Positions 1 to 64,000 of a DNA stretch of 64,000 nt are shown one piece after another. The notes below the pieces were generated by a model, which saw only the letters and a list, made by a program, of their open reading frames with translations, searched no databases and was not told the DNA's origin. Where the stretch lies: assembly GCF_963678975.1 (NCBI RefSeq), contig NC_089273.1, positions 28,277,073-28,341,072 of the forward strand, read 5' to 3'. The DNA is from Dysidea avara (Eukaryota; Porifera; Demospongiae; Dictyoceratida; Dysideidae). The first letter of the stretch is position 1; each line of letters begins with the position of its first letter. A program made the position numbers and the translations under genes.

Positions 1-3000
1 TTGATCCATTAGTATACTCATGTACCAGCAAATTATGTGTAGTGGCTCAAGTTAAGAATCAAGAAATCTTAGTGTCTAAATTGAATGAAAATCAGTTACT
101 AAATGAGATTTACCTGTACATGACAGAGTTGACAGAAAATTCATTGAGTGAAATCAATCAAAATTTGCCAGAGTCATGTAAAAAAAAATTGTTTTTATCA
201 ACTGAATCTTTTAACGTGAGCAATGCCAGTCACGATTATCTCCACAAAGGATTAAAAATCTTAGAGACTAACTGCAGTAGTATCAGTACAATAGTAATAA
301 ATCATTGTTCACTTGATGATAAGCTACTGAAACTACTCCATTACATTCTGGGAAACTGCAAGCAAGATCATGTATGGCAATGTCTCGATGTATCACACTG
401 TTCACTTGGTGAAAAAGTCAACTACATCTTAAAACCATTACCTAGCAATGTTACTGTAAAAAAATTAAATCTCTCTCACAATGAATTACAGCAAACTACA
501 GCCAGTGTAATCATAAATGCTGTACTAAACTGGAGCACCAGAATACTCAAGATAAACAATAATGATTTGAAAGATACTGGTGTTCACAAAATAGTTGCTG
601 AGGCATGTAAGCATAAAGAAAAATGCCAACTTATGCATTTGGAGATGAACAAAACTGGTGTGACATTTGACAAAACAAGAGATATTTTGGGTAAAGTGCA
701 CAAATATTTTGCTGGGTATGAATTTTGGTTAGTGATAGATCAAGCAATGCTGGTCCAAGAAGCAAAGAAGTTTCAAGGTATTTCGGCCCCACATGTACAG
801 ATATTGAAATTATTTTATTGCTTCAATTGTGATCCAGATATAGCTAAAAAATATTATGCTGCAACTTCAACAGAAATTGTTTTTTGCAATGATGGCCTTC
901 ATCGATTTGAAGGAGCAGAAGATATAACAGCTACCATTTTAGATAAAACCATAGCAAAATCTGTACTTATTGCTACAAATAAATTCACAGCACGAAGAGC
1001 ACATGTAAACTTAATGCACTCTGTATTAAATGAAAAGTTAGCAGTAGATGAATTCAGCATAATGAATTGTGAAATCAATCACAATATTTTACAACAGATT
1101 ACAAGGTTAATTCAAAGTAACAAATATGCTCATTCGGTGAACTTGAAAGAATGTAACTTGACTGATTTAGATTGTGGGTGTTTACTAGAGTCACTAAATG
1201 ATACAGTTGACTCAACAGTAGCTACACTAAATCTTTCCACAAATCACATTACTTCATCTGTCATGAAAACCCTTGTTAAACTCTGTAGCACTTTAAAAGT
1301 AGAATATCTTTATTTGGATCACAACAACTTGGATGATAAAGGTATTAAACAATTTTCTCTATTACTGAATGAAACTAAACACAGCTTGCATTATATCAAC
1401 TTTAAATTCAACAAAACTTACTACATGACGGAGTATGAATTTAACAACCACACTAGTCCTAATGTATCAGTGGATATTGGTGTGAAAACACAGCTCATTT
1501 CTAATGAATCAATGTTGTCGTTTATTGAAGACATCCAGCAAGTTGAAAACCTTTACTGTATCAACTGCAGTTTCACCATGCAAGATTTAATGCACCTTCT
1601 ATCACTTAATCTTAACCGGTTGCATTTGTTTGGTGCCATCAGCAATCTTGAAAGTGGGCCTGCTGATTTTGATGAAGTTACAACTATAACAATTAAAGAC
1701 ATTATATTGGTACTAAAAAACCTTAGAGATGAAGTGGCTAAGAAAATCATTAATACAGTTAAAAATTCTCATTCATCCATTATTGTAGCTTCAAAATTTT
1801 CAATATTTGCAATGAATTGTGAACATGCTGAATTGATAAACATTGCTCTTCGTGAATCTCTGAAATATAACTTGACATTTAAATGTTTTTCATTTATTAA
1901 ATGTAATATCACTCCATGTACTGAAGAATTTACTCTTTTGTTGCAAGATTTGCAAAACAAAGTTTGGCAATGGTTTAAATTAAAATATTGCCAATTTGAT
2001 GATAATAGTTTACAACTTTTGGTTGAGTCATTGACCTCTGCAAGAGTGACATCCAGAAATGTAGATTTGTCTGGCAATTTAATTACTTTAGAATCAACAA
2101 ATGCTATTTCCAAACTTATCAAGGGTTGCCAGGTGGAAAAACTGTACTTAAGGGAAAATCAGATCTCACCTGAAGCCATTGAATGTATACTTATTTCTTC
2201 TTTGCAGGCACATATTAACCTGCAGGAGGTTAACTTTGAACTAAACCAAAACAGATCAAATGGCCAGCTTACAGAAGATATAATGAGTACAATTGGAAAT
2301 GAATTTTTAACAAATGATTATTCTCATGAAACTGCTAATAGTTGCAGGTTGATGGTTGTCAGTGAAACTGATAAGGTTTATTTTCTCAAAGTACAGGTAT
2401 CATCTATTGAAGGTGAAGTAACAATTATCGGTTATCAAAACAGTTTGCAAACGACTAGAATGAGAGTGTATATCAATGCAATGTGCTTAAAGTCAGTAGA
2501 AGTTTTAGATAATATAGTTGCAACAAGTAATTTTGAAGAAATGTATATCATGTGTGAAGGAATGGAATTTGATACTTTGAAATCTTGGACACAAACAGAT
2601 GCTGCTTTCAATGCCCTTTACCATGCTTCAAGTGCTAAAGTACAATCAAAAATACACAATATGTGTTTAAAAATAATAATCAACTCCAGAAACTCAAAGC
2701 TCAACAAATTGTATGGTCTACAAAATGTGTCTGTGTATTTTGAAGTGTTGCAAACAGAAGGTATACTAAATGTCCTTGAAGAGTTTTTCAACTTCATTCA
2801 AGGTATGTCTAACATTAGAGTACTCACAGTAAAATGTACCAAAGAAATATCCGTGACATGTGATGTACCCAGTGCCACCGTGAAAATTATTGCAACAAAT
2901 CCTTATCTTGAGTGTATTAATATTTCTGACAGTCACATAGATGATAGTGACTTCTCAAAAATTGCTGAAAAGTTAAAAAGTATCTCATCTCTGGGATCAA

Positions 3001-4922
3001 TAGACATTAGTAAAAACCAAATTTCTAATAAAAATTTTGATGTATTGGAACTAATTTTGAGTAGAAACACTGAATTGAAGCATCTAAATTTTTCCAATGT
3101 TTTTATAAACCAAATAGCATCTTCTGCTTCTATGAAAAGTCTAACACACTTGACAACTCTTAAAGTAAGTTCCACTTTTATTGGCATAAAGCAAACTGCA
3201 ATTGCCAATCTTTGTAAGATAATAGAAATTAATGTTAATTTGGAGTACTTGGATTTGAGTGGAAATAAATTTGGAGATGACATAGAAAACCTTTTTGTTG
3301 CAATGAAAGAGACTCATAAAGCACTTAAATACTTAAATATCAGTGACAACCAGGTAACGTATCGAGCAGTGGAGAACATATCAGTTGTTTTACAGAATAA
3401 TCCTAATTTGCAAGAGCTAGACATATCGTCCAATGAATTGTCTTCTGAAGATTGCAATAGCCATGGCATTAAAAGCATTGCAAAGACTTTGAATGGAAAA
3501 CGACTAAAGAAGTTCAACTTGGTATCTGCTGGAATTATGAAAGAAGATAATGGTGAACTTTCTGCTCTTCTGAGTAAGTGCACAGGTTTGAAAGAGATAG
3601 ATCTTTCATTTGGGAATTTGAATGTTACTGCAATCTTATCTTCCATGAATCACATGCATTCTCTGCAAAATATTAGCTTAAAGAGTTGCAATATTAATGT
3701 TTCTGATACAAATGATTTAGCTTTGCTTATCAAGCATAATGTACAGCTCAGAATTTTGGACATTAGTGATAATTCGATAAAGGGTGAAGGATTTCAAAGG
3801 GTTTGGAATGCACTTTTTATTCATCATGCATCTAAATTAAAAGTACTGAATGTTTCTAAGAATGACATCATATTGGATAGTGACCATGCACTGAAAATAT
3901 TACCAGAAAGCAAATTACAACTTGCAGAACTAGACCTATCTGGAAACTTTGTGGATGAATCATCTTATGTTAAGTTGTTTAAAAACTTTATAGATTTGAA
4001 ATACATGAAAATTCTGAACATTAGTCGACCAGAAAATATGCAAATTGTGAGGATGGATAACATTATTCGAGAACTCATGCACTCAGCAACAGAACTTGTA
4101 GAATTGGATATTTCTGGTTATGCAATATCATGTGATGTGCCAATAAATTTTTGGCAGCACAGCAAACTTGAGAAAGTTATGTTGAGAAATTGTAATATAA
4201 ATGATTGTGTTGCAGTAAAACTGGAAACTTATTTTAAACTGGACACACTTAAACACTTAGATGTTTCACATAATCCTATAAATATAGGTTACCTTGGTAA
4301 TTCTGTTAAAAGAGTGAATTCATTAAAACTACAGAAAGTATATATTCTGCAAAACAGCTTGGTGTGGATTCTGGATAGCAATTTGATACACACGTTGCAT
4401 CTTTGTGGTAACAATCTTGAAGACAAACTGTTACGCCGGTTAAAAGGAGTAGAACAAATGACAGAAATTTTGGCCCACTTTCTAGCTGGCCTTCATAATG
4501 CTTCACTTAAAGTATTATGCCTAAATAATTGCAGACTGAAGATCAAGGAAATATTTAGAATCATCAATGCATTACAACAAAACCAAAACCTGGACATAGT
4601 TCATTTGTGTAATAATTTAATTACAGACAATCAAATGCTTTACCGCTATAAAAATCTAAATATTGCATTAACCAAAAACATCAGTTTACAAGAGTTATGT
4701 TTTCTTAGCAATAAAATGAGCTCAAAAGTAATAGCTGAAGCAATGAATTACTTTGCTGAGTGTAGTAGTTCAATTAGATGCATTAAAATCCCATGGATTG
4801 CGGATGAAGAATATAGGGCAAAGATAAAACGTGATGTTGAGCAAATAAGAGAAAAGAGATCAGAAAAAGGAAATTATACAGGACTTCACGTTGTTTTTAC
4901 TAGAGAAGAATGTCAACACTAA
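1..4922 (+). CDS. Giant leucine-rich-repeat protein, 5'-partial (probable NLR LRR region)
   Basis: A single uninterrupted reading frame of about 1,640 codons ends at TAA 4920-4922. It is open right to the left edge, and the first in-frame V/M-like codon (GTG at 42) is not a real start, so the 5' part of the gene is missing. The protein is almost entirely ribonuclease-inhibitor-type LRRs: the pattern LxxLxLSxNxL recurs dozens of times (for example LNLSHNEL, LDLSGNKFGD, LDISDNSIKGEG, LDLSGNFVDE), with spacing near 28 residues in the better-preserved parts. No transmembrane segment or signal peptide is visible. RI-type LRR arrays of this kind sit C-terminal to NACHT domains in NLR sensors, which expanded strongly in sponges, so an NLR C-terminus is the favoured reading. 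The NACHT domain itself is not in the window, so a stand-alone LRR protein remains possible. The whole array sits in one exon. Confidence 0.85.
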   Translation, partial: DPLVYSCTSKLCVVAQVKNQEILVSKLNENQLLNEIYLYMTELTENSLSEINQNLPESCKKKLFLSTESFNVSNASHDYLHKGLKILETNCSSISTIVINHCSLDDKLLKLLHYILGNCKQDHVWQCLDVSHCSLGEKVNYILKPLPSNVTVKKLNLSHNELQQTTASVIINAVLNWSTRILKINNNDLKDTGVHKIVAEACKHKEKCQLMHLEMNKTGVTFDKTRDILGKVHKYFAGYEFWLVIDQAMLVQEAKKFQGISAPHVQILKLFYCFNCDPDIAKKYYAATSTEIVFCNDGLHRFEGAEDITATILDKTIAKSVLIATNKFTARRAHVNLMHSVLNEKLAVDEFSIMNCEINHNILQQITRLIQSNKYAHSVNLKECNLTDLDCGCLLESLNDTVDSTVATLNLSTNHITSSVMKTLVKLCSTLKVEYLYLDHNNLDDKGIKQFSLLLNETKHSLHYINFKFNKTYYMTEYEFNNHTSPNVSVDIGVKTQLISNESMLSFIEDIQQVENLYCINCSFTMQDLMHLLSLNLNRLHLFGAISNLESGPADFDEVTTITIKDIILVLKNLRDEVAKKIINTVKNSHSSIIVASKFSIFAMNCEHAELINIALRESLKYNLTFKCFSFIKCNITPCTEEFTLLLQDLQNKVWQWFKLKYCQFDDNSLQLLVESLTSARVTSRNVDLSGNLITLESTNAISKLIKGCQVEKLYLRENQISPEAIECILISSLQAHINLQEVNFELNQNRSNGQLTEDIMSTIGNEFLTNDYSHETANSCRLMVVSETDKVYFLKVQVSSIEGEVTIIGYQNSLQTTRMRVYINAMCLKSVEVLDNIVATSNFEEMYIMCEGMEFDTLKSWTQTDAAFNALYHASSAKVQSKIHNMCLKIIINSRNSKLNKLYGLQNVSVYFEVLQTEGILNVLEEFFNFIQGMSNIRVLTVKCTKEISVTCDVPSATVKIIATNPYLECINISDSHIDDSDFSKIAEKLKSISSLGSIDISKNQISNKNFDVLELILSRNTELKHLNFSNVFINQIASSASMKSLTHLTTLKVSSTFIGIKQTAIANLCKIIEINVNLEYLDLSGNKFGDDIENLFVAMKETHKALKYLNISDNQVTYRAVENISVVLQNNPNLQELDISSNELSSEDCNSHGIKSIAKTLNGKRLKKFNLVSAGIMKEDNGELSALLSKCTGLKEIDLSFGNLNVTAILSSMNHMHSLQNISLKSCNINVSDTNDLALLIKHNVQLRILDISDNSIKGEGFQRVWNALFIHHASKLKVLNVSKNDIILDSDHALKILPESKLQLAELDLSGNFVDESSYVKLFKNFIDLKYMKILNISRPENMQIVRMDNIIRELMHSATELVELDISGYAISCDVPINFWQHSKLEKVMLRNCNINDCVAVKLETYFKLDTLKHLDVSHNPINIGYLGNSVKRVNSLKLQKVYILQNSLVWILDSNLIHTLHLCGNNLEDKLLRRLKGVEQMTEILAHFLAGLHNASLKVLCLNNCRLKIKEIFRIINALQQNQNLDIVHLCNNLITDNQMLYRYKNLNIALTKNISLQELCFLSNKMSSKVIAEAMNYFAECSSSIRCIKIPWIADEEYRAKIKRDVEQIREKRSEKGNYTGLHVVFTREECQH

Positions 4923-5339
4923 ACACATTTATAAGATTACTAACTACTTTTGAAATTGCATTATAGCTATTTATTTTATGTGTTTCTCTATTGTATTAGT
5001 ATCACATGTTGCATCTTTGTAAGCATAGTTCAGTTTCCCTGCACATAAGGGTTTTTCTCCCTCATAGGAGTTTTTCCCTTTAAAAATTTTTCATTGTTCC
5101 TTTTCCCTTCTATAAGAGCTTCCTTTGTAATTTGCACATGTACACTTGGAAGTAACTGTAAGTTCTAGTGCAAGTATTTTATTTGTGTTGTTTTTAATGA
5201 AAAATGTGATTAGATATAGTTGAAGGATATTCTTTTTGAATGGTGTTTGCAACTGGATGTGAATGCACTCAACAGTATTAGACAAACTGCTACATAGAAA
5301 TGTGCAGGACAGGTAGGAGGATATGAGAACACTGTTAAT
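4923..5339. other. Intergenic, 3' flank of LRR gene
   Basis: AT-rich sequence following the LRR stop codon. It probably holds the 3' UTR, but I see no clean AATAAA signal, no gene and no clear repeat structure. Confidence 0.5.
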
Positions 5340-5601
5340 CTATTATATCAAGACACACGATAGTGTGTCGTGCGGCCCAAGAAGCCGGCGCGCCACACAG
5401 TGAGTATATTAACAGGAAGAAAGAAAACGCAATTTCACACCTATGTAACTCTGTGATCCCTTATCCGATTGGAACCGAATTTGATTCAGACATGCCGGCC
5501 AGTTGTGGGAGTCTACATACCAAATTTGAAGAAAATCGGTCCAGCTGGCATTTCCGAGATACGAGCGAACAAAATTTCGTTTTAATTTCTTCGTTTTTTT
5601 C
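5340..5601. repeat. Repeat-like unit with terminal hairpin
   Basis: This GC-richer stretch differs in composition from its surroundings. It begins with a perfect 7-bp hairpin (GACACAC 5352-5358, GATA loop, GTGTGTC 5363-5369) followed by a GCCGGCGCGCC block. It abuts the (ATT)n tail of the LINE at 5602-5614. The open frames through it have no protein-like features. I read it as part of a dispersed element, possibly the 3' end of another retroelement, but no second copy is visible in the window. Confidence 0.35.
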
Positions 5602-5747
5602 TTATTATTATTATCAAATTTACCACAATGGAAGGCACACACAAAAGGCAAAGCCTGTACAAGGTGTTAGCCACAAAAAAGAACACTACAACTACAAAAA
5701 TATACAACAAACAAATAATTACAAAACTGCACAACAATACAAAAACA

Positions 5748-6350
5748 TCAATTAACACACACATAATGGTATAATGAATGCCGGAAGGATTTTGGATTTG
5801 GATCATTGAGGATGGTTAATGGTACAGAATTCCACAGAAAGACAGTGTTAACAAAGAACGAATAACAACGAGAGTTGATGGTTGACTGTAGTGGGTTTAT
5901 TGACAAGTGATGACTTCTAGTAGATGAAATTGAATTAAATTTACAGTGACAATTAAACTTGATGGATGTACGTTGGTGATAAATATTATGGAGGAAAGAA
6001 ATAGAAAGGTACTGACGTCTTGATTCAAGGGTAGGGAGATTAAGCTGAGAGCAGCAATCACTTGAAGATACAGTCCATGAATTGGTCTGTGGACTCCAGC
6101 GACTGCCACAAATCTAGCGTGCTGCCCTATTTTGCAAAGATTCAAGCAATTTAATATCTCCCTTGGTATGTGGAGACCACACAACAGCAGCGTACTCCAG
6201 AGTCGGGCATACAACTGCTTTGTACGCCGCACACTTGGCCACATGGCTGCATCCAAACATTGAGCGCCGTAAACAGTTTAAGGACTTGGTGGCCTTATTA
6301 ATCGCATACCTGCAGTGCTTGGACCAACTCAATTTACCATCAACTAGCAC
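5748..6350 (-). pseudogene. LINE ORF, C-terminal part
   Basis: From 6350 the frame gives LSWSKHCRYAINKATKSLN, AAYKAVVCPTLEYAAVVWSP and LLESLQNRAAR, the conserved post-RT region of CR1/Jockey-group elements. After another frame break near 6115 the sequence continues as LNLPTLESRR and FVNTVFLWNSVP and ends at a TGA near 5748. The segments match LINE C-terminal order but no longer form one frame. Confidence 0.75.
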
Positions 6351-7661
6351 ACCAAGGTATTAGGATTGCTCCACAAAATTGATTGACCATTAATACAATA
6401 AGTGAAATTAACAGGTTTCCGTTTGTTTGTGATGGCCAGTGCTTCACATTTCACAATATTTAATTTCAGCTGCCAACAATTCGTCCAGTTGGAAATTGCA
6501 GTCAAATCATCTTGAAGAGCAGAACATTCCTGTTGGGTATTAGCTGGGGCATAAAGCAATGCATCATCAGCAAAAAGTTTAATTTTAGAGTTCTTTACGA
6601 TGGAGTCTAGATCATTAACATACAACAGGAACAAGAGAGGGCCTAACACAGTTCCCTGGGGAACCCCAGAAGTAACATTGGCCCAATCAGAATACGCACC
6701 ATTGATCACCACTCTTTGTTTTCTGTATGTGAGAAAAGATCTTAGCCATGACAGCACCTTTCCATTTATTCCCAAAGAACTCAGCTTTAGAAGGCATTCG
6801 TGCGGCACTGAATCAAAAGCCTTGGAAAAATCCAGTAACAAGCAGTGAATAGTACTTCGTTGCTCTAGGCCCAGAGACCAATCGTCAACAGCTTCAGTCA
6901 AAAGTGTTACAGTAGATCTCTTATTCCGAAAACCAGATTGTGAAGGAGTGAGCAGATGGTAGTGTTCCAAGGCAGAAACTAAATGACGATGTATTATACG
7001 CTCAAAAACTTTCATTATCACTGAAGTAAGACTAATCGGTCGATAATTACAGGGATTATGTTTATCATTACGCTTGTGTATAGAAACAATGTTGCCAGAG
7101 ACCCAGTCAAAAGGGAGAGTGCCAGTTGATAATGATTTGTTAAACAAATTGCAGAGAGGAACACAAATAAAATCAGCAGCAGTTTTTAATAGAAAAGGAG
7201 TAATGTTATCAGGACCACAGACTTTGTTCAGTGTGGACTTCATCTGGTGTAATTTGGATTGAGTCAATAATGGTTGGATGCGGAGAGTCAGGAATTAACG
7301 AATCAAGATTTGAAGTATTCTCTTTAGTAAAAACGGAGCAAAAATATTGATTGAATAATGATGCTTTGTCAAGATCTTTTGTAACTGTATTACCAGAGTC
7401 ATGAAGTGGAGGGATGGGGTTACAATAGCCTTTCACTGTATTAATCCACCTCCAGAATTGCTTAGGGTTAGAATGACTCTGTTGACAAACTAAATTAGAA
7501 TGATTTATGGTGTCCTGACAACATTTCAAACGAACCAAGTTACTGATAGATTTGTACTTCTTTAGTGTGACTGAGCTACCTGAACGCTTGTATTCACGAT
7601 AAGGTTGCTTCTTATTATGAATTAATTTTAATTGACAGCTGAGAAAAACAAGTATTTCCAT
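6344..7661 (-). pseudogene. LINE ORF, reverse transcriptase part
   Basis: Two overlapping frames (7661-7209 and 7267-6344) together carry the EN-RT linker and the RT core. Visible RT blocks are GPDNITPFLLK, YRPISLTSVIMKVFERII, SQSGFRNKRST, LLLDFSKAFDSVPHECLL, SGVPQGTVLGPLLFLLYVND and the catalytic FADDALLY. The frame changes near 7240 show disruption. At the 3' end the frame is lost again around 6355, where the expected YLGVLVDGKLSW continuation moves to another frame. Catalytic residues are present but the chain is not continuous, so I call it a pseudogene. Confidence 0.88.
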
Positions 7662-8728
7662 TGTGAGCAGGACAGCTCAATATCATCACTATCATAGTCA
7701 ATAATGTCCCAACAGACACGAGATAGAACTTCTTTCAAGTCATCAATATTAGTAGCCTTATAGTTATACAACACTCGCTTAACAGTGGTTTGCTTAGGCA
7801 TGGTGGCAGATAGATTAAACTGGACAGCATCATGATCGCATCCAGGAAGGCTGTCAACAACTTCCACTGATGAGACAAGATCTGGATGGGTTGTAAGTAA
7901 CAAATCAAGGATATTATCACCTCTAGTAGAACAAGACACAAGTTGAGTACAAAAATTATCACAAACAAGTTGGCATAGACAATCAGTAACTGGTGATTTA
8001 ACTTTTGGTGACATAGTTATCCAGTCCATATCTGGAACATTGAAATCTCCACAAATGGCAACTGGTAGGGAACTACAAGCAGCTGCAAGTGCAGAATGCA
8101 GTGATTGCAAGGAATCTACTGTAGCTGTAGGTGGTCAGTAGTAGATCACTAAATTTATAACACCACGAGAAGTATGCAACTCTAACCACAACATCTCACA
8201 ATCACCTTCCAAGTGTTTACAACGCACAGCAGTGATCGAGTTGCGTATCAAAACAACGATACCTCCACCATGCCGATTACGATCACGGCGAAAAACGGTA
8301 TATCCAGATGGGATTATGTGTGCATCAGGAATGGAGGAATCAAGGAAAGATTCAGTGATGGCTACTACATCCAACTGATTTGCACACAAATATGCAATAA
8401 GATCGAAACGCTTAGGTAAAATACTTCTTGCATTAAAACAAATGCATGACAAGTGACTATGTGTTATTCCACTACCTGGAGAGAGCTGACTGATATTGTA
8501 TTCACAATTTGAACATATCCAAGAATCATCAGACGGATTACTTAGCATAAATTGGTAGTCAGTAAGAGTTACTTTTGGGTCACAAGAGACATGAATCCAT
8601 GTATCACAACAATCACAACAAATGGCAGCATCAGAGTCCTTAACCTCACATATACAAATGCCACACTGGTAAGCGGCTACAGGTAGACCCGGATTAACAG
8701 AAACATCGCTACATAACAATAAAAGCAT
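7628..8728 (-). pseudogene. LINE ORF, 5' part: 2A-like motif, PHD finger and APE endonuclease
   Basis: The translation from 8728 begins with a hydrophobic run and DVSVNPGLP, resembling the 2A consensus DxExNPGP but with Leu at the position after NPG. A PHD-type finger follows (CGIC, CCDCCDTWIHVSC, WICSNC). Then comes an APE-type endonuclease with the start motif FNARSI, an AITES block, GGGIVVLI and, after the stop, the ICGDFNVPDMDW block. A single stop, TGA at 8135-8137, splits the frame at VIYY*PP. LINE endonucleases commonly have YRPP here, so CGA to TGA (CpG deamination) is the likely lesion. The same frame then continues to 7628. Confidence 0.8.
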
Positions 8729-8790
8729 CAGGAAACAGCTTCGCGAAGTACATTAACAATTAATGACTCAAGCTGGCCAAGTAGAAACCA

Positions 8791-9480
8791 ATTGTAAATT
8801 TTTAGTTAAATTAATTTTGGTAACGATGCAGTGTAATCATCTTTTATCATCTCAGTAGTATTGTTTATATTGCAAGCACACATGTACAGCTAGCTGGATG
8901 TGATAATGTGAAGCATATAGAAAACGAATGCATAAAAGTGCCTATATACTGTAAATGCTTTCTTGGCCAGATTTTGATATCATGTCTTTTGGTTGTAGTT
9001 ACTCCATGAACATGTACTTGTGCATTCTTGGCCTCGCCTCTTTTTACAGCTGGGATGTTTTTGCCACAGGATATCACTACTTTTTGTTGAATGGAGAACA
9101 TGCAGTTACTGAAGATTGGCTATTATATTAATACATAATAGGAGACACTGCATGCATGCATAATAACAGCTTCAGTATCAGATTAGCTAGCTAAATCAGT
9201 AGCAAAAGCTTCAAGTTCAGTGTTTAGAAGCGCTACTAAAAGTGACTTACTAAGAGAAAACACCGTTCAAATTTCCCTCAATGACTCACGTGATATTTTG
9301 CGTGATGTTTCACGTGAAAATAAGAACCGGGGATAGTGACAAAGTCGAGGCTACCATCTTAATGGTTCTTCCTGAAGCGGTGGATTGGTGATATAACTAG
9401 TCTGTGTGCGTAACAAGTGGAGGCGAATCGGCTGCGAGTTGTTGCTGAATGTATGCCTCGGAATGGACACGAAGGCGCTG
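8791..9480. other. Intergenic, no gene recognised
   Basis: AT-rich sequence with two CACGTGA sites near 9288 and 9310 (E-box type). No coding frame with protein character and no clear terminal repeats seen. Confidence 0.4.
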
Positions 9481-9484
9481 AATG

Positions 9485-9600
9485 CGTCACACTATTCTCC
9501 CAGGGGGTTTTCTATTTTCACACGATCTGAGGTCCGGAAATGACGTAAAGCATACGACTGTAAGGCACTGCGCGTTTCTTACTACTTGCGCTCGCTCGTT
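9485..9600 (-). repeat. Inverted copy of the 13.1-kb promoter-like segment
   Basis: The reverse complement of this stretch resembles 13055-13140 over roughly 85 bp. Both carry an ACGCGCAGTGC block, a TTTCCGGAC block (ETS-like CCGGAA on the other strand) and an adjoining CRE/ATF-like site (TGACGTAA here, TGATGTAA there). It may be a duplicated promoter or the end of a larger inverted duplication. A splice-acceptor-like TTGTTTTTTACAG lies at 9603-9615. Confidence 0.4.
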
Positions 9601-9615
9601 CTTTGTTTTTTACAG

Positions 9616-10945
9616 TGTGGTTGTGTTATTAATTGGCTATCTATGGCCCTGGCTGGCTACTGCTACTATCGCAAATCTATATAGCGGATCTGACGTTTTC
9701 ACTTTGTGACAAGATGATCTCAGTGTTGACGTGAGTTTTATAGTTTAATAACGTACCAGATCTAATCCCCATACAACCACTTGAGTAGGGGGCTTGGGAC
9801 ATTGAAAATTACATTTCCCATTTACTGAGGCAGTAGTAATGGTGGTGTAAATCCATAAATCCCCACACATCCCAACAAATTGTACCATTTATCAATGCAT
9901 GTATTGGGTGGTGATCAAAGTTGCTAAGTGGTGTGTTCAATTAATACAAAGGCAGTAGCACCCAAAAGGTTAAAGGCAATTCTCTGGTAAAGGCAAGTCC
10001 CCAGACTCCCCACAGCTAAAGTTAGCTACAAGAGTTAATATATTATGTTCTGAGTAGGATGTCCTACTCTTATATGCTCTATAGAGAGTGTATTCTAAAT
10101 ACTGTCAGTGGCAACCACGTGCATATTCCCATTCATGAATATATCCTAGTGAAAATGCCTCTAAGCTATGATTAGTTCATTGTGACAGTGATGCTTGAGT
10201 AGTTCAGTTTCTAGCTACATTGTTATGTATATTTATAATTGATGTTATGTTCGAGTGTTGTGTGCATCACATTATGCATTTCTACGGTTACGTACAGTAG
10301 TAGGGTATATGGGAGTTGGACATGAATGCCTGTTAGTGACACACTGTCTCCCATACTCAGCCAATATTGCATATAATTTTTTTCTCCCAGCCAACATCGT
10401 ACATAATTTTTCCTAGAGTATTAGTTTTACCCTTCTTGCCAAGAGTGCTAATCAATGGTAGACTAAAATCGCTGGACTATGGGTATAATATAAATCACAT
10501 GGGATATATTGCATTGCAGTATATGCTTTATGTTAAAGTTTAGCATTTGAAAAATGGTTTGACGTAAAACTAAAGTAATAGCAGAAGGTTTGAAATACTT
10601 ATCAATAGCCAGGCACAGAAACATGTGATATAGCCTTGCAATCCATGCAACCAAGTGCACAGGGTACTATAACTGGAGAATTTACAGGCACTGAAATACG
10701 TATTATAGACACTAGAGTTGAATCAGTACTTGTATGTGACAAAACCAGTCTTATAGCCTTTATATATTGACAAATGATAACTTGTCCTGTGAAGTACTTT
10801 AAACCTGGGTCAGTTTATAGCCCTTGCATAATCTTTGGGCAGCTGGCCCATGCAACAAGAGACAAGGACTCAAGTAAATGTGAACAGACTATAGCTGTAG
10901 CTATAAAAAGTAGTACATTTAAAGATTATTAATTTGAAAATGAAG
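9616..10945. other. Intergenic, no gene recognised
   Basis: AT-rich noncoding sequence. A short imperfect tandem duplication of about 27 bp built around CAGCCAA occurs near 10359-10412. No coding features seen. Confidence 0.4.
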
Positions 10946-10947
10946 TA

Positions 10948-11134
10948 GGGATCCAAGCAATAAAAAAGTAGTGAAAAAGGAGATGAATGATGGTATTGCA
11001 ACAAAGCTCTGTAGGAAAATACCTACTTTGGCATTGAAGAAATTATTGCTATAACATGCCAATGTAGGGATTTTATCACAGAGCTGTGTTGTATGTAATA
11101 CCATCATTGATCTACTTTTTATCGCTTGGATCCC
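10948..11134. mobile_element. Foldback MITE, GGGATCCAAGC ends, TA duplication
   Basis: The two halves are inverted copies over about 80 bp each. The ends are GGGATCCAAGC and GCTTGGATCCC, and matching inner blocks include ATGATGGTATT and AGCTCTGT. TA dinucleotides flank both ends (10946-10947 and 11135-11136), consistent with a TA target duplication as in Tc1/mariner-type MITEs. It has no coding capacity. Confidence 0.75.
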
Positions 11135-11325
11135 TATATTAATTTTTGAGGTTTGGGTTTTTCTGGCCAACAATATCACCCAAAACCAGCTTCACAATGT
11201 CATGCTAGTACCTAGGCAGTATTATTATAACTATAACCAAGCCCAAAAGTGCCTTCAGTACTATCCTAAATGCCTCCAATAGATTATTGTGAGATTAAAA
11301 AAAATAATTCAATGGAATTTTGTAC

Positions 11326-11346
11326 TGCCTGCCTGCCTGCCTGCCT
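11326..11346. repeat. TGCC tetranucleotide repeat
   Basis: Five tandem TGCC units. The sequence immediately downstream (to about 11600) is non-coding and has the uniform character of an interspersed element, but no second copy is visible here. Confidence 0.7.
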
Positions 11347-12834
11347 TCAGGCAAGTGTAACAGCTAAGGATACGAACTTGATTTTCTCACTTTTTGGCAT
11401 CGTTTCATCCTAAGACGTGCCTTTTGGCATACCATAGTACATACAATGCACTCATCATGGACTTATGTTTGTCCTTCTTTGTGTCCCATTTCTTTTTGCT
11501 GATGATAGTCCAAGGTGTTGATTCATGATAGCACGGTGCATGGTTTCTCTACAGTACATTTGTAAACAGAAATCATTCATATTTTCCATGGTGACTGGAT
11601 TGATTGCAGAGGCACTTCTATATCAGATATCTCAATTCAGGTCTTCTTTCACGGTTTACTGAAGCGAATAAAACATGTGTAAAAAGCACACGTTTTTTAC
11701 CCAATGTATATCAATGGCATTTATCTCAAAAACAAAATTATGCAAACAGGTCAGGTTATCACTCAGCAGGTCGTATATACTCTGCAGTACAATATCATGT
11801 GTCTTAATTTTTATTTTGTACATAATATTATGTAGTTGCAGGTCTTGTTTGTCGTCTGATAATTTGTTTGGATGGTGTTTATATGATAAGAAGAGTACCT
11901 CATCCAGTGACCAGTGTGGAGTAGTCACCACAATAGTGTGGCTAAGTTTCAAGTAGATTCATTAAAGGGTTGGGAAGTTATGAGTTGTGAAAAGTTGTAG
12001 ATCTGGAAAAGCTTAAGGCTGGTATTGTCAGACAAAGTTACATACATATTGGTATTCGTATTACAAAATTGTCAAGGATTAGTATTGGTCAATTTCTAGT
12101 CCATTAATGGGGCTCCTGGTCTGACTTTTTAATGAGGTACTATATTATAAGTCCTTGTAACTCAGTAGATATAAGCATAGTGCACGCAAGTATAATTGTT
12201 TGTGAGGTTTGTATACAACACTGTTCAGGGACTTTTTTTTGTCAATGTGTGTGTGTGTGGACTGCATGCCTGCTTGCAAGAGTTGTGAATTTTTATAGTT
12301 TGTATGGATCTCTAGTGCTAAGTCATTTACTTGTGAAGTTTTTGCAACAATGAAATTAACTGGCAATGAATTCACTAAATGCCTGTCTATGAATATATCC
12401 AAGGATTTCCCCTGTGTACATAGTGGTACATTCCATTAATAAAACAGTACTTGACCCATATATATATTACTGATACATTATTTGATACAATTTTACAGTT
12501 TGGTATAGCTAAGTACTCCATTAAAAATATGTCCAGGAAATATCACATTATGCATGTCATGGCTAGTTCCATTTGAAAGTGCACCATGCATGCATGTTTT
12601 GAATTCATGACTTCCGTAAAGTAAAGACTTTGTCTGGCATACAGTTTTACTGACATTTCCAGTAGATGTAGCTAGGCTTTGTCTGAATAATTTTATAGCT
12701 TAGCTACACTGGCTCAAGACACCTATGATACTGTGTATGGAAAGCTATACAAATTCTGTTCAATTTTAAGAGACTACCACATATGCTGTACAGCTAATGA
12801 GATAATATAGGCACCAGATACAAGAGTTAGCTAT
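11347..12834. other. Intergenic, no gene recognised
   Basis: AT-rich sequence with short open frames on both strands that look like chance frames. Around 11660-11800 two overlapping frames on opposite strands show no domain features. A short TG run occurs at 12246-12258. Confidence 0.35.
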
Positions 12835-12996
12835 TTAAAATAAACCCACATCCAGCTTCTTGTTAACAGACGACCTCGTACCAAAACAGCTCTTGGTCTG
12901 TTGCTTGTGAGCTTCCAAAGTCTCCTCTAGATTCGTTACAAGTCCGGTGTAATAGTTAGGCCCAGAACTAGCCAGACCATCACTCCACCGGTACAT
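12835..12996 (-). CDS. Possible small protein or first coding exon (53 aa)
   Basis: From ATG at 12996-12994 to TAA at 12837-12835 the minus strand encodes a 53-residue polar protein starting MYRWSDGLASSGPNYYTG. It contains NLEETLEAHKQQTKS and ends LDVGLF. Codon choice is more GC-rich and protein-like than the surrounding DNA, and an in-frame TGA lies upstream, so the start is plausible. It faces away from the exon at 13201 across a short CpG-containing segment, suggesting a divergent promoter. A splice donor inside it (for example GTACGAGG) cannot be excluded, in which case it is only a first exon. I do not recognise the family. Confidence 0.35.
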   Translation of the reverse strand: MYRWSDGLASSGPNYYTGLVTNLEETLEAHKQQTKSCFGTRSSVNKKLDVGLF

Positions 12997-12999
12997 TTC

Positions 13000-13144
13000 T
13001 ACAGAGAAATTGAATCCTCACCAAGATTCGCGCCAAAACAGTATTTGGTAGAACGCGCAGTGCTTTAATTTCTATGCATTACATCATTTCCGGACTTCAG
13101 GTCGAGTGAATATAGCGAACCCCATTCTCCCAGCGAATTGCCGA
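13000..13144. promoter_or_regulatory. Possible bidirectional promoter and noncoding first exon
   Basis: This segment has local CpG and GCGC content and an ETS-like plus CRE-like composite (TTACATCATTTCCGG at 13079-13093). It lies between the divergent small ORF at 12996 (-) and the exon at 13201 (+). A splice donor (A|GTAAGT) follows position 13144, opening a 56-bp intron that closes at TTTTAG 13195-13200. The same composite is repeated in inverted form at 9.5 kb. The promoter role is inferred from arrangement and motif only. Confidence 0.35.
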
Positions 13145-13200
13145 GTAAGTTTGTGTATAAGTCATTGTAAACGGATATATAACTACCGTCGTAATTTTAG

Positions 13201-13352
13201 TCAGGAATCCCCCACGCCATAGTAGCTTCCTGGGATTATATGTATATGCTTTTGTAGGCCAGATCCTTGCAGCTGGCTTGTTCTACCAGCTGTGTGGGTC
13301 AGACCGCGAACAAGTTGAGCTGAATCCTAGTGAGAAAACAGCTAAAAAATGA
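13201..13352 (+). CDS. Terminal exon of a small single-pass membrane protein (partial)
   Basis: After the acceptor at 13200 the frame reads RNPPRHSSFLGLYVYAFVGQ, then ILAAGLFYQLCG, SDREQVELNPSEKTAKK and stop TGA 13350-13352. The hydrophobic stretch LGLYVYAFVGQILAAGLFY has the length of one transmembrane helix and is followed by a polar C-tail, as in small mitochondrial or ER membrane proteins. The upstream exon ending at 13144 is open in the same frame without an ATG, so the true start is unresolved. The family is not recognised. Confidence 0.4.
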
Positions 13353-13960
13353 AAGATTTTTTTCTCAACATTTCAACCAACCAGATGGTTGGTGATGACA
13401 ACGAAGTTGTCAAGAGCAGACAAATGCTTCCATCACAGTTCAGGAAAGGCTATAAGGCCATATACTTTTATGGCTTCCTCTAATGTATGGTGAAATCTTT
13501 GGCTATAAATAATGTGTCAGGCATTTGAATGATTAGCAAGTAAGTCAATACTACAAAACTAATAAGTTAATATTTTTGAGGGCTCAGCTCAATGCGTACA
13601 TACAGTATACCATAATTACTATGCATCAATCGATTGATGTGATGATAATATGTGCAGATCTGAGACAACCATGGACCCTACTATATAGTAACTGGGCAGA
13701 TATATAGAGTTATGTATACTCTGATATAATTGTTGAGTGTTGTAGTTTGCCAATGGTCAACGCTAAATTAACCATTTTAGATAGCTTTTTGTGATGTTGA
13801 AGGTGTCAGGCAAACTCCAGTTAGGGGCAGGCAATAAAAGATTATTTTTCATAACAGGAGAGGAACATGCTTAGGCCCGCAAGGTACAGGCTTAGTCTAC
13901 TTAACCCAGGAGATGCACCATATTATATATAATGCACATATCAACGTATTGCCCTACTAA

Positions 13961-13983
13961 CCCCCCCCCCCCCCCCCCCCCCC
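13961..13983. repeat. Poly-C tract (23 C)
   Basis: Homopolymer of 23 cytosines next to a dispersed repeat copy. The exact length is likely to be unreliable in the assembly. Confidence 0.9.
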
Positions 13984-13984
13984 G

Positions 13985-14230
13985 GCATATATAGGGCTAT
14001 AGTGGGCACAACCAAATGTTAAATGCCCCATGGTAGGACAAACCTATTGTGTTAAATCCCCACCATTAGCTGCAGTTGCAACATGGGGGATTTGACAACG
14101 TAGAAAAAATACTTGGGTGCTGAATAAATGATTGTCAAATGCCCCATAGTGAAGCAGCAGTTTCATGTCAATTTGCCTTGTAAAGCCCCACTTACAGGCA
14201 TTACATCCAAGGGGGGTGGTAGGGTAACAC
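13985..14230 (-). repeat. Dispersed repeat, copy A
   Basis: The reverse complement matches 29587-29830 in order: GGGACTTTACA/GGGGCTTTACA, AATTGACA, GGGCATTTGACAA, GGTGGGGATTTGACA/GGTGGGGATTTAACA. The copies are diverged and noncoding. Class unknown. Confidence 0.6.
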
Positions 14231-14587
14231 ATTGGTAGGAGCATAATGAGTTTACATCATAAACCTTGTGTTGAAATTTAGTCTGTCTTGCTTTTTTCAG
14301 CTAATGTGCTTATCCTCAAACAATCAGGATTGGAAAACTACAAATTGTCTTCTACTTTTATCTATCAACTATCCAATCACTGCTAGTTTATTAAAATTTC
14401 CTTTGCTGTTGAGTAATGTGTTTACCATTCTGCTATAACCATTAGTCCCTCCTAGTTTATATGTCTCCTAGCAACAAAAATTGTTATGTCAACAATGTAG
14501 GTGAGAACCACAAAAGAAGTCAAGTAATATACTCCAAAATTGGTCATCAATTGCTGCAGTATGCTGAATACATCTTGGGAATGGCTA
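14231..14587. other. Intergenic, no gene recognised
   Basis: AT-rich spacer between a dispersed repeat and a DNA transposon. Nothing recognisable. Confidence 0.4.
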
Positions 14588-15571
14588 CAGTGCTCAAAAT
14601 AACGTTCGACAACTGGACATTATCTGGACAATACACGGAATGTCTGAATAAGTTTCTATTTATCCGGACAAATTGTCCAGACAAAGGAGATTCAGTGAAG
14701 ATACTGCTAACAATGGCTGCGGAGGCACTAAAAATCGTGTGGTAGCGGAGAAAACGGTGGATAAGTTTGTGTCTGAAATGCGATGGTTGCGGTCTGAAAC
14801 AACGTCCGGTGATCGGGAGCATGTGACCCGCATGCAGGCTAAAATGTGAAGTCTAATGGTAAGCTCTGCTCAATGCGACAGTATAGGCCAGCCTTTATTG
14901 AAGGCACAGCCAATATTCATGCTTTTTCCTGATATATAATTATGCGAGGATATGTGCACAAGCGAGCAATGGCATTATAGAGAAGGAGGCAGCCAGTAGC
15001 TTGATGGAATATGCACCAATTGCAAGGGCAATGGCTCAAGCCAACCTTAGCGAGGCTGCCAGATTGAAGAATAAAAGAAAAAATGGATATTGTTTACACA
15101 ATCACTAAAAACAACCTTAACTAAGATGGGAGTTATTTGTGAGCTTGACATTACTGACGGAATTAGCTATAGCTATGACTGTTTATGACCGTATCACTCA
15201 CTGTAATTATCAGTGAAATAATACTTTCAATAATCGTAACATTCATTTTATTGTGATATTACATGTAAGATACAAATACAATAACACAAATTGATCAATT
15301 CTTGTTTCCTGTCAAAAATAAATTAATCATACATTAATGTTTGTAAGTGATTCACAGATTAAACTTACCCTTTCAAAATGCTTCCAGATGTGATCTCAGA
15401 TGTTGTAATTCTAAAAAATTTCCTGGGGGAGCATCCCCTCTAGAATGAGCATGCTTTGCATGCTAAAGTACATTTTGAATGTGACTGGACAACCACAATT
15501 AATGACAGGTCATTGGTGACTTTGTCCAGACATTTTGACAGCAGAATATTTTGACACTATTTCGAGCACTG
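14588..15571. mobile_element. Non-autonomous DNA transposon, CAGTGCTC ends
   Basis: The ends are inverted: CAGTGCTCAAAATA at the left and TATTTCGAGCACTG at the right, with a further CTGGACAA/TTGTCCAG block inside. GGCTA flanks both sides (14583-14587 and 15572-15576). The termini resemble hAT elements (CAGNG ends), although a 5-bp rather than 8-bp flank match leaves the superfamily uncertain. The 984-bp body has no transposase frame. Confidence 0.65.
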
Positions 15572-16836
15572 GGCTATGTGGGATGCTCACTTTAACAATA
15601 ATCATAATAGTGGAAGTAAGTGTTTGTTGACATGTTAATCTGACTGATTACATGTTTTTAGTTAGCTGTGCCTTACCATACTGTATCCCTTTCTGTATAT
15701 GCAGGGTGGATACTGATGTAGTGACTGTTGGCGGGTCAATGGACAAATCACGTAAATGGTGAAGAAAAATGATATGTGGTACCAAGACCCCACTATTATG
15801 AACTCTTGGTGGTACTTCATAGCCAAACGCTAGTGTATCTGGCTTCTTGTGCTATTGTAGTCATTTTATAAAGAAAAATTTTATGGGATCATCCTAATGT
15901 AAATACAATATATCATGCTATCATTCTATAATTGTGGGTGGTTGCATGAGGGTCTACGAAGTGCTGTGACTGAAAGGTGATGCGCTGATGTTGGCTTTTC
16001 CAGTTAAGTCAACACTGAAGTTTCACAGGCACTGAAGGGCTGGGGCGGGATTAGAGACGTGCACGGGTAATGTAGCAGTAAATTACTTCAACTGAATCAC
16101 TACAGCGGGTATGAAACAGCTGGCTATAGCTATGTACGGCCCTGCATGGGCCGGAGTCACGCTGACGAGTCAGTGGAGGCATACCGTGGCAAAATTAAAA
16201 CAAATCAGTGACTGCTCACAATTAAACCAAGAGTTGACAGCACAGTATCTATCAAATCAGCCAGCTCGCTATGGCTAATGACCTTGCCCACTTCCACACT
16301 GTTTGGGTTTGGGAATTGAGGCGGGCGCCTCACACTTCGACGTCATGGCGGCAAGTTTGAATCTTCAAAGAGCACAAAAGCGATCTCATAAACTAACAAA
16401 CAACTTTTAGCGAAATTAAATGTACAGATACATTGTGTAAAAAGCCCCTGATAGCCGCAGCCATTTTACAATATGACTTCATGGTTGAAAGAAAATCGAT
16501 TCAATGGGATGCGATGACGAAGAAAAATGAAAAAAGAACGACGCATATTTGAATAAATAATTTAATTGACGCATGGTAAATGGGTGGGCGATGGAACAAA
16601 CTACTCCAGTCGCCTGACTTTTCGTGTGGTAGTTACTCATTATACAAAGATTACATTCCCCTGGTTTCGAGGTGGAATCTTTATCTTTTAGTAGGCCTGA
16701 GATTTCGCCATGCGGATTTTAAAGATTGCGTAATCGATCCCTCATGTAAATTAAGAACTCACTGCAGTAGTGGTCGCGTGTTTATTATTGTGGGCGCGCG
16801 CTTTGTGCTTCTTGGCCTCGCGACTCACTACCGTAA
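15572..16836. other. Intergenic, no gene recognised
   Basis: Mixed composition with some CpG-containing stretches (16050-16400), but no convincing coding frame, splice pairs or terminal repeats. Confidence 0.35.
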
Positions 16837-17472
16837 GGCCATACCTAATGAGTATTTGACCTTATGTTGCGCGGGAAAAATTATTTTAAATTTGGGTAGG
16901 TAGGTCGGTTTGAAAATGAAAATGATAAAAAAATTTATACAAAATGCAAATAATGTATGCAGCTATAATAGTACATACACAGTTAAAAATCTAGGTTTCA
17001 TACTCTTCTAGTAGCAGCAGATATCTCCAAAAGAGCTTTCCCATCGTATTCTACAATTTTAGAGCATTGGACGATCTTCAATGGACCCTTTTGGACTATA
17101 CCGTGTTTTTCAGGTTTCTTGCGAAAATCAAAGCATAAACGTGATCAAACACGTGATCTGTAATTCAAATATCTCGAACTTGCAAGGTATTTAAAGTGAA
17201 TACTCGCACCTTTTTCCGATCATTGTACACGTTCAAGTATTGCTAGTATGCTGCAAGATATGTAAGCCTTGCTAGTTCGAAGCACGGATCACGTGTTTGA
17301 TCACGTTAATGCTTTGATTTTCGCCAGAAACCTGAAAAACACGGTATCACGAGGGTGATGTGTTGTCTTTAATTAAGAACACGTGATCCGCACGTGATTT
17401 TCAAAATTATTTCATTTGAAGAAAAATGCAGTCGGTCGGGCCCGCGCAACATAAGATCAAATAGGTATGGCC
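16837..17472. mobile_element. PIF/Harbinger-like MITE, GGCC ends with TAA duplication
   Basis: Inverted ends GGCCATACCT and AGGTATGGCC are each flanked by TAA (16834-16836 and 17473-17475). An inner inverted block, TTATGTTGCGCGGG against CCGCGCAACATAA, extends the arms to about 40 bp. TWA target duplications are typical of PIF/Harbinger. A second palindromic element is nested inside at 17101-17344. No transposase frame is present. Confidence 0.7.
17101..17344. mobile_element. Nested palindromic MITE, TA duplication, CACGTG arms
   Basis: Inverted arms of about 58 bp run from CCGTGTTTTTCAGGTTTCT at the left to AGAAACCTGAAAAACACGG at the right, with only a few mismatches. TA flanks lie at 17099-17100 and 17345-17346. 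Both arms carry TGATCAAACACGTGATC-type motifs. It has inserted into the interior of the Harbinger-like element. Confidence 0.75.
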
Positions 17473-17771
17473 TAAGTCTTGATTGATACAAATCAAACAG
17501 AAACTCTTGGATTTGCTATAATTTCCTATTAATCTTTCAATCGATATGCCATTCTTGCAAGTGTCTAGAACTACAAAGAACAAGTTTTTCTTATGATATT
17601 AATAATATTATGCATAGCTGCTTATAGTATATCAATGCTCTTAACTCTAGCTGGGTTTGATGTACAAAACAAGATAAGTTTAATATGCATAAACCTTCTT
17701 AGAAAAAAACTCCATAGTAGAAAAGTAGCTATATATACACCCATAGCCAGTACAAAAAAAAATCATATGAA

Positions 17772-19154
17772 CTATGTAGATGGTTTGGACTTATTGAATG
17801 GTATCATTTTGCTAACTTGAAGGAACACACAATCATCTTTGAAATACTGACACACAGAGGTGGTGTTGTAGAGGTCATTGTGAGGTATAAATGATGACAA
17901 TCCCCATCCTAGAGATGATTTCTCATCAGCTACAACTTTATCACCATATTCATTTGGATTACCTTGATAAATAACCTTCTTTGAATAGTGTCCTGTGTTG
18001 CTAAGTTGGTTGAGTAACTGTACAGTAAATATTCCTCTCAGAGGCCAGGACAGTTGATTATCATTTGGACCTTTCATGATACAAAAGAACACAGACAGAT
18101 GAGTACCTTTGCAATTACCACAGCCATCAGCATAGACACGCAAGCATAACTTGTAAGAGTCGGCAAAGAATGGATCACTAAACCAGTCCAACTTACTATC
18201 CTTCTTGTGAGTAAATTCTGGTAGTTTAATGATAACTGGAGAAGTCTGATTACCCAAAGATAGTCTTGCTGCCTGAGCATGTATATTAAAGCTCCATATT
18301 GACAGTATTCCTGTTAGTTGCTGTTTTTTCTTTTGTAATTGTGATTGAAGATCACTGATCTTTGTCTGTGTAAATGTTTCAACTTTGGAAAGCTCTACTT
18401 GAAAATTCTTCTTGTACTCTGTAAGCAGTTCTTTAGCCAATAGTAAATGGTTTTGCATGTTATTTTTTTCATGTTGGATCTGATCCTTACGTGCAAAGCT
18501 CTCTGTACACCCCACTTTATGGTATACACAAGTGATAATTTCTAGTGGGCATATTTTACTGTGTTCCTCCCTCTCTTCAAGTAACATGTTGTCAGCACCA
18601 CATGCATTAGGACATGGTTGGGGAAGACTTTTACATTTTGATTTGTGGTCACCTGTGATGAACTCATATTTACCTGACATGTCACAATGTTCACATTGCA
18701 CTCTACGACATGGACAATCATTTTCAACATGATCAACAAAATATTGCCTTTGTATTGTCTTTCCACATTTGTTAGTACACTCGAGGTCTTGAAACTGACA
18801 ACCATTAAACTGGGATGTACCGGTCTTGCGAAGGTGATCCTCCATAGCACTCAGTTCACCCTGCCACAGGCAACCTTTGCTTTTATTGTCACATAACACA
18901 TTTAGACTTCTAATAGCTCGGTGTGCTTGCTTATTGGGAACAGACGTGAAATCTTTAGATCGACACATTGGACAGGTATTCTTTAGAATAGCAACTTTCT
19001 TGGTAGCATCAAGACAAGATTTACAAAATGTGTGTCCACAACAAACATTGAGGTGAGGATCACGGCTGGGCAGATGACAAATGTTACACACAAATATTTC
19101 CAGTGGAGCATCAATGAACTCGTGCAAGTATCCTCCTTGAGCTACCTCAGACAT
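17772..19154 (-). CDS. TRAF-type RING E3 ligase, paralog A (460 aa)
   Basis: TRAF proteins are cytoplasmic trimeric adaptors and K63 ubiquitin ligases that couple TNFR, TLR or NLR-type receptors to NF-kB and MAPK signalling. Domains in order: RING at residues 23-64 (CNIC, CCGHTFCKSC, CPMC, all ligands present), TRAF-type zinc fingers about 90-235 (repeated C/H pairs), a heptad-like coiled coil about 240-285, and a MATH/TRAF-C domain about 290-455 with the signature MKGPNDNQLSWPLRG and LLNQL. I chose ATG 19154 rather than the upstream in-frame ATG because TTTTTTACACTTATAG at 19172-19157 is a strong 3' splice site two bases before it. The coding region is a single exon behind a 5'-UTR intron. 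Two paralogs lie at 27.3 and 33.8 kb. Confidence 0.9.
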   Translation of the reverse strand: MSEVAQGGYLHEFIDAPLEIFVCNICHLPSRDPHLNVCCGHTFCKSCLDATKKVAILKNTCPMCRSKDFTSVPNKQAHRAIRSLNVLCDNKSKGCLWQGELSAMEDHLRKTGTSQFNGCQFQDLECTNKCGKTIQRQYFVDHVENDCPCRRVQCEHCDMSGKYEFITGDHKSKCKSLPQPCPNACGADNMLLEEREEHSKICPLEIITCVYHKVGCTESFARKDQIQHEKNNMQNHLLLAKELLTEYKKNFQVELSKVETFTQTKISDLQSQLQKKKQQLTGILSIWSFNIHAQAARLSLGNQTSPVIIKLPEFTHKKDSKLDWFSDPFFADSYKLCLRVYADGCGNCKGTHLSVFFCIMKGPNDNQLSWPLRGIFTVQLLNQLSNTGHYSKKVIYQGNPNEYGDKVVADEKSSLGWGLSSFIPHNDLYNTTSVCQYFKDDCVFLQVSKMIPFNKSKPST

Positions 19155-19500
19155 ATCTATAAGTGTAAAAAACAATAACTATAAGCACAGATAAATACAA
19201 CTTCACCTATAGGTGACTACCAGATACAATGAACACACCTAAATGGTTCCAATGGGAAGTATACTATTAGGGTGTACTTCACATGCAGGCCATGTAGAAT
19301 TACAGTGCACTGAACATAATACTGAAAAAATAGTGGAAATGGCATGAGCTATTTAGGTTTTGCTTAGATGGTTACATATCTACCTGTCTGTACCCTCTGC
19401 TATAAAATATAGGCTTGATTTGGCATTGCATGATTAGGACCGAGATGTGACGGTAGCAGCTGTCTCTTTTGTGTCCCATTCATTTTCTACTACTGCATAA
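19155..19500. other. 5' intron of TRAF paralog A
   Basis: Presumed intron upstream of the coding exon. The upstream noncoding exon was not located. Confidence 0.4.
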
Positions 19501-19722
19501 TACAGTACCACTCAAATGTAATGTGGTCTCACGAGAGTGCAAGTGATTAAAAAACTCACTGATTAATTATAAAAGGGCGTGGCACCTGTTTTACTTGCGA
19601 GCATTCATCCCGTTTTGTTTGGATTAATACTTGCAAGCAAAACAGGTTCCAAGTCCCTAATTAGTAAGTATTTAAATCGCTTGCACTCTCGCAAGATGAC
19701 GTTGTGTTTGACCAGTACCGTA
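19501..19722. mobile_element. MITE family with GGTACCACTCAAA ends, copy 1
   Basis: This imperfect palindrome has ends TACAGTACCACTCAAATG and the inverse of TACGGTACTGGTCAAACA, both followed inward by a GAGAGTGCAAG block. TA forms the outermost bases on both sides. A second copy, at 63304-63516, shares the arms and the central GGGCGTGGCACCTGTTT-like motif. It is non-coding. Confidence 0.75.
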
Positions 19723-20729
19723 CATGTTGTTTTGTGGGAAGCACACTGATTTCTACTTTTGGTGACTGTTGCTACAAGAATTTGTATATATTTTAATAGT
19801 AAGAGGTACTTCTCATACTGTTCTCTGTTTGTTATACTATGCAACATGAGGTAAAATGGTCACTTCAATTTTTAGTAATCAGCGGCTGCATATTGATGCG
19901 AAAGTTAAGATTATGGTAACAGGTACACATCCAGTACCGTTATTTCCTTATGCTTACGTTCACCAGTCATAAAATAAACAAGCACAAGAAGAAATACATA
20001 TTAAGTGATTTTATTTCAAGTAGAGACAATGCCATTGAAAGATGCATGGTCTTGATACTGCTGTTGTGCTATATTAGTACCTACTAAGCCAACAATTTAT
20101 GACAACTCGTCATCACAGTCACTCGAGCCATGTTTTTAAACCATTATATATATTAATGCACCTGTTCTTCACACTGTCATGATGCCATGGCCCATGGCAC
20201 ATGCAATGGCAGCAACTAGTCAGTTTTATTCCTTGTTGACACGATGATTATCTCCACCGCAGCTGACTTCAGGAAGCAGCAATAAGGTACTAAGAATATT
20301 TTCAGTGAGTTCCTCTGGTGAAGGAAATTCAAGGCTGGTTTTAGGGTGATATTTTGGGAAAGAAAGCCCAAAACTGCATGATCCCAAATATATAGTACTA
20401 CCATGCTGTATGATAAAGTTATGTAACAAAATTAACATTATGCCTACAGATAGGTGTGTGCACTATGGGAATCCAAGAAAGAGAGGTAAAAGAATCAGGC
20501 CAACATAACATCATTTTGCATTGAAATGTCTAGCTGAGCTGCACAAATCATTATGATCACAGCATTAGGAAGTTTGTAGTACAGAAATGCAATTTGAAAC
20601 ACTGTCATCTAGTAGGGCCACAAGTCATGCCTCATTATCCATTTAAATGATGGCTGGATAGTGATAAATTGAAGGAGGTACAAGGATTGGTTTCACTTTC
20701 CCCAAAATTGAAATTGGTTAGGCAGTATA
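19723..20729. other. Intergenic, no gene recognised
   Basis: AT-rich, with no coding frame of protein character. Short frames around 20216-20438 overlap in two phases and look random. Confidence 0.4.
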
Positions 20730-20980
20730 TGTGACCGGATTTGTGAAAAGGTACCTTTTCCACACATTTTACATGCCAGCAAACAAAATGATGTAACAAT
20801 TGACCCTGTACACTGCTTAACTTGCTCTTAGTAACAAAACATAGCCAGATACTGTAGCTACACTCATGGAAAATTTCAGCAAATTATATGACACGATCAA
20901 AAAGTTATGAAGCTTCAATGTTCAACAAATGGGTCAAATTGTGTATGTGAAAAAGGTACCTTTTCGCAAATCCGGTCACA
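20730..20980. mobile_element. MITE with near-perfect 31-bp TIRs, TA duplication
   Basis: Left end TGTGACCGGATTTGTGAAAA and right end inverse TGTGACCGGATTTGCGAAAA differ by one base over 30. Both continue into the self-palindrome AAAAGGTACCTTTT. TA flanks at 20728-20729 and 20981-20982. The high arm identity suggests recent movement. No coding capacity. Confidence 0.8.
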
Positions 20981-21703
20981 TATCTTGAAGCAGTTTGGAA
21001 ATAGGTTATACTGAAAGATATTGAAACTGTGCACACCAAAGTTAAGATTCAAGCTAAAGTTAGCAGTGATGAGGCACAGGTTACGACTAACTGACTAGAA
21101 GAGGGGATGCAAAGAGACGTACCAGGGCAGTAAAGGAGGTATAATTGTCAATGAAAACAGTGAATTGTCTATTATTTACTTTGCATCATGCAACACAATA
21201 TCATCCTACATAACAGTAAACAAACACACTTGTAGGAGATTATGGACACTAATGGAGCAAGTCAGTAACAACATGTACAGTTAGCAGTCACGTCCATAAA
21301 AAGAAGCTTAATACACTAGAAACCTCACATAAAAGTTGAGGCTGTCCAAATTTTTCTTCTAAGTTGTGGCCATAATCAAAGAAAAAGCAAAACACTGAAA
21401 ACATACCAAAAGAGAATATTCAGTTAAGCCTGCAGGTTGACAACACAGGTAAGTGATGTACAGTAGGTACACTGTAATGTAAACCAAAATAAGGTAATTT
21501 GTATCATTTTTTGTTGGTAACTACTCCACAAAGAAAGAGATCACATCGATGTGGAGAGTGTGTTGGATGTACATCCAAGGGTTGTCAGAAGTGTTCTGTC
21601 AGTTAAGTATGGTAGCCCTGGCAAGAAGAAACAGTGCTGTGTAATAGGCATTTATACAAAATTACAGAAAGGGCTTTGATGCATAAACATTTCTATACAA
21701 CAG

Positions 21704-22064
21704 TAGTGCTGAGCGGTTTTGATATTTCATAGACGGTACGGTATTGTCAACTTGATATTGCGGTATGACTAAATTATTGGCATACCTTAGTTTAATGCTA
21801 TTTAGACCTACAGTACTAGATTTAGACACAGAAATAACCCTAAAATTTCAGTAAACGACAGAATTGTGTTGAAAGCCAATTGCAATACATTTACTGCAGC
21901 ACATTCATATGTGTTTTAAGTAGACCTTCACACAGGGTATGTTGTTGTAGCTACTAAAAGACTTGTGTTTAGAATTTACGGTATTTGCGGTAGTTAACAA
22001 ATTGGACGGTAACAAAAACAGATACCGCGGTTTAACTAAAATATTGTCATATTGCTCAGCACTA
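21704..22064. mobile_element. hAT-like MITE with exact 8-bp TSD TACAACAG
   Basis: Identical 8-bp flanks TACAACAG at 21696-21703 and 22065-22072 border inverted ends TAGTGCTGAGC and GCTCAGCACTA. The interior is rich in GGTAT/ATACCG motifs. An 8-bp TSD with short TIRs is the hAT hallmark. At 361 bp there is no transposase. Confidence 0.85.
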
Positions 22065-22274
22065 TACAACAGCATGTGTAGTGACATGAGTTTGGCTAAA
22101 AGATGGTACCGGGATGTAAGTAATACACAAATTTATGATGTCACTTGTTAAGGTCAATATTTGCGCTATGAACTCTGAGTAATTCCTGTTAACGTCAACG
22201 AGTCACTCTGGATACTTGTGGTATATTGATTATTAACTTCTGACTGACTGTTGTACATTACACCCTTATCATAG

Positions 22275-22415
22275 GAGCTACATACCAACAAGAATGAGCT
22301 GTGGCTGCTTGACTCAACGGCAAACATTTATACCAGCTGTATCAATGCCTTTAAGGAATGGTTAGCTTCAAAGATGGAGACTACGTGGAAGGATATTTTG
22401 CCGTTTCAGAGATGA
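22275..22415 (+). CDS. Possible terminal exon, unknown protein (46 aa)
   Basis: An acceptor-like CACCCTTATCATAG ends at 22274 and is followed by an open frame ELHTNKNELWLLDS, INAFKEWLASKMETTWKDIL, PFQR, stop TGA 22413-22415. Composition is protein-like (Trp, Lys and Glu rich, balanced codons), unlike the neighbouring DNA. No upstream exon was identified and the family is not recognised. It could be a remnant of a gene or of a transposon ORF. Confidence 0.3.
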   Translation, partial: ELHTNKNELWLLDSTANIYTSCINAFKEWLASKMETTWKDILPFQR

Positions 22416-23780
22416 GCATGAATACAGTTATAGTAAACTAAACTTATATACCTAATTTAGATTTCAAATATGCCCCTACAATCAAATAGTAGTGATTGTG
22501 GTGTCTTTTTTTGGTAATTAATACCTAGCATGCTTAATAACAAGTAATATATTTGTATATACTATTATGTATTACATGAAATGATGGGAGAACAGTCATA
22601 TCAGTTTTCACAGGTAATTATTAGCTAGCCTGGCAGCGCCCACCTCTAGCTGAAACACTGGAATGTTATTAAACAATTATGTCTCAAATAACTACAGCAA
22701 GAATGGCACGTCCAACAGTCACACAAAGTATTTAGTTTGTGAAATAGATTAACGTACAGCTGCTAACATAATCAAACATTCTTTCCATATTGACTAGGCA
22801 CCTTTATGAGTACATCAGCTCCAACTACAAGGCCTATCTTCTTTAAAGAGCATCCTATTGGTGACTATACAAGCAACCTCAATAATGTTACATTTCATAA
22901 AGCTTTGTGACATGTATTATGTACTTCTATAGTATCCATGGTAACTTCATAATAAACATACAAATTACCAACGATGCATCTAATTAGTGTCACCTGTTTT
23001 CTGTTAACACACTACAAATTTTGAATGCTAGAGTGACCAGACCCTTCCTCTAAGCAAAGACACAGGCAACACCAGACTACATAGTGGATAATGTACACAT
23101 AACTCACTCTAACAAACTCTCTGTTTCCCATCTACTTCCCGCATCTGTTTACTGTCAGCTTTATAATGATTATGTTTGCATACTGCACAAGGATGGTAAA
23201 GCTACCTTACAAGAGTGTCAGCTCACACAGGGATGTGCCCACAGTTGCTGGGACCAGCAACCACTACAAATTGACCTCTTATGCAAATGAAGGAGCCCAC
23301 ATTTTATCCTGGACTTAAGTTGTTTCTTGTAGCCATCACTATTCTAAACCTGGTGCTCACATGATACTAAGTTAGTGCAAATTCATGTTTGTTATCGCTA
23401 CACAACTACAACTGCAAATATGTCTGATGGGAAACAGGGGATAGCCTTATTACGCAGCAAAACTGTAAATATTTTCATGTAGGGAAACACACATCAGATC
23501 AGAGAGTGGATAACATGGAAGATGACAGCTAAAGGAAACTTATCACTGTACAAGCTATGTGCATTATTTAGAACAATACAATAACTTGAATTACTTTAGT
23601 CACGGAATAATTACCTCCGCTTTAAGTATCTATTCAAAATAATAGCTTCATTAGTGGTACATATTTGCATCCATTGTCGGGAAGAGAAGCCCTTGTCCCC
23701 TTGTCATATCAATACAGTAACATACCTTCAATTTCAAACAATAAGGTCAAATGACTCGATTTGGTATCAACAACATATAG
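22416..23780. other. Intergenic, no gene recognised
   Basis: AT-rich sequence with scattered short frames (for example 23084-23290, no domain features). No terminal repeats found. Confidence 0.35.
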
Positions 23781-24194
23781 TAGTGTTCTAAAACTAAAGT
23801 ACTCTTAGTAAGGCAAATATGTATCAGTTAACTAAAACTATAACTAAAAGCAAATCGTGTTATAACTAAAACTAAATCTAAAACTAAAAAGAATCCAGAA
23901 AGATAACTAAAACTAAAAGATTTCCTTATGCACAACTAAAACTAAAACTAAAATTACAAAGACAATATAATCATAACTAAATCTATAACTAAAATGAATT
24001 TAGAAGGATTACTATAACTAAAACTAAAATTATTCATGAAACTAGCTATGACTATAACTAAAACAACACAGAGAATATAACCATAACTAAACCAATAACT
24101 AAAAGGAATTAAGAAAAATTACTAAAACTAAAATTATTGACAAAACTGACTATGACTATAACTAAAACTAAAAGTCTTTACTAAAACAACACTA
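23781..24194. mobile_element. hAT-like element filled with ACTAAA repeats, copy 1
   Basis: Ends TAGTGTTCTAAAACTAAAG and the inverse TAGTGTTGTTTTAGTAAAG. The interior is a long degenerate array of (AACTAAA)n. Flanks ACATATAG and AGGTATAG agree at 6 of 8 positions, consistent with an aged 8-bp TSD. Copy 2 lies at 54097-54552. Confidence 0.65.
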
Positions 24195-24596
24195 AGGTAT
24201 AGGTGGCTCTTAGCACCACCAACCATATCAAAGGCCTAAAAGTGATATTTCTTCGAAGGCAACAATCATATCTCCAGTTTCATGGTTGATATAACAATGG
24301 GGTACTACCATGAGCATTCCACAATGGCCAGAAGGGAAGCTGATTTGTGAATGTTGATTTTTTGGTTTGTGGACCCTACGTATGTGAGACCATCAACATT
24401 TCATTCCTTGTAACCCTTCACCGCCCACATCAATAGTACCCACATCACATATTAATTATCTGATTATAGATCACGTAAATGCATTATTTCATGAAGCACA
24501 AGTGTAAGTATTAACTGTACATATAAAGAGTAATTAAAGGGTGGAGACCTTTATGTGGCTACTCTATTACAGTATTCCAATCTATCAAAATCTGTA
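24195..24596. other. Intergenic, no gene recognised
   Basis: Spacer between two transposon-derived segments. No gene or repeat structure recognised. Confidence 0.35.
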
Positions 24597-25162
24597 TACT
24601 GCACGGAGGGAAATTTGGAGGAGGAAAGATTTGGCAATCAAGCAAAATATCACTGTTGGCAAAATAAAATTTGGCAAATTGTTAGCAAAGCGCATGCCCT
24701 ATTTAATTAATGTAAGTACTGATTGCTGTGTCTGAAGCGATAACTGGGAGTGCCACGCCTCTTTGGCGCCTGGAGTCAGCTATCAACTAACAGTACATCC
24801 ACACCCTCCGAAATAGTGAATATCATACTTAATATGGTAGGATTCGCTACTTGTCACGTCTGTTTCGAGGTGAGGTTTGAGGATACCACGTGTACAGTAG
24901 CTGAGTAGCTAGCTACTAGTCTCGTGCGCCTGACCCATAAAGGGCGCGCAAGACTAGCTAGTTACCTAGTGAAGTAGTTGAGGGAGGCTTGGCTCTAGCG
25001 TGATGCCTGGCCCAGTAGCCCTTGGTTGAGTAGAAAAATTGATTAGTTCGAGGCTTGGTTTGCTATTTTCTTCACCAGTAAAATATTTGGATGGAGAAAA
25101 TTTGGGAAATTTATGGTCAATCGCCAAATTTTAACGGCGCCAAAGTTTCCCTCTATACAGTA
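24597..25162. mobile_element. Inverted-repeat element, GAGGGAAA ends
   Basis: Left TACTGCACGGAGGGAAATTT and the inverse of the right end, TACTGTATAGAGGGAAACTT, form TIRs followed by TTTGG motifs. Further ATTTGGC blocks occur in both halves. The flanks suggest a TA target. The 40-bp mini-element at 24917-24956 sits inside it. Confidence 0.55.
24917..24956. mobile_element. Extremely short (40-bp) Mutator-like hairpin element
   Basis: TAGTCTCGTGCGCC and the inverse TAGTCTTGCGCGCC (12 of 14 identical) nearly meet around TGACCCATAAA. The flanks GCTAGCTAC (24908-24916) and GCTAGTTAC (24957-24965) match at 8 of 9 positions, giving a 9-bp TSD. The ends match those of the nested elements at 30.2-31.6 kb, so this appears to be an internally deleted member reduced to its TIRs. 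Confidence 0.65.
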
Positions 25163-25422
25163 CCCATGCACCATGATGAGCAAGAGTGGAAGTCAAGTTA
25201 ACGATCAATAATCACCTCCCACTCACATCAGTTTTTGTTCTACTAGGTGACAGGAAACAAGCAATTATAATGAAGGCCTAATCCAGCATTATATTTTTAC
25301 ATACATTGGCATTGGGTTTGGGGCTGCTTTAGGTGTCATTGTTAAGATCTGGGAGGGGCCACGCCTGACTGAAAATTCTGGGTTAAGCCACCAATTGTAG
25401 ATTCCTTGTCTTTGGTGTCTGG

Positions 25423-25881
25423 TTGAGCTTGGCAATATACTGGTATTGTTAGCAATCTATGATATTTAAGTCATACTAGTTTTGATACCACCTGTTTTTT
25501 TAATACTGGCATACTGCCTTGGGTACTATGACCTCCCTGTGGGCTTGTTTCACCCCATATTTAGAAGGTAACCAGACATGTGACAATGATTGCAGACAGG
25601 TGCTGATGGGATGGTATATTTAACAGAATGGCCCAAACAGCAGAATTGGCAATACTGATGTAGTCTGCAAACCAAACTATGTAAACAAGTTTGTTTGTGG
25701 TAGTTTGTAACTGAGGTTTGCTGAGCTACATGTACCATGGGTATTTGGTACTTTTGTTGAGGTAAATGACAGTTGCTTTAATACTAATGGCTTTTACATT
25801 AATACAGAGATATTTAGTAATACTGTGATACTTTTTATGGAAGGTATACCGTTTGCTATTTTTCAATACCACCCAGCACTA
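25423..25881. mobile_element. hAT-like MITE with exact 8-bp TSD GTGTCTGG
   Basis: Identical GTGTCTGG at 25415-25422 and 25882-25889. Right end CAATACCACCCAGCACTA and the degenerate left end TTGAGCTTGGCAATATACTG are inverted relatives. The interior contains GGTATTG/AATACC motifs like the elements at 21.7 and 37.9 kb. No ORF. Confidence 0.75.
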
Positions 25882-26018
25882 GTGTCTGGTCTCCATTTGC
25901 CCTCTCCAGTTATTTTCAATAGCTGACAGATCTACAGTGATATGGTCCTTATTCTAGTTGAAAATTCTAATTTTTTGTGTACTTGTTAACATTTTTTTTG
26001 TAAATAATTGGTGAACCC

Positions 26019-26510
26019 ATGCATACCGTATCAAAAGAAAGAAATGGTGCCACACACCCTAGCTATATCAATTATTGTCTGAAAAGTGAAGTATCCATTA
26101 CGAGTTGTTGTCAGCTTTGTTTCAAACATTACGGATCAAGAACTATTCAAAAACACCTCTGCAATCCACACATACCAATAGAAAGAATTGGCACTGCATG
26201 CCCCAGTTATCATCTGAAAAGTGAAGTATCTTCATTGTCGGCTATGGTCAACCCGTTACACAATATTACGAATCAAGAACTGTTCAAAAAGCACCTCTCC
26301 AATCAAAGTATAGCCACTATGAAAATTACAGACAATTTCCATTACAACGGGAAGCCATCATGTACTACCGCCAAATCAACACTTTTCACTGTCAGCAAAG
26401 ATGAATGGGACAGTGCACTGTACATACTGCAGTATGCCAAAGGCACCTCTTGGGTCGAAGCGATGTCGAACAGTGAAAAAATTCAAGCTGTAGCCTTAGC
26501 CATTATCTAG
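26019..26510 (+). CDS. Hypothetical protein (163 aa)
   Basis: ATG 26019 to TAG 26508-26510, with an in-frame stop shortly upstream. The protein is Ser/Thr/His-rich and contains a weak internal duplication: GATHPSYINYCLKSEVS (about residues 10-26) resembles GTACPSYHLKSEVS (about 57-70). There is no signal peptide, membrane segment or recognised domain. The C-terminal third (DEWDSALYILQYAKGTSW) looks more protein-like than chance. It could be a gene, a last exon or a decayed element ORF. I do not recognise it. Confidence 0.3.
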   Translation: MHTVSKERNGATHPSYINYCLKSEVSITSCCQLCFKHYGSRTIQKHLCNPHIPIERIGTACPSYHLKSEVSSLSAMVNPLHNITNQELFKKHLSNQSIATMKITDNFHYNGKPSCTTAKSTLFTVSKDEWDSALYILQYAKGTSWVEAMSNSEKIQAVALAII

Positions 26511-27333
26511 TTATGCTTGTCTGAAGGCATCAATTAATCAGCCAGTCAGTCATTAGAAAATTCCATTAAATAATTTTATTTTTTAATTCAGTAGCAGCTT
26601 GGTCGATCTCAGATTGTTTGGGCTTAGTTTTTCCTAACCAATACGTCTTCGTTGTGTGGGAAAAGTGAGGCTGGTTTTTGGCGATGTTTCTTCATGGACC
26701 ACGCCCACTCCTTTTGTGGTCCCTACTATGATAATACTGTATGATGGTAAACAACGCATACACACAAACTAACTCCCTTACTTATCACTCCAGTAATCTT
26801 AATAGTTCTTTTCTTCACTCCAGCAAAGTTTCCAGTAGCGAGAGCGTTTGGTCGAGGGGTCCGAAACTACGGGGTTCTCGAACGACGTGATTCTGAATCG
26901 CACTGATTCTACAACTGACTCTGTGATCCCAACATTGATTCCTGTGATTGGTGCTAATCAAACTTGTTTCCAAATAAGGATATATAGAAATACGGAGAAA
27001 CACAAAGATTTACAGCAAAATTTAACAAGCATCACCCATTATTTTCCGGATATTTCCGGTAAATGGAGAGCTTCAAGAAACCCACACAGGCAATCGTGTT
27101 GTTATCTACCACTGTAACCCATAGCTGGTTGTACATATTAAGCATTTAACATAGCTAACACATAGATAGCCACATGTATTTTTCAATATAAACATTATAT
27201 CTGTGTAAGCTAAGGTACAAAAAATACATTACTATAATAATTGAATACAGTCTGTCAGCTACACTACACAACATTAATATAAACTAATAAAACATTTAGC
27301 TGTTATTGGCTAGGATTCTGTTAATCAAACTGT
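26511..27333. other. Intergenic, includes 3' flank of TRAF paralog B
   Basis: AT-rich sequence. The right-hand part probably holds the 3' UTR of the minus-strand TRAF gene. Short frames at 26815-27117 on both strands look random. Confidence 0.35.
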
Positions 27334-28668
27334 TTACTCTAACTTGCAAATTTGAAAAAACAAACAGTCATTTTTAAGAAACTGACAGGTGGATGATACA
27401 TTGTGGAGGTCGTGATGAGTTATAAACTCCATATTACCCCAACCTTCTGTTCTGAAAGTTGCAACAAGATTTCCAGTCACTCTGCTTGCTTTACCGACTG
27501 GTGTATTGCTATCATATATTACTATTGTTTTACGATGGGCACAGTCACTGATTTGGTTCAACAAAACTACTTCAAACTTTCCCTTCAGTGGCCAACTGAG
27601 ATGATCATCATTGGGACCCTTCATAAGGTGAAGTGTGACTGAATAGTAAACATGACGGACAACACTTAAGGTGGTGAATTTAAGAAACATCTTGTATCCT
27701 GTTTCATGAGTGAAGAATGGAGTACTGTAACAAGCCCGTTCAGACACTCGTCTTCTTAAGACACTACTACCACTGCCAGAAAAATTGGCCAGTTTTAATA
27801 TCACTGGTGCTACTTCTCCTGATCCCTTTGTGGCTGCCATTGCATTTATCCTCACATTCCAAATTCCAAACAAGCCATCAAGTTGCTTCTGTGCAATGTT
27901 AAGCTCTATTTCAATTTCATCCAATTTCTCTGCAGTATTCCTTTCTGTGTTATTGACACCTGCTTCAACTTCATTCTGTAACTTGAATAGCTCATTATTG
28001 GTGATGAAAAGGTGGTCATAAAACTGCTCTTTATTATGCTGCTTCATATCTTTGCGGGCAACCAGCTCTGCACAGCCTATACAATGAAACGGACATTCGA
28101 CTTTTGTAAGAGGGCAGACATCTTTGTGCTTCTCCTTATCTCGACGAGGGATGCCATCTATCTCACAGTTATTGGGACAAGGTACCAACTCACTGAGACA
28201 TTGTTCATTATGTTCATCAGTTATGTACTGGTGTGTGCCTGTAGTAAAGCAGTACTGGCAGACAGCAGGACGACAAGGACACTTGTCTCTCATGTGGATA
28301 TTAACACTTTGTCTTGGTATCATGGAATCACATCCAAGAGAACATTTCACCCACAAAAATTGACAGCTAACAAGGTGATTATCAAGTTTGGACAGTGCTC
28401 CCTGCCACCTGCACATATTTGGTTTGTTAGTACAGTACACCTCTAGAGCTTTAATAGTACGATCAACTTGTTTGTTTGGGACCACAGTAAACTGTTTATC
28501 ACAGTTCATAGGACACACTGTGGTGTTATAGAGACATGACTTACAGAAGAGATATCCACAACACACACTGAGCTGAGGATCACGACTGACATTATGACAA
28601 ACACAACATGTTAACATTGATGGTGGTGTGTTCACAAACTGGTATTTTGACCAATCAGATTCTGCCAT
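27334..28668 (-). CDS. TRAF-type protein, paralog B, with altered RING (444 aa)
   Basis: Same architecture as the 17.8-kb paralog: RING-like region residues 21-56, TRAF zinc fingers about 80-225 (CSLGCD, CPCRPAVCQYC, CPNNC, CPFHCIGC), coiled coil about 235-280, MATH about 285-440 with MKGPNDDHLSWPLKG and LLNQI. In the RING, the metal-binding His of CGHxFC is Tyr39 (CCGYLFCKSC) and the last pair is CPMNC instead of CPMC, so zinc binding and E2 recruitment may be impaired. ATG 28668 is preceded by an acceptor TTTATAG about 11 bases upstream, so the earlier in-frame ATG at 28731 falls inside the intron. Likely an adaptor acting with its TRAF neighbours. Confidence 0.88.
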   Translation of the reverse strand: MAESDWSKYQFVNTPPSMLTCCVCHNVSRDPQLSVCCGYLFCKSCLYNTTVCPMNCDKQFTVVPNKQVDRTIKALEVYCTNKPNMCRWQGALSKLDNHLVSCQFLWVKCSLGCDSMIPRQSVNIHMRDKCPCRPAVCQYCFTTGTHQYITDEHNEQCLSELVPCPNNCEIDGIPRRDKEKHKDVCPLTKVECPFHCIGCAELVARKDMKQHNKEQFYDHLFITNNELFKLQNEVEAGVNNTERNTAEKLDEIEIELNIAQKQLDGLFGIWNVRINAMAATKGSGEVAPVILKLANFSGSGSSVLRRRVSERACYSTPFFTHETGYKMFLKFTTLSVVRHVYYSVTLHLMKGPNDDHLSWPLKGKFEVVLLNQISDCAHRKTIVIYDSNTPVGKASRVTGNLVATFRTEGWGNMEFITHHDLHNVSSTCQFLKNDCLFFQICKLE

Positions 28669-29586
28669 CTTTATATCACCTATAAACTGTGTAATATAGA
28701 TGATCATTACAGTACACAGAAACAGTGACATGTATACTACATACTAAACTTATACTCATAACATTTCAATTTAACCATAGCAGTCATGTGTCATGGTCTG
28801 AGTGGATGAACTTGTTATCATCATCTAAGGTGAGTCAAGATTTCAACAGTTGGGTTGTGTATAGTAGGTGTCTTGGTTGTGTGGTACACATCATGATGTC
28901 CACACCATTCATGTAACATAGCTAGGAAACTTTCGTAAGCTAAAACTATATGCATACGGAGAGTCAATAATTTTATGAATGCACATAATGAACACCTACA
29001 AGTTGTTCACTGGATTAGCTGTACTAGGCCAGCCTGGCCATCATAGTTTAGGGCTAGATATATCCCTGAGTTCACAATGGTATACACAAGAGTAGATAAA
29101 GGAGATTATTTACTCTTGGTGAAGCCATCAATACAATCACATTAAAACCAAAAACATTTCAGGGGAATATATCTATAAACACTGTATAGCTTTAAGGGGC
29201 ATTTATAGAAGCCAGACACAAAAGAATTTCAAAGCCATTCATATAGGATGTGATGTCATTGTGTGTGTCTAGAAGGAACCTTGGTAGCAGATACAAAACA
29301 ATGTGTTGCCAACAGCTTGACACACACAGGCTAATGGTGTTGGCGATCAGCAAGTTAATTCATATTACCCAGGCCTTCACTGTGACTACCACTCATCCAA
29401 CAAGTCAAGAATGATAGTACAGTACTGATAAGATCACAACTGATTATGAAATAATATGTTAAGCTTACAGCAATATAACCTAGCTCGCTAGTCTGCTATA
29501 TTGTAGCTTAGGGGATATTATGACTGAAACGTCAGGGTAGGAATCTGAACCATATACTGTTTATAATGTTTTGCACCTATTGCCCT
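28669..29586. other. 5' intron and upstream region of TRAF paralog B
   Basis: Presumed intron or promoter of the minus-strand TRAF gene. No upstream exon, coding frame or transposon ends recognised. Confidence 0.35.
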
Positions 29587-29830
29587 AGGGCATAGGTGGG
29601 ACTTTACAGGGGAAATTGACACAAAACTGTTGTCGCACAATGGGCATTTGACAAGCTCCCAAATAGGCTTTGTTGCTGCCTTCTATACAATGTCAAATCA
29701 ACGTGTTGCACCAGGAGTTTATGGTGGGGATTTGACATGCAGGGTTTGCCCCTTCTTTGACATTCAGGTGTGTCAAATCCCCATATATTCCCGAGGGGAG
29801 AGTAGTGGGGCAATACATAGATATTCACTC
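29587..29830 (+). repeat. Dispersed repeat, copy B
   Basis: Inverted relative of 13985-14230, with the same order of motifs (GACTTTACA, AATTGACA, GGGCATTTGACAA, GGTGGGGATTTGACA). Noncoding, class unknown. Confidence 0.6.
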
Positions 29831-29956
29831 ACTTCTTGAAACTGTTTAGTCTTCAATCTTCACGACACTAGGCTAAAATTTAAAGTTCATCCCCCGCGCG
29901 TAGTCCGAAGTAATAATTCCTATACGCGCTTAGATCTTGGTGAAGTATCTCACCCA

Positions 29957-29991
29957 GGTATCTCACCCACTCTACAGCGGGTGAGATACCG
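29957..29991. repeat. Short hairpin
   Basis: GGTATCTCACCC and GGGTGAGATACC form a 12-bp inverted repeat separated by about 10 bases, upstream of the large nested palindrome. Origin unknown. Confidence 0.6.
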
Positions 29992-30237
29992 TACTACCGG
30001 GCAGTTAGAGAAACGTGATAGTCACTACTAACTTGGGTAAGTATAATGATTATTACCTTGTTGTGTACCCGTCAGTCAGTGCACTTTTTTATGAATTGTC
30101 AGAATTTAAGAAATTGGATTACATGTTGAAACTTCGTTTTGTGTATGTATGTATGTACTGTAAGTTACTCATTTTGTATTTGTGTTCTCAGGGCATAGCT
30201 GAAAAACAGCCTTTTTGGTAGTCTCGCGTGGCCAGAC

Positions 30238-31043
30238 TAGTCTCGTGCCCAGACCGCTTTTTTTCTTTTTGTGTGGGGGCGGAGAAAAAAAGGGTCTGGT
30301 GGATCTCCAATACATTTTTTGTGCAGCCGAATCTACAACTTTTGTAGTCTCGCGGCGCCCGACCCTAAAAAGAGGGTCTGGTGAAACTGTGTACAAAAAG
30401 TTTGGCGCTGCCGGAATGTTGGAAGCTCCAATCAGATCGCTCCATTTCAAATTGATTATGTAATGTGTACGTTTCAAAAGATTTGCGGCTTACGGTTAAT
30501 TACATCCGGTGACTCTGCTGCTTAAACTCATTGAGAAAACAGCCATACAATTCTGTTGGGTTCGTTTTAATGTTGAATAAATAAAGTAGCGCTATTGGTT
30601 TGGTGATGCTGTAAGCGGATCTGGTTGAATGGATGTTGTAACGTAAACAGTGCACTTACGTAACACGTAAAACGTCATCCAATAAACATTCCAGAGCTCA
30701 AACTTTTTGTACACAGTTTCACCAGACCCTCTTTTTAGGGTCGGGCGCCGCGAGACTACAACTTTTGGGGATCGTTGATTATAGTTGTGATGAATAGCAA
30801 AGGCCTGTTAACGAAGCGACAATAGGAAATACGGCGTGCGTACCCAAGGATGCAGCCTTGCCAAGCAACCGCGCGCCGTATTTCCTATTGTTGCTTCGTT
30901 AACAAGCCTTTGCTATTCATTACCACTAATCAACGATCCCCAAAAGTTGTAGATCCGGCTGCACAAAAAATGTATTGGAGATCCACCAGACCCTTTTTTT
31001 CTCCGCCCCCACACAGAAAAAAAGCGGTCTGGGCACGAGACTA
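30238..31043. mobile_element. Mutator-like foldback element (level 2 of nest)
   Basis: Exact 9-bp TSD TGGCCAGAC at 30229-30237 and 31044-31052 shows insertion into the outer element's left TIR. Ends are TAGTCTCGTGCCCAGACC and its inverse. Excluding the level-3 insert and one TSD copy, the original element is about 383 bp and nearly a perfect hairpin, its arms meeting around 30841-30867. Confidence 0.85.
30345..30758. mobile_element. Mutator-like foldback element (level 3 of nest)
   Basis: Exact 9-bp TSD CAACTTTTG at 30336-30344 and 30759-30767 shows insertion into one arm of the level-2 element. The TIRs of about 58 bp start TAGTCTCGCGGCGCCCGACC and are virtually identical. The 300-bp interior is noncoding. 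Confidence 0.85.
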
Positions 31044-31647
31044 TGGCCAGACCGCTTTTTCTCCGTCACGGCGCTTATCGATTAGAGATTATAAGCGCCT
31101 ACTCCGAAATAGGGTCTGGTCCAGAATCAATACGTAAACTTGTTTTCACACCCCAAACAAAAGCTCGAGGTGTTTAATCAACTTTCATCATAAAACGTAC
31201 TTCCTTTTAATTTTCAAGCCACGTACACACTGGAACCATGAAGAATAGCCAGTAGAGTCGATGAGAAACACTGAGGCTGGTTTTCTAAGGCTAAAAAGAA
31301 CACGGGTTGATTCCTTGCTCAGTTTGCCTTATAGCCTTTTCGTTTACACAAGGAATCGATCCGTTACCCTTTTTAATCGTAGAATACCAGCCTCAGTGTC
31401 TCTCATCAACTCTACCGGCTATCGTCCATGGCATTTCCAGTGCGTACATGGCTTGAGATTTAAAAGGAAATATATGTTTTATGATGAAAGTTGATTAAAC
31501 ACCCCGAGCTCTTGCTTGGGGTGTGAAAATGAGTTTACGTATTGATTCTGGACCAGACCCTATTTCGGAGTAGGCGCTTATAATCTCTAATCGATAAGCG
31601 CCGTGACGGAGAAAAAGCGGTCTGGCCATGCGAAACTACCTTCTAGG

Positions 31648-32065
31648 CTGATGCTATTTTCCCTGATTTAATAAAGTAAATAGATTTTTTTTTTAAATGC
31701 CTGGCACTTTGCTACTGTTACCTTACACATTGACAACATTGTAAATGATGTAGTTTCATTAGTACTCATGGTCCTTTACTTTCAGACCTTGAGCGTACTG
31801 GTTTATTTGTTGAACTAGTTAGAAGTTGGGTGTCTAGGTCACTTCTGCCATCAACAATATCTAGAGTTTGTCATCTACATAAACGCTACGCTATAAGACA
31901 TCATCTACATTTGCGAATAAGCTGTCGTCAGAATTGTGGGATATTAAACTTTTAACTGTTTTTTTAGTTAATGTATACTGTAATTTACGGTTTTGTCTTG
32001 CCAGGGATCCAGCTACCTGTGTTTCAAGTAGTTGTATATCCCAAGGGGTGTCATGTAGGTGCGTG
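31648..32065. other. Intergenic, no gene recognised
   Basis: Flank of the nested element. No gene or terminal repeats. Confidence 0.4.
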
Positions 32066-32291
32066 CTGTAGGTAGATCTGCGGCCGCGGTCAAAGTCTTG
32101 ACCGGCCGAAATTTTGCTTTTACCTGTGACTAAGAGCTTTTTTCAACCTTTGATCGGTGACTTAGTGATGATATTTTAACACTTTTCGATTGTGGGTTGG
32201 AAGCTTTTACCCTTGACTGTTGAATTGGCATGATTTTGGTGGCCTTGACCTTTGACTTAGACTTTGACCGCGGTCGCAGATCTACCTACAG
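32066..32291. mobile_element. Palindromic MITE, CTGTAGGTAGATCTGCG ends
   Basis: CTGTAGGTAGATCTGCGGCC and the inverse CTGTAGGTAGATCTGCGACC run on through CGCGGTCAAAGTC, giving about 32-bp TIRs with one mismatch. The interior has further GACCTTTGACTT-type motifs. I could not define a TSD. No ORF. Confidence 0.75.
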
Positions 32292-33762
32292 TGAATACCT
32301 GTGTGTCACCCCCTTGTTAGGCCCCCCTTACCTTATAGCTATTCCTGTATGTTGTCATTATCATGTCCTCCACTACTATAACAACATGTATATTACCATA
32401 CGACTAGTAACATCATCCATACTTGGTACATGTGACTAGTGTCTTCAGGGCTACCCAGTGGTACTACTGTCTGAGCGCACAGATAGCTGCTTTGCATGCT
32501 GTTAAGTGTTTTAATAACGTCAAAAGTTACCGAAAGTTCCACAGTGATACATTAATCCAAATCTGGAACAATTTCTCGTGTTTAGAATTGAAAGCTAGTA
32601 GTGTTGTCCAGTCAAGTATTCAGTGATTGGCCATAGCAGGTTAACGATAATCAATAGTTCCTAGTACTAATAATGACACTTCCTTCATGGCATATATACT
32701 AGAACACCTTAAACCACGAGATTGCATGTTTCTCGCACTTACCACCCATCAAACATAGCCAGAAAGCATATGTACGTATTTTGATGGCATGCAACATAGA
32801 AAAGTGAGAACTACTAACTTATAGTGGTACAGTCCCTTATGACATTTGAAAATCCATGAGTTGTAAATTGCTAAAATTTTGTGGCATAGAACTGATTCAA
32901 AACATGTTTGCTTCATTTGTAATAATACATACGTAATTAGTTTCAAAAATCATCAGGGTGGTATCAGAGGAGGTTGGTCACATGTCATCAAACATCTCGT
33001 GATCTTAAAAGAAAAGTTCAACCCATTCAACCCCGACATCTCAGTATCCATATAAAGTATTCTAATGCACTTATTGATATCAATAAATTACGGTTCCCAG
33101 AACCCTTCTTTCAGCTGCCCAACACTTTGCAAGGCTTTTATAACCAAGAAACAAACACTGTATTCCTCGTGAATGTGACAAAGGACTTCACAATATTGAT
33201 GCTAATTTCAGGCACCATATGTAATCATATGTAGCAGTACGTCTCAGGGCTATGAAGCGTGACCAATCTCTTCTGGGGTGGTATTAGAGCATTTACCAGT
33301 CCAATGTGTGCTATTTAATTGTCAGTACAACAAGAAATGGCTCACTTAAATTTCCTCTGATTTCCTTCTACTATATGTATATAACTTTTGTTTGAATTGT
33401 TCTTTCATGATTTTGTGATTTGATATAGAATCTTTATATATTGTGATATAAGCCTAGGTGTAGATTTTAGCTATAATTAGAGAAAATATACCCAAGATGT
33501 CATTGTACACTGTACTTTTTTGATAATAGAGCCTGCAATATTGTATGCTAGTCATGTACCATGCTGTATTATACATCTAGCACATCAGTGCTTCAAGTAT
33601 TATCAGTGTAAATGCACAAGCTGAGTGATAAGTTTGTATATCGTGATATATATCAATAATTGTGATAGGAAAATATCCTATATCGCACACCCCTTTTTGC
33701 TACGTATGTTTGTTGTTGTGTTTAGGTTGAAATTTGTTGTATACATATGACAAGTTACTACA
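32292..33762. other. Intergenic and 5' region of TRAF paralog C
   Basis: AT-rich. Near 33650-33695 a TATATCGCACACCCC end resembles the right terminus of a hAT MITE, but no partner end was found. An acceptor TTGTTGTGTTTAG ends at 33725, so the last part is the 5' intron and 5' UTR of the next gene. Confidence 0.4.
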
Positions 33763-35109
33763 ATGGCCGACAATGTTTCTGGCGGATACAGATACCAGTT
33801 CGTTGATTCCCCACCATCTTACATAATGCTGTGCAGCTTGTGTAAACTTCCCAGTAGAAACCCACAGCTTAGTTTATGTTGTGGTGAGCTGTTCTGTAAA
33901 CCATGTTTGTCATCTCACAACACTAAGTCTTGTCCACACGGCTGTGATGAAGAGTTTGTGACAGTACCCAACAAACACATTGACAGAGCCATCAAGAACC
34001 TTGCTATTTTCTGTACAAATTCCAAGAAAGGCTGCAAGTGGCAAGGTAAACTGAGTTCAATTGATAGCCATATAAATGGTGATTCTGATGACACTGGTAG
34101 TTGCCAGTTTGAAGATATGACATGTCCTTTGAGTTGTGGGAAGACGTTTCAGCGACGATATGCATCTAGTCATGTTGAGACAGAGTGTCCACGACGTGAA
34201 GCAGAATGTGAATATTGCCACATTAAAGGAGAACATGACGACATTGTTGATGGCGAACACTTCAAACTTTGCCGTGATACCCTCTCCCCTTGTCCAAACA
34301 ACTGTAAAATTGGAAGTGTTCCTCGAAAAGACAAAAGTGAACACATGAAAGTTTGTCCACTTGAAATTATTATCTGTGAACATCACAACGTGGGGTGCAA
34401 GCATACTTTTCCACGTCAGAATCAGGAACAACACAACAAAGAAATGATGGAAGAACATTTGTTGCTGACTTGTGAAACACTGGGGAATGCTGAAGATGAG
34501 TATCAAGCAAAGATAGCCAGTGTCAAGAAGAATGCTGAGGAAAGATGTAAAAAGCTACAAATGCAATTAAGTAATGTAACAAGGCAATTGGAAATGCTGT
34601 GCTCTATTTGGAGTATCAAAATAAATTCCATGGCTGTGATGTCATGCAGTGATCAAGTAGCTCCTGTAACTTTTAAAATTTCAGATTTTGCTAATAAAAA
34701 GTCAAGCAAGCAACGATGGCGTAGTCCCCAGTTTTATAGCCACAATGGAGGCTATACAATGGTGCTTACAGTTAATCCTGCTGGTGACAGTTTAGTTCTG
34801 TCTAGTCACATTTCAGCCTATCTTCATGTAGTTAAAGGAGCGAATGATGACAAGCTGGTGTGGCCTCTTAAAGGAAGATTTATTGTAAAGCTCTTAAACC
34901 AAATTGAGGATAAAGAGCATCATCCAATAACATTCACGTATGACGTCAAAACATCTTCTGATAAAGCAAAGCGAGTTATACAACCAGGTATACTCTCTAC
35001 TGGTCTGGGGCAAACAGAATTTATTAGTCATGTGAATTTCCACAAATCCACTACTAGTTGTCAATACTACAAAGATGATTGTGTATACTTTGAGGTGCGA
35101 AAGTATTAG
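33763..35109 (+). CDS. TRAF-type protein, paralog C, with altered RING (448 aa)
   Basis: Domains: RING-like region residues 24-61, TRAF zinc fingers about 85-230 (CPLSCGKTFQRRYASSH, CPRREAECEYCH, CPNNC, CEHHNVGCKHTF), coiled coil about 240-282, and MATH about 285-448 ending in DDCVYFEVRKY, with VKGANDDKLVWPLKG and LLNQI. The RING His ligand is replaced by Glu42 (CCGELFCKPC) and the last pair is CPHGC rather than CPxC, as in paralog B. The coding region is one exon. A 3' splice site at 33725 puts an intron in the 5' UTR. It is the only plus-strand member of the three, and likely a TRAF adaptor with weak or no ligase activity. Confidence 0.9.
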   Translation: MADNVSGGYRYQFVDSPPSYIMLCSLCKLPSRNPQLSLCCGELFCKPCLSSHNTKSCPHGCDEEFVTVPNKHIDRAIKNLAIFCTNSKKGCKWQGKLSSIDSHINGDSDDTGSCQFEDMTCPLSCGKTFQRRYASSHVETECPRREAECEYCHIKGEHDDIVDGEHFKLCRDTLSPCPNNCKIGSVPRKDKSEHMKVCPLEIIICEHHNVGCKHTFPRQNQEQHNKEMMEEHLLLTCETLGNAEDEYQAKIASVKKNAEERCKKLQMQLSNVTRQLEMLCSIWSIKINSMAVMSCSDQVAPVTFKISDFANKKSSKQRWRSPQFYSHNGGYTMVLTVNPAGDSLVLSSHISAYLHVVKGANDDKLVWPLKGRFIVKLLNQIEDKEHHPITFTYDVKTSSDKAKRVIQPGILSTGLGQTEFISHVNFHKSTTSCQYYKDDCVYFEVRKY

Positions 35110-35490
35110 CACTAACACAACTGATTATGTCTGTTAGTTGTATATATATAGCTAGTTTGGTTGAATATTATAAATATATGTACATTGTCTTGTACAGTGC
35201 AAATATGATCTGTTTGGTTAATATACAGTAAAACTTGATCCTAAGTCACATGTGAATACAATGAACTCCCCTCTTCAATGCTTTGATACAACATGGGCCA
35301 ATGTAACAGTGATGTACACTACAGCAGCCATGCCGACTCATGTAAATAATAATTGTCTTAATGTTAATACAACTGTTACTTTGCAACATAAAATTAGAAT
35401 ATCAAAATTTTGAAATTTTTAAGACACAAGTAGTTAACAATGGAGGTTTCATTTTGTAAGAATTTTCTAAATGCTGATGAAGATATATTG
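35110..35490. other. 3' flank of TRAF paralog C
   Basis: Presumed 3' UTR and spacer. No canonical AATAAA seen. Confidence 0.4.
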
Positions 35491-35742
35491 CAGGGGCGGT
35501 TTTAGGCTGAAAATAGTGTGCGCCCTCTACGATTTCTGTGGGTCATAATATCACCAAGAGTTTAACATACTGTGTTATATTAGGACTTTTTGTACTGGCA
35601 AAACTTCATGCGTTTGCCTTTGAAATGTTCAACAGCATGTAGTGACTTTTTGTTTCTTTTTTTGTCTTCAGTTACAGCTAGGTTGAAATTGCAATCCAGC
35701 GTGGAACAAAATCCCATCTGAAAATTTCTAGATCCGCCACTG
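35491..35742. mobile_element. hAT-like MITE, CAGKGGCGG ends
   Basis: Left CAGGGGCGGTTTTAGG and the inverse of the right end, CAGTGGCGGATCTAG, resemble the widespread CAGTGGCGGATC hAT termini. The 8-bp flanks do not match, so the insertion is old or a boundary is shifted. 252 bp, noncoding. Confidence 0.5.
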
Positions 35743-36746
35743 TAATGTTACACATTCGTGGAACTTTTCTCACATGTAATGGGTGTATAGCACATGGCTG
35801 AATATATGCAACAGGACTCATTTTTTTCTGAATAAGGTAATTAGAAAATTTATATAAAATGATTGTGTGTGTTACATTGTGTCCTCTTCTCCCAGCACAG
35901 AGAAAAGTTCAGTATTTTATGATTAATAATTTCCATGATAAATTCTACCTATTCTACCCACACTGAGTTCTCATTTGTACAGTATATTACATTACAAGAA
36001 AGATTCAAACTTAGCCTTACGTACATATATAACATAATTCTGCTTGTGTGATTAAAATGTCAAGTTGTAAGTGTGTATCAACATCACAATTAAGATATTT
36101 ATATAAATTATTGGTATGCACAGTACTTCAATGGCTAACCACTTAACATGAAATGTTATAAAGTGATTTTGTACATGTAAGCTAAACGTTTAATTTAAGG
36201 GATCGGATGTGATGCATTCCAATAGCATCCATACTGGCTGAAATGAAGGTGAAGTGGTCTGCTGCTCTTCTGTTATTCCTCCCTCCTACTTATAGCTTTC
36301 TAGTGTCATTCCATGACACACTCTAATAGAACAGTCAGCAATGATCTAATGGAGCGGCCACAAATTTAGACACAGCTGCATTTTATCACACATAACGTTT
36401 AAAATACTTATCTCATGCACCAAAAACAGTGTGAAAGTGTAACATTAAATTATATGGTGTCAAATAAATAATCTTTGTGGAAGACTATTATAACAGTCAA
36501 GTGCTGGCCACTGTAAAGTTCTTATAACAATAACAACAATGGTTGTTCATGCATGGGTAAAGATTATTATTATTATTGTTATCCTTTCAAGTGAATTAAG
36601 CAGAATTTGAACATTGAGACTGTGGTTAGAATTGACTAACATTGCAGTGTAGCATTATGAATAAACGTAAAATGCCTATAGTACCTGCAGCTGCCTCAAG
36701 TTTGCTGATAAAGAAATATTAACTTTTACCTTACATGTTTATTAAC
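35743..36746. other. Intergenic, no gene recognised
   Basis: AT-rich. Contains the recurring CTCTAATAGAACAG motif at 36320-36333. No coding features. Confidence 0.4.
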
Positions 36747-36964
36747 AATTGTGACCAAATTTGACAAAACAAGGCTTTCAAACACATCCACTTTTATGAC
36801 TTTGAAGTACCATAACTCAATGTAGGAGTATGCCATTAGTTTCAAATTTTGACCTGGTGTAGGACTTTAGGCCAATAGCTTGCCGAGTAGTCAAGTTACA
36901 GCTGGTTAAAGTCAGAAAATTGGATGTTTGTGGAAGCCTTGTTTTGTCAAATTCAGTCACAATT
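36747..36964. mobile_element. MITE with about 50-bp inverted repeats
   Basis: AATTGTGACCAAATTTGACA at the left and the inverse AATTGTGACTGAATTTGACA at the right both continue through AAACAAGGCTT and an ACATCCA block. No ORF. Exact TSD not resolved. Confidence 0.7.
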
Positions 36965-37917
36965 ATAGCTATATGGCACAATCTCAAATTGCTCCGAAGG
37001 ACAGAAACCTTAGCTTTTATAGAATTTCAGTTTAGGTCAGGGGGTCTAATGCAAGCTGAGTCAACTACAGTGTCTTCTATATTAATCAGAATCTTGTTTA
37101 CCCTGTAGTATTGAAACAAGATCTAAGAGTCATCGACTAAAGTTATCTTCCAAGAAACTGTTTTCTTTCATTGTATTAGTAGAGTTCCCATTTCCAGACC
37201 ATCAAACCCTAGCTATATCCTTTTATAGTCAGCTACAGTTTGTGTTCATCTGATATCCTCCTCAATTTTTTTCATTGATAATTAATTTTCTTGTTACACA
37301 GGCCAGCTGCCCAAAAGATAACAGTAGCACTGTAAAGCCATTGAACTGTACATGTTGAACAAAAAATGCTCTAGATCTGTTACTGTAATTTGCTTTATTT
37401 TCATGCAAAAAAAAATTGTGATAAAATTATTTGTGTAAAATTTTTTCATATATTTACATGAATGGCTGATATATTCATGCAAGAAATTTTCATACAAGTA
37501 CTTTGCATACAAAACCTATTTTACGATGAAATTACGGTGCTGTATGAACAACAACAGGTAACCTGAACCTAAAATTTAGTATGTACAATTTCAGCGCATA
37601 ATGCAAACACTCTTTTGTTATAATTTTGTATTATTTATATACGCATTCCAGTACATACTATTGTATGCATGTACATTAAATTATTTTACGCTGTACAAAA
37701 TAATACAAAACTAAAAATAAAGCTATAAATTATACAAAACATAATTTAAGTGTAAGTTCTTTCATATTATATATCTTTTATCTTCCTATGATAAAAAATT
37801 ATTCATTGTAAGTATACAGTGTAAACAATCACATTACTTGTATTTGTAATGAACAAAATGCTTGCAATTTACTAAATCTTAAAAAGCAGCTAACATGCGT
37901 ATGCTCAGTGCTTTAAT
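36965..37917. other. Intergenic, no gene recognised
   Basis: Very AT-rich. No gene or paired terminal repeats recognised. Confidence 0.4.
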
Positions 37918-37925
37918 TTACACAT

Positions 37926-38372
37926 TAGGATTGGGCAATATACCGGTATGACGGTAACAAGGCGATATTACAGCTGGAAATAACTGATACCACCTTGTTT
38001 TTGAAAAACCGTCATACCGGTATAAACGACTATTAAATGGCCATGTACTGGATGCAACACTGTTGTGATTGTGAGATGAAAATTTTGGCCTCACCTTAGT
38101 AAATTATCTGCTAGCTATATACATAGGAACTATGCCTCCTTTCAAACTTTATATGCACTCCATGGCATCTCTATAAGTTAGTCTGGTTTTTCCAAATTCC
38201 TTGCAGTTGTGGTAGCTAGTAAACAAAGTTCACCCATGCAAATGTATGATGTGTAAACTGCTTTGAGTGTACTTGCTATATAGTTCATTTCAATACCGTG
38301 ATATTTGTTATAATCGTGATAATAAGCTCCACAATAACCGCGGGAGGAAATTTTCAATATCGGCCTACCCTA
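37926..38372. mobile_element. hAT-like MITE with exact 8-bp TSD TTACACAT
   Basis: Identical TTACACAT at 37918-37925 and 38373-38380. Ends TAGGATTGGGCAATATA and the inverse TAGGGTAGGCCGATATT. A self-complementary ACCGGTAT/ATACCGGT pair lies near the left end. It sits about 50 bp beyond the stop codon of the minus-strand Death-PH gene and may be within its 3' UTR. Confidence 0.85.
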
Positions 38373-38424
38373 TTACACATTACATTATATATATTCACAA
38401 TAGCAATTGTCTTACTGTAGAGCA

Positions 38425-41400
38425 TTACACAGCAGGTTTAGGAGTAACCTGTGGTTTTTTTCTTCTGTTATAAACTGGTTTTGTACTTTTACTAGTAGCA
38501 CCTTTACTAGTAGCACCGTGTGCATTTCCATAGGCAGTAAATGGGGAGACCAACTCTAAATAGTACCCATCGTCACTATCATCATCCACATTCTGATATA
38601 CAGAGTTACCACAATCACTGTTTACATAATAAGTGTTGTTGTCATTTGGTGCTGCCGGTGTAGAGGACTCTGGTAAAAAAAAGTATAAATATTTTAAAGT
38701 CAAATTACTACATCTGAGGTATTAACTTACGATGATTAGATGTGAGTGATGTTTCATTCATAATGCCATGTTGTGGTCTTTCTGCTGGCTTTGGCACATT
38801 AACATATTCATGGCGTGTACTGGGAATTGAACCTAGTTCATTGTTTTCAAGGGAATGAGATTTTATAATGGAGTTCGTGTAATGAGGTTGTTTAACTTGT
38901 TTTCCGGGGTTCATTCTAATATAAGCATCTGATTCATCATTTTGATTTGAGATTCCACCATGTGATATTGACCTAGTAAAAGGAGGTGTTAGAGGTTTTA
39001 GGCTTGTTAATTCTTCATATTCATCATCAGGATCGTGGACAATAATAGTAGCTTGAGATGCATGTTTGGGTTTATCATTGTATGACAAAGACTTTTTGAT
39101 TGCACATTTCTGTCTACTGGTGACCATTCGCTGATTTTTTATAGGACTCAAATTTGCCAATAATCTTTCATCTAAGAAAGGGTAATCATAGTCCCATGTA
39201 TCAGTCTCTTCATAATTGTCAACTTCTTCTTGGCTTGATTGCTTTGGAATTGGTTGAGATGGAAGCAGTCGCGGTGGTGTGATTGATACATTGGGGAGAG
39301 AGCTCTGAACTGGTGATGATGGCAACACATAACAGTCCTCATCAGAGTCACTCTGTTCCTTGTTGCTGGGAGGGCTGGTGGCTGTGGTGTCCTCATCAGA
39401 GTCAATGTAACTGTAGTAAACACTGTCCGTAGCTGGTGAGTCTTCACTGTTATTGCTTGAAGCTTCATCTTTAGCATTCTTGTTCTCTAATACCTACAGA
39501 ATAGATGGTATATATAATTAACTTCAACATGCTGTCTCATTAGCAGGGTTTCATTTGATTGAGGGGGGCACTTGCCCCTCCTCCTCACAAATTCTTCTCC
39601 CCCCCCTTAAATTTTAATAAAAGTGCCTCAGAATGAATCAGAAGCAATCTACGAGAGTCTAAAATGCAAAACATTTCCTGGAGTGTCAGATACCTCAGAA
39701 TGCACCAAAAACAATCTGAGAGTTTAAAATCCAAAAAGTTCTGGAGTTGAATGTCACGGTACCTGAGAATGAACCAGAAGCAATCTACGAGAGTATAAAA
39801 TGTAAAAATTTCTGGAGCAGCATGTCACCTTCTCAGATGTACTAGAAGCAATCTAAGAGAGTCTAAAATACAAAAAATTCCTGCTCCTAGCTGCCATGCA
39901 CATAAATGTAGGTGTGCACACAAATGTTGCCCCCCCCCCATACTTTGACAAAACTGTATTTAGCCCCCCCCCCTCGAGTCATTTCTAAATGAAGGCCTGA
40001 CTAGACTAGAACTCTGCAGATTTTTGGAGTTATAAATGCTATATGAACTGTAGATAACATACTGGTCTATTTATTTCTTTTAGTAAATCCTTTTTTTGTA
40101 TTATGGACCAAGCTGGTATACCTTCTCCTAGACAATAACCATGTGTAAGGGTTTTAAAATAGAAAAGTGCGTTGAAATACTGCCTTAAATAATACGATTT
40201 ATTATAAGTAGCTATTCAATTATAAAAATATAACAGTGGACAACAAGAGAAGATCCATGCACATAGGTATCTTTCAAAAAGTTACAATAACACAATTATT
40301 TTTCTTGCATAGATCTCTGTGGCTTGGAGGTACAAACCTTTTTAATTGCTTGTAGCCATTCCATTTTCTGCAGTGGGGTGTCAGCCTTCATTTCAAACCC
40401 TCTACCAGACTCACCACACATGACAACAAACCGATTCAACTTATTTTTCTCATCAGGAGTACTCAATGCATCAGATGATTTGTTCAACACAATCATACCC
40501 TAACAATATACAAAGGTCCAGTACATTTACTGACAGACATAATAATACATGTATAAATTTAATTTGGAATGGAATATATACAAAATTAATATAAAGAATA
40601 ATTTATTGGTAAATCACAAATATTGTGAGGTCACTAAAGCTTTCTCAATTGCAGCATGTGATATGCAAAAGTACTTATTGTAAACATTTCAAAACAGTCA
40701 TTTAATGTACCTTCATCACAAGATTTTCATTGCTTTCATAGTAAATCAAGGCACCTTCCTTTAGAATAAACCACCTCTTCTTCCAATTCTTCCTTCGACC
40801 ACCCTTCTTTACCAAACTGCCTTTCTTAAAAATTCCATTCATTTTTTCATCATATAATTCCATAATTAGACGTGCAATTTTGTTGTCTGACAGATGTGAG
40901 TTGCCAAGACAATTAATAATTTCCGCTAAATATTTAATAAAATCAAATGTTGCCACAGGAGAATTTTTCACAAATAAGTGTTCAGAGTCTTGAAGTGGTG
41001 ACAACAGCCTCTCCAACAATTGATTCATCTTTATACCTATAAGAAACATGTGGAGTTTTAAGCATAGTAAAACTTGCTTAACACATCCTAATTCAAAGTT
41101 AAACTGCCTTTATTTTATAACAGGATTGATAAAACACACAAGGAGTTTGGATTGGAGAATTCTTGTTGTACCCGATGACAGTACTATTAGAGTACTTTAC
41201 TCTTCTTTTATACAGAGCATCTAGAGGCAGATCCAGGGTTTAGAAAGTGGGGGTGCACTAGGGTAGTAGGTTTATGGACCAGCATTGAAACCGGGTCACT
41301 ACTGCTGACCCGGATGACCCACTGACCCGGATTAATTAAAGCCGAGGTGTGCGATAAGAGCTATGTTTCGGCTAGTCTCGAGCGAGTGAACAAGACTACG

Positions 41401-44400
41401 TTTTGAGCGTTCGATTCGTGTTGAGTAAATATTGCAACTTCAGCCTAGCTGTAGGTTGAAGACCAAAAAAAAAATAAAAGGTCATCACCTACTGACAATA
41501 GCTACCCCTCACCATAAAGGCGTGGCTGAGCGTACGTTGGTAACGTGATAAGTGGGCGTGGCTCACGAAAGAGCTACGCAATAGTGTTTATAAGTTCCAT
41601 GTCGTCAAACGAAAAATTTCATTTCTCACATGATACAATCTGTGTCAGACCCAGATGACTCGGAGAAAATGTGACCCGGATGACCCGGAGAAAATGTGAC
41701 CCAGATGACCCGACCCGGTTTCAACGATGATATGGACATGGGGTCAGGGGGTGCAGCCCCCCAAGCTAAGGCTATGCCATATGTATCAGGACTGAAAATT
41801 AAATGTATAGAGTGGTTTATGCAGACAAATATCTTAATCACACTGTTTTCTAAGTGAACTAAGAGTTAAATAGGGGTAAGTAACAGCAGGAGCTTATAAG
41901 TGCAGAAGGTGCAAAGAAGCGTGAAACTTCCATGAGGTTGTGTGGTAACAGTGACTGAAATTCAAAATTTCCTTATATGAAACCTTGCCAACCACACAAG
42001 CCACCCTGCACGCCTGCTTAGTGGGTTTCTGTTGTTATTACACTTGTTAAACAAATTCACTAGTAGCTGTGCAGCGCGAGATGAGCAGTAACAGTAAGAG
42101 AAAAAATCCCGAAAATTGCTTATGTAATGAAACCACCCTGTAGATTTGTGGTATTCCAAATAAGGTAATGTTGCACTGTAGAAGTTTTGCATGGTTAAAC
42201 CCATTAGTTTCACGCTCCTATTTATAACTTCCTGTTGACAGTCACTAATAGTTCAGTTAGCTTTAACCCAAAGAATGGCATACAGAGGACCATGTGCATT
42301 TCATTTGCAAATATTCTTAGCAGTACAAGTGTGCCAATGCATGGAATAGTGTTGTAGATGCTAGTCATACTATGGAGGATTCTGGTTAGTGTTATGTGAT
42401 GACTGTTCTATTAGAGTATTTGGCTGACTTCTCTATTAAAGTACATCAATCTTGTTTTATTTTATTTTGAAGGGAGGGAGAAGGGGGCTGTCCCCCCCCC
42501 CCCCCCCCCCCCTGGATCCGCCACTGGCACCATTATGTTACTTTAAGTTTTTACTTGCTAAGTTTTAGATTTGAAGTGTAAGCGGACGTTCCAAATGAAG
42601 TATAGTTGATCTGCTGCTGCACACGTATAATTATACTAACACAGTGCCAGAGCCCAGAGGTGATGAGTGGTCAGGCCACCTGTGGACTATACAATAGAGT
42701 CATGAACACTTTTATTGATCTGATGTGCGTACAGCAAAGCTAAGCCGTCCATGAGCATGCTCCCCCAGGGATGTTTTTCAAAAATAGCTGCTCTGAAGTG
42801 GATTCTGGGGGCTATTTTACATAAAAAGTCTCTTTCTCCTTTTTATTAACATCAAGGATATTTCCTGGTAATTTTGTGCTTTCACATCTAGTAGCTATTA
42901 GCATGATACAATTAATTCTGAAAGTGATAGGATTAATTCTTTAAGATTTGGAAGCAATTTGATGTTGCAAGACATGCATGATCAAATAGCACAATACAAT
43001 GCCGCCATGTATATAGTTCACTGGAAGTACAAGACAGTTAACTGGCTTAGGACAAGCAGTGTAAATTAGAACAGTGTATATATTCCATTGAACACTTTAC
43101 TAGTATCATCATAACCGTTCTATTAGAGTTTTTTTTGGGATGAGCACTCTATTAGTGTCAATCTTTATTCAAAATCCAAGTACGTAGCTAAAAAGTGGTC
43201 CAGCCTTGATTTGGCCCTGTAACACACTGTATACAAGATTTCACTTAGAGTTTGTACATCAATTCCAGTAAGTGCAAAAGTTGATTGCTGCAGTAATACA
43301 AGATTTTTAGTGGTGCGGCAGTACATATTATGCATGGATGTTCTATTAGAGTAGTTGCATGTAAATATCTACATGTGCAACAGTTTTTCATACAAACGTG
43401 TCTCATAACATTTCATTGAACGATAAAATGTCAAAGAGTTTGGCAGGAGAAATTTTGATGCATTTAAGTGTATTTTTCAGTATGCAGTAAATATAATATT
43501 ATACATACACGTAACACACACCAACACACGTATGCCTTTACCAGTAATGATCATGGCATTATCCGCACCAAGGTAGTGATTAAAAATTATAAACAACTGA
43601 TACATCATTGTCTTGTTCAGCCAGTTGCATTGTGGCAGTGAGTCCTTCTTCTCAGTCACGTAGTACCTGTAAGTGTGATAGTTAATATATTGTGGGAAAT
43701 CATCATGTGTGTGTTGTGGTTATAGTGTGTAAATTCTGTATGCGATGTACCTACAATTATCTACACACATACGTACATGTGACGTGCACATGTGTATGGA
43801 TGGATACATAGGGAAAGCAAATGTCAACTGTCCATATCTCATAATTATAGTGGGTAAGATGAATATTATAGGGCTCGCACTCTCCATGAGAAATGGGTAA
43901 ACCTCTTGCAAGGAATACGTATTGTATATCCTGCTAGAGGCTGTACACAAAGTCTTACATTCACTTCACCATCCTTATTGGGATGGGGGGCTGGACTAAT
44001 ATAAATAATGCCATATGCTAGTTCTGTTCCCATCAGGATTTGTATGCACCAACTTATAACACTTTGAATCATACAGGTGTACCGTGTTTCACTAAGTATT
44101 TACATAGGTGTGGCCATGTATACAGCAGCTGAGGGTACGGATTCAATATCACAGGCTTAGACACAATCAGCATTCACTGAATATGTACGCAAACTATTAT
44201 GCAGACTGTGACTGTAGACAAAACCTTAATTCCCACCCAAACACACAAGTACCAGCTGAACCCTGTAAAGTACTATACATACAACAAAACAAGCACTGGA
44301 ATACCACAAAAGGAATTAACACAGATCAGGATGCTCTCACTGGTGAAACAGGGAAAATAGATTTAATTATAAACTGTATGTATGACTTCTACTATCAGCA

Positions 44401-47400
44401 GCATTTCTAGTGGATGTGTCACATGCCTACAAGACAAGCGACGACCTACATGTCCTGCAACTCAACATGAGAGTCTCTATCATTTGCTTTTATGATAATG
44501 GTATCACAAACTATATATGTACATAAAATAGGCTTGAAACAATAAACAGACTTGTATATAATTGTTGATCAAAGGAAGTGAGGTTTAGGCAATGATGTTC
44601 CAGGAAATTGGCATGTTGTGGTGTTTGCATTGAAACCTGTGTAGTACAGACACTTGGGAACAACCAAACAAGTACCAATAGCCCATTTTCACACAAGGGT
44701 TAAGGAATGTGGTGGTTATTAATTGCGATTGTGTAACATCCGGTGTCCTTTAAAATGTATTGAAGCGTATGGGAGTGAGGTAAGAAATCTTCACGGGAGC
44801 CTAAACTGTACCGTTTATTCTTATTATGAGAACGAAATTGTAATTTTCAGGTTGTTAGCATCACGATGGTATATAGTTTGTGAAGATTCACTGTGTTGTA
44901 AAGCGGAAAGAAGTGACTTTAGCATGGCAGAAGACTATAGTGACTTTGTTTTCAGCATCTAGAAAGTCTACTTAGTGAGATAAACGTTGTTACTACGTTT
45001 CTACAAGGCTGGGAACAACGCTATACAAAATTTTATCGCTGAAATAGGCGATCTTTCATCGCTGTGATTCTATCAATACTAGGTGATTATTTCACCCGTT
45101 ACAGTAGGTCTAGTGGCCATGTTTTGTTGCCTAACGATCCTCTATACTTATAAAAGTAAAAATACCTCACTTTAGGAAAGATGCAGCCTTTAAAACTTAA
45201 GATATCACTACCATTTGACACAAGATTGCTGATTTCTCAAATACAACACAGCGTATCTTTCCAATTTTCACGTCATCACTGTAGTATAGTGGCTGCTATA
45301 AAAGTACATTCTTATAATAAGAATAAACGGTATGGTTTGGGCTCCTGTGAAGTTTAAAGGTCTTAGTCCCATAGGTTTCAATACATTTTAAGGCCTCCCA
45401 AAGGACACTGGATGTTGTGCAACGTGTAATAAGTTAGTATTCATTACCATACCGTGAATACTTCAGCTTGCGTGGAAATGGACTATTATCCAATGTGTTC
45501 TGATTTTCCAGGTCAGTTTATGTACTAAATGACTGGTATATACTTTCAAGACATTAGTTGGAGTGTCTGGATTACAAAGGTACTTTCATTAACAAGTTTT
45601 ACTGCGATTGCTATGTACATGTTTGAAAAAGTTGGAAACTTAATATAAATATGTACGCACAAGATTTCTTAAAAGCTCACTGCATGTTTTAGCAATTTAA
45701 GGACACATTATCAAGCCGTAGATCATCACAAATTCATTCCACAATATTTAAAACTACTTACACGTATGTACGTACTACAAAAGTATGTACAGACACACAA
45801 TGTAAGCACTCAATACGTACATATATGTATAATTGCACTACACAAACACACAACTATACACACTGTTACATCGTACGTACGTACCTCCAGCACACCATTT
45901 GAACACCATTCAAATCAAGCTTGTTGGATTTCTCATCTGCTGCTTCCTTAAGACTCATCTCAATCACTCTGGCAAACTCAATAGTTGACAATGCCTTGTC
46001 CACAAACCTCTTCAGTGACCGTGGAGGAATGATTGGGACAGGCTGTAACTGGGTGAACCCTGTCCTGGAGGACTTGGTGGATGATGGTCGTTTTACTTGC
46101 GCCTCAAGAGTTTTGATGAAATTCTCAAGTAAACTGGAGTTCCCCTACATAAGAACAAACATGTGTGTAATGTATATATCACTCCCAGGAAGAACACATA
46201 CATGGAATAAAAACTGCTGATAACATTAATATGGTACATAATTAGGAAAACAAACCATACAAAAGACGAGTCACCTGCTGACTCAGTGATGGTGTGTTGC
46301 AAGTGTGTACACAATTAACAGACAGAACAGTACATTTGTGTTGTTAGGATATTTGAGTTGTAGAGAGGGATCTAAGCTGGTAGCGTCCTATTACTGTTAA
46401 GGTGGTTGATTATGACTATCATAATGTTGCTAAACTATAACTAGCATGCATTCTGAAAACAAAAACAAAAACTTCTCTGCAAACTCAACTATGACAGATC
46501 AAAATCTTGACATGCCACTTATTACTTTATTACAAATGAGTTTGTATGTAAATTCAGTCACATAATGCTGTGATACAGAAAGCACTAAATCTATAAGGTG
46601 TGAACCTATCTCAATTAATGAATTCATCATGAATGGAATGTTGATGTAAACTTGATAATGACTGATCTGAGCCAGTCAACAATAAACAAGCTTGTCTACT
46701 TCAACAAGCACAGTTTAACAGATATCTCGACATGTTGTCTGTATGGCAATACGTTGTACACATTCCCAGACCATTTCATATAAAAAGTACAAGTGAAAAC
46801 AAATCACCAATGAAAATAAAGTACAGTGAAAATAAAGTACCAGAACATGATACGTATGCATAATTATGTCAAGGCTGATTGCAGTATTCAGAACTTAGCC
46901 ATTAGATTTTCTTTGCAACACTGAACAATTTCTGGGTTAGGTATAACAAAATTGTCATGGATTTCTTGCAACAGAGACCATTTTTGGAAGTAAAGAAATG
47001 ACCACAAATTTGTAATAGTACAGTCAAAACAAAATCCTGGCATGGAGGGAAGCCAATGGTTTGTTTACTGTAGTATATACAAAACATGCAAAGCTACTAT
47101 ATATTATAAGTGTTATCCAGATACAGATGGTATACAAACACTTGTAGTAATGAACAAAAGTTGATGGTTTCTAACACAACCAATGTGTAATAATGATATT
47201 CATAAGTGGTACAACAAAACCTTCTAACGTCTTTATTTATAAGCCAAAACATCTGCTCAGTCATAATACATCTCTTCAAAGGTCTATAGAAATTATATTC
47301 ACATTACTTATACACATGCATATACGCTACATAGTCCATCCCATTGATCTTAGCTTCCTTACTGACACACTATCAGTACACACAGAGCTCACTTTGTACT

Positions 47401-49248
47401 GTGCTTCCTTGATCACAGTTAGAGCATGGAGGATACAATGACGAGGGATGACTCCAAGGATGAAATCAGCACTCTGTCTTCTGGCCAGCCCATCAGTACT
47501 GTCTGATGCTAAAACAACAAATGTTAACATAATAGACCATAAAAAAACTATAAACACTGTAAATCAAATCAAACCAAAGCATCTGCCATATACACAGTCT
47601 GCACGGGCCACCTGTGCAACTACACAGGCACTAAATAAGAGTTGGTGGTAGTTCATCCCTTCTGGGGTAGGACTAGTACCTTGCAGAAGGCTGTACCGTC
47701 TCTAAGGTGTGGGCATCCAAAGTCCCACCCAAACTTCACCCATTCTGGAAGACATGTGATGGTTGGCATTTGTCTTTCCAGTTCCCATTGATGACAAACT
47801 GGGTACACTGTCTATACACTTAACAAACATTTATCTATAATAGGAATATGCTACATACATCAATATTTTTACCTGTTGGTCTATAATTTGGAATTTGGCT
47901 CCATGATTCAATCCCAACAGTAGTGAACACTCTATTCCATGTCGCCTGGCTGTCATTGTGGAGCCATTTTTCAAACATTTCGTTACAACAGATCTCATGT
48001 AGGCCGGGAAACATTTCTTCAATCACATTAAGATCACCGAAAGCCACACCCAACTCTGTGCCAATCTTCTTCCATTTTGTAGCATGTTCAGGTGTGATGT
48101 AGCGACATAGTTCCTCTAATAGTGGCCGGTTGTCTCCTACAATAAATACATAATTATGTGTATAGCATACAGGTGTGTACGTACAAACAGAGCAAAACAA
48201 AGCCTATGGTAGCTGTGTAAAACACAGCCTTTGCTGCCCAGGGAACAGCACTGGGATGCCTGTGCACCACTCAGGTTTTTGAACCTTGTGCAGGCAAATC
48301 TTCCTAGTGACCCGCAGGAGGACTGTCTATGTCTCACGGAGACAGGCCGTGGAATCTGCAGTTCCACAGTGATTCCAACACCACTGAGCGAGACAAGGAC
48401 AGTTGGGAATTTGCTTCCCCAGAAAACACTGGTCAGGTACCCATTGCACCCTGTACAGGCTTTTGCCTTTTGTGTAACCCCTGTCTGTTAGACAAAATAA
48501 TAATAAATAAATTGATGTTACAGCATGGTGGGCTGCTTCCCCAGATGACACCAGGCCACCAGGTCCCCAACGGTATAACATGAGTCAAGTTTCTGGCTTA
48601 AGGAAACAACAACATGAAATTGGCATAACCAGGTATCAAACCTGGAACCTTTCAATACCAGGCCGATGCTCTAGCCACTTGGCTATGCCGCCTCACATAC
48701 ATACATTCATACATAAACTTGTACACACACACACACACTTATTACAGGAAGTACACATGTACATTCTCACACATATCACATCATAACTTTCAATATACCA
48801 ACAGAACAGGCGGACGTCAGACATGTAACACACATTTCACACCCTAACATGGGTGGGACAACAGGAAACATTTCCTACTTGCAGTATGAGAATGTTTAAA
48901 AACAATAATTATACACATCACATTGGTGACTAGTGTTAAAAATCCCCTATATATGACATATGCAGAATGAGTGGGCTAACATTAAACCACAGCAAATTCC
49001 AAACACAAGGTCGACATAAATACGTGTATATGTCATGTGTACTAACATATAGCTAGAACAGAAATAGTAGCAAGTCGCTGGAAACAAAATTGTCCTTGTA
49101 ACTGTGCACTAACATATTATGTGTAATGTAACACATACAAAGTAGTGATTAAATGATTATAAAAACATATCTTACCACTGGCTTGGCGTAACTGTCGCTG
49201 GTAGGTGAAGGAAAGTAAATCAACATGTACTGGCTCTGAAGCAGTCAT
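38425..49248 (-). CDS. Death - SWAP70/DEF6-like - PH - tyrosine-docking adaptor, paralog 1 (about 777 aa, 9 coding exons)
   Basis: Spliced model, minus strand: 49248-49176, 48136-47873, 47508-47393, 46144-45885, 43666-43542, 41036-40711, 40499-40338, 39493-38731, 38669-38425. All junctions are GT/AG and phases agree throughout. Residues about 27-108 form a Death domain (WKKIGTELGVAFGDLNVIEE, ATWNRVF). About 113-345 resemble the SWAP70/DEF6 N-region (CW, YQLFIIFN, LLERL). About 347-440 are a PH domain with the basic phosphoinositide loop KKGGRRKNWKKRWFILK and a closing MEWLQAI helix. The tail is disordered and carries YVLP497, YEEL, YIRM633 (p85-type YxxM), YVNV672, YVNS711 and YQNV721 (Grb2-type YxN). 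The SWAP70 coiled coil is absent. Inferred role: membrane-recruited adaptor linking Death-fold complexes to tyrosine kinases. The first exon is open upstream to an acceptor at 49260, so the real start may lie further 5'. Confidence 0.82.
39625..39885. repeat. Degenerate tandem repeat (about 70-bp unit, four copies)
   Basis: Four imperfect units each contain AGCAATCTA-GAGAGT-TAAAAT-like blocks (near 39639, 39704, 39776, 39842). They lie in an intron of paralog 1, between C-rich segments (39597-39606, 39931-39940, 39965-39973). The whole 39540-40000 segment may be one transposon remnant. Confidence 0.65.
40338..41036 (-). other. PH-domain exons of paralog 1
   Basis: Exons 41036-40711 and 40499-40338 join in phase 0 at NLVMK|GMIVLNKSS, in the middle of the PH domain. 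The same split occurs in paralog 2 (LTQK|GGMVLNRA). The K-K-G-x-R-R-K-N-W-x-x-R-W-F motif is nearly the SWAP70 PH motif KKGHRRKNWTERWF. Confidence 0.85.
41285..41724. mobile_element. Inverted-repeat element, TTGAAACCGGGTC ends
   Basis: TTGAAACCGGGTC at the left and GACCCGGTTTCAA at the right are perfect 13-bp TIRs, each followed inward by repeated TGACCCGGATGACCC-like units (tandem copies at 41663-41712). Located in an intron of paralog 1. No ORF. Confidence 0.7.
42492..42512. repeat. Poly-C tract (21 C)
   Basis: Homopolymer at the right end of the composite element. Length probably uncertain. Confidence 0.9.
44677..45487. mobile_element. DNA element with about 190-bp terminal inverted repeats
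   Basis: The outermost bases AATAGCCCATTTTCACACAAG and, inverted, AATAGTCCATTTCCACGCAAG begin arms that keep matching through ACATCCGGTGTCCTT, AAAATGTATTGAA, CTTCACGGGAGCC and ACCGTTTATTCTTATTAT. Short gaps separate the blocks. The spacer (about 44840-45300) has no transposase. It lies in the large intron between exons 4 and 5 of paralog 1. TSD not resolved. Confidence 0.75.
47873..48136 (-). other. Death-domain exon of paralog 1
   Basis: Exon 2 (264 nt, phase 1 in and out) encodes one whole Death fold. It starts DNRPLLEELCRYITPEHATK and ends with ESWSQIPNYRPTG. The helix-2/3 WKKIGxxLG and helix-5/6 MFEKWL...ATWNRVF patterns match sponge and echinoderm Death domains. A symmetric-phase domain-sized exon is what exon shuffling would produce. 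Confidence 0.75.
48185..48696 (-). mobile_element. tRNA-derived SINE, copy 1 (antisense to +)
   Basis: The minus strand begins with a tRNA-like head: A box TAGCCAAGTGGCTAGAGCA (48685-48667) and B box GGTTTGATACC (48642-48632). A body follows that matches 62492-62911 in order: GTTGTTGTTTCCTT, GGGGACCTGGTGGCCTGGTG, GAAGCAGCCCACC, CTGTAACATCAAT, AACTGTCCTTGTCTC, GCACAGGCATCCCAGTGCTG. It sits in the intron between the first exon and the Death exon of paralog 1, and is interrupted by a 64-bp insertion at 48447-48510. Confidence 0.85.
48447..48510 (+). mobile_element. 5'-truncated LINE 3' end inserted in the SINE
   Basis: The 64-bp segment starts CACCCTGTACAGGCTTTTGC, continues CTTTTGTGTAA and ends in AATAATAATAAATAAA. 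It is flanked by ATTG on both sides (48443-48446, 48511-48514) and absent from SINE copy 2. The first part matches the 3' UTR of the LINE at 5.6 kb (TACAGGCTTTGCCTTTTGTG), and both end in an AAT-type tail. Confidence 0.75.
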
Positions 49249-49673
49249 TGCATGAGTTTGCTACGAGTATGAAATATACATAAACATTATTTTATAATTG
49301 AAAGAAAGCAAAATTGTGGACATTTTTCAACTAGATATTTTATATGCTCTAGATGGAAATATTTTATCAATTTATATTGTTTTTACATAACTCTCTAACT
49401 GTTATCAACGAATAATTAATTAGTATATTTACCTAATAGAAATCCAACATTTTATAAATCATATTACACACATCACTGGGTGACAAATATAAAATCATAC
49501 ATATGGTTATTAGTATGATGGTTATTGCCCAGTTAAAGTATTCATCATTGATGGCTTTTAACATGTGGTATATTGGGTAGTTAAATTTGTGACCATCAAA
49601 CATCTGTACATTGGGTATTTGAAAATATATTATGAACAATAGTTAAGAGTGCATGGTAATAATAAAAAAATAA

Positions 49674-49702
49674 GACACACACACGCGCACGCACGCACGC
49701 AC
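49674..49702. repeat. CA/CGCA microsatellite
   Basis: Alternating purine-pyrimidine run (ACACACACACGCGCACGCACGCACGCAC) just upstream of the paralog 1 first exon. Potential Z-DNA-forming sequence. Confidence 0.85.
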
Positions 49703-51460
49703 TCTACACATTATTATGTGATGCATAATATAATTTTCTAACCATTACAAAACATGCATACAGTTCTGGCAAGTATGGCCAATCCTTAGACAGAACACTA
49801 TCAATTTTATTAAAACAAAAATCACTTATTGCATATTATCTGAATGTCAACAGCTTCCTGTCTGAAAGAAGCCATCTCACCAATGAAAAAAATAACATAT
49901 ACAATTCGCCAATGATATTTTGCTGACTCGCTAAACAATGGTGAGAAGACACAGAGAAGAAATATATTACTAAAATAAAAGTGCAAATTTCATGGAATTA
50001 GTTCTACATAATAATACTTCATGTCTTTGTGGATCCTACATGTGTCGTCTGACATTGTGTTAATTTGAAACCTTGATGTTTCTAGCAAATTTTTACGTAA
50101 CACATAGGAGAATGAAAGCAAGCTAGAGCAATACGCTGGAAATACATTTTAATTGCACTTAGGTGTTATCAACAGTGTCACACACCAGGGGCGGAGGAAG
50201 CTGTCCACAGTTGGGGGGGTACTTCAAACAATCAACGCACTGGGCTCCAAGACAGTTGTATGCTGACCACATTTCAAGGTCGTGTTCAATGCCCATTAGA
50301 AGACAAACCTACAAACAGTTTGATTCTGCATACATTTTGGCACCCATCTTCATATGGGCTCCTACTAGAGGAAGTTTAAAATTGTGTTATGCACACCTAG
50401 CTAGCTACGTATTGCGTACCGAGTATTGTGCATGTACGAGCTTATTTACGCTAGCTATTGACAATGGTAAGTAGTGCATCACTGTTGACTTCATCCATTA
50501 TCATCCTGTAGGTACTGCGAGGCCTTTCAAGTAATAGACCCCAGTGATCAGCAAAGATCAGTAGATCACGTGATTTACAATACAATCAATCGCAACGCCC
50601 GAGCCAATACCTCAGTGATCATCCATTTAAAAGCATGTTGGCAAACCTTCCTGTATATTATTAGTAGTGATCAGTATTCACCGAAGTGTAATAGTTGCCA
50701 CTCTCCAATTAGAACACACCAGCACACCTGCTGTTTCATCCAGTTTTACTCATGAAATACGTTGCTCTACTTTAGTACATCATTATAACAATCACTTATC
50801 TCTAGAAACAACACCCCAGTTGACTGGTCACAATTTTCACACATAATTGTTAAACCAAGCTCTCACGTGAGCTTCGATTGTGTGGACGCATCACGTGATT
50901 TACTAAGCTGTGTGTTGTGTATCTGCTGCATAAGTAAGCCATTGTACGTTAGTTCTAAGTAATGGCATTGCTTATTAGTCTAATTTTTGTGCATTTTGAG
51001 AAGTCTTCACATAACGTCGGTACTGAAACCAACCCAAATTGAAAATGCAACAAAAATAATTTACTTATCAGAACTACATATTCTGATATCTATGGCCTCT
51101 ACTATTGAATACATAACACTTTCATTAAACCATACACTCAAGAACAGACCTTTTAAGATTGACGATGCAGAGTCAAACCCCACAGCACCACAGATTATTG
51201 AGTTTAGCTTAGCATGCAGAGTGAAATGCATACATAGATTAGCTGCCTGCATTATATATGTAGTAAATGGCTAGCGAGCACAAGCATGTTCTATTAAAAT
51301 GTATGCAGTGTGTTATTGCTATATAAATCTCATCTTTCTCAAAATAATTTCCTTATTGTTCTCTAGTAGGACAGCATTTTAATATTGTTTGCAAGCACAG
51401 TGACATTATTATTTCGAAAAAATAAGGGATCCAAATTGCACATTAAAAATTTCAAGGTAA
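49703..51460. other. Intergenic, 5' of paralog 1
   Basis: Likely contains the promoter and 5' exon(s) of paralog 1, not located. CAGGGGCGGAGGAAG at 50188-50202 looks like one end of a CAGGGGCGG-type element, without a visible partner. Several CACGTGA sites (50568, 50891) are present. No coding gene recognised. Confidence 0.35.
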
Positions 51461-51799
51461 GGCCACTTCAACTAAATCTTATGCTTCTCGGGCAAAATTC
51501 AGCCAAATAAAGGTCGGTAAAATAAAAATAAAAATAGGTCATTTTGCTAGCTGAAGAGTGATATTGCGAGTCAAACAGTGGCTAAGCTACATTACGGTTG
51601 CTGTATCGCTTGTGAGTAGGCAGCTATATGTTGAGATATTTAGTGTTACTTACTTTTAGAGAGCTCAAAGATAAATTTGCAACTCCTTCATGGCGTTATC
51701 ACTCTATGCAAGGTGATCACGTGATTAACATACTTATTTTATGCTGAAAAATATAGGGTTGGGCAGGCCCGACAAACAAAAGATTTAGTTGAAGTGGCC
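51461..51799. mobile_element. PIF/Harbinger-like MITE, GGCC ends with TAA duplication
   Basis: GGCCACTTCAACTAAATCTT at the left and the inverse GGCCACTTCAACTAAATCTT at the right are identical over 20 bp, and both run on into TCGGGC. TAA flanks at 51458-51460 and 51800-51802. Same end type as 16837-17472. 339 bp, no ORF. Confidence 0.8.
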
Positions 51800-51802
51800 T
51801 AA

Positions 51803-53586
51803 ACGGTTTTAAAAATCAAGTCAGCATAACTTGGCAAGAATGGCAAGCTCGCGTATGAACTTTACACAAAAGATACATCAATCTATTACCTTTGTAATTG
51901 TTTGTAGAGTTTCCTACAAAATAAGATAGAAAATCTGAGCAGTTGGACAAGCGAAGTAGCATCGCAAGTGCTCACAAAGGGGTGGACAAGAGACTTCAAA
52001 ATGAATAATTAAAGTCCAGACACAAGATTACAGGGCTGTGCTGGCTTGATATGTAACAAAATTAATAAACAAACAAAAAAACGTTTGGCCAACATTATGA
52101 GGCCATCTACCAGCAAACCACTGATTCTTACCCTTCACAATGCCAGAAACCACCACTCGAGCTCTACATACCACCCAGAAGACGTCTGTTAAAACCAGCC
52201 TCGAGTACGTAGTTTGCATAGTACTGAGTGTCACAACTACTAGTACAATAGTGTAGCTATCCACTGGTGGTGTTAGTTTGATTTTGCCTGATGTGCGATT
52301 TGGATCAGCTTTGTAAAATCATAGTGAACAAATGGTGCATTTGTAGTAACACATTGTTTGGTGACTTGTACCATAGAGTCCAGGGATAGCCTAAGTTGTA
52401 GATTGCTTCATTACTCTGAAACCAGTTTTAAAACTGGAGTGTACACAAAGGCTCAATTACTTAACCAGCTAGTTCTCTCAGTGGATAACGTAGGCTACAT
52501 GAGTAGTTACTGAGCTATTTATCAGCACCTTGCAAATAGACACAGTAGTAGCATTTAATGTGCACGCAGATAATAGCTCAGCGAGCTAGTCTATCCGAGT
52601 AAATTAAAAATTAATAGCTAGCTGGGAGTGGATAAGTTTTGAAATTGGATACTTTAAATACCGTTCAATCTCTACTTCAGCGACACAGCAATACACCATG
52701 TACTAGCGCGACTACTGTTGATTGTTTTAAGTGTACTGATATACCACGAAACGCTACATAGGGAAGGCAGTTTCAGAGTTTAGAGAGGGTGTGACAACAA
52801 GGTTGTTACACTAAACGAACATTATTAACTTTACGACACAAATCAACTTACTAGTTTACAACCTGCTACAACTCACAGGATGATCGCGAATGAGAGATCA
52901 GAAATCATGCCAGCATAAAACAGCAAAATCAAGTTATCGGTAGAGAAGCCATATAGATACATGTGATTCAAAGAAATTCTTTTTGTAAAACCGGAAATTG
53001 TATGCTCTAGCAAAACAGGAAGCCACTCCCAAGAGCGAACACGTGATGTGACTAAAATGCATTACAAGGGATGACACAGCTCTGATTTTGTTAGTAAAAC
53101 ACACACCATTTGTTGGGTGTAGCTAATGACAACACCTGTATGGCGGAGAGCTACATCTTATCAGGTCACTGACTCACATCCTGGTGTTGTCCATGACCCA
53201 CCGGTCCTCTCACCAAAATGGTTCATAATTATGATGTCAGTTTACTCAGTTACTGTGGAAGCTAAGTGGGTAGAGGAAGGTGCATACATGTACACTACAC
53301 AATTTAATGCTAGAGTACTCAAGGAAGAAAGAACGTATAGTAGTGGTAGTAGTAGTCATAATTCAGTTATACTAAAGATTATTTTGACACACAAATGTTA
53401 CACTTACACAACACAAAATACAAAACACAAGACCTTAAAAGCTCACAATAATTATATTGTAATATAAAAATGTTTAAACCAGCAAGTAGCGTAAAAATTT
53501 GTAGATTTGTGATAGTTACGGACTACCATTGTGCTCAGCATGGAAACTACAGGAAAAGAAACAGCAAGGAATAAACAAAGCATATC
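51803..53586. other. Intergenic between the two Death-PH paralogs
   Basis: No recognisable gene. Short frames (52028-52264 -, 53126-53467 +) lack domain features. Confidence 0.35.
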
Positions 53587-53598
53587 CACATTCAGCAC

Positions 53599-53665
<67 letters not shown>

Positions 53666-53790
53666 ACACACAAACACACCACACACACAAACGCAAACAC
53701 ACGCACACACACACCACACACACAAACACACACCACACACACGCAAACACACACAACACACACACACACACACACACACCACACACAAAT
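53587..53790. repeat. Long CA microsatellite in 3' UTR of paralog 2
   Basis: About 200 bp of (CA)n with A and G interruptions, beginning about 11 bp past the stop codon of paralog 2 on the minus strand, where it reads (TG)n. All long frames through it are repeat artefacts. Confidence 0.95.
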
Positions 53791-53800
53791 ATTGTACCAT

Positions 53801-56800
53801 TTATTGTGCAAAATTTGAGTGTGCAGTGTAGCTAGATGACAAATTCCTTTCGTTGCTAAACTGCCTGGAACGTCTCTGCTGCGGTGACGATGACGACTTG
53901 TATTTATGTGAGGTCCTCGGAGAGTCATCAGCTACCACTGTCAGATAACCCTTAGCATCATACTCATTACGAGGTGGGATGGGAGGACCTGAATTTTGAT
54001 TGGTATGGGTATAGTCAACTGGCTCGTAAGTTTCAACTGTGGAAACAAGAGACAATACATAATCACATTCATAGAAAAAATTATTATAGGGTGTGATAGT
54101 GTTGCTTTGGTTCTAAGGTACTAGTACTTTTAGTTCAGTAATATATTTCTAGTTCTAGAACTAAAGTTTGGAGGTGGTTTGGTTCTACAACTAAAACTAA
54201 ACCAAAACCAACAGAATTTTTGGTTAAATTTCTTGAATTTTAGTTCTATTATAGTGCTAAATTAAAAGGTTTCAAACAAAAGGAAACCTGACAGTGCATT
54301 CTAAAAGGCAAACACCACTGCCAATTATCACAATTTATTGAAGTTGCTTATGACTGCAAGTGAAGTCATAAAAATGTTTATTTTATTCATTTGTAAGCTG
54401 TCAACAATATGAAATAAAACTCCTCAGGGGTACTAAAACTACTAATATTAACTGAAACTCCTGTACACTGAGGATACTAGAACTAAAACCGTTTTAAAAT
54501 TGAATACTAAAAAACTAAACCAAAATGATTTTGCAGTACTAAAGCAACACCAGTTAGCAGGCCTCCAGTTTTGCATCCATGGCAGCTTTGTTGATAGTTA
54601 CCATGTAATATCGAAACACAAGCTACTGCCTGTAATACTCATTGCCTACAACTGTACGCTCTAAAAATGTATTTACAAATAACAAAGAAGACCAAATATT
54701 GTACTGTGTTTGCATGGTTGCATACAAAACTATCCCTTGGTTTCTAGGTGATAGCATGTTCTTATAAGAATGAACCCATAGCAATGTCCACAAACAAACA
54801 ATTGGAAATACCCTTTTAATAAGAATTAGTGACACATTATGGTAAGTTCTGTCCCAAAATACCCAGATTAAAAGTGGAATTATAATCTCCTAAAGTGTTT
54901 TCAGCCTTCCTAATACTAGGGACACCTGTAAACATCCGAGATCAAACCTGGACACTAAAACTCTATTGAATGACGAAATGGTGACTGGGGTGATTCCCAG
55001 CAACATCACACATGCACTCTAGATATACACATGCTAGAGCAGATGGGATATTCTCTGCATTCAAGCTAAACTTAAGTTCATCGACTTCTCACCAGGCAAA
55101 GGATTATTGGAATTGCTATTCCATTATGGATTGTTGAGCAGGGAAGAGGAAGGGAGGACACACGCCCATGCGTATTAATCAAATTCAAAAACGCTTCTAA
55201 ACGTATTTTACAAAACTTCTTGTACGTGTTCACGGGGATGATATATCAGGCATAAATGACACAATAAATGACACACTGATATCTACAAAGAGTTATTAAA
55301 GGATTACTGTAATTCTTTGTGGGAAGTCTGTCACCCCAATCTATCACTACTACTGCAAGTCTATGTAGTTTTCTTCTTAACGGAACAGTTTTTACTCACA
55401 AAATTCACATCATTGTAAAGCACAGACGATTGCTCAATCCCCAGTGATCCCTGCCATCAGGATTCCTTTGGTTCACATGAAAACATGTTTTTTGACATAG
55501 TGATTCTGTTACTAGTACACACGTGTGTGTCCTGCAGCTTAACATTATGGAATGAAGGTATTCTACCAGGGTTGCTGTATTTGACAGATCAAGGATCAAA
55601 GGATTGACAGATCAACAGATCATGTGATAAACATGGTCCACTACTCATTGGAGATATTTATAAGTACTAATTGTGTCAGTATATGATTAAATATACTTGA
55701 TATAATAATTATTTTATAAAACACTGCACACATCACTTCATCGCTTAAATGCTCACACAATGTTCCTGGATTTAGCTAGCTACGTGATCACTGTAACAAT
55801 TGAAGGTAAAGCCGCCGACATCACATTATTACATTTGTAGATTAGGTCTACTACCTTCGATCAAGTAAAGCTTAAGCCAACCAGTATTTTTTTTCTTTTA
55901 TCATTTAGACAAGAAGGTGAACCTAATTAGAGCCAGCCTATGCCACAGCTGTGATTCTACGATCATTTTATAGTTTACCTTCTTTTCTCATTGGAGGAGA
56001 GTGTGCCCTGGCCATCAGACCACTGAATCGACCTGCTTTCCTGTTCAGAACCTTCGCTTCAATAAAGAAGATTGTCAATAGCTATGAGCCAAATCAGCTC
56101 GCCAAGTTAACTTACTCAGAAGTCGATAAAATCCATAGTCTCCTCACACCTGCCTATCAATGTACAAGATAGTGGACTACATAGACAATTAGACATACTA
56201 TATATGTATGACCATAAACGGCCGTAGCTAAATCTGTAAATCTGTAATGGTTCGTGGGCATTTTAGTGATGAAGGGAAGTGTGCAGTGTTGTCATCATTA
56301 GTAAAATAATTATTATACCAAGTATACTACAACACTAACACAATACTTATAAACATCTTCAATGAGCAGTGGAATATGTTCATCACGTGATCCATCGATC
56401 TGTAATCCACCAAATACAGCAACCCATTCTACCATACGTATTATGACCTGCTTTGCATTACTTGTAGTTTGCCTTCATGTGTAGCATGGTCACACATGAA
56501 ATTGTAATTAGTACATAACTTACTTGAGTCATCCGCTGGAACATTTTGATAACCATGAAGATTATCTGGACCGAGGTAGTATTCGTCACCTGCAACAACA
56601 TTGTAATTTATTAATGCATACTTCGACTGTATGTCATTATGTACAACTATTAGCTGAGTAGAAATTAGGGGAGGGGATTGAAAATTGTTTGCACATATGG
56701 GGATATGTGTGTTATCCTCTAACTAACATTCCACAACATACGTCTACTATACTTTCTCTTGACTGTGTCTAGTAATTTATGTGATAAAAATTACTATTAA

Positions 56801-59800
56801 AAGACTATCTTGTACCACTTACTTGACTCGTCATCTGGAAGGCTTTGATGGCGTTGAGGACTATGCTGCTCTATGTAATAGTCATTGCCTACAACAGAAC
56901 ATACAATGTATACGACGTACGATAATATTATACTACATGTGTGTGTCAGCATTCGCTATACAAGTGCAGTCAGGAGGGAGTTATGTGGTAAAATTATAAG
57001 GGGAACGACAAGACTAAATTATGGTGACCACAGTCAATGATTAACTACACAATAAGCAATAAACTGTAGATCGGATCTGAAACAATTACGTTATTGTTTG
57101 TACAAACAGCTGCAAGATCAACTTTTCAAGTATATCAGCCAAAAAAATAAGTAGCCTAGCAGAGGGATGAGCATATTTTTCCCCGCCTAACTTTCTTTCC
57201 AGCAACTCCTTTTCACTGACTAATTTTACTCAAAAAAATCCATCTGTATTGCTGAGAATTAATAAATATTTATAGTAGTCTCTCACAACTCACACTGTCC
57301 TATTACAATAATCATTTCACAACATAGTGACTTTTCTATTAGAGTATATTCATGTAAAACACACCAGGTTGATGTACATGCCTAAGCATTCAAATATACA
57401 TAACAAATACTCTAATACAACACACAAGGCAAAACAAACACTCAAAATGATGAACGTACTGTAATGGAAATACCATAACACTGCATTGTTGCTGGTTCTG
57501 TGTGTTGTACCACTTGCCAAGTAAGCAGTATACCTTAAATGTCATGCAGAAGATAGATGTAGCAGTTTACAAAAAATAAGTTAGTTGGATGATGAAAGCT
57601 TTACTGTAATTCGAACAAGAATCATGTTGTGTCGAAGACAACTGAGTAACCATAGTCCTGGCTATACAGATGGCCATACACACAATTACTTAATGCAGAT
57701 AAGTTAGGGTGTCTCACATACAACAACAACATCATTATTAGGGGTGTGCATGTACACTGTATATTACGTACTTTCTGGCTCCTCTTTGATCACATTACCA
57801 CATTGATGATCCTGGGATGAAGTCACTACAGGATAATCATCTTCTAGTTTGATCCCATTACGAGCATAATGATACTGCAGGGTAGCAGGTGTTGATTCTG
57901 TTAACATGGCAATGTCTGATCTTCTCTTGTCTAGTGGCCCGGTAGCACTGCGTAGTCCATTCTGCGTATGTCCCAGTTTACTGTTGTAATCTTGACCAGG
58001 TATAAAACTGCTGTGTCTTGTCATTAGATGTTTGTCAATTTTGGAGCTATGTGCCATTGATCCCAAGCCACTGTCTACTGATATTGTGTGTGGAGAGCTT
58101 CGTAAATTGAGCCTTGGAGATTTGTCACTGACGTCGTCTTCAGAATCAGACCCAGAGTCCATGTTAAGTGACGTAAAATCAGACACCGTACTGGTTGTTA
58201 TGCTTCGCTCCGCTGAGCCAGCACTCAGGGTTTTGCTCAACTTTTGTTTCTGTGATTTGGTGAGGTCGTCATTATCAATGCCATACTTGAGACGATAGTA
58301 AGCGGCCAACTCGCAAGCATCATCTTCACCATCTAAATCATTCCTCTTCAGCTTGCCCATAGAAATAGCCTGTGATAAATAGTACTAATAAATTTGCATT
58401 GAAAATGACCATACTAAGTGCAGCAAAATGCATGCATAATTTAGTGGGCACCATTTTAATAAGACCACCTTATTATACAGTAGTAACCATATCAAGCAGG
58501 CCCCAAATATAGCTAAAATGTACTTCATGACCTCATTGACCACTTTACACCCCAGAAATAGCCATGTTAGTGGGGCTCCAGTTAAATACGTACATGGTAC
58601 CAACAACATTACTTGAATTGACATAGTACAGTACATATTCAAAAAAAACTTAATACTATACTAAATTAATTTCTACATCACAGAGTACACTATGTAACAG
58701 TAGACATGTGTAGCATAAAACTGAAGCACCTCAGATAGATTTATTTAGGCAAACTATATAGTGTCCCGATAGTTTAAAAGCTCTAATAGAGCACACACTA
58801 AGCAGAGTGCCATATGTATGCAGTTACGCACAACTTTATGACAGGTTACTTTACTACTATGTACATACTAGGGATCTGCAATACATATCGATACGGCAAA
58901 TAAGTATCACAATACGATACTGTACTTAGGAAATATTGATGTATCACAGTTTCTACTAGAACAGGTAGTGATTGCTCTATTACTGCAACAGTGATCTAAA
59001 TACTCGAACAGAAAACCAACCTGTGCTATGAAATGCAACATTACGAGAAGCCATACAAATCCGCATTTATAAGTGCTGCTGTTACTGTGTTATGGCTAAA
59101 ACATTGTTACCCAGATCTTCTAAAAACAGTAGCTTCTACACTTTAAGTATAAGGAACTAGCAGTAAACATCTGCTGTATATACTAGCCATATTGACACCT
59201 CACCAAAATGCGGAGAAATCCGGACAAGCCTTTGTGGGAGCATGTATTAAAATAAAATGTTTGTGGTAGCTAATTGTCTGGGTGATGTAATAGAGGCAGG
59301 TATCCAGGTAGAGATGTACTTTTAACAACAACTCTGTTTCCATACTAAAAATCATACCAGGAACAGACTAGCTATTTGTCACATCATGATCAGTATAATT
59401 ATTATTGTAATTTAGCAGCATTCACTGAATAAAGAGTGAATGTAGAATCAGAGTTGGTTCTTTTAAGGTACAGATAAATTGGATATTGTTACAACTATTA
59501 GCTAATATGCCAGTCATTACTAGCCATGACCACTTTATTATTATAGTATCGTGATACAGTATCGTATCGAACAGTTTATTGATGTTGATACATGATACAC
59601 AAAATGCACTGTATTGCAGAACACTAGTACATACATACGTATATCATACTGTACTAACAACATACGCACCTCTTTTATAGCATGCATCCATTCTGACTTG
59701 CTCCTCTGGTCAGAAGCCTTGATCTCAAAAGCTCGTCCCTTAATGCCACAGGTGACGACAAACCGGTACAACTTGCCCTTCTCGTCAGGTAGGCTGATCA

Positions 59801-62140
59801 CGTCAGTAGCCCTGTTGAGTACCATACCTCCCTGCAGGGTGGATGAGATAGTGTGGATGGTGTGTATGCATTGTGTACTTTATTGAGAACACGACACAGA
59901 TGTACATGCATGTTATAGACATACAATAACTCATTTATAAAAGCCTCTTTGTTTAGAGGACCCCTCCCTCCATAGGCATAGGACAAAACCAGATAATTTG
60001 TTTGAGGAAGCAAAGGTTTCCGTTCCAGCACTAAAAGCAAGATGTAAGCACTAACTGTTGTTGGAACCCTCACCCTACCTGGTCTCTACCAAACAGTCCG
60101 CGACAGGGTGCTGCCAATTGATATACCACCATGTGGTGTGTTATCAAGCCTACCCCAGGATGATTAATAGAATATAGACACACCACACATAACACACACA
60201 CGTACAAACAACAACAAACACACATAATACACAACAAACATTTCACACCTTTTGGGTTAGATCTTCTCTTGATGTGTAATAAAACAAAGTGTCTTCTTTA
60301 AGAATAAACCATCTCTTGTTCCAATTTTTCCTCTTTCCTCCCTTCTTGATCAAGTACCCTTTTTTAAACACACCCTTTACCACCTCATCCAGCAAATCAA
60401 GTATCATTTCACAAGTCAAAGACATTTCTAATTTGAGGTAGTCAAACGTGTTGGTGATTTCCTCGAGGAACTCAGGGAATGCTATCCCTGATGCTCTGTG
60501 TTCGCTCTTCACCACCTTGACAATTGCCTGACTCAGGAATCCACAGGAAAGTACAATCTTCTCTAACAGGTAGTTCATCTTTGGTTCTGTGTATATGTAC
60601 ATGTACACATGTACTAAATACAGTAAATTATGCTTAATATTATAAAATTCATCACCAGGTGAGTGAACGTGTTTCTGTGCATGGTGGAACTCCTCAAAAT
60701 GGGACACTTTGAAACATGGACCCTGATAATTACGACACTTGTTCCTGGACTAATGTGTGCAAGTGCAGATACAGCATCCTAATATGGCCACAAAGAACAG
60801 ACAGAGGTTCACCACCGCCTGTAAGAACTAATACAGTACGCTGACACAGCAAATCATGACTTGATTTGGCAACAATCACAATCAAATACGTACTTTGAGA
60901 AATTACACTCACACACACAAGCACAATATGTAGGAAGCATTTGTACATAAAGATGATACACATCAGACATGCAATTATGGTTAGGTTAGTGACTGAAGTG
61001 AGTTTGACCTATTAGACAGCTTTCACTGTAACACACAGACAACACATAGCCACATGTCTTCACTCAATCATTCACATCTGAATAGTGCTATCATTTGAAG
61101 GCAACTCATTTCAAAATGCATGAGGTGTCAGCCAACAGGAATGACACACTATAATAATTGTTGTGATAGTGTATCCTGTTTGTACATAACTGTGGTCACC
61201 TGATGTGTGGTCTTTGTTTTACATTTTCAATAGACCTTGTGCACAATGGCATAATGAACACAAATATGGTCATGATATTTTTGGGGACTAGTACTGATAC
61301 AGTGTACTTATGGAGAAATTGTTTTGATCAATTATATTTCAGTCATGAAGCTAGATATTGACCAGTAGTGGGTATAGAGTGACAAAAGCCACTCCATACA
61401 AATGTTACTTAAATTATCCTGGAGCATGCAATACAATTCGTTTATTGTATCACCTTGTAACCTTACCTGTTCCATAGGGCTCGATATCTCGTTCCGTGGC
61501 AGAAATGATAATTTTTTTTCTCCAAAGGTGCCTGTATGTTAGTCTTATGCAGGTGAATTGTCACCTAAGATATATGGCCTCAAACATCTGGAGTAAAAGA
61601 AGTGGCCTTTACAATTTTAGTATTGCTACAATAATTATCATGAGTGCTTACATACAGTAGTCAGGATCACATGGTGGGCACCAGATAGAGTTAAAAATGG
61701 ACTAGGGTTGTGATAGCAAGCTCCACAGTCTATCTGTTAGCTAACTCTGCACTGCAATAGCTTATGTACACTGTACATGCATAATACAATACATACATAT
61801 CTATGTCAACAACTGTTGCTCTGGTGTCAAGACTTAGTGTGTATAGTCAAATAGTGTAACCATCTTGTCGTGATGTTTGAAAGTTTGTTTATGAGCCAAA
61901 ACTGTTGGTTTCCCAAAATACGTTGCATTTGCAGTCAGACAACACATTTATTTTTTAATGCTTTTTCCTGCATTAAAGGTCTGTGGACGTCATGTTCCCA
62001 CAGCCAGAGAAACATACATACATACAACTACAATATTACTTACTTACTCACATGCGTGCACAAACACACACACACGCACACACACATACATGCATGCACA
62101 CACACACACAACATGCATACACACACGCACGCACGCACGC

Positions 62141-62171
<31 letters not shown>

Positions 62172-63740
62172 CACGCACGCACGCACCCACCCACACTACT
62201 ACTACACACATGCACATACGATACTTACCACTAATCTGCACGACTAGTTCGTCCCCTAGTAGCTGGTTGAAGATGACAAACAGTCGATAAGTACAAGTAT
62301 CACTCAGCCACTTAGGATGAGCCAAAGCCTTCTTCTTCTCTGATGAGTAGTGTCTGCAGGTGGGGACAAAATGATACTATACATACTCCATATGCGAGTA
62401 CCCATGACTAAACAACCTTCATTAATAGACAACGTAGCAGGCATACGTTTATGCATGTTTTTCTGCACATGAAAGTGTGTGCGTGTGCATTGTGAGGCAG
62501 CATATATAGCCAAGTGGCTAGAAAAAGGCTCCAGGTTCGATGCCCAGTTGTTGTTGTTGTTGTTTCCTTGAACAAGAAACTTTTTTCACATTGCTACAGT
62601 CTACGCAGCTGTATATTGGGGACCTGGTGGCCTGGTGTCATCTGGAGAAGCAGCCCACCCAGCTGTAACATCAATGGGTACCTGGTGTGAACTGGGGAAG
62701 CAAAAGTCAACTGTCCTTGTCTCATATAGCAGTGTTGAGGTTGTTGTGGAACTTTTGGTTCTGCGACCTTTCTCTGGACAGTAAGGTTACTAGCCCTGCC
62801 CTAGGAGCTGCACAAGGTTCAAGCACCTGACTGTGCACAGGCATCCCAGTGCTGGTTCACTGGGCAGCAGTACCTGTGTTTAACATGGCTGGCAAGAGCT
62901 TTTGTTGAGTGTGTGCGTGTGCGCGCGCGCGTGTGTGTGAGGTAAATATGACAGATATAAGTGAGGACACCATCCACTCACTTCCAACATATCATTTGTA
63001 GTTTCTCCATTTCCACTTTCTTACTAGTCTGCTCCATAGCATCCTTAATCCTCCTCTCCATCATGATGGTGAACTCTTCTGCTGCGATGGCGTTCTCATA
63101 AAACTGGTTAACCTCAAGGGGAGGGATAAGTGGGATGTGTTCTGGTGAACGAAATGATCCAGTCTCTGCATTTTTCTTTTTTGGGAACCAGACTAGTTCA
63201 GTGACGTCCTTTATAAGTTCATCAAGTGCTGAAGAGCTTCCCTACACAGTGAATGGAAGTAATAAACAAAACATGATCACCTCATTATAATGACCATATA
63301 AAGTATGGTAACACTCAAATGCAACATCATCCTGTTAGAGTGCAAGCAATTAAAAAAGCTGATTAAAAAGGGTGTGGCACCTGTTTAGCTCACGAGTATT
63401 CATCCTGCTTCGATGAATACTTGCAAACGAAAAGGGTTCTACGCTCTTCACTTAGCAAGTTTTTTTTAAGTTACCTGCACTCTTGCGAGATGAAGTTGCA
63501 TTTGAGTGGTACCATAGGTCCCTAAATATACTAGTGTAAGCCATGGTCTCAGCAATAAAGACTTTACGGCCCTTCACTGTACTAGCTACAGTGATGTTCT
63601 CACGTATGTACACACAAATGGAAGAACACAAAATCACTAGAACAAGTACTACACAGTACTCACCGTAGATATCGCTGCTTCTATCACAGTTAGAACATGT
63701 AGTATACAATGTCTTGGGATATTACCCAGTATAACATCCA
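53801..63740 (-). CDS. SWAP70/DEF6-like - PH - tyrosine-docking adaptor, paralog 2 (5'-partial, at least 641 aa)
   Basis: Spliced model, minus strand: 63740-63664, 63241-62982, 62353-62229, 60586-60249, 59831-59670, 58369-57772, 56888-56823, 56589-56524, 54036-53801. All junctions are GT/AG with consistent phases. It aligns with paralog 1 from IPRHCILHVLTVIEAA through YRLFVIFNQLLGDE and MNYLLEKIV to the PH domain (KKGGKRKNWNKRWFILK, ending SEWMHAIKE). The tail differs: a 199-aa Ser-rich exon with two SUMO-type sites (IKLEDD, IKEEPE), two related 22-aa exons (DYYIEQ; DEYYLGPDN and YQNVP), and a last exon with YEPVDY, PPIPPR (class II SH3 ligand) and GYLTVV. The first exon seen starts in phase 1, so a Death-domain exon as in paralog 1 is expected past the right edge. 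Confidence 0.8.
54097..54552. mobile_element. hAT-like element filled with ACTAAA repeats, copy 2
   Basis: Ends TAGTGTTGCTTTGGTTCTAA and the inverse TGGTGTTGCTTTAGTACTGC. The interior is rich in AACTAAA/TTTAGTT like 23781-24194. Flanks do not match. It is located in the last intron of paralog 2. Confidence 0.6.
54623..54645 (-). pseudogene. Relic or alternative last copy of the 66-nt tyrosine exon
   Basis: Minus strand: acceptor GTTGTAG (54652-54646), then GCAATGAGTATTACAGGCAG and TAG stop, reading (S)NEYYRQ*. It matches the start of the exon at 56888 (acceptor GTTGTAG, then GCAATGACTATTAC), in the same phase. Either a decayed third duplicate or an alternative terminal exon that would shorten the tail before PPIPPR. 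Confidence 0.5.
55951..56172 (+). other. Coding-like frame inside a paralog 2 intron
   Basis: An open frame from about 55927 to TAG 56170-56172 has protein-like composition (AIRPLNRPAFLFRTFASIKK, LAKLTYSEVDKIHSLLTP). It follows a very strong acceptor-like polypyrimidine tract (TTTTTTTTCTTTTATCATTTAG, ending 55909). That acceptor is out of frame with it, and no ATG precedes it. Probably a gene or retroelement remnant. Family not recognised. Confidence 0.25.
58869..59626. mobile_element. hAT-like element with exact 8-bp TSD GTACATAC
   Basis: Identical GTACATAC at 58861-58868 and 59627-59634. Ends TAGGGATCTGCAATACA and the inverse TAGTGTTCTGCAATACA. Subterminal ATATCGATACG/GTATCGTATCG motifs. 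It lies in the intron after the second PH exon of paralog 2, ending only about 43 bp from that exon. 758 bp, no transposase frame. Confidence 0.85.
59670..60586 (-). other. PH-domain exons of paralog 2
   Basis: Exons 60586-60249 and 59831-59670 (162 nt, the same length as in paralog 1) encode the helical lead-in and PH domain. The phase-0 junction inside the PH domain is conserved between the paralogs. Confidence 0.85.
62052..62218. repeat. CA/GCAC/CCAC microsatellite
   Basis: About 165 bp of CA, GCAC and CCAC repeats ending about 10 bp before a paralog 2 exon boundary (62229), inside the intron next to the splice donor. Confidence 0.95.
62492..62911 (+). mobile_element. tRNA-derived SINE, copy 2
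   Basis: Head with A box TAGCCAAGTGGCTA (62507-62520) and B box GGTTCGATGCC (62534-62544, close to the tRNA consensus GGTTCGANNCC). The A-to-B spacing is shortened by a small deletion. The body matches copy 1 at 48.2-48.7 kb. A (TG)n/(CG)n run at 62912-62940 follows the 3' end. Inserted in the paralog 2 intron between 62982 and 62353. Confidence 0.85.
63304..63516. mobile_element. MITE family with GGTACCACTCAAA ends, copy 2
   Basis: TATGGTAACACTCAAATGCAAC and the inverse TATGGTACCACTCAAATGCAAC form the ends. The centre includes GTGTGGCACCTGTTT, as in copy 1 at 19501-19722. It lies in the first visible intron of paralog 2. Confidence 0.78.
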
Positions 63741-64000
63741 CTGTGAAGATATATAGTAATAGTATACACACCACAGATATATGTACTACTGTAACCATTT
63801 ATATTATATTCAGTTCTGCACATATACAAATGCACTGTAGGCTATTCATAAAGTGCACACACTTACAAATAAAACACACAATGATTACATATTACACTGT
63901 TTGTGTACAACATAATTGAAGCCAACATACAGCAGTGAAGTCAGTGTGTACATGAACAACATTAGCCAGATACAATGTTATACCACTGGCAAGGAACTGT

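Follow-up and report, generated by a model that had tools for sequence, protein, structure and literature searches.

The NOD-like receptor (NLR) set of a sponge can be large: for Dysidea avara, 230 NACHT genes and 25 NLRD, receptors of the form Death-NACHT-LRR, are reported (PMC12909245). The GEF activity of DEF6 is placed in the DH-like C-terminus of the protein (PMC5421089). Among the open papers listed by word searches there was no described protein in which a Death domain, a SWAP70-like region, a PH domain and a tyrosine-rich tail follow one another in this order. The window analysed here, a stretch of 64,000 nucleotides of the D. avara genome, contains two neighbouring genes, A and B, both on the minus strand and both predicted from the sequence to encode SWAP70-like membrane adaptors. 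Gene A in addition appears to combine such an adaptor with an NLR Death exon at its front.

When nine exons separated by GT-AG introns are joined on the minus strand, gene A has an open frame of 777 residues and a stop codon, with no internal stop. AG and GT border every intron and the entry phases of exons 1 to 9 chain as 0-1-1-0-2-1-0-0-1, in agreement with the gene structure proposed in the preliminary description. Exon 1 (49176..49248) consists of 24 codons, including the ATG, and one further base, and exits in phase 1 at a GTAAGA donor; it is the weakest exon of the model, being placed by its ATG, open frame and donor only, and nothing convincingly related to it was seen upstream of gene B or near NLR Death exons. 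Exon 2 (47873..48136), whose proposed borders were exact, comprises 87 whole codons between phase 1 boundaries and encodes the predicted Death domain. The SWAP70-like region begins in exon 3 (47393..47508; DFILGVIPRHCILHALTVIKEAQYK), continues as a helical region through exons 4 (45885..46144) and 5 (43542..43666), and ends in exon 6 (40711..41036), which also holds the first half of the PH domain (RKNWKKRWFIL); the second half is in exon 7 (40338..40499). Exon 8 (38731..39493) encodes a tyrosine- and serine-rich tail of low hydropathy, and exon 9 (38425..38669) encodes its end (YYVN, YQNV, YYLEL, YGNA) and the stop.

Gene B repeats exons 3 to 7 of gene A, with 146 of 359 aligned positions identical (41%; E 3e-87). 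Its first exon seen (63664..63740) has the same entry and exit phases as exon 3, and it is followed by the counterparts of exon 4 (62982..63241), exon 5 (62229..62353) and exons 6 and 7 (60249..60586 and 59670..59831), the last two being recognized by Pfam as the two halves of a PH domain. The exon model then adds a tail exon (57772..58369), two 66-base exons in phase 1-1 (56823..56888, with DYYIEQ, and 56524..56589, with DEYYLGPDN and YQNV) and a last exon with YEPV, YLTV and the stop (53801..54036). The earlier reading of the pair as tandem Death adaptors is correct for the tandem copy but holds for the Death domain in gene A only: on the strand of gene B, the best match to the Death family in the final 3 kb of the window and 40 kb beyond had an E of 0.66. 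With no Death exon detectable for gene B, gene A of this genome is the single instance seen of a fusion of Death and SWAP70-like parts. A third exon-4-like relic, containing stops, lies at C2:2218549.

The PH domain was clearly recognized in both proteins by Pfam (E 8.1e-17 in A, residues 349-444, and 1e-19 in B), and the best PDB match of the PH domain of A was 2dn6 (KIAA0640, the SWAP70 PH; E 2.9e-17), its nearest solved relative. The region before it is more divergent. The B protein matched a short SWAP70-like protein on C15 across both the pre-PH region and the PH domain (E 8e-23), while A matched it only towards the PH; against a provisional sequence of human SWAP70 without its PH, B gave an E of 5e-6 and A of 0.83. 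A profile of A and B reached 9% with C15 alone, 85% with SWAP70 alone and 94% with both together, and none of 100 column shuffles attained the score in any of these three comparisons. The pre-PH region, which lies above all shuffled controls, is a weak relative of the SWAP70 type, and the SWAP70/DEF6-like helical region noticed earlier stands in this sense. No canonical EF loop was found by pattern in A, B, C15 or the provisional SWAP70 sequence. A search for relatives of exon 6 in bacterial and archaeal contigs gave 33 pattern matches, none of which was confirmed.

The assignment of exon 2 to the Death domains depends on its family and its predicted fold. By itself the exon scored 17.0 bits against Pfam Death PF00531 (E 0.0065), under the curated cut-off of 22.6, and a Pfam scan of the whole 777-residue protein gave no Death match at E<=1; however, 13 of the 14 members of the Death-exon family match Pfam Death at E<=1, the best with 7.4e-8. 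Since a PDB search with the single sequence returned chance-like matches only (KCTD1, a lipoyl synthase and a helicase, with no Death domain among them), a family profile was needed, and Death-domain proteins made up 19 of the 21 matches listed for it, at E 0.013 and weaker. An AlphaFold2 model from a 14-row alignment shows six helices (mean pLDDT 86.8, pTM 0.77). Compared with the PDB by Foldseek, this model had Death domains as the first 24 of the best 50 of its 53 matches (TM 0.55-0.69), with a best E of 0.11 and none at or below 0.001 among the matches listed. Together, the family profile and the predicted six-helix Death fold identify exon 2 as a Death domain, and the N-terminal Death domain of the preliminary description is retained on these grounds, although the exon by itself stays under the Pfam cut-off. 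The refuting outcome named in that description, a predicted structure in which this exon lacks a Death fold, did not occur.

The preliminary description had missed that this Death exon is, as judged by its relatives, of the type used by the NLR genes of the same genome. There are 150 scored matches and 821 candidates for it in the genome. The position of the acceptor (5' splice) and the phase are common to the exon of gene A and 29 of 30 relatives, some of which are near-copies of each other. A NACHT-type frame follows on the same strand, 133-1108 bases downstream, in 23 of 29 relatives, and Pfam found NACHT in all three of the downstream frames scanned. A Death-NACHT-LRR gene also lies upstream of gene B, and Pfam finds NACHT in its frame. 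Within the window, the surroundings of gene A included, two NLR queries gave no NACHT match and weak LRR-type matches only at 1119-4859, and Pfam recognized neither NACHT nor LRR in the 777-residue protein. As a possible shuffling device, repeats that surround the Death exon and recur in an intron of gene B were considered and set aside: among the loci compared outside the window they matched only 83 bases, at a relic locus (L052/L060), and none of the other Death loci.

The tail of the A protein comprises its last 334 residues and 19 tyrosines, and that of B 321 residues. YxN motifs occurred five times in the A tail compared to 1.53 in shuffles (P 0.012, uncorrected, with seven motifs tried), and once in the B tail compared to 0.95 (P 0.63). 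Both tails contain a YQNV with acidic residues and another tyrosine behind it. The long tail of SH2-type motifs claimed earlier is thus tyrosine-rich and modestly enriched in YxN in A, but not enriched in B. Neither tail contains a Pfam domain after the PH, and both are low in hydropathy; this measure is a poor guide to disorder because it labels both PH domains disordered too. The suggestion that a docking tail replaces the coiled-coil/DH-like C-terminus draws its support from these two features.

Provided that the mRNA joins exons 2 and 3, gene A would encode a Death domain, a SWAP70-like region, a PH domain and a tyrosine-rich tail in one protein. In the explanation to which we give slightly better than even standing, exon shuffling produced a cytosolic docking adaptor: a phase 1-1 Death exon, of the type that opens the Death-NACHT-LRR receptors of this genome, was placed before a SWAP70-like gene, and the output would pass through the PH domain and the tyrosine tail. 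The insertion point would be a phase-1 intron that is also present in copy B. The sequence itself shows the domains, their order if the splicing is the simplest one, the agreement with NLR Death exons in splice position and phase, and the lack of a NACHT match behind the Death exon of A in the window. We infer the splicing of exons 1 to 3, including the joining of exons 2 and 3 in the mRNA, and all of the signalling roles that follow. The Death domain of A may bind the Death domains of activated NLRs or of other Death proteins; the PH domain would, like that of SWAP70/DEF6, take the complex to membrane rich in PIP3; and tail tyrosines (YQNV, YVNV, YVNS and others), judged by their motifs, could be phosphorylated and recruit SH2 proteins. 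The protein would then be a docking adaptor that works in the manner of GAB/DOK or BCAP and takes its input through a Death domain, and copy B would correspond to this docking module minus the Death input.

Alternatively, the Death exon could belong, as its remnant or its start, to a distinct gene upstream, either Death-only or a truncated NLR, with gene A starting at another first exon and encoding only a SWAP70-like PH docking protein. Such exons are very common in this genome, none was detected for copy B, and the frame of exon 3 stays open past its donor until a stop at 47327; through an AATAAA at 47237, a short transcript that stops behind exon 3 would be possible. Against a separate gene, exon 2 is intact and, by its median pN of 0.38 compared to a pS of 0.79 (26 comparisons, 3 gapped ones of 29 having been dropped), under purifying selection; both of its splice sites are in the right phase for exon 3, and the window has no NACHT match in its vicinity. 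Exon 3 enters in phase 1 and has no ATG inside in either gene, so an upstream coding exon with a phase 1 exit must exist in both. The nearest such exon seen upstream of exon 3 of gene A is the Death exon, and of the 20 pairs of ATG and phase-1 GT that a scan confined to intron 2 turned up as candidate first exons, not one carries a GTRAGT donor. We give the separate gene an appreciable but clearly minor probability.

Two further explanations accept the fusion. The protein might be a Rho-GEF/actin regulator like SWAP70/DEF6, with the tail an unstructured linker instead of a phosphotyrosine dock; the SWAP70-type region and PH domain fit this, as does the motif enrichment, modest in A and not seen in B, but no Pfam domain follows the PH, the tails are low in hydropathy, and the GEF activity of DEF6 is assigned to its DH-like C-terminus (PMC5421089). 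We regard this as rather improbable. Slightly more doubtful still is a Death exon taken from a non-NLR Death gene, with the adaptor acting in a different Death pathway, such as a TNFR/TRAF-like one. A NACHT within 1.5 kb is lacking in six of the 29 relatives (L014, L015, L017, L024, L028 and L031); L014 and L015 belong to the four closest, and L014 has none in about 4 kb. The donor may therefore be a non-NLR Death gene; no partner exons of L014 and L015 were found in reading frames. The midpoint-rooted tree, with A on a long branch, does not fix the donor because the exons are too short and long-branched. Three TRAF-type genes lie in the window (17775-19178, 27337-28743 and 33751-35106), but the tails have no more TRAF-binding motifs than shuffles do, and a downstream NACHT does follow most of the relatives.

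If the preferred docking adaptor is real, the receptor-type Death exon that precedes its membrane-binding docking part makes it a concrete and testable candidate for a downstream NLR adaptor, through which immune sensing would be coupled to signalling at the membrane and by tyrosine kinases. The gene would then also illustrate clearly how an exon can be shuffled from receptors into a signalling gene, and the adjoining copy B, in which no Death exon is seen, would serve as a control. More tentatively, and at well under even chances, gene A could be a dedicated NLR adaptor of an early-branching animal, produced by the movement of an NLR exon onto a SWAP70-like gene, recruited by homotypic Death interaction and leading through its PH domain and tail to PIP3- and tyrosine-kinase-dependent membrane signalling. 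Vertebrate inflammasomes are not known to use such a route.

Compared to SWAP70 and DEF6 (SLAT, IBP), gene A has the same EF-hand-like helical N-terminal region followed by a PH domain, which among solved chains is closest to 2dn6, but a Death domain stands in front of it, and in both A and B a tyrosine-rich tail occupies the place of the DH-like/coiled-coil C-terminus. With the NLRD of D. avara it shares the type of Death exon, the acceptor position and the phase; behind that exon, SWAP70-like exons are found instead of NACHT and LRR. BCAP carries a TIR-type domain but lacks a PH, and GAB and DOK have a PH and no Death domain. By analogy, and with no claim of homology, A would work like BCAP/PIK3AP1, GAB and DOK as a membrane- or receptor-coupled module with a long tyrosine tail. 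Like FADD, ASC and other Death-fold adaptors it has a Death-fold domain for homotypic assembly, but where these have effector domains, Pfam recognizes no DED, CARD or PYD in A, and the output would instead pass through the PH domain and the tyrosine tail.

Gene A, the minus-strand gene with predicted Death, SWAP70-like and PH parts and a tyrosine-rich tail, spans 38425..49248 in nine exons (49248-49176, 48136-47873, 47508-47393, 46144-45885, 43666-43542, 41036-40711, 40499-40338, 39493-38731 and 38669-38425). AG/GT at the intron boundaries and phases consistent through all exons uphold the 777-residue model of the preliminary description. Its tandem copy, gene B, runs on the same strand from 63740 to 53801, with nine exons seen and 641 residues, its N-terminal exon(s) not being among those seen. 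Between exon 3 and a point shortly after the PH domain, the 2 genes are identical at 146 of 359 aligned positions (E 3e-87), and their splice phases agree at all common exon boundaries. The tails align poorly, yet both contain YQNV followed by acidic residues and a further tyrosine. At 54623-54645 (minus strand), an acceptor-like AG followed by NEYYRQ-stop resembles a dead copy of the 66-base tail exons of gene B. The assembly scanned comprises 550.8 Mb in 108 contigs, with the window at C2:28277073-28341072; the Dysidea avara genome is described as 575 Mb on 15 chromosomes (PMC12909245).

The PH domain was recovered by Pfam in both copies (E 8.1e-17 in A and 1e-19 in B), as previously claimed, and the closest solved chain to that of A was 2dn6 (E 2.9e-17), from KIAA0640, which we take to be SWAP70. 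The region ahead of it had no Pfam match of weight, and is a relative of the corresponding part of a single-exon SWAP70-like protein encoded at C15:5526137-5527381. Gene B matched this protein across both the pre-PH region and the PH domain (E 8e-23), and gene A on the PH side only (E 2e-21). Against a provisional human SWAP70 sequence without its PH domain, the values were E 5e-6 for B and E 0.83 for A. An A+B profile without the PH domain gave a probability of 9% with the C15 protein alone, 85% with the provisional SWAP70 sequence alone and 94% with the two together, and 0 of 100 column shuffles reached the score in each of the 3 comparisons, which supports the proposed SWAP70-like region. 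Exon 3 aligned with the start of SWAP70 in the profile alignment, so the Death domain would be an addition in front rather than a replacement. The C15 gene (L047:973-2217) is intronless and encodes 415 residues, only ~110 of them beyond the PH domain. An exon-4-like relic of the A/B family with in-frame stops lies at C2:2218549 (L052, L060, L061), and near it is an 83-base piece matching a repeat upstream of the gene A Death exon.

Exon 2 alone scored 17.0 bits against Pfam Death, under the 22.6 cut-off. It belongs to a large family in this genome (at least 150 scored matches out of at least 821 candidates), and 13 of 14 members scanned had a Pfam Death match with E<=1, the strongest at 7.4e-8. 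With the family profile, chains of RIPK1, FADD, ankyrin and PIDD made up 19 of 21 listed PDB matches, all weak (best E 0.013). The predicted structure has six helices (mean pLDDT 86.8, pTM 0.77), and the first 24 Foldseek rows were Death domains (probabilities 0.75-1.00, best E 0.11). Together, these sequence and model results make the assignment of the exon as a Death domain safe in our judgement.

The Death exon is most simply read as that of a NOD-like receptor (NLR), given its acceptor position, its NACHT-linked relatives and the gene upstream of B. The acceptor AG lies at gene A's exact position in 29 of 30 relatives fetched, some of them near-copies of one another, leaving the split codon's two bases. 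Downstream of the Death exon, at a distance of 133-1108 bases, 23 of 29 relatives (L013-L041) have a NACHT-type frame in the same orientation; none was found within 1.5 kb in the other 6, nor within about 4 kb in one of these (L014). Pfam identified NACHT in 3 of 3 downstream frames scanned and LRR in 1. The first gene identified upstream of B, on the opposite strand (L010:4445 on, plus strand, C2:28355517 on), has a 1986-codon open frame with a Death exon of this family and NACHT and LRR by Pfam; Pfam Death itself was not listed at E<=0.01. In a midpoint-rooted tree, which gives A a long branch and misplaces one distant row, A nested among 24 further rows, of which 17 are NACHT-linked (branch support 96/100). 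Median pN was 0.38 and pS 0.79 over 26 comparisons (3 gapped of 29 dropped), which shows constraint on the predicted exon at a pS near saturation.

Exon 3 of both genes starts in phase 1 without a start codon, so each gene must have a preceding exon that ends in phase 1. In gene A the closest such exon seen is the Death exon, and its phase fits, which argues for joining of exons 2 and 3. Transcripts might instead leave them unjoined: the exon 3 frame can continue until it meets a stop, and an AATAAA lies at 47237; the Death domain, earlier ascribed to both copies, stands for A only, as on the B strand, across the final 3 kb of the window and 40 kb beyond, no Death-exon match went below E 0.66.

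Several other elements were seen. Pieces of an interspersed repeat (70-95% identical) lie at 48216-48570, shortly upstream of the Death exon, and recur in inverted orientation within a gene B intron (62616-62885). Three TRAF-type genes occur on both strands near the pair (17775-19178 and 27337-28743, minus; 33751-35106, plus), each an uninterrupted single frame in which Pfam recognised TRAF zinc fingers and a MATH domain; sub-cut-off RING-like matches occur only in the first. Weak matches to NLR protein parts, including leucine-rich repeats, span 1119-4859 (plus), and a broken stretch at 6344-8752 (minus) with reverse-transcriptase-like and PHD-like frames is presumably non-LTR retrotransposon-like.

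Pfam found no domain in either tail. A charge-hydropathy measure called both disordered, and carries little weight because it called both PH domains disordered too. YxN is enriched in the A tail (P 0.012 among seven motifs tried), which is no more than suggestive for the SH2-type tail proposed earlier. The pattern K-x(7-13)-[KR]-x-R-[WYF] fits the PH domains of A and the C15 protein and says little, being absent from those of B and the provisional SWAP70 sequence. Among the papers listed by word searches of the open literature, none had a title or displayed abstract with the Death, SWAP70-like, PH and tail order; eukaryotic protein databases lay outside their scope, so this does not show novelty. 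The predicted domains of gene A, their order if the simplest splicing holds, the splice phases and the family are shown from sequence. By family, the Death domain would enter Death-Death assembly, the PH domain may bind PIP3 and the tail tyrosines could dock SH2 domains. In the DEF6 literature consulted, the PH domain is described as PIP3-binding, and membrane translocation as needing ITAM-like tyrosine phosphorylation (PMC5421089).
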